A stretch of 49,211 bases of DNA, taken from NCBI GenBank assembly GCA_016783715.1, contig JADHWA010000003.1:1-49211 (forward strand). Reading direction: 5' to 3'. The notes under the pieces were generated by a model. That model was not told the origin of the DNA. It was given only the letters and a program-made list of their open reading frames with translations, and did not search any database. The stretch comes from Candidatus Omnitrophota bacterium (GTDB taxonomy: Bacteria > Omnitrophota > Gorgyraeia > Gygaellales > Profunditerraquicolaceae). This document shows, piece by piece, positions 1 to 49,211 of the stretch (position 1 is the stretch's first letter; every line of letters begins with the position of its first letter). A program made the translations under genes and the position numbers.

Positions 1-1
1 C

Positions 2-148
2 AAGACTCCCTGGCAATTAGCCCAAGAGAAGAAACCTGACTTGGATAAACGGCTGCTGATGGCCTCTGCAGTTGACCTTGATTTACTGCTTGAGACCTAT
101 CTTAATTTTTTGGCTCAAGGGGGTAAGAATCTATTGACCAATCCCTAA
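2..148 (+). CDS. C-terminal fragment of an unidentified protein (possibly DDE transposase/integrase type); cut by window edge
   Basis: Open frame from base 2: KTPWQLAQEKKPDLDKRLLMASAVDLDLLLETYLNFLAQGGKNLLTNP*. Family guess is from memory of similar tails only. Confidence 0.45.
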   Translation, partial: KTPWQLAQEKKPDLDKRLLMASAVDLDLLLETYLNFLAQGGKNLLTNP

Positions 149-334
149 ATATTATGGAAAACAACAGTGTGGGATGTCGGTTAAACCTAGGTATATCCTC
201 CTTCGCCAGGTACAAGTCGCATTTGGCTTCCCCCTTCGCCACTCACTCCAGTATGGCTTCGGGGACTTCGTCGGAGGATTATCCGCTTACAAAATTTAGC
301 GCATACCCATTCAATGACATCCTCCGAAGCAGCT

Positions 335-1639
335 CTATCTTCGCGCTGATCTACGTGTATGTACCTGACCTCCTGCGAAGGCGGATAAATATTTGCGGGG
401 ATCGGCAACCCTGCCCTCCAGCGCAGATGCCGCTACTGTCGCCGGTGAAGCCAGGTAAATAAAAGCCTCAGGGTTACCCATTCTGCCTTTAAAATTTCTA
501 TTGGCGGTGGAGATTGCAACTTCTTTATCGGCAAGGACGCCGTTGTGGGTACCTACGCAGGGACCGCATCCGGGGGTGACAACCGCGGCTTTGGATTCTA
601 CCAATACATCTATAATGCCTCTTTCTATAGCCTGCAAAAATATATCCCTTGATGCCGGAGCAACAATAAATTTAACTCCCGGGGCTGTTTTCTTCCCTTT
701 GAGTATCTTGGCGGCAACCTCTAAATCCTCTATCCTGCCGTTAGTACAAGTACCTAAAAAGGCCTGGTCGATCTTGATATTTTTTAGCTTTCCAACAGCT
801 ACCGCGCTATCAACACTATGCGGCCGGGAAACCTGAGGCTCTAATCTGGAGATATCGAACTCGATTACACGCTCATATACGGCATCTTTATCTGCTGATA
901 TACCCCGCCGAACCCTACTCTTCTTATCCATATGAGATTTTAGCCACTCGAGGGTCAATTTATCCTGCGGCATAAATCCAACCTTGGCACCCATCTCTAC
1001 CACCATATTGCAGATCGTAAAGCGGCCGTCCATACTCAACCTATTGATCACCGGTCCCTCAAACTCAACCGCCTTATAAGTAACACCGTCGGCTCCGAGC
1101 TTTGTAATAATGTGCAGGATAATATCCTTGGCAAAGACCCCTTTAGGGATCTTCCCCTTGACAATTATTTTAAAGGTATCTGGAACCTTAAACCAGTTCT
1201 TTCCGGTAGTAATGGCGATCGCCAGATCCGTAGAGCCGACCCCCGTGGAGAATGCCCCTAACGCACCATAGGTGCAGGTATGAGAATCCGCTCCCAACAC
1301 CAGGTCTCCGGGGCGAATCTGACCTGATTCAGGAATAACCTGGTGGCAGACCCCGCATCCGATATCATAGAGCCTTGTTGCAAAACTAGAGGAGAAATCC
1401 CTCATCTTTTTATGCACCCGCGACACCCCTTCATTAGGGGAAGGAGCACCATGATCTATCACCATGCAAAATTTTGTCTTAAGTTTCTTAACCTGCAGCT
1501 CCTTTACCCTGTCGACAATTATCGCCGATGTGCCATCCTGACCAAAGGCAAAATCAACCTTGCATATAGCAAAATCGCCGGCGGAAACTTTCTTACCGGC
1601 GTGGGTACCGAGTATTTTTTCTGCGATAGTTTTGCCCAT
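335..1639 (-). CDS. leuC: 3-isopropylmalate dehydratase large subunit (LeuC/aconitase family), with repeat-encoded C-terminal tail
   Basis: 434 aa ORF; aconitase-family motifs (DHGAPSPNEG, GADSHTCTYGALGAFSTGVGSTD, FLGTCTNGR, TPGCGPCVG, NRNFKGRMG). Confidence 0.93.
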   Translation of the reverse strand: MGKTIAEKILGTHAGKKVSAGDFAICKVDFAFGQDGTSAIIVDRVKELQVKKLKTKFCMVIDHGAPSPNEGVSRVHKKMRDFSSSFATRLYDIGCGVCHQVIPESGQIRPGDLVLGADSHTCTYGALGAFSTGVGSTDLAIAITTGKNWFKVPDTFKIIVKGKIPKGVFAKDIILHIITKLGADGVTYKAVEFEGPVINRLSMDGRFTICNMVVEMGAKVGFMPQDKLTLEWLKSHMDKKSRVRRGISADKDAVYERVIEFDISRLEPQVSRPHSVDSAVAVGKLKNIKIDQAFLGTCTNGRIEDLEVAAKILKGKKTAPGVKFIVAPASRDIFLQAIERGIIDVLVESKAAVVTPGCGPCVGTHNGVLADKEVAISTANRNFKGRMGNPEAFIYLASPATVAASALEGRVADPRKYLSAFAGGQVHTRRSARR

Positions 1640-1641
1640 TA

Positions 1642-2811
1642 TTATTTAAGCCATGAGGCCATCCTGTCCAACCCCTTGCCCAGCTCCTCGATACTGGTCG
1701 CGAAACTTATCCGAATATAATTATCGTCTCCAAAGGCCACACCCGGAACTACCGCTACCGAGGCCTCTTCGAGCAGGCGGGTGGCGAAGTTCACTGAATC
1801 CAGGCCCGATTTAGAAATATTGCAGAATATATAAAAAGCTCCTGCGGGCTTAGTGTAACTGATCTTGGGGATCCGGTCTAGCTTCCCAGCCGCAAAGTCT
1901 CTTCTCTTCTCGAATTCCACTACCATCTTTTCTATGAAATCACCCCCACCGCCCAACGCCGCAGTGGCTGCTTTCTGGCTGATTGAGCTCGGACATGAAG
2001 TAGAATGACTCTGCAGTTTGGAGATCGCATCAGAGACATCCTGCGGAGCACCTAAATAGCCGATACGCCAGCCGGTCATCGCATAACTTTTTGACAGGCC
2101 ACTTACGGTAATCGTCAGATTATAGATATCGTCTTTTAATGACGCAATTGAAGTCGCTTTTTGCCCCTGGTATATGAGCTTCTCGTATATTTCATCCGAA
2201 ATAACGAAGATCTTTCTCTTTGCACAGACCTCGGCTATCGATCTTAATTCATCCCCGGAGTAGACACTGCCGGTGGGATTGGATGGACTATTTATTATCA
2301 AGACCTTGGTCTTGCTGCTTATATGGCGCTGGAGATCCGAGACCTCTATCTTGAAACCGGATTCAATGTTAGTCTTAATAAACCGACTGACCCCCTGACA
2401 GAGATTCACCATCTCCGGATAACTCACCCAGTATGGTGAAGGCATCAGCACCTCATCATCCTTATCTACCAGGACCTGCAGCGCATTATAGATACTATGC
2501 TTAGCCCCGCAAGAGACGACTATCTGATTTGGCTCATATTTCAGGGAATTATCTCTCCGGAACTTCTCAGAAATTGCTTTTTTTAACTCTGGAATTCCTG
2601 TGGTAGGGGTATATTTGGTGAAGCCATTGTTAATCGCTTCTATTGCGGCTTGTTTGATATAATCCGGTGTATCGAAATCCGGCTCACCGGCAGCCAGACT
2701 AATCACATCAACCCCTTCAGCCTTTAGCTTCTTGGCTCCAGAGGTAATAGCAAGAGTAACAGATGCACTTACTTTTTCCAACCGCTCTGCCAGGCGCGTA
2801 TTGACTCGCAT
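1642..2811 (-). CDS. Class I pyridoxal-phosphate aminotransferase (aspartate aminotransferase-like)
   Basis: 389 aa; LAAGEPDFDTPDYIK, NSPSNPTGSVYS, SGLSKSYAMTGWRIGY (PLP lysine motif). Confidence 0.92.
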   Translation of the reverse strand: MRVNTRLAERLEKVSASVTLAITSGAKKLKAEGVDVISLAAGEPDFDTPDYIKQAAIEAINNGFTKYTPTTGIPELKKAISEKFRRDNSLKYEPNQIVVSCGAKHSIYNALQVLVDKDDEVLMPSPYWVSYPEMVNLCQGVSRFIKTNIESGFKIEVSDLQRHISSKTKVLIINSPSNPTGSVYSGDELRSIAEVCAKRKIFVISDEIYEKLIYQGQKATSIASLKDDIYNLTITVSGLSKSYAMTGWRIGYLGAPQDVSDAISKLQSHSTSCPSSISQKAATAALGGGGDFIEKMVVEFEKRRDFAAGKLDRIPKISYTKPAGAFYIFCNISKSGLDSVNFATRLLEEASVAVVPGVAFGDDNYIRISFATSIEELGKGLDRMASWLK

Positions 2812-2826
2812 TTGAGTTTTTTTAAT

Positions 2827-3399
2827 TTATAAAGAATCCCGCTCTTTCTTGAATATGCTCTTAATCCCCCCCAAAAAATTCTTAGAAGGTTTCTTAGGAG
2901 CAGAGGGCTTTTCTTTGACCTTAAGGTCGTGTTTTATCTCCTTCTTATCCTGGGGCTTCTCTTCTACGGGAACAACAGCTTCCCTTCCGAGCTGCTGCGG
3001 CTTCTTGGCTTCTGCCTTCTTATGCTTCTTGTGCTCCTGTTTTTTTATCTCTGTAAGCTCTAAAATTACTAGCTCCGCGTTATCTCCGCGCCTTCTTGTA
3101 TAATTGATAATCCTGACAAATCCTGATTTACGGTTACTAAACCTTGGCCCGATATCACCAAAGAGCACCTGCACCAGCTTATGACACCCGAGGATCTTGA
3201 AAGCCTGGCGTTTTGCATTCAGGGAATTTTGCTTGCTCATCTGGATTAGCCGTTCAATCAAAGGCTTAACTGCTTTGGCCTTAATCTTGGTAGTCTTGAT
3301 ACTCTGATGAATAATCACATTCCTGGCCATACTCTTCAATGTCGCTTTCCGCCAGCTGGTGAACCGGTTTAACTGCAGTCTTGCTTTTCTATGTCTCAT
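2827..3399 (-). CDS. rplQ: 50S ribosomal protein L17 with a ~70 aa Lys/Glu-rich C-terminal extension
   Basis: MRHRKARLQLNRFTSWRKATLKSMARNVIIHQSIKTT; position after rpoA. Confidence 0.95.
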   Translation of the reverse strand: MRHRKARLQLNRFTSWRKATLKSMARNVIIHQSIKTTKIKAKAVKPLIERLIQMSKQNSLNAKRQAFKILGCHKLVQVLFGDIGPRFSNRKSGFVRIINYTRRRGDNAELVILELTEIKKQEHKKHKKAEAKKPQQLGREAVVPVEEKPQDKKEIKHDLKVKEKPSAPKKPSKNFLGGIKSIFKKERDSL

Positions 3400-3418
3400 C
3401 TAGTCTTCCCTTTATCTC

Positions 3419-4411
3419 TTACTTAAAGTTCTTCAGTTTCTTGGCGTCTACCTGAATCCCTAAAGCCAGCCCCATCCCGGCAAGCAGCTCTTTTATTTCA
3501 GTGAGTGATTTCTTCCCGAAGTTTTTGAAGCCCAACATCTCATCCTCGGTCTTCTTGACTAATTCGGCGATGGTTTTAATATTTGCCTCTCGCAGGCAAT
3601 TTGAACTTCTAACTGAAAGCTCAAGCTCTGAGATCGGCAGTCTCAGCTTCTCATATAGGACTACCTCATCCTTGCTCATCTCCGGTTCCTCTTCGATCTC
3701 TTCGGGGAGCTGCCCGAAATTTACGAAGATATCCAGATGCCTCTGTAAGATATTGGAAGCATACAGCATGGCATCTTTTGGAGTAAGCGCCCCGTTGGTC
3801 CAAACCTCTAAGATCAGCTTATCATAGTCGGTTCGCTGCCCCACACGGGTATTCTCTGTGTAATAATTTACCTTCCTCACAGGGCTGAATATTGAATCAA
3901 TCGCCACCATCCCCACCGGTTGGTCTTCCTTCTTATTGAGTTCAGCTGGTACATACCCGCGCCCCCTGGCTACCTCCATTTCCATCTGGAATTTTACATC
4001 CTTGGTTAGTGTCGCGATGTGGAGATCGGGATTAATAATCTCTATGGTGTCGTCGGCCTCAATATCCTTGGCTTTTAGCTGCCCCTTGGCGTGTTTCTTG
4101 ATATATATGGTCTTGGGTATTTTCGAATGTGAATTTAAGATCAGTGATTTGATATTCAGGATTATCTCAGTCACATCTTCCAAGACTCCCGGAATCGTGG
4201 AAAATTCATGCGATACAGAGCCAATTTTAACTGACGTTACAGCGCTGCCCTCGATAGAGGAAAGTAAAACCCGCCTTAAAGAATTTCCCAAGGTTACACC
4301 AAAACCCTTCTCAAACGGTGCGGCAAAGAATTTGCCATAGGTGTTAGTGTAAGTTGACTCATCACAATCCAGTCTTTTTGGCAACTGAAAGTCTCTCCAC
4401 TTTATTCCCAT
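3419..4411 (-). CDS. rpoA: DNA-directed RNA polymerase subunit alpha
   Basis: FGVTLGNSLRRVLLSSIEGSAVTSVKI; C-terminal domain LRLPISELELSVRSSNCL. Confidence 0.97.
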   Translation of the reverse strand: MGIKWRDFQLPKRLDCDESTYTNTYGKFFAAPFEKGFGVTLGNSLRRVLLSSIEGSAVTSVKIGSVSHEFSTIPGVLEDVTEIILNIKSLILNSHSKIPKTIYIKKHAKGQLKAKDIEADDTIEIINPDLHIATLTKDVKFQMEMEVARGRGYVPAELNKKEDQPVGMVAIDSIFSPVRKVNYYTENTRVGQRTDYDKLILEVWTNGALTPKDAMLYASNILQRHLDIFVNFGQLPEEIEEEPEMSKDEVVLYEKLRLPISELELSVRSSNCLREANIKTIAELVKKTEDEMLGFKNFGKKSLTEIKELLAGMGLALGIQVDAKKLKNFK

Positions 4412-4448
4412 CTATTCCTCCTATTAATAAAAAACTTGTTTATTTTCG

Positions 4449-5081
4449 TTACTTAGAATACAATTCTACGATCAACTGCTCTTCTATAGCAGTCGGGATA
4501 TCTTCCTTCTCCGGAAGCCTGGCGATCTTCGCTGATAACTCCGGACGGCTGAATTCCAGCCACTTCGGGACATCCCGATCCTTGGTGATTTCCAGATTTT
4601 CTTTGATCTTCTCAGCGGTTTTATCTTTCTTCACTTTGATTACCACACTGTCATTGACATCGATCTGGAAGGAAGGTATGTTTACACGCCGAGAGTTAAC
4701 ATAGACAAAATTATGACGTACTAATTGGCGCGCCTGCGCCCGGGAGACTCCGATCCCCATCCGGAATACCACGTTATCGAGCCTTCTCTCTAATATCTGT
4801 AACAGGACCTTGCCGGTAATGCCTTTACTCCTTGCTGCGATGGCAAAATACTTACGGAACTGTTTCTCCATAACTCCGTATGTCCTCTTAACTTTCTGCT
4901 TTTCTCTCAGCTGTAGGCCATAGTTTGAAAGTTTTTGCCTTCGAGCAGTCCCGTGCTGCCCCGGAGCATAGGCACGTCTGGTAATAGGGCATTTCTGGGT
5001 ATTACATTTCGCCCCTTTTAAGAATAACTTCTCTACTTCGCGTCTACATAATCTACAAACTGCTTCGGTATATCTTGCCAT
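4449..5081 (-). CDS. rpsD: 30S ribosomal protein S4
   Basis: MARYTEAVCRLCRREVEKLFLKG; S4 domain RLDNVVFRMG. Confidence 0.97.
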   Translation of the reverse strand: MARYTEAVCRLCRREVEKLFLKGAKCNTQKCPITRRAYAPGQHGTARRQKLSNYGLQLREKQKVKRTYGVMEKQFRKYFAIAARSKGITGKVLLQILERRLDNVVFRMGIGVSRAQARQLVRHNFVYVNSRRVNIPSFQIDVNDSVVIKVKKDKTAEKIKENLEITKDRDVPKWLEFSRPELSAKIARLPEKEDIPTAIEEQLIVELYSK

Positions 5082-5086
5082 CTATC

Positions 5087-5476
5087 TTACACTCTCCTTT
5101 TCTTCTTTGGTCGGCAACCGTTGTGCGGAATAGGAGTTATATCTCTGATAACAGTTATCGTCAAGCCTGAGGCCTGAAGCGCTCTAATCGCCGATTCTCG
5201 GCCGAAACCGGGACCCTTGACATAAACCTCTACTTCCTTTAGCCCCACCTCTTTGGCCTTTTTTGCTGCATCCGTTGCTGCTATCTGGGCTGCAAACGGT
5301 GTAGACTTCTTTGACCCGCCATATCCTACAATTCCGGGAGTAGACCAGGCCAGGGTATTACCTTGCTTATCAGTAATAGTGATAATTGTATTATTGAAGC
5401 TGGCCTGAATATGCGCTATCCCCGAAGTTACCCCCTTGGCGATCTTTTTCTTCTTTGCTTTTTCCTTTGTAGCCAT
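5087..5476 (-). CDS. rpsK: 30S ribosomal protein S11
   Basis: [18 protein letters not shown]-terminus [17 protein letters not shown]. Confidence 0.97.
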
Positions 5477-5500
5477 CTTTAACCTTTCTCTCTAAATAAA

Positions 5501-5923
5501 CTAACCCTTCCCTGCCTTTGCGGCTGGAGCGGGCTTCTTAGCTGTATCGGCCTTTTTCACTACCGACATTCCGCCCTTACGAGGCCCTTTCCTGGTCCTG
5601 GCGTTTGTCTTGGTGCGCTGTCCTCTTACCGGAAGGCTCCTTCTATGGCGCAGCCCCCTCCAAGAACCTATATCCATTAACCTTTTTATATTCTGAGAAA
5701 TATCCCTGCGCAGGTCACCTTCAATTCTCATATCTATCTTCTGGATAGCACCGATTATCCGTGAAAGCTCATCTTCGCTTAATTCTTTGGCTCTACGACT
5801 GGGCTCGATCCCGGCCTCCTTAAGAATCTTAAGAGATACCACCTTGCCTACTCCATATAAGTAGGTAAGGGCGATATCTATTCTTTTTTCCCTGGGAATA
5901 TCTACACCTAAGATTCTTGGCAT
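5501..5923 (-). CDS. rpsM: 30S ribosomal protein S13
   Basis: [51 protein letters not shown]. Confidence 0.97.
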
Positions 5924-5935
5924 TACTTATTCTCC

Positions 5936-6026
5936 TTAATGAGCAGACGATTTATGGAGCACAACCTGCGACATAAATCGTAGCTGCATCCTTCGCTTAC
6001 GCTCCGTAAGCTCGGGCCTCATTTGA
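5936..6026 (-). repeat. Junction element E1 (rpmJ/rpsM): collapsed copy, left hairpin plus partial right hairpin, no middle hairpin
   Basis: TTAATGAGCAGACGATTTATGGAGCACAACCTGCGACATAAATCGTAGCTGC runs directly into CGCTTACGCTCCGTAAGCTCGGGCCTCATTTGA. Confidence 0.8.
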
Positions 6027-6140
6027 TTATCCTTGTCTTTGTTTATGTTTAGCATTAGAACAAATTACACGTACTACCCCTCTTCTTTTAATTACCTTGC
6101 ATTTATCGCACATCTTTCTAACCGACGCTTTTACCTTCAC
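6027..6140 (-). CDS. rpmJ: 50S ribosomal protein L36 (GTG start)
   Basis: Manual translation [37 protein letters not shown]; absent from the supplied ORF track. Confidence 0.95.
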
Positions 6141-6186
6141 CCCGCTCTTCCTCCTATCTTGTTCCCAACCCTCTGGAAGGGCTGGG

Positions 6187-6408
6187 TCATGATTTACCTC
6201 TAAAAGTAATCCTTCCCCTGTTCAAATCGTAGGGAGAAAGCTCTAATTTGACCTTGTCCCCCGGGAGAATCCGGATAAAATGCATCCGCATTTTCCCCGA
6301 AACATGGGCCAGGACTATATGGTCATTCTCTAACTTTACCCGAAACATCGCATTAGGCAATGCTTCAACTACGGTACCTTCTGTCTCAATTAACTCTTCT
6401 TTTGACAT
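6187..6408 (-). CDS. infA: Translation initiation factor IF-1
   Basis: Start trimmed to [24 protein letters not shown]; the 32 aa upstream in the ORF track are encoded by a repeat. Confidence 0.95.
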
Positions 6409-6421
6409 TAGAGCTCTTTCT

Positions 6422-6649
6422 TTAATGAGCGCTTGACTTACGATCCGCCGTAGGCGCAAGAGTAAGTCAATGCGCGAATTAACCCCCCACCACTTTTTGA
6501 TCAAGCTTTACAAAATAATATCTAACTATTATTGAATAATTCTAGCTTAAATATTACCAACCCCTCCACTATACAAAAAGTGGTGGGGGGTCAAATTCGG
6601 ACATATAAGTTACGTCGCTATCGCTTCCGTAACTTATGTCCTCATTTGA
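6422..6649 (-). repeat. Junction element E2 (map/infA), class A middle
   Basis: Left stem GCGCTTGACTTAC/GTAAGTCAATGCGC; middle CCCCCCACCACTTTTT...AAAAAGTGGTGGGGGG; right stem GGACATATAAGTTACG/CGTAACTTATGTCC. Confidence 0.9.
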
Positions 6650-7391
6650 CCTTAGTTAAAATCTCGGGCCCTTGTTCGGTTATGGCAACCGTATGCTCAA
6701 AATGCGCTGAAGGAAGCTTATCTCTAGCGATCGCTGTCCAGCCATTCTCCTGAATCTGGCATTCCCATGTGCCCATATTCACCATCGGCTCAATCGCAAA
6801 AACCATCCCCTTTTTTATTAAGGGCCCCTGGTTTTTAGTGCCGAAATTAGGAATCTCAGGCTCTTCATGCAAACTGCGCCCGATCCCATGGCCAACGAAC
6901 TGTCTGACTACCGAGAAACCGTTACTCTCAACATAGTTCCCAATGGCATAGGAGATATCAAATAAGCAATTCTCTGCACGGGCCTGCCTGATCCCCTCAG
7001 AGAGGGCGTTCTTGGTCACCTCAACAAGCTTCTTAACCGGACTACTTACAGCACCGACCGGCACCGTGATCGCTGCGTCCGAAAAATACCCGTTGTAATT
7101 TACCCCGAGATCCAAGCTGACAATGTCGCCATCCTTGATAACTCTGGGGCCGGGTATCCCATGGACGACCTCTTCGTTAACCGAAACACAGACACTAGCC
7201 GGAAATCCCCTATACCCTTTAAATGCCGGTATAACCTTCTGACGCCAAAGAAGATCCTCTGTCAGATTATCAATCTCTTGTGTGGTTATCCCCGGCACAA
7301 GATTCTGCCGTAGCTGCCTTAAAATAGCCGCCAAGATTCTACCGGCCTCTCTTAATGCCTTTAGATCTTCCTCGGTCTTTAAGGGTATCAT
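6642..7391 (-). CDS. map: Type I methionine aminopeptidase
   Basis: SVNEEVVHGIPG, SLDLGVNYNGYFSDAA, GHGIGRSLHEEPEIPNFG, FAIEPMVNMG; stop codon lies in element E2. Confidence 0.97.
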   Translation of the reverse strand: MIPLKTEEDLKALREAGRILAAILRQLRQNLVPGITTQEIDNLTEDLLWRQKVIPAFKGYRGFPASVCVSVNEEVVHGIPGPRVIKDGDIVSLDLGVNYNGYFSDAAITVPVGAVSSPVKKLVEVTKNALSEGIRQARAENCLFDISYAIGNYVESNGFSVVRQFVGHGIGRSLHEEPEIPNFGTKNQGPLIKKGMVFAIEPMVNMGTWECQIQENGWTAIARDKLPSAHFEHTVAITEQGPEILTKVK

Positions 7392-7392
7392 T

Positions 7393-8037
7393 CTATTTTT
7401 TTAACAAAAGAACAATCTCTTCGAGGACAGGCTCTGCGTCCCTGTCAGCATCGATTCTTTTTAAAATTCCTTGTGCGTCATAGTAGCGGATCAGCGGCGA
7501 GCTGTCATCCTTGTAAACATCCAGGCGCTTGCTTATAGTCTGGGGATTATCGTCGCTTCTCTGATAAAGACTGCCTCCGCAGTAATCGCAGATCATCTCT
7601 TGTTTAGGCGGCATATTCTTAGCATGGAAATTCCCCTGGCATTGACTGCAAACCAGGCGTCCGCTGAGCCTCTGGATTATGATCCCCTCGCTGGTATCCA
7701 GGTAGATTACATAATTAATTTTGAGTGAGTGTTCCTGCAATAGTTTATCCAGGCTCTCGGCCTGCTTTATCGTCCGCGGAAAACCATCAAGTATAAAACC
7801 GCTCTTGGCATCATCTTGAGCGATTCGCTCTGCAATCATCTTGATCACCAACTCATCCGGCACAAGCGCGCCTTTATCCATATAGCCTTTAGCCTGTTGA
7901 CCTAATTCGCTCCCCAAAGAAACGTTCTCGCGCAGCAGGTCGCCGGTAGAGATATGAAGCTGGCCGGTTCTCTTAGCTAATTTCTTTGACTGCGTACCTT
8001 TTCCCGCACCCGGAGGGCCTAACAATATAACTCTCAC
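7393..8037 (-). CDS. adk: Adenylate kinase with zinc-binding lid
   Basis: MRVILLGPPGAGKGTQ, DGFPRTIKQAE, lid CSQCQGNFH...CDYCGG. Confidence 0.97.
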   Translation of the reverse strand: MRVILLGPPGAGKGTQSKKLAKRTGQLHISTGDLLRENVSLGSELGQQAKGYMDKGALVPDELVIKMIAERIAQDDAKSGFILDGFPRTIKQAESLDKLLQEHSLKINYVIYLDTSEGIIIQRLSGRLVCSQCQGNFHAKNMPPKQEMICDYCGGSLYQRSDDNPQTISKRLDVYKDDSSPLIRYYDAQGILKRIDADRDAEPVLEEIVLLLKK

Positions 8038-8040
8038 GCC

Positions 8041-9411
8041 TTATCTTCTCCCCTTAATCTTTCCGGTTTTAACAAAACCTTCGTAGTGGTGCATTAAAAG
8101 ATGTGATTCTATCTGTTTCACCGTATCAAGCATTACCCCGACGATAATCAGGATTCCCGTACCACCAAAGAATGAAGCCACCAGATACGGAACCTTTAAC
8201 CAGGCCATAATAAAGTCAGGAAATATAGCGATAAATGCGATGAACATGGCACCGGCCAAGGTTATCCGCGTCATTACATAGTCTAGGAACTCCGAGGTGT
8301 TATTTCCCGGCCGCACCCCCGGAATAAATCCGCCGTACTTCTTCATATTCTCCGAAAGGTCTACCGGATTAAAGACAATCGCGGTATAGAAGTAACAGAA
8401 GAAGATGATCAATAGTGCATAGACCAGCGTATATAAGAGATGTCCTCTCACCAGGCTCTGCGATAGCCGCTGAAAAGCAGGATTCGGAATAAATGATGCC
8501 AGGGTCGCCGGAAATAGGATTATCGACTGCGCAAAGATGATCGCGATGACTCCTGACTGATCCACCTTTAACGGGATATAGGTACTCTGGCCGCCAAAGA
8601 TTCTCCTGCCGACTATCCTGCGCGCATACTGAACAGGGATTCTTCTTTGCCCCTGTGTAATCAGGATAACCGCAAAGACTACACCAACCAATAATCCAGC
8701 CATAATCAACAAGGTGATCGGCTGTATCTGGCGTCTGGCAGGATTAAACGGTGAAATCAGAATAATCAGCTGGCTGAATGCTGCCGGAATGCGCGAAATA
8801 ATACCGGCGGTGATTACCAGCGATATACCGTTTCCAATACCCCTCTCCTGTATCTGCTCCCCCAGCCACATGATGAAAATCGTACCGGTAGTAAGGGTGA
8901 GTACGGTTAAGATCCTGAAACCCCACCCCGGACTCATAACTATCTGCAACCCCTCAAACCTGCTGGGATCCTCAAGCCAAAGAGCAATAAAAAAAGACTG
9001 GATAATCGACAGCACTACCGTACCGTAGCGCGTATACTGATTTATCTTCTGATGCCCAACTTTTCCTTCCTTGGATAGCTTCTCCAGGGCCGGGATCACC
9101 GCAGTCAATAGCTGCATGATGATCGAGGCGGAGATATAGGGCATAATCCCCAGGGCGAAGATAGTTAATCTCTCTAATGCGCCTCCGGAGAACATGTTTA
9201 CTATCCCAAAGAGCGCCCCAGCCTGCGTCTGGGAGACCCGGCTAAAAAACTCAGCCAGTGCCGCTCCGTTAATGCCGGGAGTCGGGATATAACAGCCAAT
9301 ACGATAAATTATCAATAACCCTGCGGTAATCAACAGACGCCGCTTAAGGTCAGGTATCTTAAAGGAATTAACTAACGGTGAAAAATTTAAAATCTCAGCT
9401 AGTGACCGCAT
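8041..9411 (-). CDS. secY: Preprotein translocase subunit SecY
   Basis: 456 aa multi-spanning protein; ALGIMPYISASIIMQLL, RRIPVQYARR, SFFGGTGILIIVGVMLDT. Confidence 0.97.
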   Translation of the reverse strand: MRSLAEILNFSPLVNSFKIPDLKRRLLITAGLLIIYRIGCYIPTPGINGAALAEFFSRVSQTQAGALFGIVNMFSGGALERLTIFALGIMPYISASIIMQLLTAVIPALEKLSKEGKVGHQKINQYTRYGTVVLSIIQSFFIALWLEDPSRFEGLQIVMSPGWGFRILTVLTLTTGTIFIMWLGEQIQERGIGNGISLVITAGIISRIPAAFSQLIILISPFNPARRQIQPITLLIMAGLLVGVVFAVILITQGQRRIPVQYARRIVGRRIFGGQSTYIPLKVDQSGVIAIIFAQSIILFPATLASFIPNPAFQRLSQSLVRGHLLYTLVYALLIIFFCYFYTAIVFNPVDLSENMKKYGGFIPGVRPGNNTSEFLDYVMTRITLAGAMFIAFIAIFPDFIMAWLKVPYLVASFFGGTGILIIVGVMLDTVKQIESHLLMHHYEGFVKTGKIKGRR

Positions 9412-9958
9412 CTTTTATGTTGACTATCTTTCCGCCTGCTCCCTCTAACTTTTTCACCGCTGCTTTAGAGAAGGCATGGGCTTGCACGGTTAGGGGGGAT
9501 TTAACCTCGCCCTCTCCCAGAATCTTTACCGGCCTGGTTTTATCCTTTATTAACCCCTTGGTTTCCAGCAGATCGGGGTTTATACTCTCCTGTTTTACCC
9601 GGACTAAATCCTTTAAGTTGACAATCTGATATTTGTCCCTTACCCTGCCGGAGAAGCCGCGCTTTGGTATCCTGCGAATCAAAGGACTGGTTCCCCCTTC
9701 AAAACCAAGATAGAAACCATGACCACTGCGTGAGGTCTGCCCCTTGCTTCCGCGCGTAGATGTTCCTCCATGGCCGGACCCGGAACCTCGACCCAAAATT
9801 CTCTTTCGCTTATGCGCGCCTCGGGGGATAACCAGATTATGCAGCCCCATGCGCAGCTCTTTTTTAACCCGATCCGCGCTCTTCAATTTTTTTGCCGCCT
9901 TTTTTATCTTCGGCGCAAGAAACGCTGGCTTACTCTTTTTTAGAATCTTCTTTCGCAT
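9395..9958 (-). CDS. rplO: 50S ribosomal protein L15 (start uncertain; [17 protein letters not shown] at ~9850 is an alternative)
   Basis: [31 protein letters not shown]. Confidence 0.93.
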
Positions 9959-10427
9959 CTTTCCCTACTTCTTTCCCTACCTTAAGATTTCTTAGTCCTT
10001 CTGCGGTGGCCCGAATCACATTAATCGGATTATTAGATTTAAGACATTTTGTCAGTATATTTTTAATCCCGGCGGCCTCACAAACTGCGCGTACCGGGCC
10101 AGCGGCAATTACTCCTGTACCTTCGGAAGCCGGCTTAAGTAAAACTTTAGCTGCTCCATATCGGCCGATAATCTCATGGGCTATTGTCGTGCCCTCTAAA
10201 GGCACCTTAAATAAACTCTTCTTTGCGCGGCCGAGGCTCTTACGAATAGCTTCGGCGACTTCATTGGCCTTACCCAGGGCAAAGCCTACATGGCCCTTGG
10301 TATCACCCACAACCACCAGGGCGCTGAAATGCATTTTCTTACCGCCCTTAGTAACCTTGGTGACACGGTTAATCGCAATCACTTTTTCGATCAGTTCTGG
10401 CTGCTTCTCAATATTAAATTCTGGCAT
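9930..10427 (-). CDS. rpsE: 30S ribosomal protein S5
   Basis: [27 protein letters not shown]. Confidence 0.96.
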
Positions 10428-10428
10428 C

Positions 10429-10797
10429 TTAAAACTCCAATCCCCCTTTTCTCAGAGCATCTGCGAAGGCCTTGACCCTGCCGTGATACAGGTAGCCGGC
10501 CCGATCAAAAACTATTCTGCTAAACCCTTTTGCTTTAAGCTTGGTGCTGAATATCTCGCCTAAAGCGGCAGCTGCCTTAATGTTCCCTCCGGAGTGTACT
10601 TTCTGTTTTATCTCTTTGGAGGTCGTGGAAAGTGAAAATAGGCATCTAGCGGCCGTATCATCAATCACTTCGCCATGAAAATGCTTCAGACTACGCCGAA
10701 TCACCAACCTTGGCCGCTGGGCATCACCCCGCATACGGGTTTTAATCCTTTTGTGCCTCTTGATTCTTAACGCGATTTTTTTACTAATCTTGCTCAC
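10429..10797 (-). CDS. rplR: 50S ribosomal protein L18
   Basis: [46 protein letters not shown]. Confidence 0.95.
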
Positions 10798-10812
10798 TTT
10801 AATTTCCTTAGG

Positions 10813-11358
10813 CTACTTAGCGGTTGCCTGGGCCTTGCCGACCTTCTTCTTTACATGTTCACCCAGGTAACGGATCCCCTTACCCTTATACGGCTCAGGA
10901 GGACATACCGCTCGTATCTCGGCAGCAGTCCCCCCAACCTTCTCCTTATCTATCCCGGTAACAACCAACTGGTTCTGTTTCGGGGCTTCTATCTTTATGC
11001 CTTCAGGGATTGGAAAACTTACCGGATGGGAATACCCTAAATTCATATTCAAGGTCTCCCCCTGTACTTGAACCTTGTAGCCGGTGCCAATAACTTCCAA
11101 TTCCTTCTTATACCCCTGATCTACGCCGAAGACCATATTATAAATCAAGGCCCGGGAAAGGCCGTGCATTGATTTATCCCTCTTTGAATCAGCACATCGC
11201 GTAACTATAACCTGATTATCCTTGACTTCAGACTTGATCCGCGGTGATAACGTATATGATAACTTTCCCTTAGGCCCCTCCACCAGGACAACGCCATCTT
11301 TGACCTGGACTTTGACTCCTTTGGGGATCTCGATTGGTTTTTTTCCGACTAAAGACAT
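10813..11358 (-). CDS. rplF: 50S ribosomal protein L6
   Basis: MSLVGKKPIEIPKGVKV; PEPYKGKGIRYLGEHVKKKVGK. Confidence 0.97.
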   Translation of the reverse strand: MSLVGKKPIEIPKGVKVQVKDGVVLVEGPKGKLSYTLSPRIKSEVKDNQVIVTRCADSKRDKSMHGLSRALIYNMVFGVDQGYKKELEVIGTGYKVQVQGETLNMNLGYSHPVSFPIPEGIKIEAPKQNQLVVTGIDKEKVGGTAAEIRAVCPPEPYKGKGIRYLGEHVKKKVGKAQATAK

Positions 11359-11371
11359 AGCGATTTAGCTC

Positions 11372-11767
11372 CTACCATATGTACATTAAGACCTCGCCGC
11401 CTACTCCCTTTTCGCGCGCCTGGTTATCCGTAACCAACCCGGCTGAGGTCGAAATAATCGCCAGGCCCTTACCCCGCAAAACTCTTGGGATCTCTTCTTT
11501 GTTTACGTATACCCGCAGTCCCGGGCGGGAGATCCGCTTTAGATTTATAATCGCCGGTTTACCGGAAATATATTTTAAATATACTTTCAGCCTTCCCTGC
11601 TTTTTATCTTCAATAGATTTAAATGTATCGATATACTCTTCTTTCTGCAAGATCTCCAATATGGACTTAATGATCTTGGAGGCCGGCATATCAACGCTCT
11701 CCTTCTTTACCATTGAGCCGTTACGAATTATGGTTAAGGCATCTGCAATCGGATCTGTTAGCGCCAT
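11372..11767 (-). CDS. rpsH: 30S ribosomal protein S8
   Basis: MALTDPIADALTIIRNGSMVKK; C-terminus KGVGGEVLMYIW. Confidence 0.97.
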   Translation of the reverse strand: MALTDPIADALTIIRNGSMVKKESVDMPASKIIKSILEILQKEEYIDTFKSIEDKKQGRLKVYLKYISGKPAIINLKRISRPGLRVYVNKEEIPRVLRGKGLAIISTSAGLVTDNQAREKGVGGEVLMYIW

Positions 11768-11781
11768 CTTCTCTCCTTAAA

Positions 11782-11967
11782 TTACCAGCTAGCTTTCTTT
11801 ACTCCTGGAATCATCCCCTGCCAAGCCAGCTCCCTAAAGCAGATACGGCAGAGCTGAAATCTGCGCAAATATCCACCTGAACGCCCGCAGATAGGGCAAC
11901 GATTATAGTTACGCGAAGAAAACTTAGTTTTCCTCTTCCATCTTGCTATCTGTGACTTCTTGGCCAT
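11782..11967 (-). CDS. rpsN: 30S ribosomal protein S14 (zinc-ribbon type)
   Basis: 61 aa; [32 protein letters not shown]. Confidence 0.96.
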
Positions 11968-11969
11968 CT

Positions 11970-12216
11970 TTAATGAGCAGACCCAGCCCTTGCATGCAAG
12001 GGCGGGGTAGCTGCTTCGTTAAGTTTGTCTCCAGTGTCTGCGAATTGAACCCCCCACCACTTTTTGACAAAACTTTTAAATAAAATCTACTTCGTTTATT
12101 TTGCCACTTCGCGCACATATCTTACTACCACCCCACTCTCCAAAAAAGTGGTGCGGGGTCAAATTCGGCATCGAGCTTACGTTCATTATCATTCCGTAAG
12201 TTCGTGCCTCATTTGA
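11970..12216 (-). repeat. Junction element E3 (rplE/rpsN), class A middle
   Basis: TTAATGAGCAGAC...GTCTGCGAATT; inner palindrome GCCCTTGCATGCAAGGGC; middle CCCCCCACCACTTTTT...AAAAAGTGGTGCGGGG; right stem GGCATCGAGCTTACG/CGTAAGTTCGTGCC. Confidence 0.88.
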
Positions 12217-12758
12217 AACGGCATGCCGAAAAGCTTCAGCAACTCTCTGGAATATCCCGGTGTTTTAGAGTTTTTAATCACAAAACTTATATCCATACCC
12301 TGTGCACGACCGATCTTATCGTATTCGATCTCAGAGAATATACTCTGATCCGCTAAACCAAGCGTATAATTACCCGCCTTATCAAAGGACTTAATAGAGA
12401 TTCCTCTAAAATCTCTGATCCTGGGCATGGCTATGTTGATCAGACGATCCATAAACTCATACATTATCTTGCTGCGCAGGGTAACCTTACAGCCTACCGG
12501 ATGGTTCTCTCTTACTTTAAAGTTAGATATCGCCTTTTTTGCTCTTCTGATTATCGGCTTCTGACCCGTAATCAGGCCCAGCTCTACCATGGCCTTATCC
12601 AATACCTTAACATCATCCAAGGCTTCCCCTACCCCCATGTTGATTACAATCTTCTCCAGATGCGGAACAGCCAGATTATTCTTGATGGCAAATTTCTTCC
12701 TCATCTGGGGGATTATTTCTTTATTATATCTTTCTAATAATCTCGGAGTCGTGGCCAT
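12189..12758 (-). CDS. rplE: 50S ribosomal protein L5, C-terminal tail encoded inside E3
   Basis: MATTPRLLERYNKEIIPQMRKKF; ends LFGMPFQMRHELTE*. Confidence 0.96.
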   Translation of the reverse strand: MATTPRLLERYNKEIIPQMRKKFAIKNNLAVPHLEKIVINMGVGEALDDVKVLDKAMVELGLITGQKPIIRRAKKAISNFKVRENHPVGCKVTLRSKIMYEFMDRLINIAMPRIRDFRGISIKSFDKAGNYTLGLADQSIFSEIEYDKIGRAQGMDISFVIKNSKTPGYSRELLKLFGMPFQMRHELTE

Positions 12759-13069
12759 TAAATTACCTCTTTACAGGTTTTACAGATTCTCTCTTTTTGC
12801 TTCTTTCCGGCAACTACGAATCCAGAGCGTTTTGGGGCATTGCACTGTTTGCAGATAAGCATCAGATTGCTGATCTGAAGCGGTGCTTCCACTGATACTA
12901 TCCCGCCCTGTTGATCAGTCTGAGTCCTGCGCTTGTGCTTCTTTAGCATATTTACCCCTTCAACCAGGGCACGGTTCTCTTCGGCAAATACGGCTAATAT
13001 TTTCCCGCGTTTACCGTTATCTTTACCTTTTGTCACCTGCACTGTATCGCCTTTTCTTATCTTTAGCAT
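12758..13069 (-). CDS. rplX: 50S ribosomal protein L24
   Basis: KIRKGDTVQVTKGKDNGKRGKIL; VEGVNMLKKHKR. Confidence 0.96.
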   Translation of the reverse strand: MLKIRKGDTVQVTKGKDNGKRGKILAVFAEENRALVEGVNMLKKHKRRTQTDQQGGIVSVEAPLQISNLMLICKQCNAPKRSGFVVAGKKQKERICKTCKEVI

Positions 13070-13071
13070 AT

Positions 13072-13440
13072 CTATATAACCTCTGGGGCCAGTGAAATTA
13101 TCTTGGTAAAATTCCTCTCTCTTAACTCTCTTGCCACCGGACCAAATACGCGCGTACCCCTTGGATTCAACTGAGCATCGATAAAAACTATGGCATTACG
13201 GTCAAAGCGCAAAATTGAGCCGTCCTCCCGGCGAATCGCCTGGCGCGTACGTACAACTACGGCCTTTGCTACTTCACCCTTCTTGACTGTGGCATCGTGA
13301 GAAGCCTCTTTGACGTTGACGTTGATAATGTCGCCTATTACGGCAAAGAAGCAGTTCTTTTTACCTAAGACCGAAATCATTGCCGCTCTTTTGGCTCCGG
13401 TATTATCAGCGATATCCAGAATTGATCTTAATTGAATCAT
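13072..13440 (-). CDS. rplN: 50S ribosomal protein L14
   Basis: [50 protein letters not shown]. Confidence 0.97.
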
Positions 13441-13443
13441 AAT

Positions 13444-13719
13444 TTAAGAGTCCTTGATTTGAACATCCGCAAGCGGTGCTTTTTTTACGACTGCGACTAC
13501 CCTAAAACGCTTGTCCTTTGACATTGGACGAGTCTGTACAATCTTTACTTGATCTCCGAGCTTTGCCGATTCCTTTTCATCGTGGGCTTTATATTTATTA
13601 TAACGCTTTATAATCCTACCGTATTTATGGTGCTTGGAAAGATGCATAATGCGAACAATTACCGTCTTTTGCATCTTATCACTTACCACTGTACCGATAA
13701 ATTCCTTGTGTCTACCCAT
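13444..13719 (-). CDS. rpsQ: 30S ribosomal protein S17
   Basis: FIGTVVSDKMQKTVIVRIMHLSKHHKYGRIIKR. Confidence 0.95.
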   Translation of the reverse strand: MGRHKEFIGTVVSDKMQKTVIVRIMHLSKHHKYGRIIKRYNKYKAHDEKESAKLGDQVKIVQTRPMSKDKRFRVVAVVKKAPLADVQIKDS

Positions 13720-13912
13720 CTTTATTCTCTTTCTTCTTATTTAGGAGAGTCTGAACCCGTGCAATATCCTTCTTAACCAAAGAGAACATATGCGGCTTCT
13801 CTACATTGCCGCTATAACGCTGCTGATTCAGCTTAAAAAGCTCCTGCCGCAGCGCTCTCTCCTTCTGCGCTAATTCTTCTATTGTTAGATTACGTAACTC
13901 AGCTATCTTCAT
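13712..13912 (-). CDS. rpmC: 50S ribosomal protein L29
   Basis: MKIAELRNLTIEELAQKERALRQELFKLNQQ. Confidence 0.95.
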   Translation of the reverse strand: MKIAELRNLTIEELAQKERALRQELFKLNQQRYSGNVEKPHMFSLVKKDIARVQTLLNKKKENKDG

Positions 13913-13925
13913 CCTTTACTCTCTC

Positions 13926-14071
13926 TTATAATTCTCACGTATAATAATATTGAATTATAAGTGATTACACAGATTTATTTAGATTACACAGATAAAGTCT
14001 TAATCGGTGTAATCTTTTCTTTAATAATCTTTTCAATCAGGCATCCTGCTTATCCTTACTAGGGATGCCTA
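13926..14071 (-). repeat. Second-family three-hairpin element, copy A (rplP/rpmC)
   Basis: TTATAATTC...GAATTATAA; GATTACACAGATAAAGTCTTAATCGGTGTAATC; GGCATCC...GGGATGCC next to the rplP TAG. Confidence 0.75.
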
Positions 14072-14485
14072 CTTATGCGCCCGGGTTATAAACTTAGCCC
14101 TGAACGGGAGTTTATAGACCGCCAGCCTAAAACAGTTCTTTGCGTACTCCTCCGGAATGCCGCCTAATTCAAAGAGAACCATCCCTCTCTTAATTACTGC
14201 CACCCAATGATCAAGGTCGCCCTTGCCCTTACCCATGCGCACTTCTGCCGGCTTCTTGGTTACTGATTTATCCGGGAATACCCTGATCCAAAGCCTTCCG
14301 CCTTTATGGAGCTGCCTGGCCAAAAGCACACGTATAGCCTCGATTTGGTTATTCTTCATCCAGCCGTTCTCAAGCGCTTTTAAGCCAAACTCTCCGAAAG
14401 CCAAAGTAGAGCCTGCCACTGCAATACCGCGCCGCGATCCCTTTTGCTGTTTACGATATTTTACTCTTTTTGGCATTAAAGGCAT
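14069..14485 (-). CDS. rplP: 50S ribosomal protein L16 (start probably MPKRVKYRKQ at 14476)
   Basis: MPKRVKYRKQQKGSRRGIAVAG; RMGKGKGDLDHWVAVIKRGMVLFE. Confidence 0.96.
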   Translation of the reverse strand: MPLMPKRVKYRKQQKGSRRGIAVAGSTLAFGEFGLKALENGWMKNNQIEAIRVLLARQLHKGGRLWIRVFPDKSVTKKPAEVRMGKGKGDLDHWVAVIKRGMVLFELGGIPEEYAKNCFRLAVYKLPFRAKFITRAHK

Positions 14486-14488
14486 TTT

Positions 14489-15187
14489 TTAAGTCCCCTC
14501 TTTAACTTGCCGATTCCCGCTCTTTACTTCCTGCTGCGGTTTAACTGATACCGCAGGCCTACCCAAAATTTCTCCGCGATAGATCCAGGCCTTAACACCG
14601 ATTATCCCGTAAGTAGTACGGCTTTCGGCAAAACCATAGTCTATATCTGCCCTTAATGTCTGTAAAGGAATTGACCCTCTCTTAAAAGTCTCAGTACGCG
14701 ACATTTCAGCTCCGTTTAATCTGCCGGCACAACAGATTTTGATTCCTCCGGCTCCGGCGTTAATTGATTGCTCTATCGCACGTTTAACTGCCCTGCGGAA
14801 TGCTATTCTGCGCTCAAGCTGCAGAGCCACGTTTTCGGCCACTAACTGCGCATCCAAGAAAGGCTTCTTTACCTCTTCTATATCTATAGAGACCTCCCGC
14901 TGCAATAGACTATTTATATCTTCGCGTAAACGCTCAATATCCGCCCCGTGACGGCCGATAATTATCCCCGGCCGGGCAGATAGTATGCGGATACGGATCC
15001 GCCGGGTGAGCCTCTCAATAATAATTGTCGAGACGGCCGCCTGCCTAGTCCGCTCTTTAATAAGTTTTCTTACCTGATAATCTTCTTTAATAAAACGCCC
15101 GTAATCAGGAGACTTTGCATACCAGCGACTATGCCAGTTGCGGATGTATCCCAATCTTAGCACAAACGGATGGACCTTTTGCCCCAT
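14489..15187 (-). CDS. rpsC: 30S ribosomal protein S3
   Basis: MGQKVHPFVLRLGYIRNWHSRWYA; KH motif GIIIGRHGADIERLR. Confidence 0.97.
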   Translation of the reverse strand: MGQKVHPFVLRLGYIRNWHSRWYAKSPDYGRFIKEDYQVRKLIKERTRQAAVSTIIIERLTRRIRIRILSARPGIIIGRHGADIERLREDINSLLQREVSIDIEEVKKPFLDAQLVAENVALQLERRIAFRRAVKRAIEQSINAGAGGIKICCAGRLNGAEMSRTETFKRGSIPLQTLRADIDYGFAESRTTYGIIGVKAWIYRGEILGRPAVSVKPQQEVKSGNRQVKEGT

Positions 15188-15202
15188 ATTATTTATCCTT
15201 AT

Positions 15203-15541
15203 TTAGACTTTGTTCTTAATATCCAATTCAATCTTTATATGCGAGGTTCTCTTTTTTATCCCGGCAGCCCTTCCGAAAGCACGCGCCCTATACCTCTTCC
15301 ATGCCGGTCCGCCGTCACAAACTATTCTAGATATATACAGCTGCTCAGCATTAAAACCTTTGACCTTGGCGTTGGCGATTGCGGATCTGAGTATCTTAAT
15401 CAGGAATTCTTTAGGCCTTCTATTTATATGAACCAGGATCACCTCGGCTTCTCTGGCGTCCTTATCTCTGATTAGATCACAGACCTGTCTTACCTTGGTC
15501 GGTGAGATCCTTACAAATTTTGATGATGCCTGTGCTATCAT
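15203..15541 (-). CDS. rplV: 50S ribosomal protein L22
   Basis: FVRISPTKVRQVCDLIRDKDA; RYRARAFGRAAGIKKRTSHI. Confidence 0.96.
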   Translation of the reverse strand: MIAQASSKFVRISPTKVRQVCDLIRDKDAREAEVILVHINRRPKEFLIKILRSAIANAKVKGFNAEQLYISRIVCDGGPAWKRYRARAFGRAAGIKKRTSHIKIELDIKNKV

Positions 15542-15737
15542 TTTAATGAGCAGACGACTTTCGGAACGACAGTGACGTAAGTCGTAGGCCGTAAGGCCGT
15601 CTGCGAATTAACCCTTGACATTTACCTAAATTTATTTGCTTTAGGAAGATGTCAAGGGTAAGTTCGGACATATAAGTTATGTCGCTTTCGGTCTTCAAAT
15701 TTATAATATTCAGCTCCATAACTTATGTCCTCACTTA
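15542..15737 (-). repeat. Junction element E4 (rpsS/rplV), class B middle
   Basis: GCAGAC...GTCTGCGAATT; middle ACCCTTGACAT (15611-15621)/ATGTCAAGGGT (15649-15659); right stem GGACATATAAGTTATG/CATAACTTATGTCC. Confidence 0.9.
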
Positions 15738-16025
15738 TTATGTCTTATCTACCGCCTTTTTGGCCTTTACCCCGCCATGCTTCTTAAAGATCCGCGAAGG
15801 GGCAAATTCCCCTAATTTATGACCGACCATATTTTCGGTGACAAAAACCGGAACATGTCTACGGCCGTCATGGACCGCAAAAGTCAATCCCACGAAATCC
15901 GGGGCGATAGTCGATCGACGTGACCAGGTCCTGATCGCGATACGGGTCCCGGTGCGCCTTGTCCTCTCGATCTTCTTCAATAATTTTTCGTCTATAAAGG
16001 GCCCTTTTTTGATTGAACGCGCCAT
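15738..16025 (-). CDS. rpsS: 30S ribosomal protein S19
   Basis: [38 protein letters not shown]. Confidence 0.97.
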
Positions 16026-16027
16026 TT

Positions 16028-16861
16028 TTACTCTCTCCTCTTTACGATGAATTTATCAGAATAACGGTGCCGACTCCTGGTCCTATATCCTTTAGTAGGC
16101 TTCCCCCAAGGTGTAACCGGATGCGGATTACCCTGACCGGCCTTACCCTCTCCGCCGCCGTGGGGATGATCCACCGGATTCATCGCTACACCTCTTACTG
16201 TCGGCCGTATCCCTAACCAACGATTTCGCCCGGCCTTTCCTACGCTTACAGCCTCATGCTCCACATTGCTCAACTGTCCGATAGTGGCGCGGCAATCAAG
16301 ATTAACTAACCTTACCTCTGTCGAGGGCAGCTTTACGTGGGCCCAATTCTCATCCTTAGCCATAATCTGTGCCGAAGAGCCTGCGCTCCTGACAACCTGA
16401 CCTCCCCGGCCTTTAGCCAATTCGAGATTATGAATCATGGTGCCTGAGGGAATATGTCTGAGAAGTAGAGAGTTTCCCACCTTGATCTCGGTATCCTTCT
16501 TAGCAGATGAGACAACCTGATCACCCGGCCCCAATCCCAGCGGTGCCAGGATGTACCTTTTGGTATTATTCGGATATTGCAACAAGGCGATACGTGTAGA
16601 ACGGTTAGGGTCATATTCAATAGCGATAACCTTTGCCGGCTGATCCAACAGATCACGTTTAAAATCTATGATTCTCAACAGGCGCTTATGTCCGCCGCCC
16701 TGATGCCGGACAGTGATTCGGCCGTAGGAATTTCTGCCACCGGACTTCTTAAGCGGACGGGTTAATGATTTTTCCGGGTGATCCTTTGTAATCTCGGAAA
16801 AATCTGATCCACTCATCCAGCGCCTTGAAGGTGTAGTCGGTTTGAATTTTTTAAGTCCCAT
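16028..16861 (-). CDS. rplB: 50S ribosomal protein L2
   Basis: [61 protein letters not shown]. Confidence 0.98.
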
Positions 16862-16869
16862 AATTCTTC

Positions 16870-17139
16870 CTATTCTATCTTTTGACCTGCAGCTAACCTA
16901 ACATAGGCCTTCTTGGTATCGGGGGTCTTCCCGGGCTGGTGCCTGACACGTTTGATCTTGCCCTTTGCCACGATGGTGTTGACATCCTCCACCTTTACCT
17001 TATAAACCTCTTCAACTGCCCGTTTAATCTCTATCTTATTTGCCGCCTTGTCCACCAGGAATAAATATTTACCTTCCGGCTCACCGGCTATGGACTTTTC
17101 TGTGCGCAGCACTGATTTTATGATATAGTATGAATCCAC
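16870..17139 (-). CDS. rplW: 50S ribosomal protein L23
   Basis: [51 protein letters not shown]. Confidence 0.95.
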
Positions 17140-17157
17140 TTCTTCTCCTTGAGTCTA

Positions 17158-17811
17158 TTACTTATTGCCCTTTAGCCGCTTTACCAGTTGAGTTAACCCA
17201 TCTTTGGTAACAATCAGTTTCTGGCTGGCTAAAACTTCATAGGCATTTGCGTCTATGCTCTGATTGAAACTCAAAAAATCTATATTACGCAAGGCTAATT
17301 TCAGCTCCCTGGCGGCATCTTTCGGTAAAAGCAACAGACAGGTTATTTTATCTTTCTTGGTAATCTTTAGATTCGCCAGGATCGAAACTACCTGCTTGGT
17401 CTTGACAGAAGGCTCCCCCAGTTTATCAAGGACGATAAAGTTATTCTCCTTCAGCTTTACATTAAGAGTTGATTTCAGAGCTAAATTCTTAATCTTCTGA
17501 GGCAGATTTATAGTATAGTCTCTCGGGGACGGACCGAAGGTTACTCCGCCGTGCCGCCATAAAGGAGATCGGTTAGATCCTGCCCTGGCTCGCCCTGTCC
17601 CTTTCTGCCTCCAGGGTTTAGCTCCTCCTCCGGAGACCTCACCGCGGTCTTTTGTCGAAGCCAACCCCTTCCTCTGATTAGCACGATAAGCATTGATCGC
17701 CTGATAGATAGCGCCGCTGCTGACCTCCCCATCAAATATATGGCGGTCTAAGCTGATCTTCTCAACTTCCTTACCCTGAATATCGTATACTGCTATACTA
17801 TTTGCTTCCAT
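17158..17811 (-). CDS. rplD: 50S ribosomal protein L4
   Basis: EVSGGGAKPWRQKGTGRARAGSNRSPLWRHGGVTFGPSPRDY. Confidence 0.96.
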   Translation of the reverse strand: MEANSIAVYDIQGKEVEKISLDRHIFDGEVSSGAIYQAINAYRANQRKGLASTKDRGEVSGGGAKPWRQKGTGRARAGSNRSPLWRHGGVTFGPSPRDYTINLPQKIKNLALKSTLNVKLKENNFIVLDKLGEPSVKTKQVVSILANLKITKKDKITCLLLLPKDAARELKLALRNIDFLSFNQSIDANAYEVLASQKLIVTKDGLTQLVKRLKGNK

Positions 17812-18457
17812 CTTTGCCCTTACTTGCCTCTTTGACTTTTATAATATTTCTTTTCTTCACAGCACTCCTAACGATGACATAGGAGTTTTCCTTTCCGGGA
17901 ACCGACCCCTTGACCAACAGCAGGTTATCCTTAGGAAGTACCTTTATAACCCGCAGGTTCTGGCTGGTGACCCTTATTGCCCCCATATGTCCGGGAAGAT
18001 GATGTCCTTTAAATACTCTACTGGGGCTAGCACTGGCACCTATAGAACCTATGCGCCGATGCGACATTGAACCATGTGACTGTGGCCCGCCGCTCCAGCC
18101 CCAGCGCTTCACTCCGCCCTGAAAGCCTTTGCCGATAGAGGTGCCGATTACATCAACAAATTCTCCGGCCTCGAAGATATCAGCCTTAATCTGGTCTCCG
18201 ACCTTACACTCCTGATCAGGGGCCTTTTGAACCTCCCTGATAATCTTACAAGGGGATATCTTGAGCTTCTTGAAAAACCCTAGAACCGGCTTCTTTAGCT
18301 TCTTCTCCTCTATAGGGTCAAACGCTAACTGGATATGCTTATCCCCCACCGTAAGCACAGGGCACGGTCCTGCCTCAATAGCAGTAACCGCAACCATCTT
18401 ACCGGCTTCGGTAAAGACATGGGTCATCCCGATTTTTTTCCCTAATATACCCTTCAT
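17798..18457 (-). CDS. rplC: 50S ribosomal protein L3
   Basis: MKGILGKKIGMTHVFTEAGKMVAVTAIEAGPCPVL; GKGFQGGVKRWGWSGGPQSHGSMSHRRIGSIG. Confidence 0.97.
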   Translation of the reverse strand: MKGILGKKIGMTHVFTEAGKMVAVTAIEAGPCPVLTVGDKHIQLAFDPIEEKKLKKPVLGFFKKLKISPCKIIREVQKAPDQECKVGDQIKADIFEAGEFVDVIGTSIGKGFQGGVKRWGWSGGPQSHGSMSHRRIGSIGASASPSRVFKGHHLPGHMGAIRVTSQNLRVIKVLPKDNLLLVKGSVPGKENSYVIVRSAVKKRNIIKVKEASKGKDGSK

Positions 18458-18657
18458 TTTAAATGAGCAGACGATTTATGGAGCACAACCTGCGACATAA
18501 ATCGTAGCTGCTTCCTTTTTTCTTATCTGTCAGCGTCTGCGAATTTACCCTTGACATCTACTTTAATTAATTTGTTTTAGGTAAATGTCAAGGGTAAGTT
18601 CGTACATATGAGTTATGTCACCTCCTATGTCGGCGACATAACTCATGTACTCACTTA
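18458..18657 (-). repeat. Junction element E5 (rpsJ/rplC), class B middle
   Basis: GCAGACGATTTATG/CATAAATC...GTCTGCGAATT; middle ACCCTTGACAT (18547-18557)/ATGTCAAGGGT (18585-18595); right stem GTACATATGAGTTATGTC/GACATAACTCATGTAC. Confidence 0.9.
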
Positions 18658-18954
18658 CTTAATCTCCACATCCACTCCAGCAGGAAGATTGAGTTTCCTT
18701 AAGGAATCGATGGTTTTGGATGTGGGCTCGAATATATCAATCAAACGTTTGTGAGTTACCAGATCAAACTGCTCACGGGATTTTTTATCAATTACCGGAG
18801 AACGTAACACCGTGTAGACCTCCCGTTTTGACGGCAAAGGAACCGGCCCGGAGATACGCGCACCGGTGCGTTTGACCGTATCTACGATCTCCGTGACCGC
18901 TTGATCTAATAAACGATGATCGTGTGCCTTTAATTTTATGCGAATTTTTTGCAT
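18655..18954 (-). CDS. rpsJ: 30S ribosomal protein S10
   Basis: Start trimmed to [46 protein letters not shown]. Confidence 0.96.
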
Positions 18955-19169
18955 ATTAATGAGCAGACGATTTATGGAGCGCATCCTGCGACATAAATCG
19001 TAGCTGTATCCTTTTTCCTTATCTGTCAGCGTCTGCGAATTAACCCCGCACCTTTTATTTATTCATAAATTTAGGTATTTTTTGAATACCTAAAAAGGTG
19101 CGGGGTAAGTTCGGACTTTATAAGTTATGTTTCCGCCTACGGCGGATCCATAACTTATGTCCTCACTTA
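18955..19169 (-). repeat. Junction element E6 (tuf/rpsJ), class C middle
   Basis: GCAGACGATTTATG...CATAAATC...GTCTGCGAATT; middle CCCCGCACCTTTT...AAAAGGTGCGGGG; right hairpin GGAC..TATAAGTTATG/CATAACTTATGTCC. Confidence 0.9.
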
Positions 19170-20372
19170 GGCAATTATCTCTATAACTACACCTGCTCCT
19201 ACCGTATGGCCGCCTTCGCGGATGGCGAAACGTGATTCTTTCTCCATAGCGATAGGAATGATCAACTCTACATCCAGGAGCACGTTGTCTCCGGGCATTA
19301 CCATCTCTACACCCTGCGGGAGAGAAGTTGCGCTTCCGGTAACATCTGTAGTCCTGAAGTAAAATTGAGGTCTATAGCCTTTAAAGAACGGAGTATGTCT
19401 TCCGCCTTCTTCCTTATTCAAGATATACACCTGAGCCTTGAATTTTGTATGCGGCGTAATCGATTTAGGCGCTGCTGCAACCATACCACGCTCAATCGAA
19501 TTCTTGTCTACTCCTCGTAAAAGCAACCCAACGTTATCACCTGCCTGACCCTCATCAAGGATCTTGCGGAACATCTCGATTCCGGTAACAACGGTTGAAT
19601 GCGTCTCAGGCCTTAAACCCACTAGCTCTATGGTGTCGTTTAGTTTTACTTTACCACGCTCGATTCTTCCTGTTCCTACCGTACCTCGTCCTTCGATGCT
19701 GAAGACATCTTCTACCGCCATCAAGAAGGGCTTATCCAGGTCTCTGGTAGGCAAAGGAATAAACTCATCGACTGCCTTCATTAACTCAAGGATACACTTG
19801 GCATCTTCACTTTTAGCATCAGCTGTTGTCATCGCTTTAGATGCGCTACCTCTGATGATCGGAGTCTTATCTCCCGGATAGCCATATTTGGTCAACAGAT
19901 CCCTGGTCTCAAGTTCCACCAGATCCAGGAGTTCCTTATCCTCCACTAAATCACATTTGTTCATAAACACGACCATCGCCGGAACGTTAACCTGCCTGGC
20001 TAACAAAATATGCTCTCTTGTCTGAGGCATCGGACCGTCGGCCGCAGATACTACAAGAATCGCACCATCCATCTGTGCGGCACCGGTAATCATATTCTTG
20101 ATATAATCCGCGTGTCCCGGACAGTCAATATGTGCATAATGACGGTTATCTGTTTCGTATTCTACGTGCGCCACCTGAATTGTCAATATCTTGGACGCAT
20201 CTCTTACTGCACCACCTTTAGCAATTTCAGTATATGACTTAGCAGTCGCCTTGCCCAGTTTACTCAACACGTTTAGGATCGCGGCAGTCAATGTAGTCTT
20301 TCCGTGATCGATATGCCCGATGGTACCTATATTTACGTGCGGTTTACTCCTGACAAATTTCTCTTTAGCCAT
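19167..20372 (-). CDS. tuf: Elongation factor Tu
   Basis: Start trimmed to [62 protein letters not shown]. Confidence 0.98.
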
Positions 20373-20420
20373 TAGTACACCTCCTATTTTTTTTATCAAT
20401 GGCGAAAAAAGTATCTTTAC

Positions 20421-22511
20421 TCATTTACGTGCACCTGTTGATGTCAAGCCAGAAATTATCTTTTCAGCTATATGTGAAGGCACTTCAGCGTAAAATGAAG
20501 GCTCCATTGTATAGGATGCACGGCCTTGTGTCAAGCTCCTTAAGGCCGTGGCATAGTTAAACACTTCTGCTAAGGGGACATTCGCCCTAATCGTACGTAA
20601 ATTATTCCTTTGCGCCAACGAAACTATCTTTGCCCTGCGCGAACTCAAGTCTCCAATCACCTGCCCCATATACTCTTCCGGAACAATCACTTCGACATCC
20701 ATGATCGGCTCAAGCAGTACCGAGCGTGCTGCTCGCAAACCATCATTAAAACCTATCGAGGCTGCCATCTTAAAGGCCAACTCGGAAGAGTCAACCTCGT
20801 GATACGAACCGTCCACCAAAACTACCTTAACATCGGTCACAGGATACCCTGCTAATACACCACTCTTTGCTGCCCCAAAAATACCCTGCTTTACCGGTGA
20901 GATATATTCGCGGGGTATAGCTCCGCTCTTAATCTTATCTTCAAATGTTATACCGGCCCCGGGAGTATCTTGCGGCTCCATCTCCAGGACTACGTGCCCG
21001 TATTGTCCGCGGCCACCGCTCTGAGAAATAAACTTCCCAACACTCTTTACACTCTTGCTAATTGTCTCCCGATAAGCAACCTGAGGAAAACCGACCTGCG
21101 CCTCTACATTAAACTCGCGTAAAATCCGGTCAATAATTACCTCCAGATGCAGCTGCCCCATCCCGGCGATCAAGGTCTGTCCTGTTTCCTGATTATAAGT
21201 CACCTTGAAAGACGGATCCTCTTCCTCTAATTTATGCAGCGCCAAACCCAGCTTCTCCTGGGCATCTTTACTCTTGGGCTCGATCGCCTGCTGAATAACC
21301 GGCTCGGGAAAGTGTATCGCCTCGATAAGAATCGGATTCTCCTTGGTGCAGAGTGTATCCCCGGTCTTAGTCTGTTTTAAACCTACAACTCCGGCGATCT
21401 CACCGGTATGTACCTCCTCAATTATCTCCTGCCTATTGGCATGCATCTTTACGATCTTTGTTACTCGCTCCTTCTCTCTATGGGTGGTGTTATAAGCATA
21501 AGTCCCTGCCTTAAGGCTGCCAGAGTAGACCCTTACGTAATTAATCTTGCCCACAAATGGATCGGTGGCGACCTTGAAACACAAACCGCAGAAGGGAGCA
21601 CTATCAGAGGCCTTAATCTCTTCAAACTCTCCGGTTTCCGGATTGGTGCCTTTTATCGCAGCCACATCTACCGGCGCAGGAAGATAATCGCAGACCGCAT
21701 TTAATAGCAGCTGGACGCCTTTATTTTTAAAAGCAGATCCGCAGAGGATCGGAACAAACTGACAGGCGATTGTGGTTTTGCGTATGGCCTTCTTTAACTG
21801 GTCATTGCTAATCTCTTTACCGTGCAGATAATCTTCCATAATCGAATCATCTACCTCGGCTAATTTTTCAATCAATATTGTGCGGCATTTTTCAACCTCC
21901 CCGGCAAGTTCAGCCGGTACTTCCTGCTCCTGAATATCCTTACCCAAATCATCCTTATAGATGAATAGTTTCCTCTCGATTATATCGATAATCCCTTTAA
22001 AATCGGCTTCCTTGCCATAGGGGATCTGGATCGCCGCCGCATTTGCCGCCAGTCTTCGGTAGATCTGCTCTATCACCATGGAAAGATCGCTTCCGGTACG
22101 ATCCAGCTTATTTACAAAGGCAACCCTGGGAACATTATACCGGTCGGCTTGACGCCAGACGGTTTCTGATTGCGGCTCAACTCCGCCCACACCACAGAAT
22201 ACCACCACCGCTCCGTCAAGGACTTTAAGCGAACGCTCTACCTCAACCGTAAAATCGACATGACCCGGAGTATCTATGATATTGATCGTATAATCATTCC
22301 AGCTACAGGTAGTGGCCGCAGCAGTAATAGTAATCCCCCGCTCCTGCTCCTGCACCATCCAGTCCATAACCGCAGTACCATCATGGACTTCGCCGAGCTT
22401 ATAGGTCTTGCCGGTATAATAGAGGACACGTTCGGTAGTAGTAGTTTTACCGGCATCAATATGCGCGATAATCCCAATATTCCTAATTTTTTCTAAAGGA
22501 ATCTTTCTCAT
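20421..22511 (-). CDS. fusA: Elongation factor G
   Basis: Start trimmed to [67 protein letters not shown]. Confidence 0.98.
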
Positions 22512-22518
22512 AATTAAA

Positions 22519-22989
22519 TTACCATCTAAAATGCGCGTAGGCCTTGTTTGCATCGGCCATTTTGTGAGTATCATCTCTCTTCTTTATCGCAGAACCCTCT
22601 CCCTTAAAAGCCGAAACGACCTCATCGGCCAGCTTCTCTTTCATGGTTCTGCCTTTTTTATTCTTTGAGAAGTCGCGAATCCAGCGTAAAGCAATCGACG
22701 TCCCTCTCTCCTGCCTTACCTCGATAGGCACCTGATAAGTAGCTCCGCCAACCCGCCTTGGTTTTACCTCTAATCGCGGCCTGACGTTATCAATTGCCTT
22801 ATAGAAAGCCTTAAGCACGTCCGCTTCATTAAGCTGCTTGGCAACAATGTCTAATGCACCATAAACGATCTCTTCGGCAATAGATTTCTTTCCTTTGAGC
22901 ATTACCATATTTATGAATTTCGCCACGACCTTGCTATTATATTTCGGGTCTTCTAAAAGCTGTTTATCATGCGCTCTTCTTCTTCTCAT
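22519..22989 (-). CDS. rpsG: 30S ribosomal protein S7
   Basis: [46 protein letters not shown]. Confidence 0.97.
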
Positions 22990-23233
22990 ATTAAATGAGC
23001 ACATAACTTACGAACACGTAGTGCGAGTAAGTTATTGTGCGAGTTTAACCCCCCACCACTTTTTGATAAAGTTTTATAAAATTATATCCTGTACTACCGC
23101 TCACTTCACAGCTAAATTTTACCGCCCCTCCACTATACAAAAAGTGGTGGGGGGTGAGTTCGGACAAATAAGTTATGTCGCTTCTATGATCTGAATTTAA
23201 AATATGCTGCTCCATAACTTATGTCCTCACTTA
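22990..23233 (-). repeat. Junction element E7 (rpsL/rpsG), class A middle
   Basis: Left stem GCACATAACTTAC/GTAAGTTATTGTGC; middle TIRs 23049-23064 and 23139-23154; right stem GGACAAATAAGTTATG/CATAACTTATGTCC; ends in the rpsL TAA. Confidence 0.93.
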
Positions 23234-23602
23234 TTTTGGCCTCTTGGCTCCGTATTTTGAACGGGATCTCCTGCGGTTACTTACTCCGGAGGTATCCAGG
23301 GTACCTCTTACGATATGGTATCTTACCCCGGGAAGATCCTTTACGCGTCCGCCCCTGACTAAAACTATCGAGTGCTCCTGCAAATTATGCCCTTCTCCGG
23401 GAATATAGGCGGTTACTTCGATCCCTGTGGTTAACCTGACTCTGGCAATCTTACGAAGCGCGGAATTCGGCTTCTTAGGAGTCATGGTGCGTACCTGCAA
23501 ACATACACCGCGCCTCTGAGGACACCCCTTTAATGCAGGCGACTTACTTTTCTTCTTCTTTGAAACCCTTCCCAACCTGATTAATTGGACAATTGTCGGC
23601 AT
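23231..23602 (-). CDS. rpsL: 30S ribosomal protein S12
   Basis: [55 protein letters not shown]. Confidence 0.98.
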
Positions 23603-26600
23603 TAAACTTTTTCCTTTTCCTTTTCCGTTTCTTTCCCTTTTTCTTTTTTCTCTTTAGAGTCAATAATTTTTTCTACTGCTATATTCCTGTGGACATGGAA
23701 ACCAGTACCTGCGGGAATCAGATGCCCCACAATCACGTTCTCCTTAAGACCGAATAGTTCATCCGTCTTCCCGGAGGCTGCCGCATCGGTAAGGACCCGG
23801 GTGGTCTCCTGGAAGCTTGCCGCAGAGATAAAACTCTCGGTGGTCAAAGAAGCCTTGGTAATCCCCAGCAACAATGGTGTAGCCAGTGCCGGTTTGCCGC
23901 CTTTTTTGATTACCCGGGTATTCTCCTTCTGGAATACCCATTTATCCACCTGCTGGGTGGCCAGGAAGTCGGTATCTCCGGAATTCTCTATCCTTACCTT
24001 CTTTAACATCTGCCGGATGATTAACTCAATATGCTTATCATTAATCCGTACGCCCTGCAGACGGTATACCTCCTGCACTTCATTGACTAAATATTCCTGC
24101 AAAACCTTGTCTCCGCATACTCTTAATATATCCTGCAATACCACCGGCCCGTCAGTCAGCTGCTGTCCGGCAATTACCTTATCCCCCTTATAGACATTCG
24201 GATGCTTGCCGTGAGGTATTGTATATTCACACTCCATCCCTGTCGGAGAACGAACGATAATTACCCGCTGCCCCTTCTTGCTCTCGCCGAACTCGACGAA
24301 ACCGTCGATTTCGCTGACGATCGCAGGTTCCTTCGGACGTCTTGCCTCAAATAGCTCGGCTACCCGAGGAAGTCCTCCGGTAATATCCCTGGTCTTACCG
24401 ACAACCCGCGGGATCTTCGCTAAGAGCTCGCCGGCAGCTATTTTATCTGCGTCTTTAACCATAATATGGGCATTTACCGGAATCGGATAAATACCCAGAA
24501 CCTCCTGTTTCTCATCTAAAATCAATACCTGCGGATGATATTCCTGCTTATGCTCAACTACGACTCTTTCAGGTAATTTTGTTACCGGATTCACTTCCTC
24601 TCTTACCGTAACCCCTTCCTTTAAATCCTCGTATTTCACGCGACCGCTAACCTCGGTAAGAACCGGGATGGTATAGGGATCCCAGCGCACAAATATTACC
24701 CCTTTGTTAACCTCGTTGCCGTCTGCAATATTGATATAGGCACCCTGAAGTATAGGATAACGCTCCAGTTCCCTGCCCTGTTTATCGTTTATGCTGATAA
24801 ATCCGTTTCTATTTAAGACAATGAACTCCTTGTTCTTTGCGGTTATCCTTAGGGCATGATATTTAGCCAGCCCCTTGTTCTTGGACTTCAAATATGACTG
24901 CTCAACTGTTCTTGAGGCCGTACCGCCGATATGGAAAGTTCTCATTGTAAGCTGAGTTCCCGGCTCTCCGATGCTCTGGGCGGCGATTACCCCTACTGCT
25001 TCCCCGACTTCAACCGTCCTGCCGGTAGCCAGGTTTCTTCCATAGCACCTGGTGCAGACTCCCCGCTCGGACTCACAGGTAAGCGCACTTCTGATGCGGA
25101 TCTTTTCAATTCCCAACATCTCAATCCTATCCGCCTTCTCTTCGGAGATATCGCTTCCTGCCTCGACGATTACTTTATCGGTAATGATATCTACTATATT
25201 ATCCAATGCGGTTCTTCCTACGATACGGTCTTTTAAACTGACCACTTCTTCATCGCCTTCAATGATCGCTGCGACCGTAATCCCGTTTAAGGTACCGCAA
25301 TTCTCTTCGCTGACGATAACTTCTTGCGCGACATCCACCAACCTGCGGGTCAGGTAACCGGCATCCGCAGTCTTAAGCGCGGTATCCGCCAACCCCTTGC
25401 GCGCGCCGTGTGTTGAAATAAAATACTCCAACACCGTCAGCCCCTCCCGGAAGTTTGCAGTAATAGGGCTTTCAATAATCTCTCCCGACGGCTTTGCCAT
25501 CAGACCTCGCATCCCGGCAAGCTGCCTTATCTGCAGGCGTGATCCTCGTGCTCCGGAATCAGCCATCATAAATATGGGATTAAAGGCCGCCATCTCCTTA
25601 AATAATAGATCCGATACCCTATCAGTGGTATGGGTCCAGATAGCGATAACCTTATTTGAGCGCTCGCTGTCGGTAATAACCCCTCGATGATACTGTTCTT
25701 CCACTTTGGCTACTTCGCCACGCGCCTCCTTCAAGACATCCTTCTTCTCCTTGGGGATCACCAAGTCATCTATACCAATCGAAATTCCCCCTAAGGTGGC
25801 ATGGATAAACCCAAGCCTCTTGAGTTCGTCTAAGAGTTTTATGGTTCTGGTGTGGCCAAAGCGCTTGTAGGTTTCAGTAACAATATCTCCGACCTTGGTT
25901 TTATTCAGTTCTTGATTGACAAAACCAAAGCCCTCCGGTAATACTTCGTTAAATACTACCCTGCCGCAGGTAGTTGTAATCATCTCTGGCTTATCAGTAA
26001 ACTTCTTATCTTCAATCTCAAAGGTCGACTTTACCCTTACCCTAATTCTTGCATGCAGATCTATCTGGTTATCGGAATGCGCGGTAATCACTTCATCGGC
26101 ATTTGCGAATACCTTATCCTCGCCTTTAGCTCCTGGCTTTTCTTTTGAAAGATAGTTGAGTCCTAGAATAATGTCTTGGGTGGGGGTGATAATCGGGCGG
26201 CCATCTGCGGGTGAGAAGATATTGTTAATAGAGAGCATCAATATCTTTGCTTCTATCTGGGCTTCCAGAGATAGGGGCACATGTACCGCCATCTGGTCGC
26301 CGTCAAAATCCGCATTAAAGGCAGTACAGACCAACGGGTGGATCTTAATTGACTTACCTTCGATCAGGATCGGCTGAAATGCCTGTATACCCAAACGATG
26401 CAGCGTAGGCGCACGGTTTAAGAATACCGGATGATCCTGAATCACTTCATCTAATATATCCCACACTTCTATCTTTCCGCGCTCCACCATCCTGCGGGCG
26501 CCTTTGATCGTATGGACAAATCCCTTCTCTCTGAGCTTCTTAATGATAAAAGGCTCAAATAACTCCAAGGCCATCTGCTTAGGCAGACCGCATTCATGGA

Positions 26601-27657
26601 GTTTTAGCTCCGGCCCGACTACGATTACAGAGCGGCCAGAGTAGTCAACGCGTTTTCCTAGGAGATTCTGACGGAACCTTCCCTGCTTCCCCTTAAGCAT
26701 ATCTGAGAGAGACTTCAAGGGACGGTTGTTGGCGCCCAGCACCGGGCGACCATGCCTTCCGTTATCCAAGAGCGCATCCACAGCTTCCTGAAGCATGCGC
26801 TTTTCATTGCGGATGATGATCTCCGGGGCGTTGAGCTCAATTAACTTCTTTAATCGATTATTACGGTTAATTACCCGGCGGTATAAGTCATTGAGGTCCG
26901 AAGTAGCAAATCTTCCACCGTCTAAAGGAACCAGAGGCCTTAAATCCGGAGGGATCACCGGCAGGATCTCTAAGATCATCCAGTCCGGCTTATTATCTGA
27001 TTTTTTGAAATCCTCTATCAACTTTAAGGATTTTAGAATCTTGCGGTTATTTGCTGTCTCCTTTGTTTTGTCAAGGTCCTTGCGTAACTTACGGCAATAG
27101 GTATCAACGTCAAGTTCCTTTAGGAGATCCTGGACTGCCCCTGCTCCGATCTTTGCCTTAAAGCCGCTGCCGTACTTCTCAATGGCTTCCTGATATTTAT
27201 CCTCCGTCAGGAGTTCTTTTTTCTTTAAAGGAGTAGTGCCGGGATCCAGGACTACATATTCTTCATAATAGATAACCTTCTCGAGGTTCCTTAAGCCGAT
27301 ATCCAATAAAGCTGCCAGGCGCGAAGGCACGGCTTTAAAAAACCAGATATGAGTGACGGGTGCGGCTAACTCAATATGCCCCATACGCTCACGCCTGACG
27401 CATGAACGGTCGATATGGACACCACAGCGGTCACAGGTTATACCTTTGAATTTTATCCCCTTATACTTGCCGCAATTACACTCCCAGTCGCGGACCGGAC
27501 CGAAGATCTTCTCGCAAAACAGGCCGTCTTTCTCGGGCTTGAGTGTGCGGTAATTGATCGTCTCGGCTTTCTTTACTTCGCCTTTAGACCAGGACTTGAT
27601 CACCTGCGCAGAGGCAATCTTTATGGAGATACTGTCAAAACTAGTGGTCTCTTCCAT
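23602..27657 (-). CDS. rpoC: DNA-directed RNA polymerase subunit beta'
   Basis: Start trimmed to [70 protein letters not shown]. Confidence 0.98.
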
Positions 27658-27899
27658 ATTTAATGAGCGCATAACTTACGATCCGCCGTAGGCGCAAGAG
27701 TAAGTTATTGCGCGAATTTAACCCCCCACCACTTTTTGATAAAGTTTTATAAAATTATATCCTGTACTACCACTCACTTCACAGCTAAATTTTACCGCCC
27801 CTCCACTATACAAAAAGTGGTGGGGGGTGAGTTCGACCAGATAAGTTATGTCGTTTCTATCATTCTTGAATACAGCTCCATAACTTATGGTCTCACTCA
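27658..27899 (-). repeat. Junction element E8 (rpoB/rpoC), class A middle
   Basis: Left stem GCGCATAACTTAC/GTAAGTTATTGCGC; middle TIRs 27722-27737 and 27812-27827; right stem GACCAGATAAGTTATG/CATAACTTATGGTC; ends in the rpoB TGA. Confidence 0.93.
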
Positions 27900-30800
27900 T
27901 TTTGTCTTCTCCGTTTTAATATCCAGACACAATCCCTGCAACTCTTTCAGTAATACGTTAAAGGACTCCGGTGTACCGTGAACCAGACGCTGCTCTCCTT
28001 TTACTATCGCCTCATAGATCCTGGTTCTCCCTGAGACATCGTCACTCTTTACGGTCAGCATCTCTTGTAAGGTAAAGGCAGCCCCATATGCCTCCAGGGC
28101 CCAAACCTCCATCTCCCCTAATCTCTGTCCGCCGAACTGAGCTTTGCCGCCTAATGGCTGCTGAGTGACCAACGAATATGGCCCGATAGAGCGGGCATGG
28201 ATCTTATCATCAACCAGATGAATCAGCTTCATTATATAGATATAGCCTATAGTAACCTCCTGATCAAAAGGTTCTCCGGTGTATCCGTCGTAAAGGCGGA
28301 TTTTACCGCTGGTAGGCAAATTCGCTTTCTTAAGCATCTCTTTGATCTCCGACTCCTTGGCGCCGTCAAAAACGGGTGAGTCAAATTTCAGCCCCAGAAT
28401 TTTACCTGCCCAGCCAAGGTGTGTCTCTAAAATCTGCCCCACATTCATACGCGAGGGAACGCCTAATGGATTCAATATAACCTCGACCGGAGTTCCGTCA
28501 GGCGTAAAGGGCATATCCTCCTGAGGAATGATTTTGGCCACCACACCTTTATTACCGTGCCTACCTGCCAGTTTATCACCCTCGGATACTTTGCGCTTGG
28601 TAGCGATATAAACTACCACCCTCTTTAAGACTCCGGGAGGCAATTCATCGCCCCTGCGAACTTTATCAACCTCCTGCTGCTCCTCTGCCATTAATTCCTG
28701 GAGCTGCTCGTCAAAAGAAGATGCCAGAATCTTGGCCTCTTCGTTATCACTGAAATCCATCTTCTGGATTTTCTTTTTATCTATACCTGAGATCTGGCTT
28801 AAGCGGTTTACTTTTTCTGTCTCAAGAAACTCTACCTCCTGCTTATAGTAGGCCTTAATCTCTCTTATTTTTGCCAGCTCCTTTGATTTCTCCTCTTTGG
28901 TTTTTCTCCCTCTATCCTTACGGGAGAAAACGTGCACCTCTATAACCACCCCTTCGACTCCCGGGGGGGCGGTCAGGGAAGTATCACGGACATCCCCGGC
29001 TTTCTCACCGAATATCGCACGCAACAATCTCTCCTCCGGAGATAATTCAGACTCAGTTTTCGGGGTAACCTTACCTACCATAATATCACCCGGCTCAACC
29101 TTTGCACCCATACGGATAATCCCGGTCTCATCGAGATTGCGCAATGCTTCCTCGCTGACGTTGGGGATATCACGGGTGATATCCTCATTACCCAGGCGGG
29201 TCTCTGTAGCTTCAATATCAAACTCCTCTACGTGTATAGAGGTAAAGGTATCTTCCTTTACCAGCTTATCGCTTAGGATGATCGCATCTTCAAAGTTATA
29301 CCCCCTCCAGGACATAAAGGCACATAAAACATTCTTGCCTAAAGCGAGTTCCCCATTCCTTGTAGCAGTTCCGTCGGCAATAACCTCGCCTTCGGCCACC
29401 CGCTGGCCGATTTTGACGATCGGCCGCTGATTCAGGCAGGTATCTGCGTTTGTGCGCTGGAATTTCTTTAAATGATATATCTTTTTTCCGATGGCGATAG
29501 TGGAGACGTCCAGGTTAGTCACCTTGCCTGAGCCTTCGGCTAACACAACACTACCGGAGTCTGCGGCAACCTTAGCCTCCATCGCCGTACCCACAATCGG
29601 AGCCTCGGTAATCATCAATGGGACTGCCTGCCTCTGCATATTTGACCCCATTAAGGCACGGTTGGCATCATCATGCTCTAAGAACGGAATCAGAGAGGCG
29701 GCCACAGAAACCAACTGCTTCGGAGAAACATCCATATATTGGACCTGCTTGGGCGGAACCTTCGGCAGGAAATCCCCCCGATGTCGGCAGGAAATCTCCT
29801 TCTCCGCAAAATAGCCTTCGTTATCTAAAGGAATGTTCGCCTGGGCAATGACCTTATCTTCTTCTATATCTGCAGTTAAATATTCGATCTTTCGTGTTAC
29901 TCGCCCTTCTTCAACCTTACGATAAGGCGTCTCTATCAGCCCAAGCGGATTTACGCGCGCATAAGTGCTTAAAGATGCAATTAACCCGATATTCGGGCCT
30001 TCAGGGGTTTCAATCGGACAGACGCGGCCGTAATGAGAAGGATGGATATCTCTCACCTCGAACCCTGCTCGCTCCCGCGATAGGCCTCCCGGCCCTAATG
30101 CACTCAAGCGTCGCTTATGAGTCATCTCTGCCAGTGGATTGACCTGGTCCATAAATTGAGATAACTGGCTGCGGGCAAAGAAATCCCGTATCTGATTAGA
30201 TAAAAGTTTCGAATTAATCAAATAATGGATATTGAGCGTGTCTAAATCACCCAGGATGCCCAGTCTTTCACGGATAGAGCGCTCAACCCGGCTTAATCCG
30301 ATCCTAACCTGATTCTGGACCAGTTCTCCTACCGTCTTCACACGACGGTTACCCAGATGATCGATATCATCGATCTTTCCTTCTCCGCTTTTGAGTTTTA
30401 TCAGATACTCCATTACCTTTATTACGGTGGCCGAATCCAATATCCTCTTCTCTAAGGAGACTTCCATCCCCAGCTTGCGATTAAGGATAAATCTACCGAC
30501 CTTCTCTAAATCATACCTGGCCGGATCAAAGAACAATCTATAAAATAAGCCTTCTGCTGCTTCCTTGGTTACCGGTTCTACCGGACGCATCTTACGGTAA
30601 AAATCTAAATAGGCCTCTTCTTTACTTTTTGTGGGATCTTTCCTGAGTGTATTCTCGATCTCGGGATATTCTGCGCCGAATGCTGTGATGATATCCTGGT
30701 CACTGGAAAACCCCAAAATTCTCAATATCTGAGTGGCAGGGAAGTTTCTTCGCCTATCGACATAAGCCAGGATGGTCTCTGTAAGGTCATACTTAAATTC

Positions 30801-31307
30801 AAGCCAGGCCCCGCGATAAGGGATGATCCGGCCGTGAAATATCCTCTTGCCGGTAGGATGCTCTTCTTCCTCAAAAGAAACACCTGGTGATCTCTGAAGC
30901 TGACTTACTACCACCCGCTCGTCTCCGTTAATAATGAAGGTCCCTGTTTCAGTCATCAGGGGGATATCTCCGAAGTAGGCATCCTGCTCCCTAGTCTCGC
31001 GCGGAGTAGTTAATCTGAATTTTACTTTTAAGGGTGCCGCATAAGTTACCGAGCGACGCTTAGACTCGGACATATTATACTTAGGCTTGCCAAGAGTATA
31101 GCTGATAAACTCCAGCTTGAGAGATCGCTCGTTATTCTCGATTGGAAAAATCTCATCGAATACCTCCTGGAGCCCCTGATTATTTCTACCGGCTTTTGCA
31201 GTTACTTCCATCTGCAGAAAGTCGCGGTAAGCATTCAGCTGCACCTCTAAAAAGTCAGGTAGTTCGTAAACTTCTTTGAGTTTTGCAAAGGTTCTACGTT
31301 TTGCCAT
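27897..31307 (-). CDS. rpoB: DNA-directed RNA polymerase subunit beta
   Basis: [53 protein letters not shown]. Confidence 0.98.
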
Positions 31308-31347
31308 TTTTCCCCGCTTTTATTTAGTACTGGTGAAGTAATTTTTA

Positions 31348-31734
31348 TTACTTTAACTCTACGGTTGCGCCGGCCGCTTCCAATTTTTTCTTCATCTCTT
31401 CGGCCTCTTCTTTGGTCACGCCTTCTTTAATAGCCTTGGGAGCTGCATCAACCAACTCTTTGGCTTCCTTTAGACCCAGGCTGGTCATAGTCCTGACTTC
31501 TTTAATCACGGAGATCTTGTTTCCTCCGGCACTCGCTAGGACTACGTTGAAGCTGGTTTTCTCTTCCTCTGCGGCTCCGGCAGCTGCACCTGCACCGCCT
31601 GCTGGCATAGCCATCATCGGCATATTTGCCTCAACACCAAACTTCTCCTCAAGGGCCTTGACCAAATCAGCCAACTCCAAGACACTCATCTCTTCGATCG
31701 ATTTAATCAGATCTTCCTTCTTTGCACTAGCCAT
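31348..31734 (-). CDS. rplL: 50S ribosomal protein L7/L12
   Basis: [41 protein letters not shown]. Confidence 0.97.
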
Positions 31735-31755
31735 TTTCACCTCCTGGTATAGTCA

Positions 31756-31894
31756 TCAGGTATAACTATGGATTATACCTGATTACTGTGATTATTTTAG
31801 ATTACGGAGATTAAATTTTTTAATCGCAGTAATCTCTTTTCCTAATCTATGCAATCAAGGCATCCCCCTATTGCTTCGCTTCCTGGGATGCCTT
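31756..31894 (-). repeat. Second-family three-hairpin element, copy B (rplJ/rplL)
   Basis: TCAGGTATAACTATGGATTATACCTGA; GATTACGGAGATTAAATTTTTTAATCGCAGTAATC; GGCATCCC...GGGATGCC spanning the rplJ stop. Confidence 0.75.
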
Positions 31895-32410
31895 CTTCTC
31901 TCTTATTTTATCTATACAAATCACAAACTTCTTTAAGGTGTTATTCAGCACCATTACAAAACCGGATATCGGTGCATTCAGGGTCATCACCAGCTTTGCG
32001 CGCATAACCTCCTTAGAGGGTAGCTTTGCCAACTCCTCTATATCCTTTTGCTCTAAGACCTTATCCTTTAAAAAGCCCCCCTGGAGAATCAACTCTTTGT
32101 GCTTCTTAGTAAAGTCATAAAGAACTTTTGAGGCGTCTACGGGTTCATCCTGCACGAAGACAAGCCCGCAAGGCCCCTCGATATTCTTAACCGTGTCTTT
32201 GTGTCCTGAAGACTCCAGCGCTCTTCTGGCGACGGAATTCTTTACCACAAAAAGGCTGGCATTTGAACTTTTCAGACTGGTGCGCAGACCGCTCAGATCG
32301 GGACTTGCTACTCCGGAATACTTTACAATAAAAAAACAGTTTGAACCCTTTAAGGCAGTCTTGATCCGATTTTCCGCAGTTTCTTTAAATACTATGCCGA
32401 TTTTTTTCAT
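31868..32410 (-). CDS. rplJ: 50S ribosomal protein L10
   Basis: [43 protein letters not shown]; between rplA and rplL. Confidence 0.94.
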
Positions 32411-32424
32411 CTTTTAACTTTTGG

Positions 32425-33105
32425 CTATGATACTGTCAGTCTCAATCCGGGATTCATGGTTACCGAAATAAACAGGCTCCTGACGAACTTACCCTTAACC
32501 GAAGATGGCTTTGCCTCATTTATTGCCTCAATGACCTTTGTGGCATTATCAGATAATTGCTCCGGAGAGAAGGAAACTTTTCCTACGCTCAAATGTATTC
32601 CACCTTGCTTATCAACGCGAAACTCAACCTTGCCTTTGCGCACATCCTCAATTGCCTTAGTGATATCATTGGTAACCGTCCCTGTCTTGGGGCTAGGCAT
32701 CAAACCACGCGGCCCTAGGATCTTACCAAGCTTACTTAATTCCCTCATCATCTCAGGAGTCGATATCGCACAATCAAAATCCAGGAACCCTCCCTGGACC
32801 TTTTCAATCAGATCCTCTGCGCCTACATAATCGGCCTGCGCATCCTTAGCCTTGGCTTCATGCTCTCCTTTGCAGAAAACCGCAACCCTTATCTTCTTAC
32901 CGGTGCCATGCGGCAGGACTACCGTACCGCGGACCATCTGGTCTGACTTCTTAGAATCCACGTTCAGGCTAAAATGCAGGTCTACTGAACTATCAAACTT
33001 AGGCGCCTTGAATTTCTTTAAAGTTGCAATCGCCTCTTGCAACTGAAAAATTTTGCTATTATCCGTCTCTTTAACTGATTCTCTATATCTTTTACTTTTT
33101 TTCAT
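32425..33105 (-). CDS. rplA: 50S ribosomal protein L1
   Basis: [49 protein letters not shown]. Confidence 0.97.
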
Positions 33106-33622
33106 CTGTCTTATCCGCTGCCTTCTCTGCTGGTTTGGCTGCAGGTTCTGCCTGCGCCTCTTCTTCGGGTTTTGCGGTTATATGGGCATCTGAGAGCTTC
33201 TCTACCACCTCTATACCCATGCTTCTGGCGGTCCCCTCGATTGTCTTGATCGCCTGTTGAATATCTGTAGTATTTAGGTCCTTCATCTTCTGCTTGGCGA
33301 TATCCTCTACCTGCTTACGCTCGACCGCACCTATGATTTCTTTGCCGGCGATACCTGAGGCCTTAGCCAGGTTTGCTGCACGTTTGAGCAATACCGAAGA
33401 TGGCGGGCTCTTAACTATAAAGGTAAAGGATCTGTCTTCAAATACGGTAATTACTGCCGGCATGATCAATCCTTCTTTGCCCTTGGTCTGCTCATTGAAT
33501 TGCTTACAAAACTGCATGATATTGACACCATGCTGACCTAATGCCGGGCCTACCGGAGGCGCCGGATTTGCCTGTCCGGCCGGACAATACAATTTTATTT
33601 GTGCTGTAATCTTCTTAGCCAT
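33092..33622 (-). CDS. rplK: 50S ribosomal protein L11
   Basis: [43 protein letters not shown]. Confidence 0.97.
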
Positions 33623-33853
33623 ATTAAATGAGCCCACAACTTACGGAACGACAGTAAACGTAAGTTGTCTGGGCGAATTTAACCCCCCACCACTTTTCTA
33701 TAAAGCTTTTTAATTTTATTCTCCGATTTTGCCAAATGCTTCACGATTAATTTTTACCACCCATCCACGATACAAAAAGTGGTGGGGGGTAAGTTCGGTC
33801 ATATAACTTAGCTTCTCCGCCTGCGGCGGATCGCTAAGTTATGACCTCACTTA
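33623..33853 (-). repeat. Junction element E9 (nusG/rplK), class A middle
   Basis: Left stem GCCCACAACTTACG/CGTAAGTTGTCTGGGC; CCCCCCACCACTTTT...AAAAGTGGTGGGGGG; right stem GGTCATATAACTTAGC/GCTAAGTTATGACC; ends in the nusG TAA. Confidence 0.92.
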
Positions 33854-34378
33854 TATCTTCTCTACTTGCCAGTATTCTAATTCTACGGGAGTTGACCTGC
33901 CGAATATAGAAACGCTGACCTTGAGTTTTCCCCTTTCGGGATGTATCTGCTCTATGGTGCCATTAAAGTTTACAAATGGACCCTCGTTTACCCGGACCTG
34001 TTCCCCTTCTTCAAAGATGGTCTTCGGACTGGGCTTGGCTTCGGTCTCCTTGGTTCTCTTTAAGATGCTATCGACTTCCGCCTGCGGCAGAGGCATCGGC
34101 TTCTTTCCTAAGCCGATAAATCCTGTGATTCCCGGAGTTGTCTTAATCAAAAGATATGCTCTTTCGTCAAGATCCATCTCCACAATAAGATAACCGGGAA
34201 AAAATTTCCGCGCAGAGATCTTCTTCTTACCTGAGCGGATTTCGGAAACCTGCTCGGTAGGGATAATTATCTGAGTAATTGCCTCCTGCATCCCCTGGGT
34301 TGAGATTCTATTCTCCAACAGGGTCTTGACCTTATCTTCTGCTCCGGTTTGCGTATGAACAACGTACCACTTCTTCAT
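33851..34378 (-). CDS. nusG: Transcription termination/antitermination protein NusG
   Basis: MKKWYVVHTQTGAEDKVKTLLENRI; PGYLIVEMDLDERAYLLIKTTPGITGFIG. Confidence 0.97.
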   Translation of the reverse strand: MKKWYVVHTQTGAEDKVKTLLENRISTQGMQEAITQIIIPTEQVSEIRSGKKKISARKFFPGYLIVEMDLDERAYLLIKTTPGITGFIGLGKKPMPLPQAEVDSILKRTKETEAKPSPKTIFEEGEQVRVNEGPFVNFNGTIEQIHPERGKLKVSVSIFGRSTPVELEYWQVEKI

Positions 34379-34383
34379 AATAG

Positions 34384-34575
34384 TTATTTAAATAATCGGC
34401 TTAAGACTTGAGATAGGATCAAATCTATGGTTCCGATAAATAACGTCACGATCCCGGTTACCATGATCACAACCACCGTCGCCCCCATCAACTCCTGACG
34501 CGTCGACCAGGATACCTTGCTTAACTCCTGTTTAACTTCCCTTAAAAACTTTATCGGTTTAAATAATATTTTCAT
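34384..34575 (-). CDS. secE: Preprotein translocase subunit SecE
   Basis: 63 aa; KFLREVKQELSKVSWSTRQELMGATVVVIMVTGIVTLFIGTIDLILSQ. Confidence 0.93.
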   Translation of the reverse strand: MKILFKPIKFLREVKQELSKVSWSTRQELMGATVVVIMVTGIVTLFIGTIDLILSQVLSRLFK

Positions 34576-34602
34576 TATTTTTGTATTTTAGCCGTAACCA
34601 AC

Positions 34603-34648
34603 AGGAGCGGCAGGGCTGCGAACCTGTCGTTCGCTTTCGCTCACTCCT
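34603..34648 (-). pseudogene. Reduced tRNA-Trp-like copy 1 (46 nt)
   Basis: Minus strand AGGAGTGAGCGAAAGCGAACGACAGGTTCGCAGCCCTGCCGCTCCT: 5' and 3' acceptor arms and T-arm kept. Confidence 0.7.
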
Positions 34649-34801
34649 CATAGGGAAAACCGTTTGGTTTTCCCTCCATGACGCTCTCCGCCTTCGGCGG
34701 ATCGCTGTCACCCTTTCCTCCGCAAATTATCAAATATTCTTAAGGGGAAAACAATCTTTTCCCCTTAATAATCCCCTTTTTAGGTTCTCGCCGTAACCAA
34801 C

Positions 34802-34854
34802 AGGAGCGGCAGGGCTCGAACCTGTCGTGCCCCTTATTCGGCGGGGTCACTCCT
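34802..34854 (-). pseudogene. Reduced tRNA-Trp-like copy 2 (53 nt)
   Basis: Minus strand AGGAGTGACCCCGCCGAATAAGGGGCACGACAGGTTCGAGCCCTGCCGCTCCT: acceptor stem, one central hairpin, T-arm. Confidence 0.72.
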
Positions 34855-35005
34855 CATAGGGAAAACCCGTTTGGTTTTCCCTTATGACGCCCCTCATCTT
34901 TTACGCTGGGCTGTCACCCTTTCCTTCGCATCTTTTCAATTTTCCTTAAGGGGAAAACAATCTTTTCCCCTTAAGAACCCCTTTCGAGGTTCTCCCCGTA
35001 ACCAA

Positions 35006-35076
35006 CAGGAGCGGCAGGGCTCGAACCTGCAGTCACGGTTTTGGAGACCGTTGGTTTGCCATTAACCGACGCTCCT
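35006..35076 (-). tRNA. tRNA-Trp (CCA)
   Basis: AGGAGCG acceptor pairs CGCTCCT; anticodon arm ACGGT-CTCCAAA-ACCGT; T-loop TTCGAGC. Confidence 0.95.
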
Positions 35077-35265
35077 ATTTTTATCGAGCAGATAACTTAC
35101 GGAGCGATGCGTCGTAAGTTATAACTGCTTCATATCTTATTAGCAGTGTCTGCGAGCTAACCCCGCACCCAGTCTAGTATCTACTACTACTTGTTTGGGT
35201 GCGGGGTAAATTCTGACAGAGACTTATGTTCTCCGTCCTCGGCGGATCCATAAGTCTCGTCATCA
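35077..35265 (-). repeat. Junction element E10 (rpmG/tRNA-Trp), class D middle
   Basis: GAGCAGATAACTTACGG...CGTAAGTTAT...GTCTGCGAG; CCCCGCACCC (35161-35170)/GGGTGCGGGG (35197-35206); right stem TGACAGAGACTTATG/CATAAGTCTCGTCA. Confidence 0.88.
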
Positions 35266-35412
35266 TTTAATTTCTTTATGCGCAGAATGCTTGCGGCAGA
35301 ACCTACAATATTTGGAGAGTTCCAGTCTGTCCTGATGCAATCGCTTATTTTTGGTTGTAGTATAATTCCTGTTTTTACAAACCGTACATTCTAACGTAAT
35401 TAATTCCCGCAT
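35263..35412 (-). CDS. rpmG: 50S ribosomal protein L33 (zinc-ribbon type)
   Basis: Manual translation [49 protein letters not shown]; not in the ORF track; stop TGA lies in E10. Confidence 0.95.
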
Positions 35413-35457
35413 AACAGTTTTACCGTTTAAATTTACTGCCCCTGTCTAAAAAAAATA

Positions 35458-35530
35458 AGCTGGAGACGGGGATCGAACCCGTGACCCCGTCCTTACCAAG
35501 GACGTGCTCTACCAACTGAGCTACTCCAGC
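35458..35530 (-). tRNA. tRNA-Thr (GGT)
   Basis: GCTGGAGTAGCTCAGTTGGTAGAGCACGTCCTTGGTAAGGACGGGGTCACGGGTTCGATCCCCGTCTCCAGC; anticodon arm CGTCC-TTGGTAA-GGACG. Confidence 0.96.
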
Positions 35531-35683
35531 AAGCTAAGGACACGGCCATTCTTTGCATTTTCCGTCGACAAACAAAAAAAACCTAAAAAATTTATAGAAT
35601 CCCCACCCTCTAAAAATACACTGAATTCTTAGGCAAATTTGCTGTAACCCTAAGATTTTATTGGAGATTTACACAGACTCGTA

Positions 35684-35711
35684 AGTATATATTAAAATTG
35701 CAGATTGTCAA
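35684..35711 (-). promoter_or_regulatory. Putative sigma70-type promoter upstream of tRNA-Thr
   Basis: Minus strand TTGACA - 16 nt - TATACT in an AT-rich region, ~150 nt before tRNA-Thr. Confidence 0.6.
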
Positions 35712-35806
35712 GTTTTTTTTGTGTTTTTATTAAAAAACTCAAAAAAGGCTAAAAAACTGATTAAAAAGATTTAATAAACGACTGCTCTAGATGTGGCCTC
35801 TTTTTA

Positions 35807-35962
35807 CCCACCTTCGCAGAAAGCCATGTCCGTAAGGCCGTGGGTGAATGCATAGTGGGTAACCCGCCAAAGACGAAAGTTCTCATGAGCGAAGGCGGAT
35901 ACTGCTTCGGCGGGTTTCGCCGAAGCAAGCGAAGATGCTTTTGGCCGATAGGCCGTAGAGCT
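35807..35962. repeat. GC-rich palindromic repeat patch downstream of rsmA
   Basis: Perfect hairpin GCTTCGGCG-GGTTT-CGCCGAAGC (35904-35926) plus GCGAAGGCGGA and GGCCGATAGGCCGTAGAGCTTC motifs. Confidence 0.6.
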
Positions 35963-36760
35963 TCACTTTTTTAATGAATTGGCGAGATTTGCGAAGTCCT
36001 GGAGGGTAAGTCTTTCGGGCCGGATCTTCCTGTCTATATCATACTCCCTAAAAAAGCTCTCTAGCCGGCCATCAGGGACAATTCTACGCAAACTGTTGAC
36101 CAGGGTCTTCCTCCTCTGATTAAATGCGCTGCGGATAAGTTTAAAGAAGAGCTTCGGATCTTGGGCATCAACTGCCGGGCAGCTGCGAAACACCAGATGC
36201 AATAATGATGAATCTACTTTGGGGACAGGATAAAATGACCCCTTCTTTATAGAAAAGAGGATTTTGGCCTGGGCATAATACTGGATGAAACAAGTTAGAG
36301 CGCCGTACTCTTTGCTGCCTGCAGGCGAGATCACCCTGCGGGCAAATTCTTTCTGAACCGTAAGAAATACATCCTGAATCAGGCTCCTATATGTCAGGAG
36401 GTATTCGATTATCGGAGTTGTAATATAGTAAGGGATATTTCCGGCCACCCTGATCTTAGCCTCACCCTTTCCAAAGAGCTCTCTAAGGTCAACTTTGATT
36501 ATATCCTTATTGATCAGTTTTACCCGATCCCTAAATTCAGCTAAATTGTTATTAAATGAGTCCTTGAGGTCTTTATCAATCTCTACGGCGTAAACTTTTT
36601 TTGTGCGCTCTGCAACCAGGCGGGTCAACTCTCCCTTACCTGAACCGATCTCCAATACTGTGTCCCGGAGAGAGAAATTGCAGGCGGAAACAATTTTGTT
36701 TAGAACATTTTTATCGGCAAGAAAATTCTGCCCTAGGCTCTTTTTTGGTTTCTTGTGCAT
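35963..36760 (-). CDS. rsmA: 16S rRNA (adenine(1518)-N(6)/adenine(1519)-N(6))-dimethyltransferase
   Basis: PKKSLGQNFLADKNVLNKIV; VLEIGSGKGELTRLVAE; VAGNIPYYITTPII. Confidence 0.96.
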   Translation of the reverse strand: MHKKPKKSLGQNFLADKNVLNKIVSACNFSLRDTVLEIGSGKGELTRLVAERTKKVYAVEIDKDLKDSFNNNLAEFRDRVKLINKDIIKVDLRELFGKGEAKIRVAGNIPYYITTPIIEYLLTYRSLIQDVFLTVQKEFARRVISPAGSKEYGALTCFIQYYAQAKILFSIKKGSFYPVPKVDSSLLHLVFRSCPAVDAQDPKLFFKLIRSAFNQRRKTLVNSLRRIVPDGRLESFFREYDIDRKIRPERLTLQDFANLANSLKK

Positions 36761-37698
36761 TTTACGGCTAGCTTTATTGCCTCAATCATGGGACGGATAT
36801 CGGCTGCCGGGTTTCTTTTGGCTGCGATATCAAATGCTACCCCGTGCAGCGGCGTGGTCCTGATAAACTCTAACCCCAGAGTCAGGTTAACCCCGGAATC
36901 AGCACCGCTGATTTTTAGCGGAATTAAAGCCTGATCATGAAAGAGCGAGATGACACAGTCAAACTTACCGCCAATTGCCTTAGAGATCGCTGTATCGGCC
37001 GGCAACGGCCCCTGGATGGATGGTATCTTTTTCTTGAGTTTAACCACCGCAGGCTGGATGATCCACTCTTCTTCTCTGCCGATCAGTCCGTTGTCAGAGG
37101 CATGGGGGTTAAGCGCAGAGATAACTATGCGGGGATTCTCAATTTTAAATAGTCGCCTTAATGAATCAAAAGCTATCTCGGTAGTTTTACAAATCCCGGC
37201 GGTTGTTAATCTTGAGGATACAGCATTGAGAGGGATATGGCGGGTAACCAGAGCGCACCTCAGCCGCTTATTCAATAGCATCATCACAGTATCCTTTGCC
37301 CTGCAATTTTGGGCAAAATATTCGGTGTGCCCGGAGTAATTATACCCGGCCAGCTTAACCGCTTCTTTTGAGATCGGCGCGGTTACCAGACAGTCGATTC
37401 GCTTACCTTTAATTAACTCCAATGCCTTATCTAAATACTCAATTGAAGCCCTGCCGTAATCGGCCGAGACCTTGCCAAATTTAAAACCTCTCCTTGAGAC
37501 ATTATTTAAATCTATGAAATCAAGACTCTTCCCTAAACCAGATTCAGCAACTCTATCGAATACCCGGCGGTCTCCGATGATTACAAAGTCGAATCTCCCC
37601 CTTAAGGCAGAAACCGCCCTTGCGGCTATCTCAGGACCTATCCCCGAAGGATCACCCAGGGTTAAACCGATCTTTAAATTAGATAAGGGGCTTTTCAC
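36733..37698 (-). CDS. pdxA: 4-hydroxythreonine-4-phosphate dehydrogenase
   Basis: IGLTLGDPSGIGPEIAARAV; NYSGHTEYFAQ; SALNPHASDNGLIGREEE; FHDQALIPLKI. Confidence 0.96.
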   Translation of the reverse strand: MKSPLSNLKIGLTLGDPSGIGPEIAARAVSALRGRFDFVIIGDRRVFDRVAESGLGKSLDFIDLNNVSRRGFKFGKVSADYGRASIEYLDKALELIKGKRIDCLVTAPISKEAVKLAGYNYSGHTEYFAQNCRAKDTVMMLLNKRLRCALVTRHIPLNAVSSRLTTAGICKTTEIAFDSLRRLFKIENPRIVISALNPHASDNGLIGREEEWIIQPAVVKLKKKIPSIQGPLPADTAISKAIGGKFDCVISLFHDQALIPLKISGADSGVNLTLGLEFIRTTPLHGVAFDIAAKRNPAADIRPMIEAIKLAVKCTRNQKRA

Positions 37699-38717
37699 TT
37701 AAAGGTCTTAATATAGGAAAGATCTTTGAGTTCCTGGAGCCACACATCCATCTTCTCGCCCATCTCATTATTGACCAGGATCAAGCGTATGTCTTCCTGA
37801 ACCTCCTCCAGGCTTAATTCCCGCGGAGGGATTAAGCTATCGAGCCTGAAGATATAATATGCGCGATCTATCTTAAATGGTTTCGAAGACTCTCCCGGCT
37901 TAAGGTCAAATACTGTCTTCTCGATATCCTCTCTTAGTTCACCGCCCCGATAGACCCTGATCTTATTCATCGAGAGAGAATATCTTTGAGCCAAATCTTC
38001 GAGGCCCTCGCCATTCTTTACGGCTCTGGAGACTTTATCTACCAGCCCCCGATCATCTATACGCAGGGTCCTGAACTCCCATTGTTGCGGCTCTTTAAAA
38101 TCCTGCTTGTGCTGCTGATAGTATGTGGTTACCTCCGAAGGCGTAACGATAATCTTGCCTCGAACATTTTCCTCAATTACCGCATACATCAGCATCTGTT
38201 CGGAGATCTTTTCTTCCAGGTCAGCCTGGGTTATTCCCTGACTGGATAAATCATCGCGGAAATCCGCTTCGCTTCGATAATTCCCTTTGATCTGGTTAAT
38301 CCTGGATTCCAGAACCTCCGGATTAAGTACTATATCGTCCTTCTTAGCCTGCTGCAGGATCAGACGATCTTCTATCAGCTTCCAAAGAAGCTCCGGCTCC
38401 ATCTGCTCCATCTTATCGTCTAGCTGTTTACCGGTATATTCCTGGGCCATCTGCATGCGCATAAAATTCGAAAAATCTTGGAGGTCACGGCGGGTGATCG
38501 CCTCGGAGTTAACGATAACAATGATCTTCTCCTGGGCATAGCAGTTCAGCGCAAAGCATAAAGCGCAAAGCGTAAAACTAAAGCTTAAAACGAAAAGCTT
38601 TGCGCTTAAAACTTTTCCCGCCAGAATATTCCATTGCAGGCGGGACCCCGCAATAGATTTATTTTTGTGGCGGGGAACTTTGCGTTTTGCGCTTTGAGTT
38701 TTGAACTTATCCATCAT
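37695..38717 (-). CDS. SurA-like periplasmic chaperone/peptidyl-prolyl isomerase; unusual repeat-encoded N-terminus
   Basis: SurA N-domain-like ELLWKLIEDRLILQQAKKDDIVLNPEVLESRINQIKG; rotamase-like C-terminal half. Confidence 0.85.
   Translation of the reverse strand: MMDKFKTQSAKRKVPRHKNKSIAGSRLQWNILAGKVLSAKLFVLSFSFTLCALCFALNCYAQEKIIVIVNSEAITRRDLQDFSNFMRMQMAQEYTGKQLDDKMEQMEPELLWKLIEDRLILQQAKKDDIVLNPEVLESRINQIKGNYRSEADFRDDLSSQGITQADLEEKISEQMLMYAVIEENVRGKIIVTPSEVTTYYQQHKQDFKEPQQWEFRTLRIDDRGLVDKVSRAVKNGEGLEDLAQRYSLSMNKIRVYRGGELREDIEKTVFDLKPGESSKPFKIDRAYYIFRLDSLIPPRELSLEEVQEDIRLILVNNEMGEKMDVWLQELKDLSYIKTFK
38549..38700. repeat. Palindromic repeat patch inside the 5' coding region of the surA-like gene
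   Basis: GCGCAAAGC direct/inverted copies (38549-38557, 38563-38571, 38597-38605); hairpins CCCGCC/GGCGGG (38617-38644) and CCCCGC/GCGGGG (38646-38675). Confidence 0.75.
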
Positions 38718-40608
38718 TTAATTCAACCTTTTTAAATGTACTGATTGCTTCTCTTAAGAGCCGACAGTAAAGATCAAATCCTACCGCGGCAATAAATCCG
38801 TGCTGCTCCTGGCCCAACAGATTACCTGCTCCCCTTATCTCTAAATCCTCCATGGCAATCTTAAAACCTGCCCCCAGATATGAGTGCTCCTTAAGCGCCT
38901 CCAGCCTCTTCTGGGCATCACTATCTAAGATCCCATGCTTTGGAATAAAAAAATATGCATAGGCGGACCTGTCAAATCTGCCTACCCGTCCGCGCAACTG
39001 ATGCAGATCAGACAATCCGAAATGCTGCGCATTATTTACTATAATCGTGTTAACATTCGGTATGTCTATCCCGGACTCAATGATCATCGTAGCGACCAGG
39101 ATATCGATCGCCCCCTCAAGGAACCCAAGCATTACCTTCTCCAGGGTCTTCGGCGGCATCCTTCCGTGGACAACCCCAATTCTGGTATTTGCCGGCAATA
39201 GAGATGCTATTCTTTCTCTAATCCGCGAGATGTCCTCAATGCGATTATGTATAAAAAAGACCTGTCCTTTTCTTTTGAGTTCCTGCCGGCATACCTGAAG
39301 GAGCAGGTCTTCATCATATTTTACCACAACCGTCTTAATAGGCAATCTATTTTGGGGAGGCGTATTAATTACCGAGAGATCCTTGGCTCCGGTCAGACTC
39401 ATATATAATGTCCTAGGAATTGGGGTAGCAGTAAGCGTCAATATATCAGTAGTAAGGCGCACCTTTTTGAGCTTCTCCTTATGTTTTACTCCGAAACGCT
39501 GCTCCTCATCGATAATCACAAGCCCTAGGTCCTTAAAACCTATATCGTCAGACAGTAGCCGGTGCGTGCCGATAATTACATCAACACTCCCTCTCTTTAG
39601 CTCCTCGACAATCGCTTCCTGCTCGGACTTGGTTTTAAAGCGCGAGAGCATCGCCACGTTTAATGGAAAATCCCGAAGGCGCTGGGTAAAATTTTTGTAG
39701 TGCTGCTCAGCCAGAATGGTCGTGGGAACCAAAAAGGCAACCTGCTTATTATCCATTACCGCCTTGAATGCTGCGCGCATAGCTACCTCGGTCTTACCAT
39801 AGCCTACATCACCGCAGAGCAACCTGTCCATTGGCGCAGATGACTCCATGTCGGCTTTGACCTCCTGGGTGGCTTTGATCTGACCCGGAGTCTCTTTATA
39901 GGGAAACCCTGCCTCAAATTGCTCCTGCCAATCTGAATCCTTCGAATATACAAACCCCTTTACCGACAGGCGCATCGCCTGCAGAGTAAGCAGCTCCCAG
40001 GCCATCTTCTGAATACCCCTTCTTGCCCTGGTTTTTATCCGCAGCCACTCCTTAGTCCCCAGGCGGGAAAGCTTAGGCCTGCGCACCTGAAAGGCGATAT
40101 ATTTCTGCACCAGATGCATTGACTCCACCGGCACATAGAGCTTCTCCTGGCGGTCATATTCGACAACGATGTGATCCCTGTATTTTTGACCAACCTTGAT
40201 CTTCTCCAGCCCCAGAAATCTTCCGATGCCGTGCTGATTATGCACCAGGTAGTCGCCGATATTTAAATCCAGGAAATTATCGACGGGGAATTCCTCGGTA
40301 AAGCTAGCCTTCTTTGTGGCGCTATGTGTTTTCCTTACCGGCAGGATTATCGCCATCTTATGCTCCCAGAGGCCTTCCTGCGTCAGGGGGTTAAAGCTCT
40401 TGATTGAAGAGATTGTATCCAGGTCTAACTTGATTCGTATCGGCAACTCGAAGGCGAAAGGAAAGATATCGATAATCTGGCCTCGGCGGGCAAAATCACC
40501 CTCTTCTTTTACACTATCAAACCTTCTGTAGCCAAGTTCACTCAAGGCTACAAAGAAAGGTTCTGTGTCAATATTGGCGCCGGTATAAATTTTGAGGGAT
40601 TTAAACAT
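38707..40608 (-). CDS. mfd: Short Mfd-like transcription-repair coupling translocase (~633 aa)
   Basis: CarD/RID domain (NIGDYLVHNQHGIGRFLGLEKI...KLYVPVESMHLVQKYIA), LLCGDVGYGKTEVAMRA, VIIDEEQRFGVKHKEKLK, LTATPIPRTLYMS, RGRVGRFDRSAYAYF. Starts at MFKSLKIYTG just after the secDF stop. Confidence 0.92.
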   Translation of the reverse strand: MFKSLKIYTGANIDTEPFFVALSELGYRRFDSVKEEGDFARRGQIIDIFPFAFELPIRIKLDLDTISSIKSFNPLTQEGLWEHKMAIILPVRKTHSATKKASFTEEFPVDNFLDLNIGDYLVHNQHGIGRFLGLEKIKVGQKYRDHIVVEYDRQEKLYVPVESMHLVQKYIAFQVRRPKLSRLGTKEWLRIKTRARRGIQKMAWELLTLQAMRLSVKGFVYSKDSDWQEQFEAGFPYKETPGQIKATQEVKADMESSAPMDRLLCGDVGYGKTEVAMRAAFKAVMDNKQVAFLVPTTILAEQHYKNFTQRLRDFPLNVAMLSRFKTKSEQEAIVEELKRGSVDVIIGTHRLLSDDIGFKDLGLVIIDEEQRFGVKHKEKLKKVRLTTDILTLTATPIPRTLYMSLTGAKDLSVINTPPQNRLPIKTVVVKYDEDLLLQVCRQELKRKGQVFFIHNRIEDISRIRERIASLLPANTRIGVVHGRMPPKTLEKVMLGFLEGAIDILVATMIIESGIDIPNVNTIIVNNAQHFGLSDLHQLRGRVGRFDRSAYAYFFIPKHGILDSDAQKRLEALKEHSYLGAGFKIAMEDLEIRGAGNLLGQEQHGFIAAVGFDLYCRLLREAISTFKKVELNDG

Positions 40609-40615
40609 TGAAGAT

Positions 40616-42814
40616 TTACTTTGCAGGCCTTCGTGTCCAGGCAAGAACCAAAGGCGAGGCAATGTAAATTGTGGAATAGATGCCGGAGATAAAACCGACA
40701 ATTAAGGTAAAGGCAAAGTTGCTTAAAACCTCTCCTCCGAATAAGAAAATCGAGATAACCACCAATAACGTTACTACCGTAGTAAGTACCGTACGGCCGA
40801 GCGTCTGATTAACACTCAGGTTTATCAGATCATAGAGCTTGAGCTTCCTGTATAGGTGGCTGTTCTCCCTGACACGGTCATAGATAACGATTGTATCGTT
40901 AATAGAGTAACCGGCGATAGTTAAAAATGCGGTAATGCTCAAGAGATCCAACTGTCTGCCGGTAATCATCAAGAATGCCAGTGCAATCCCTACATCATGC
41001 AGCAGGGCGATTACACCTGCCATGGCAAAGTTAAAGTGCTTGAATCGAAAAGAGACATATGCCAATATCCCGATCAGAGACCAGATCAGGGCCTTGATTG
41101 CCTTGTGCTTCAGATGTCTGCCGGCCACCGGACCGACGCGTTCTATTCTCAAGATTTCGATATCCTGATCAGGAAAACGCTCATTCAGCCTATCGGTAAT
41201 CAGCTCTGTTCTATCCCTTTTAGTCCTGATTAGAACCACGCGGGGATCTTCTCTGAACTGCTGGATACTGGCATCTTCAATCTGCAGTTCATCAAGCAAC
41301 CGCCGCAGCGAGTCTACCGGGACTGCCGTCTTAAAACTATACTCCTGTAATTGACCGCCGACGAAGTCTATCCCATGAGCCTCGGAGCCTCTCTTGAAGT
41401 AAGTAAAAATCCCTATCCCGATAATAACCAGGGAAACCAGATAAAAGAACCTTCTCCTGCGGATAAAATCGATTTTTGTCACTCTGAATAGCCTGATCAT
41501 CGGCAGGATTTTGAGAATCTTTAAGCTCAATAATAGCTCAAATATCAACCTGGTAACCACAATAGCGGTAAATAAACTGGCAGCCAGACCTATAGTTAAT
41601 GTCACCGCAAACCCTCTAATCGGACCAGTGCCGAATTGAAAGAGCAGGAATGCCGCAATTAAGGTAGTAAGATTGGAATCTAAGATTGCGCTGAATGCCT
41701 TACTATAGCCGTTTGATATTGCCGTGCGCAGATGTTTGCCGGCAGAGAGTTCCTCTTTTATACGTTCATTGATCAGCACATTGGCATCTACCGCCATACC
41801 CAAAGCAAGTGCGATACCGGCGATACCGGGAAGTGTCAGTGTTGCCGATATTCCGGGAAAGAGAACCGGAAGTATCCCCAATCCTCCCAGGATAAGTAAT
41901 AGATTCAGCATAAGCGCGATATCTGCAATCATCCCGGCTATAATATAATAAATCAACATAAAGACCAGGACTAATCCTGCGCCGATAAGCGTGGCTTTGA
42001 TGCCTTTATTTATCGAATCCTGCCCCAACAAAGGACCAATGGTCCTCTCTTCTTCAATATGCATTGGTGCAGGTAAGGCACCGATCCGCAAGACAATCGC
42101 CAGATCCTGCGCCTGTTCCGGGGAAAATCGGCCGCTGATTACAGCTTCTCCTGAAGGTATTGCCTCCCTGATACGGGGAGCTGACTGCACTTTTCCGTCT
42201 AAGACGATCGCCAGCCTCTTTCCGACGTTATCTGTGGTAATCTCGGCAAACTCCCTGGCGCCATCGGAATTAAATTCCAGGGCCACGATAGGCTTACTAA
42301 GCTGGTCAAAGCGCACGTAGGCATTAGAGAGCGCTCCTCCGGTCAAAGCCGAATCTTCATTTATAAGCAGAGGTTCATCATCCTCATCTGCTCGCAGCAA
42401 CTCATACCCCGCCGGTACCTCACCGGCCAAGGCCTGCTGCAGCGCTGCCACATCAGGGGAGACAAGTTTAAACTCCAGGAGCGCGGTCTTGCCGATCAAT
42501 TCGATTGCCCGCTGCCGGTCGGTGATCCCGGGAAGCTGTACGACAATCTCATCCTCCCCCTGCCTCTGTATCGTCGGCTCTCGCACGCCGAAGGCATCGA
42601 TTCTGTTTCTGATCACCTCCAGCGCCCGATCACAGGCATCAATCCTCTCTTCGGGAGGCAGGTCTGCGGTATCGACCTTTAGCAAAAGATGCATCCCGCC
42701 CTTTAGATCAAGTCCTAAATTTATCCTTTTATCCAAAGGAAATGCATAATAAGCAAAAAAACCAACCAGCCCCAGAATAAAGATTAACCTGTAGATTATT
42801 TTTCTATTCATCAA
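40616..42814 (-). CDS. secDF: SecD-SecF fusion protein
   Basis: SecD motifs LGLDLKGGMHLLL, VQLPGI, AVDANVLINERIKEEL, then SecF motifs GIDFVGGQLQEYSF, IAGYSINDTIVIYDRVREN. Confidence 0.96.
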   Translation of the reverse strand: MMNRKIIYRLIFILGLVGFFAYYAFPLDKRINLGLDLKGGMHLLLKVDTADLPPEERIDACDRALEVIRNRIDAFGVREPTIQRQGEDEIVVQLPGITDRQRAIELIGKTALLEFKLVSPDVAALQQALAGEVPAGYELLRADEDDEPLLINEDSALTGGALSNAYVRFDQLSKPIVALEFNSDGAREFAEITTDNVGKRLAIVLDGKVQSAPRIREAIPSGEAVISGRFSPEQAQDLAIVLRIGALPAPMHIEEERTIGPLLGQDSINKGIKATLIGAGLVLVFMLIYYIIAGMIADIALMLNLLLILGGLGILPVLFPGISATLTLPGIAGIALALGMAVDANVLINERIKEELSAGKHLRTAISNGYSKAFSAILDSNLTTLIAAFLLFQFGTGPIRGFAVTLTIGLAASLFTAIVVTRLIFELLLSLKILKILPMIRLFRVTKIDFIRRRRFFYLVSLVIIGIGIFTYFKRGSEAHGIDFVGGQLQEYSFKTAVPVDSLRRLLDELQIEDASIQQFREDPRVVLIRTKRDRTELITDRLNERFPDQDIEILRIERVGPVAGRHLKHKAIKALIWSLIGILAYVSFRFKHFNFAMAGVIALLHDVGIALAFLMITGRQLDLLSITAFLTIAGYSINDTIVIYDRVRENSHLYRKLKLYDLINLSVNQTLGRTVLTTVVTLLVVISIFLFGGEVLSNFAFTLIVGFISGIYSTIYIASPLVLAWTRRPAK

Positions 42815-42820
42815 TACCTT

Positions 42821-43114
42821 TTATGAAGATTGCACTGATTGTGTTTTCTTTAAATAGGCGATGCAATTCTTATCGATCTCAACTTTTACATTGTCGTCAA
42901 TACGCAGAGTCAGGGTCTTATCTTTTAAGTTGACGATTGTACCATGAATTCCGCTGGACGTCACTACTTCATCATTCTTATTGAGTTTACCAAGCATAGC
43001 CTTGTGATCTTTTTCTTTACGTTTCTGCGGACGAATCAGCAAAAAATAAAAAATAACAAAGATGAAAATAAGCGGAAATAAACTTACTATTGGATTTCCT
43101 TGTGCTGTTGGCAT
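42821..43114 (-). CDS. yajC: Preprotein translocase subunit YajC
   Basis: FYFLLIRPQKRKEKDHKAMLGKLNKNDEVVTSSGIHGTI. Confidence 0.95.
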   Translation of the reverse strand: MPTAQGNPIVSLFPLIFIFVIFYFLLIRPQKRKEKDHKAMLGKLNKNDEVVTSSGIHGTIVNLKDKTLTLRIDDNVKVEIDKNCIAYLKKTQSVQSS

Positions 43115-43124
43115 CTTTCTCTCC

Positions 43125-43270
43125 TTTAAATGAGCCTCGCCTTATGCGTGGGGCTAATCCTTCGATTCACTTGGCTCGCTCAGGATGGTGAGCGAGGGCT
43201 GTTACGTCTGTCCGAATCGAACCATTTATCCCGAGTGCCGCCATATTGGCCGGACCAGGGATCTTAATTA
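43125..43270 (-). repeat. Degenerate junction element E11 (rpsP/yajC)
   Basis: Starts TTTAAATGAGCCTCGCC as in the family and keeps GTCTGTCCGAATCGAACC, but middle and right hairpins are not recognisable. Confidence 0.45.
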
Positions 43271-43273
43271 GTC

Positions 43274-43519
43274 TTATCCTGTCTTAGCTAACTTCTTCAC
43301 CAGACTCTTTACTGTTTCTGACGGCTGGGCCCCCTTACTCTTCCAATGATCAAAACGCTCTTTTTTTATACTGGCCTCCCCGGTAATAGGATTATATGTG
43401 CCTATCTCTTCGATAAAACTGCTGTCTCTGCCTGCAGTTCTCTCGCAGACACAGATCCGGAAATACGGCTTTTTTTTGGGATTCTTCCCAACTCGCCTTA
43501 AACGTATACGAACTGCCAT
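43274..43519 (-). CDS. rpsP: 30S ribosomal protein S16
   Basis: MAVRIRLRRVGKNPKKKPYFRICVCERTAGRDSSFIEEIGTYNPI. Confidence 0.96.
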   Translation of the reverse strand: MAVRIRLRRVGKNPKKKPYFRICVCERTAGRDSSFIEEIGTYNPITGEASIKKERFDHWKSKGAQPSETVKSLVKKLAKTG

Positions 43520-43532
43520 TTCTTGTTCCTCC

Positions 43533-43758
43533 TTTAATGAGCGCATATTTTACGGAAGCTCCTTTAGGAGCAACGTAAAATATAGCTTCTTTTGTTTACT
43601 AATCTATCAGCGTGCGCGAATTAAACCCCCCACCACTTTTTAATCTAACTACCTTGTGTATAAAACCACTTACCACTTTTTCTCCAAAAAGTGGTGGGGG
43701 GTCAAGTTCCCCCGCACCCAGTCTAGTATCTACGCTACTTGTTTGGGTGCGGGGTCAC
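43533..43758 (-). repeat. Chimeric junction element E12 (trpE/rpsP): class A and class D middles in tandem, right hairpin missing
   Basis: GCGCATATTTTACG...CGTAAAATAT...GTGCGCGAATT; CCCCCCACCACTTTTT...AAAAAGTGGTGGGGGG then CCCCGCACCC (43710-43719)/GGGTGCGGGG (43745-43754). Confidence 0.88.
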
Positions 43759-45255
43759 TTGACGTATAGCCTCAAACAAGGCCTTTGCCTTATTGACGGT
43801 TTCAAGATATTCCTTATTGGGCAGAGAATCCGCCACAATTCCCGCCCCTGCCTGAATATAGGCGACTCCCCCTTTGATCACTATCGTCCTTATGGTAATA
43901 CAGGTATCCATATTATGAGAGAAACTAAAATAACCCACACAGCCCGCATAGGGGCCACGGCGTAGATTCTCTAACTCATCTATGATCTCCATGGCGCGGA
44001 TCTTTGGACTGCCGCTGACTGTCCCTGCGGGAAAGCCAGCCCTCAAGACCTCATATACATCTAGATTATCCTGCAACCTCCCTCTGACCTCAGTCACCAG
44101 ATGCATTACATGGGAGTATTTTTCTACGTTCATAAACTCACTTAGCTTGACAGTCCCGGGCTTACAGACCCGGCCTAAATCATTCCTTCCGAGATCAACC
44201 AGCATTATGTGCTCTGCTCTCTCCTTTGAGTCATGCAAGAGCTCCTTCTCAAGCCGCAGATCCTCAGCCTGATTCCGCCCCCGTGGCCGCGTGCCGGCAA
44301 TCGGCCTGGTCCTAACCACCCCTTCCTCACAACGCACCAGCATCTCAGGAGATGACCCGACTAAATAAAAACCCTTAAACTTCAAGAAATACATATAGGG
44401 CGAGGGATTGAGGCTGCGCAGAGCCCGATAGATATCAAAAGGCTCTCCGGTAATTTTCGCAGAGAACCGCTGCGAGAGAACAGTCTGGATAATATCACCT
44501 TTTCTTATGAAAACCTTTGCCTTCTTAATAATCTCCTGAAATTCACTCCTTTTAAAGTTAGAGTTGATTCTTATTTTATTCGATTTGCCGCTTTTTTGCT
44601 TAACAAGGGTAATCTCTCCTTTAAGCTGAGCCTGGATATCCTTGATCTTCCCAAGGGCCTGCCTATAAAGCCTGCGTTTGGACTTCTGTGATAGGGCCGC
44701 CTTCTTTGGCTCCGGGAGGATGACATTTGTGACGATCTTTATAGTATGATTTATATGATCAAAGACCAGAATAGTATCGGTAAGCATAAATACCGAATCA
44801 GGCAGCCTTAAATCATCCCGGTTTTTATCGGGGATATCTTCAAAGAACCTGATCAGGTCATAACCGGCAAAACCTACCAGGCCGCCGTAAAACCGAGGAA
44901 GCCCCTTTATCGGAACCGCCTTGAACCTCTGCATAATCTTTTTTATCTCCTGCAGCGGGTCGCTCTTGGTTATAAAACGGCGGACACTCTTCCTGCTAAA
45001 ATCCCTGATCTCGATATTTCTTGCCTTACTGCGTATGACCAACGAAGGATTAGCCCCCAGGAATGAAAATTTGGCGATATTCTCCTGGCCTTCAACCGAT
45101 TCTAAGAGAAAGGAGTACTCGCCTTTTTTGATCTTTAAAAACGCAGATACCGGTGTATCCAGGTCGGCATTGATCTGGCCGTAGACCGGAATCACATTCC
45201 CTTTTTTGGTAAGTTTTAAAAACTCTTCTTCTGATGGATAATAAGAATTTCTCAT
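43735..45255 (-). CDS. trpE: Anthranilate synthase component I
   Basis: PYMYFLKFKGFYLVGSSPEMLVRCE, RTRPIAGTRPRG, HIMLVDLGRNDLGRVC, PAGTVSGSPKIRAMEII. Confidence 0.96.
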   Translation of the reverse strand: MRNSYYPSEEEFLKLTKKGNVIPVYGQINADLDTPVSAFLKIKKGEYSFLLESVEGQENIAKFSFLGANPSLVIRSKARNIEIRDFSRKSVRRFITKSDPLQEIKKIMQRFKAVPIKGLPRFYGGLVGFAGYDLIRFFEDIPDKNRDDLRLPDSVFMLTDTILVFDHINHTIKIVTNVILPEPKKAALSQKSKRRLYRQALGKIKDIQAQLKGEITLVKQKSGKSNKIRINSNFKRSEFQEIIKKAKVFIRKGDIIQTVLSQRFSAKITGEPFDIYRALRSLNPSPYMYFLKFKGFYLVGSSPEMLVRCEEGVVRTRPIAGTRPRGRNQAEDLRLEKELLHDSKERAEHIMLVDLGRNDLGRVCKPGTVKLSEFMNVEKYSHVMHLVTEVRGRLQDNLDVYEVLRAGFPAGTVSGSPKIRAMEIIDELENLRRGPYAGCVGYFSFSHNMDTCITIRTIVIKGGVAYIQAGAGIVADSLPNKEYLETVNKAKALFEAIRQVTPHPNK

Positions 45256-45590
45256 TACTTGATTAACCTGTAAAAACAGCTGCGATTACCCGTATGACAG
45301 GCTACCCCACTCTGGCGCACACTGATAAGCAGCGCATCCATATCGCAGTCGTATCTAACCTGCTTGACAAACTGAAAATTTCCCGAAGTTGCCCCCTTCA
45401 CCCAATACTGGCGGCGGGATCGCGACCAAAAAACAGTTTTTTTGAGCCTGAGTGTACGCTTCAGGGATTCCTTATTCATATAGGCTAGCATCAATACTTC
45501 TTTGCTCTTATAATCCTGGATGACCGCCGGAACCAACCCCTTGCGGTCATACTTTATTAAATTTGCATCGAATTTCTTTGTCTTTTTCAT
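45255..45590 (-). CDS. hisI: Phosphoribosyl-AMP cyclohydrolase
   Basis: [66 protein letters not shown]. Confidence 0.96.
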
Positions 45591-46342
45591 AATCTAACCG
45601 GCACTCCTTTATCCTTTAGGTAATCCTTTACCTGTTTAACCGAAAGCTCCTGGTAGTGAAATACCGAAGCAGCCAGAGCTGCATCAGCGCCAGATCTAGC
45701 GAAGACCTCATAAAAATGCTCTAGCCTACCTGCTCCTCCGGAGGCAATCACCGGAATCCCTACAGCAGTACTGATTGTCTTTGTCAATTCAAGGTCATAA
45801 CCGTCTTTTGTGCCGTCATAATCCATGCTGGTCAAGAGGATCTCTCCGGCCCCTAATCCGGCAACCTGCTTCGACCATTCTACGGCATCCAGGTCCACCG
45901 GAGTCCTGCCGCCGTTAATATAAACTTTCCAGCCATCTGCCTCTTTTTTGACATCAATAGCAACCACGATACACTGGCTGCCGAACTTAAGGCTAGCCCT
46001 GCTTATAAGCTCAGGCAACTTCACTGCCGCAGTATTAATTGAAACTTTATCCGCTCCGGCATTTAAGAGATCCCTGATATCTGAGATATTTCTCACCCCG
46101 CCGCCTACGGTAAAAGGCATGTAGATATTCACCGCGATCGCCTCTACCAGACCTATCAGCGTAGATCTGTTTTCGTAGCTGGCGGTGATATCTAAAAATA
46201 CTAACTCGTCTGCCTTCTGCTGATCATAGATCCTGGCCACCTCTACCGGGTCGCCGGCATCACGCAGACCTAAAAACTTTACACCTTTTACCACCCGGCC
46301 CTCTTTAATGTCCAGGCAGGGGATTATACGCTTGGTAAGCAT
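45587..46342 (-). CDS. hisF: Imidazole glycerol phosphate synthase subunit HisF
   Basis: [36 protein letters not shown]. Confidence 0.97.
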
Positions 46343-46346
46343 GCTT

Positions 46347-46781
46347 TTACTTTACGGGCTTCTCTAAAAACACCTGAAGCAGTCCCCAGGTTTCTTTGCC
46401 AGCTTTCCCGTCAACCTTCAGATCATTAGCCTTCTGAAAGGCCCGGACAGCCTCTTTGGTTCTTTGGCCCATTTTACCGTCAATCTTCCCCGGGTCAAAG
46501 CCGGCACTACTTAAAGCCATCTGAATATCTTTTGTCGATGGCTTAGGACTCTCTAACTTCGGACTCTTCTTTGCTTGCTTCTGATTAAGTTCCCAGATTA
46601 CATCCTTTAGATCAGATATCTCATCATCTTTAAGCTCGACCTGCGATTCAAGGAGCGAAATCTGATCTCTTAGCCCCTGCACCTGTAAATCGTCACCTTT
46701 CTTAGTTGATGTGGCGCAGCCACCAAGAACAAAAACAAACCCGACTAACAACAATAGCACAAAAATTCTTTTTATATACAT
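46347..46781 (-). CDS. Predicted lipoprotein with coiled coil and peptidoglycan-binding (PG_binding_1-like) domain
   Basis: Lipobox FVLGGCATS; heptad-rich segment; [51 protein letters not shown]. Confidence 0.85.
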
Positions 46782-47521
46782 ACTCCCTCTCCTTTCTTAG
46801 TTCCGCCGATCTTCAGCGCTGCACTCAATGTAAACTTCCCTTCGTATAAGGCCTTGCCGACAATTACTCCGGTTAGACCCTCTTTCTCCAGAACCTTAAG
46901 CCGCCTTAGGTCCTGCAGGCAAGATACCCCCCCTGAGGCGATAACCTTCATGGTGCTTATCTTAAGCAGTTTTTTTAGCTCTCTTATGCTCGGGCCTTTT
47001 AAGGTTCCGTCTTTGGAGATATCCGTATAGATAACCTCTCTGAAACCGTTATTCTCCAATGAAGCAGCAAACTCCGAAGTCCTTATCCGCCGGCCGGAAC
47101 TCTTCCAGCCCTTGGTCATCAATATGTCATTCTTGACATCAATGCTGACAATGACCTTGCCTCTAAATTCTCTGGACACCTTCTCCAGAAACGCCTGATC
47201 CTGGATAGCCCTGGTGCCCAAGACTACCCGCCGCACTCCAAACCCTAGAACCTTTCTTATCATCCCAATACTTCTTAGGCCTCCGCCGAACTGTACCGGG
47301 ATATCAATATTTTGGGCAATCTGCTTTACTATCTTTAAGTTTTTTGGCACCCCTTGAATTGCCCCATTCAGGTCAACCAGGTGAATTAGCCCAGCGCCCT
47401 GGCTTACCCAATCCCTGGCAGTCTTTAGAGCATCCCGGGAGTAGACCCTCTGATCTCTCTCTCCCTGGACAAGCCGCACGACCAAGCCATCTCTTAAATC
47501 AATAGCAGGAATTATCAGCAT
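46772..47521 (-). CDS. hisA: Phosphoribosylformimino-5-aminoimidazole carboxamide ribotide isomerase
   Basis: MLIIPAIDLRDGLVVRLVQGERDQRVYSRD; VQFGGGLRS; VIASGGVS. Confidence 0.96.
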   Translation of the reverse strand: MLIIPAIDLRDGLVVRLVQGERDQRVYSRDALKTARDWVSQGAGLIHLVDLNGAIQGVPKNLKIVKQIAQNIDIPVQFGGGLRSIGMIRKVLGFGVRRVVLGTRAIQDQAFLEKVSREFRGKVIVSIDVKNDILMTKGWKSSGRRIRTSEFAASLENNGFREVIYTDISKDGTLKGPSIRELKKLLKISTMKVIASGGVSCLQDLRRLKVLEKEGLTGVIVGKALYEGKFTLSAALKIGGTKKGEGVCI

Positions 47522-48141
47522 AGCTCTACAAAGTTTTTTAAAATCGCCAGACCCTCTTCCTGGCTCTTCTCCGGATGGAACTGAACCCCATAGAGGTTAT
47601 CTTTGGAAACAACAGCAGCAAATTCAAAACCATATTCGCAGGTGGCCTCAATCGTCTTTTTATCCGCCGGAGCCACATAATAAGAGTGACAGAAATATAC
47701 ACAGGGATCAGCCGCCAGGCCTCTTAAAAGAGGGCAATCTGACTCCCGAGTTGAAGGCTTGGTGATTTTAAGTTGATTCCACCCTATGTGGGGGATTTTT
47801 TTAACCTGACGGGGATCAAAACGCCTAACCTCCCCTGCAAACAGGCCTAACCCCTTCTCCTGCCTGGCTTCCTGACTTCTCTCAAAGAGCAGCTGCATCC
47901 CCAGACAGATCCCCAAAAGGGTCCTTTTACTGTTTAGTTCCTGCTTCAGGAAAGTATCGAACCCCTTCTTCTTCAACTCCAAGATAGCATCATCAAAAGC
48001 GCCTACCCCGGGAAGGACTATCTTATCCCCATCTTTCAACTTTTTAGGGGAGGAAATTACAGAAGTCTCCTGGCCAAAAGACTCCAGGGCCTTCTGTACG
48101 CTGTGAATATTCCCCATTCCATAGTCAATAATCGCGATCAT
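47515..48141 (-). CDS. hisH: Imidazole glycerol phosphate synthase subunit HisH
   Basis: MIAIIDYGMGNIHSVQKALE; LLGICLGMQLLFERSQE; GVQFHPEKSQEEGL. Confidence 0.96.
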   Translation of the reverse strand: MIAIIDYGMGNIHSVQKALESFGQETSVISSPKKLKDGDKIVLPGVGAFDDAILELKKKGFDTFLKQELNSKRTLLGICLGMQLLFERSQEARQEKGLGLFAGEVRRFDPRQVKKIPHIGWNQLKITKPSTRESDCPLLRGLAADPCVYFCHSYYVAPADKKTIEATCEYGFEFAAVVSKDNLYGVQFHPEKSQEEGLAILKNFVELC

Positions 48142-48338
48142 TTTAATGAGCAGACGACTTACGGAACGACAGTGACGTAAGTCGTAGGCCGTAAGGCCGT
48201 CTACGAATTAACCCCGCCCTTTTGGCAGGGTAGCTTATTTAAATTATATCCCCGCCAAAAGAGCGGGAAAAGTTCGGACATATAAGTTATGTCGTCAAAA
48301 TTATTAATATATTGTTCCATAACTTATGTCCTCACTTA
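48142..48338 (-). repeat. Junction element E13 (hisB/hisH), class E middle
   Basis: GCAGACGACTTACGGAACGACAGTGACGTAAGTCG...GTCTACGAATT; imperfect CCCCGCCCTTTTGGC...GCCAAAAGAGCGGG; right stem GGACATATAAGTTATG/CATAACTTATGTCC; ends in the hisB TAA. Confidence 0.88.
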
Positions 48339-48947
48339 ATCAATCAAACCTTTTGTTGAAGGGATACCTTTACGGCGGGCATCTATCTGCGTGGCCTGGT
48401 CAAGAGCCTTGCCAAAAGCCTTAAATACAGGCTCAAGGTTTGTGTGCAGGTCAGTATTGGCGCCTGAGATTTTTATATTTAGGTTCATCCCTAATTTATT
48501 AGCAAAGGACTCAAAGAAATGGTTGGCATATTCCAGATTATATCCGAACTCATCTCTATCAATAACTGAACCAACCGGCCTTTCTATCTCTTTAAAGAAA
48601 GCTCTGCCGCTTAAGTCAAGAACGACATTAGCTACCACATCCTCCATAGGGAATGAAGCTGACCCGCTGCGCTTAATGCCTAATTTATCTGTTAAGGCAT
48701 CCTTGAATGCCTCCCCTAAGACAAGCCCGATATCTTCATTTGTATGATGCATATCGACCTTTGCAGTATCCCCCTTGGCCTTCAGCTCTAAATCAAACAA
48801 CCCGTGAAAAGCAAATAGCTCCAGCATATGGTTCAGGAGCCCGATCGGAGTATCTATCTTAGACTTACCTTCTCCGTCAACAGTTAACTTAACCGTTATA
48901 TTGGTTTCGGTAGTCTTACGGGATTTCGTAGCAACTCTCTTTTTCAT
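48336..48947 (-). CDS. hisB: Imidazoleglycerol-phosphate dehydratase
   Basis: TPIGLLNHMLELFAFHGLFDL; DMHHTNEDIGLVLGEAFKDAL; HFFESFANKLGMNL. Confidence 0.96.
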   Translation of the reverse strand: MKKRVATKSRKTTETNITVKLTVDGEGKSKIDTPIGLLNHMLELFAFHGLFDLELKAKGDTAKVDMHHTNEDIGLVLGEAFKDALTDKLGIKRSGSASFPMEDVVANVVLDLSGRAFFKEIERPVGSVIDRDEFGYNLEYANHFFESFANKLGMNLNIKISGANTDLHTNLEPVFKAFGKALDQATQIDARRKGIPSTKGLID

Positions 48948-48959
48948 AGTGATTACCCC

Positions 48960-49211
48960 TTTAATGAGCGCATAACTTAGCGAAGCTAAATTATAGCGTC
49001 TATGGTTTTACATGTCGATCAGCGTGCGCTAATTACACCCCCCACCACTTTTTAATAAAAGTCTAAAATAAAATTAACGGTATAACTAACCATTCTTTAC
49101 TTAAATCCCCCAACCCACTCTTTCTCTAAAAAGTGGTGGGGGGTAAATTCGGACACGGCTTTTTTGCCAATAGCTTACGTCATTTCATTCCGTAAACTAT
49201 GTCCTCATTTA
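48960..49211 (-). repeat. Junction element E14 upstream of hisB, class A middle; runs to window end
   Basis: TTAATGAGCGCATAACTTAG...GTGCGCTAATT; CCCCCCACCACTTTTT...AAAAAGTGGTGGGGGG; TTCGGACA...TGTCCTCATTTA. Confidence 0.85.

Follow-up and report, generated by a model that had tools for sequence, protein, structure and literature searches.

A probable phylum-wide family of mobile three-hairpin elements at gene junctions of Omnitrophota

Introduction

What is the palindromic element that recurs at the gene junctions of this DNA, and how do essential operons accommodate it? Small genomes are expected to purge mobile DNA from their most essential operons. The 49,211-nt stretch analysed here at its full length (the window) belongs to a 0.72-Mb Candidatus Omnitrophota MAG and holds a repeat that occupies essential-operon seams phylum-wide yet turns over between sister species. 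The reading that we favour, with a probability of roughly 0.7, is that these are non-autonomous mobile palindromic elements, one family spread through the phylum and confined to the transcribed gap just upstream of genes.

Results

A covariance model, R1, was built from 14 hairpin units of the window, where it matched 25 units at E ≤ 1 and 24 at E ≤ 0.013. It matched 79 units in the MAG as a whole, which beyond the window was read only at the loci around R1 matches. At these own-genome loci the TGAG..CGAA tag pair with paired stems occurs 62 times, and 59 times in its reverse-complement reading, TTCG..CTCA; nine unrelated tag pairs with matching geometry each give counts of 0–6. The R1 matches and the tag-pair counts confirm that the triple-hairpin repeat, with the single layout originally proposed, is real. 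On the mRNA strand each element (about 150–260 bp) runs from a stop codon through hairpin R, central hairpin C and hairpin L to a Shine–Dalgarno sequence (SD) or start codon. L and R are, as had been claimed, homologous hairpins inverted relative to each other, sharing a conserved foot tetranucleotide whose consensus in alignment A1 is TGAG..CGAA and not GTAG or CGTC. Terminal inverted repeats are present (ends TAAGTGAG.../...CTCATTA), the stems are nearly all Watson–Crick although their sequence varies, and the base outside TGAG covaries with the base inside CGAA, with two-sided changes in 12 of 18 pairs. Homology between copies at unrelated sites extends over 100–170 bp, and order and orientation are fixed. 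The outer and central parts do not follow the one sequence pattern first described: the outer end is variable (CTCACTTA, also CTCATTTGA and CTCATTTA) and the central hairpin is any of several interchangeable palindromes.

All copies in the window (E1–E14) lie on the minus strand. The original prediction of about 14 copies stands as to layout, with exceptions at E1, E11, E12 and E14. E1, at rpmJ/rpsM (5935..6033), is a collapsed hybrid in which the 5' half of R is fused to the 3' half of L (R1 22 bits, on the plus strand), and its 28-codon frame (6022–5936) ends at the element's TAA. E2, at map/infA (6421..6651), comprises R (6592–6648), C and L (6422–6482) and is recognised both by R1 (70.5 and 64.6 bits) and by its fold. 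In E3, at rplE/rpsN (11969..12217; R 12160–12215, 57.5 bits), the rplE reading frame enters R and terminates there, consistent with insertion at the rplE 3' end. E4, at rpsS/rplV (15541..15737; R 15659–15737, C of the TTGACA type, L 15543–15611; 69.9 and 31.3 bits), carries a 58-codon short ORF (15543..15719, minus strand) with an SD-like GAGG 9 nt before its ATG and a stop at CTCATTAA, directly ahead of the rplV ATG. E5, at rpsJ/rplC (18459..18657; R 18595–18657, 70.1 bits), has a 27-codon frame (18646–18563), and in E6, at tuf/rpsJ (18954..19169; 73.0 bits), R (19106–19169) begins at the tuf stop codon. A 56-codon ORF (23215–23045) is found in E7, at rpsL/rpsG (22990..23233; R 23155–23233, L 22992–23047).

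In E8, at rpoB/rpoC (27658..27899), R (27828–27899) begins at the rpoB TGA; this stop has changed from TAA, the change is matched within R (TGAGT/ACTCA), and a 60-codon ORF (27900–27718) overlaps the stop as ATGA. E9 occupies nusG/rplK (33623..33853; R 33790–33853, L 33625–33681; 67.3 and 72.0 bits) and E10 rpmG/tRNA-Trp (35080..35269; R 35207–35269, L 35081–35135), 4 nt from the tRNA gene. E11, at rpsP/yajC (43124..43270), is doubtful, the clear part being an L-type end (CTCATTTAAAGGAG) only, with no R1 match. E12, at trpE/rpsP (43533..43765), retains L (23.6 bits) and has a CCCCGCACCC palindrome in place of R, with GA/GA mismatches kept. E13, at hisB/hisH (48141..48338; 64.4 and 32.9 bits), has R (48269–48338) starting from the hisB stop, L (48143–48211) and a 39-codon ORF (48320–48201), and E14, upstream of hisB (48959..49211; 28.2 bits), consists of L, C and a partial R cut by the contig end. 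Many long gaps are filled in this way, as had been noted, but not every one: rpmC/rplP (13913–14068) is without an element.

The exact placement at gene junctions, already seen in the original prediction, proved real and constitutes the main finding. Own-genome clusters lie in 48 tandem, 6 divergent, 4 contig-edge and 1 nominally convergent positions, and because the sole convergent case stems from a spurious ORF, no genuine convergent gap holds a cluster. R begins either at the stop codon itself or roughly 6 nt past a -10-like box, L terminates at the SD or 0–4 nt ahead of the ATG, and the orientation relative to the mRNA is constant, with R first and L last. Housekeeping and ribosomal operons are preferred, and the seams occupied across the phylum include S10, spc, rpoBC, groE and gyrBA.

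The covariance-model scan that had been suggested as a check found extra copies both elsewhere in the genome and in relatives. R1 units are present in 97 of 117 genomes of the order, in 64 of 107 sampled across the phylum and in 0 of 7 outgroup genomes; a single-contig genome from a different family has 54 units. An exact 19-mer of R, a weak test, had no match in viral contigs.

Turnover is evident in one genus, where 11 elements were compared at orthologous sites: 8 are absent from the sister species, mostly cleanly, and 3 are collapsed. Filled and empty sites were compared at gyrB/gyrA (TATATAAAATG versus TATATAA[..]TAAATG), at groES/groEL (TCAAATAAGGAG versus TCAAGTAA[..]TAAAGGAG) and at a further pair (TTAGATG versus TTAG[..]ATG); TAA flanks both ends in the groEL, gyrA and tuf cases and not at the TTAG/ATG site, and some of the empty sites carry other short spacers. 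Near-identical copies also occur at different junctions within one genome, with L033 carrying them at two, and collapsed hybrids occur at E1 and L266. At the level of sequence, these comparisons indicate that the element is mobile or dispersing. Neither a mobilising gene nor an autonomous copy encoding one was noticed at the loci read.

Hairpin R, as supported statistically, carries the SD and ATG of a short ORF with a kept frame. GAGG is found in 51 of 73 R units compared with 1 of 89 L units, and GAGG-9 nt-ATG in 38 of 73 compared with 1 of 89. The distance from ATG to arm, modulo 3, is distributed 34:9:8 in R (p 1.2e-6, an optimistic value because related copies are non-independent; counted by distinct lengths, 9 are in phase and 8 out) and 6:7:7 in L. 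The frame is kept in 34 of the 51 R units that have an ATG, in-frame loop stops number 12 in 508 codons versus 43 in 474 and 53 in 465, and a number of frames close on the final TAA of the element, right against the next SD or ATG. In many copies (among them E2, E6 and E9) the ATG is missing or the frame is broken. Loop diversity by codon position is flat (0.40, 0.37, 0.35), and therefore the peptide itself is not conserved; peptide conservation was rejected on this ground. The differences between R and L could also reflect subfamily ancestry.

Discussion

Our results suggest how such an element may be borne by essential operons. It would insert, or survive insertion, only downstream of the prior stop (or of the likely start of transcription) and ahead of the SD, start codon or tRNA that comes next, and would be tolerated by virtue of ribosome passage. 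Passage may occur in either of two modes: ribosomes translate the short ORF across all three hairpins, from R to L, and reach a stop that abuts the next SD or ATG, or the folded spacer holds stop and start close. The GAGG-9 nt-ATG common in R, the kept frame and the TAA that is flush in some copies together suggest a translated-spacer mode like that of MIRUs. We hold tentatively, at somewhat less than even odds, that a ribosome relay operates, in which the mobile element supplies an SD and start after the stop, and a meaningless ORF is translated through three otherwise blocking hairpins and ends on a TAA abutting the next SD or start. Pure termination-reinitiation across the folded spacer, with no short ORF involved, is a possible alternative, but coupling cannot explain leader copies that lack an SD (L171).

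MIRUs are small, apparently mobile mycobacterial repeats. They insert at start codons, and coupling between an internal ORF and the gene there likely limits the impact of insertion (PMC12548453). The Omnitrophota element shares this insertion behaviour and may share the coupled internal ORF, and was likewise found at stop-start operon junctions in fixed orientation, making MIRUs a precedent for its placement; however, it belongs to another phylum, has three stable hairpins and inverted TGAG/CGAA-tagged R and L ends, keeps the ORF only in part of the copies and often includes the SD. No named family had been recognised originally, and this holds for Rfam, where the window at the gathering threshold matched two tRNAs only and no curated model matched the element, and for the Omnitrophota literature that was searched, in which no description of it was found.

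An unlikely alternative is that the element is a structured mRNA device for operon segmentation, kept for function rather than by mobile spread, with an RNase III-type enzyme cutting C while R guards the 3' end upstream and L the 5' end downstream. The stop-to-SD placement on the transcribed strand, the long and perfect duplex of C and the preference for housekeeping and ribosomal operons fit this proposal, and the RNA of NEMIS, a known mobile repeat, is cleaved by RNase III (PMC2229807). However, the sets of occupied junctions vary among species, also between sister species, and G.U pairs on the mRNA strand are not favoured over A.C (7 versus 13 in about 1180 pair cells), so that no RNA-level signature is seen and RNA-level selection by this measure was rejected. 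Conservation of the tag, moreover, is on one strand in R and on the other in L, an indication of constraint at the DNA level. ERIC, NEMIS/Correia, RUP and YPAL resemble the element as non-autonomous palindromes of about 100–200 bp in transcribed intergenic DNA whose RNA structures affect the mRNA (PMC2229807), and YPAL also in its filled/empty site evidence. The Omnitrophota element differs in being flanked by TAA rather than TA, in its fixed orientation and flush placement and in a short ORF with its own SD, and no common sequence was recognised in a comparison made by eye only.

It is improbable that the element is a true BIME or REP, a pair of inverted REPs that a RAYT (Y1 HUH) transposase mobilises, with its intergenic bias due to selection alone and no role in translation. 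The original prediction had likened the repeat to BIMEs or MITEs, and in kind the likeness stands: the element is a pair of inverted hairpins spreading as non-autonomous DNA. Like REPs, BIMEs and REPINs, it is composed of short palindromes, often in inverted pairs, with conserved foot motifs, intergenic and in high copy number, and RAYTs are common in the order (97 of 117 genomes). The RAYT/Y1 link itself was not borne out by a search with PF01797 and a reading of the flanks. None of 40 RAYT loci in related genomes had an R1 match, the two RAYTs inspected (G078 and G083) are flanked by another palindrome, AGGGACGTCTTT..AAAGACGTCCCT, and several unit-rich genomes have no detected Y1 gene (G060, at 98% completeness, G055, G059, G080 and G085); the link was rejected as unsupported. 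REP super-families are defined by GTAG or CGTC foot motifs (PMC3733652), whereas the tag here is TGAG/CGAA, and the triple-hairpin elements are larger, have an extra central hairpin and lie 5' of genes, flush to both stop and SD.

Very improbable is an origin as neutral hairpin debris, left by snap-back synthesis or template switching, that has no dedicated mobilisation and is tolerated nowhere but between stop and SD: it would fit the many unrelated palindromes at S10/spc junctions of other Omnitrophota, the near-complete Watson–Crick stems of varied sequence, as expected from arm-copying, and the collapsed hybrids, but not the long homology between copies at unrelated sites, in fixed order and orientation, nor a TGAG/CGAA tag, GAGG and ATG common to the whole phylum.

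Returning to the mobile family and its proposed relay, operon coupling would be kept by the transposon itself, and even ribosomal-protein operons could be occupied. Should the translated-spacer reading be right, it would show how translation can proceed as if a mobile element were not there, add a second, independent case of the behaviour of MIRUs in mycobacteria, and offer natural filled/empty pairs for testing the passage of ribosomes from cistron to cistron.

Architecture and placement of the element

The contig carrying the window (C39) belongs to a metagenome-assembled genome (MAG) of 716,592 bases that is 65% complete; the nearest relatives of the window rplC are from Candidatus Omnitrophota (62–67% identity), and the minus strand is the coding strand for genes over most of the window. 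A recognisable copy or remnant is found at 13 of the 14 sites named in the original prediction, E11 being doubtful. In mRNA orientation, a complete copy runs from a UAA stop and GUGAG into hairpin R; CGAACUUA leads on to a long central hairpin, C, and UUAAUUCG to hairpin L, after which CUCAUUAA is followed by an SD or AUG. The homology proposed for L and R also holds: the two are one unit in opposite orientations, built as xTGAG-stem-CGAAx; flanking sequence on the outer side of TGAG also pairs with that on the inner side of CGAA, with a GA/GA mismatch in between. Two-sided compensatory changes occur in 12 of 18 pairs in an alignment of 14 units, and at E8, where the rpoB stop is TGA, not TAA, the matching change is present on the inner strand. 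The TGAG/CGAA tag pair gives 62 matches, compared with 0–6 for other tag pairs of equal geometry. Hairpin C is variable (ACCCCCCACCACTTTTT, CCCTTGACA, CCCCGCACC and others), and some C palindromes are found in relatives without R/L partners.

Most of the 59 clusters in the MAG lie in tandem-gene gaps (48), with 6 in divergent gaps, 4 at contig edges and a single convergent call that depends on a spurious ORF. R starts at the preceding stop codon or, before first genes, right after a −35/−10-like pair (contigs C21, C24, C30 and C40; promoters judged by eye only), and the L end is the SD (CTCATTAAGGAGG) or lies 0–4 nt upstream of the ATG where an SD is absent. By contrast, REPs described in the literature are found preferentially 3′ of genes and in gaps between convergent genes (PMC3733652). 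At window positions 12160–12215, rplE runs into the element and acquires a new C-terminus (..GMPFQMRHELTE); the rpmC/rplP gap (13913–14068) is occupied by another kind of repeat, the ATTACACAGATTT type.

Distribution and mobility

R1, a covariance model derived from 14 hairpin units taken from the window, matches 79 units across the MAG, 25 of them within the window. Elsewhere it matches 37 units in S10-region loci from other members of the phylum and 54 in a single-contig genome (G184); 97 of 117 genomes of the order and 64 of 107 phylum-wide have matches, and seven genomes from other phyla have none. No Rfam family matches the element. Since the window is 7% of the genome but holds 25 of the 79 units, ribosomal and his/trp operons are enriched; the other downstream genes scanned are of housekeeping type.

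The best reading of the element is as a mobile intercistronic family of three-hairpin repeats spread across the phylum. Eleven elements of genome G078 have both flanks in G083, a member of the same genus (flanks ∼80–94% identical), where 8 are absent and 3 reduced to a remnant; G046 also lacks several of those missing from G083. Filled and empty sites compare most clearly at gyrB/gyrA, at groES/groEL (against G046) and at a TAG|ATG seam. In most cases the element has TAA at each end, but the TAG|ATG seam is an exception, and the evidence for a fixed target duplication therefore falls short of proof. Within locus L033, the fusA/tuf and rpsJ/rplC copies differ at few positions by eye, and E7 and E8 are 95% identical across 166 nt; therefore, copying between unrelated sites occurs. 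Its logic is probably closest to that of mycobacterial MIRUs, which come nearest in site, while BIME/ERIC-type repeats come nearest in form; on the tests made, it belongs to none of these.

Possible function and mobilisation

Translation of the element as a spacer is inferred, with moderate support. With units typed by gene context, GAGG occurs in 51/73 R versus 1/89 L units, ATG in 52/73 versus 20/89, and both in 38/73 versus 1/89. The spacing between that ATG and the 3′ arm is divisible by three in 34/51 R and 6/20 L units, and loop stops in R number 12 in 508 in-frame codons versus 96 in 939 in other frames. The frame reads M-E-x-Y-I-..-D-I-T-Y-x-S-E-L; in E4 and in loci L033, L048, L226, L299 and L307 it extends as far as the TAA within CTCATTAA or CTCATTTAA, which directly abuts the SD or ATG of the following gene. 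In E8, where an indel breaks the usual phase, the same frame is regained over 60 codons from an ATG that overlaps the stop codon of rpoB. Against this, copies share ancestry, many have no ATG, and no third-position excess was seen in the short ORF.

The pairing does not look like the product of long-standing selection on an RNA fold. Over 9 outer pairs in 131 units, read on the mRNA strand, about 96% are Watson–Crick, and G.U (7) shows no excess over A.C (13), a pattern that fits young DNA palindromes whose perfection would be maintained by spreading or arm-copying.

Mobilisation by RAYT/Y1 transposases, implied by the original comparison with BIMEs, found no support: such genes are common in the order, but 40 RAYT loci contain no unit, no Y1 gene was detected in unit-rich genomes such as G060, and the RAYT genes of G078 and G083 (L186, L208) are flanked by AGGGACGTCTTT/AAAGACGTCCCT palindromes that are probably their own REP family.

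Other palindromes and repeats

S10/spc seams of other Omnitrophota (L037, L039, L040, L075) are occupied by different giant palindromes, some perfectly flush from stop to start (e.g. TGATCCCCCCACC..GGTGGGGGGATG in L075). In L155 (2083–2440, minus strand), a double R-type/C insert sits between the tRNA-Glu promoter and the intact gene, flanked on both sides by the duplicated first 15 nt of the tRNA (GGCCCCATCGTCTAG). Downstream of the intact tRNA-Trp (window 34577–35077), two extra copies of its 3′ part (CCGTAACCAACAGGAGCGGCAGGGCT) lie ∼205 nt apart, separated by hairpin-rich sequence, an arrangement that resembles the outcome of recurrent insertions at the 3′ end of a tRNA.
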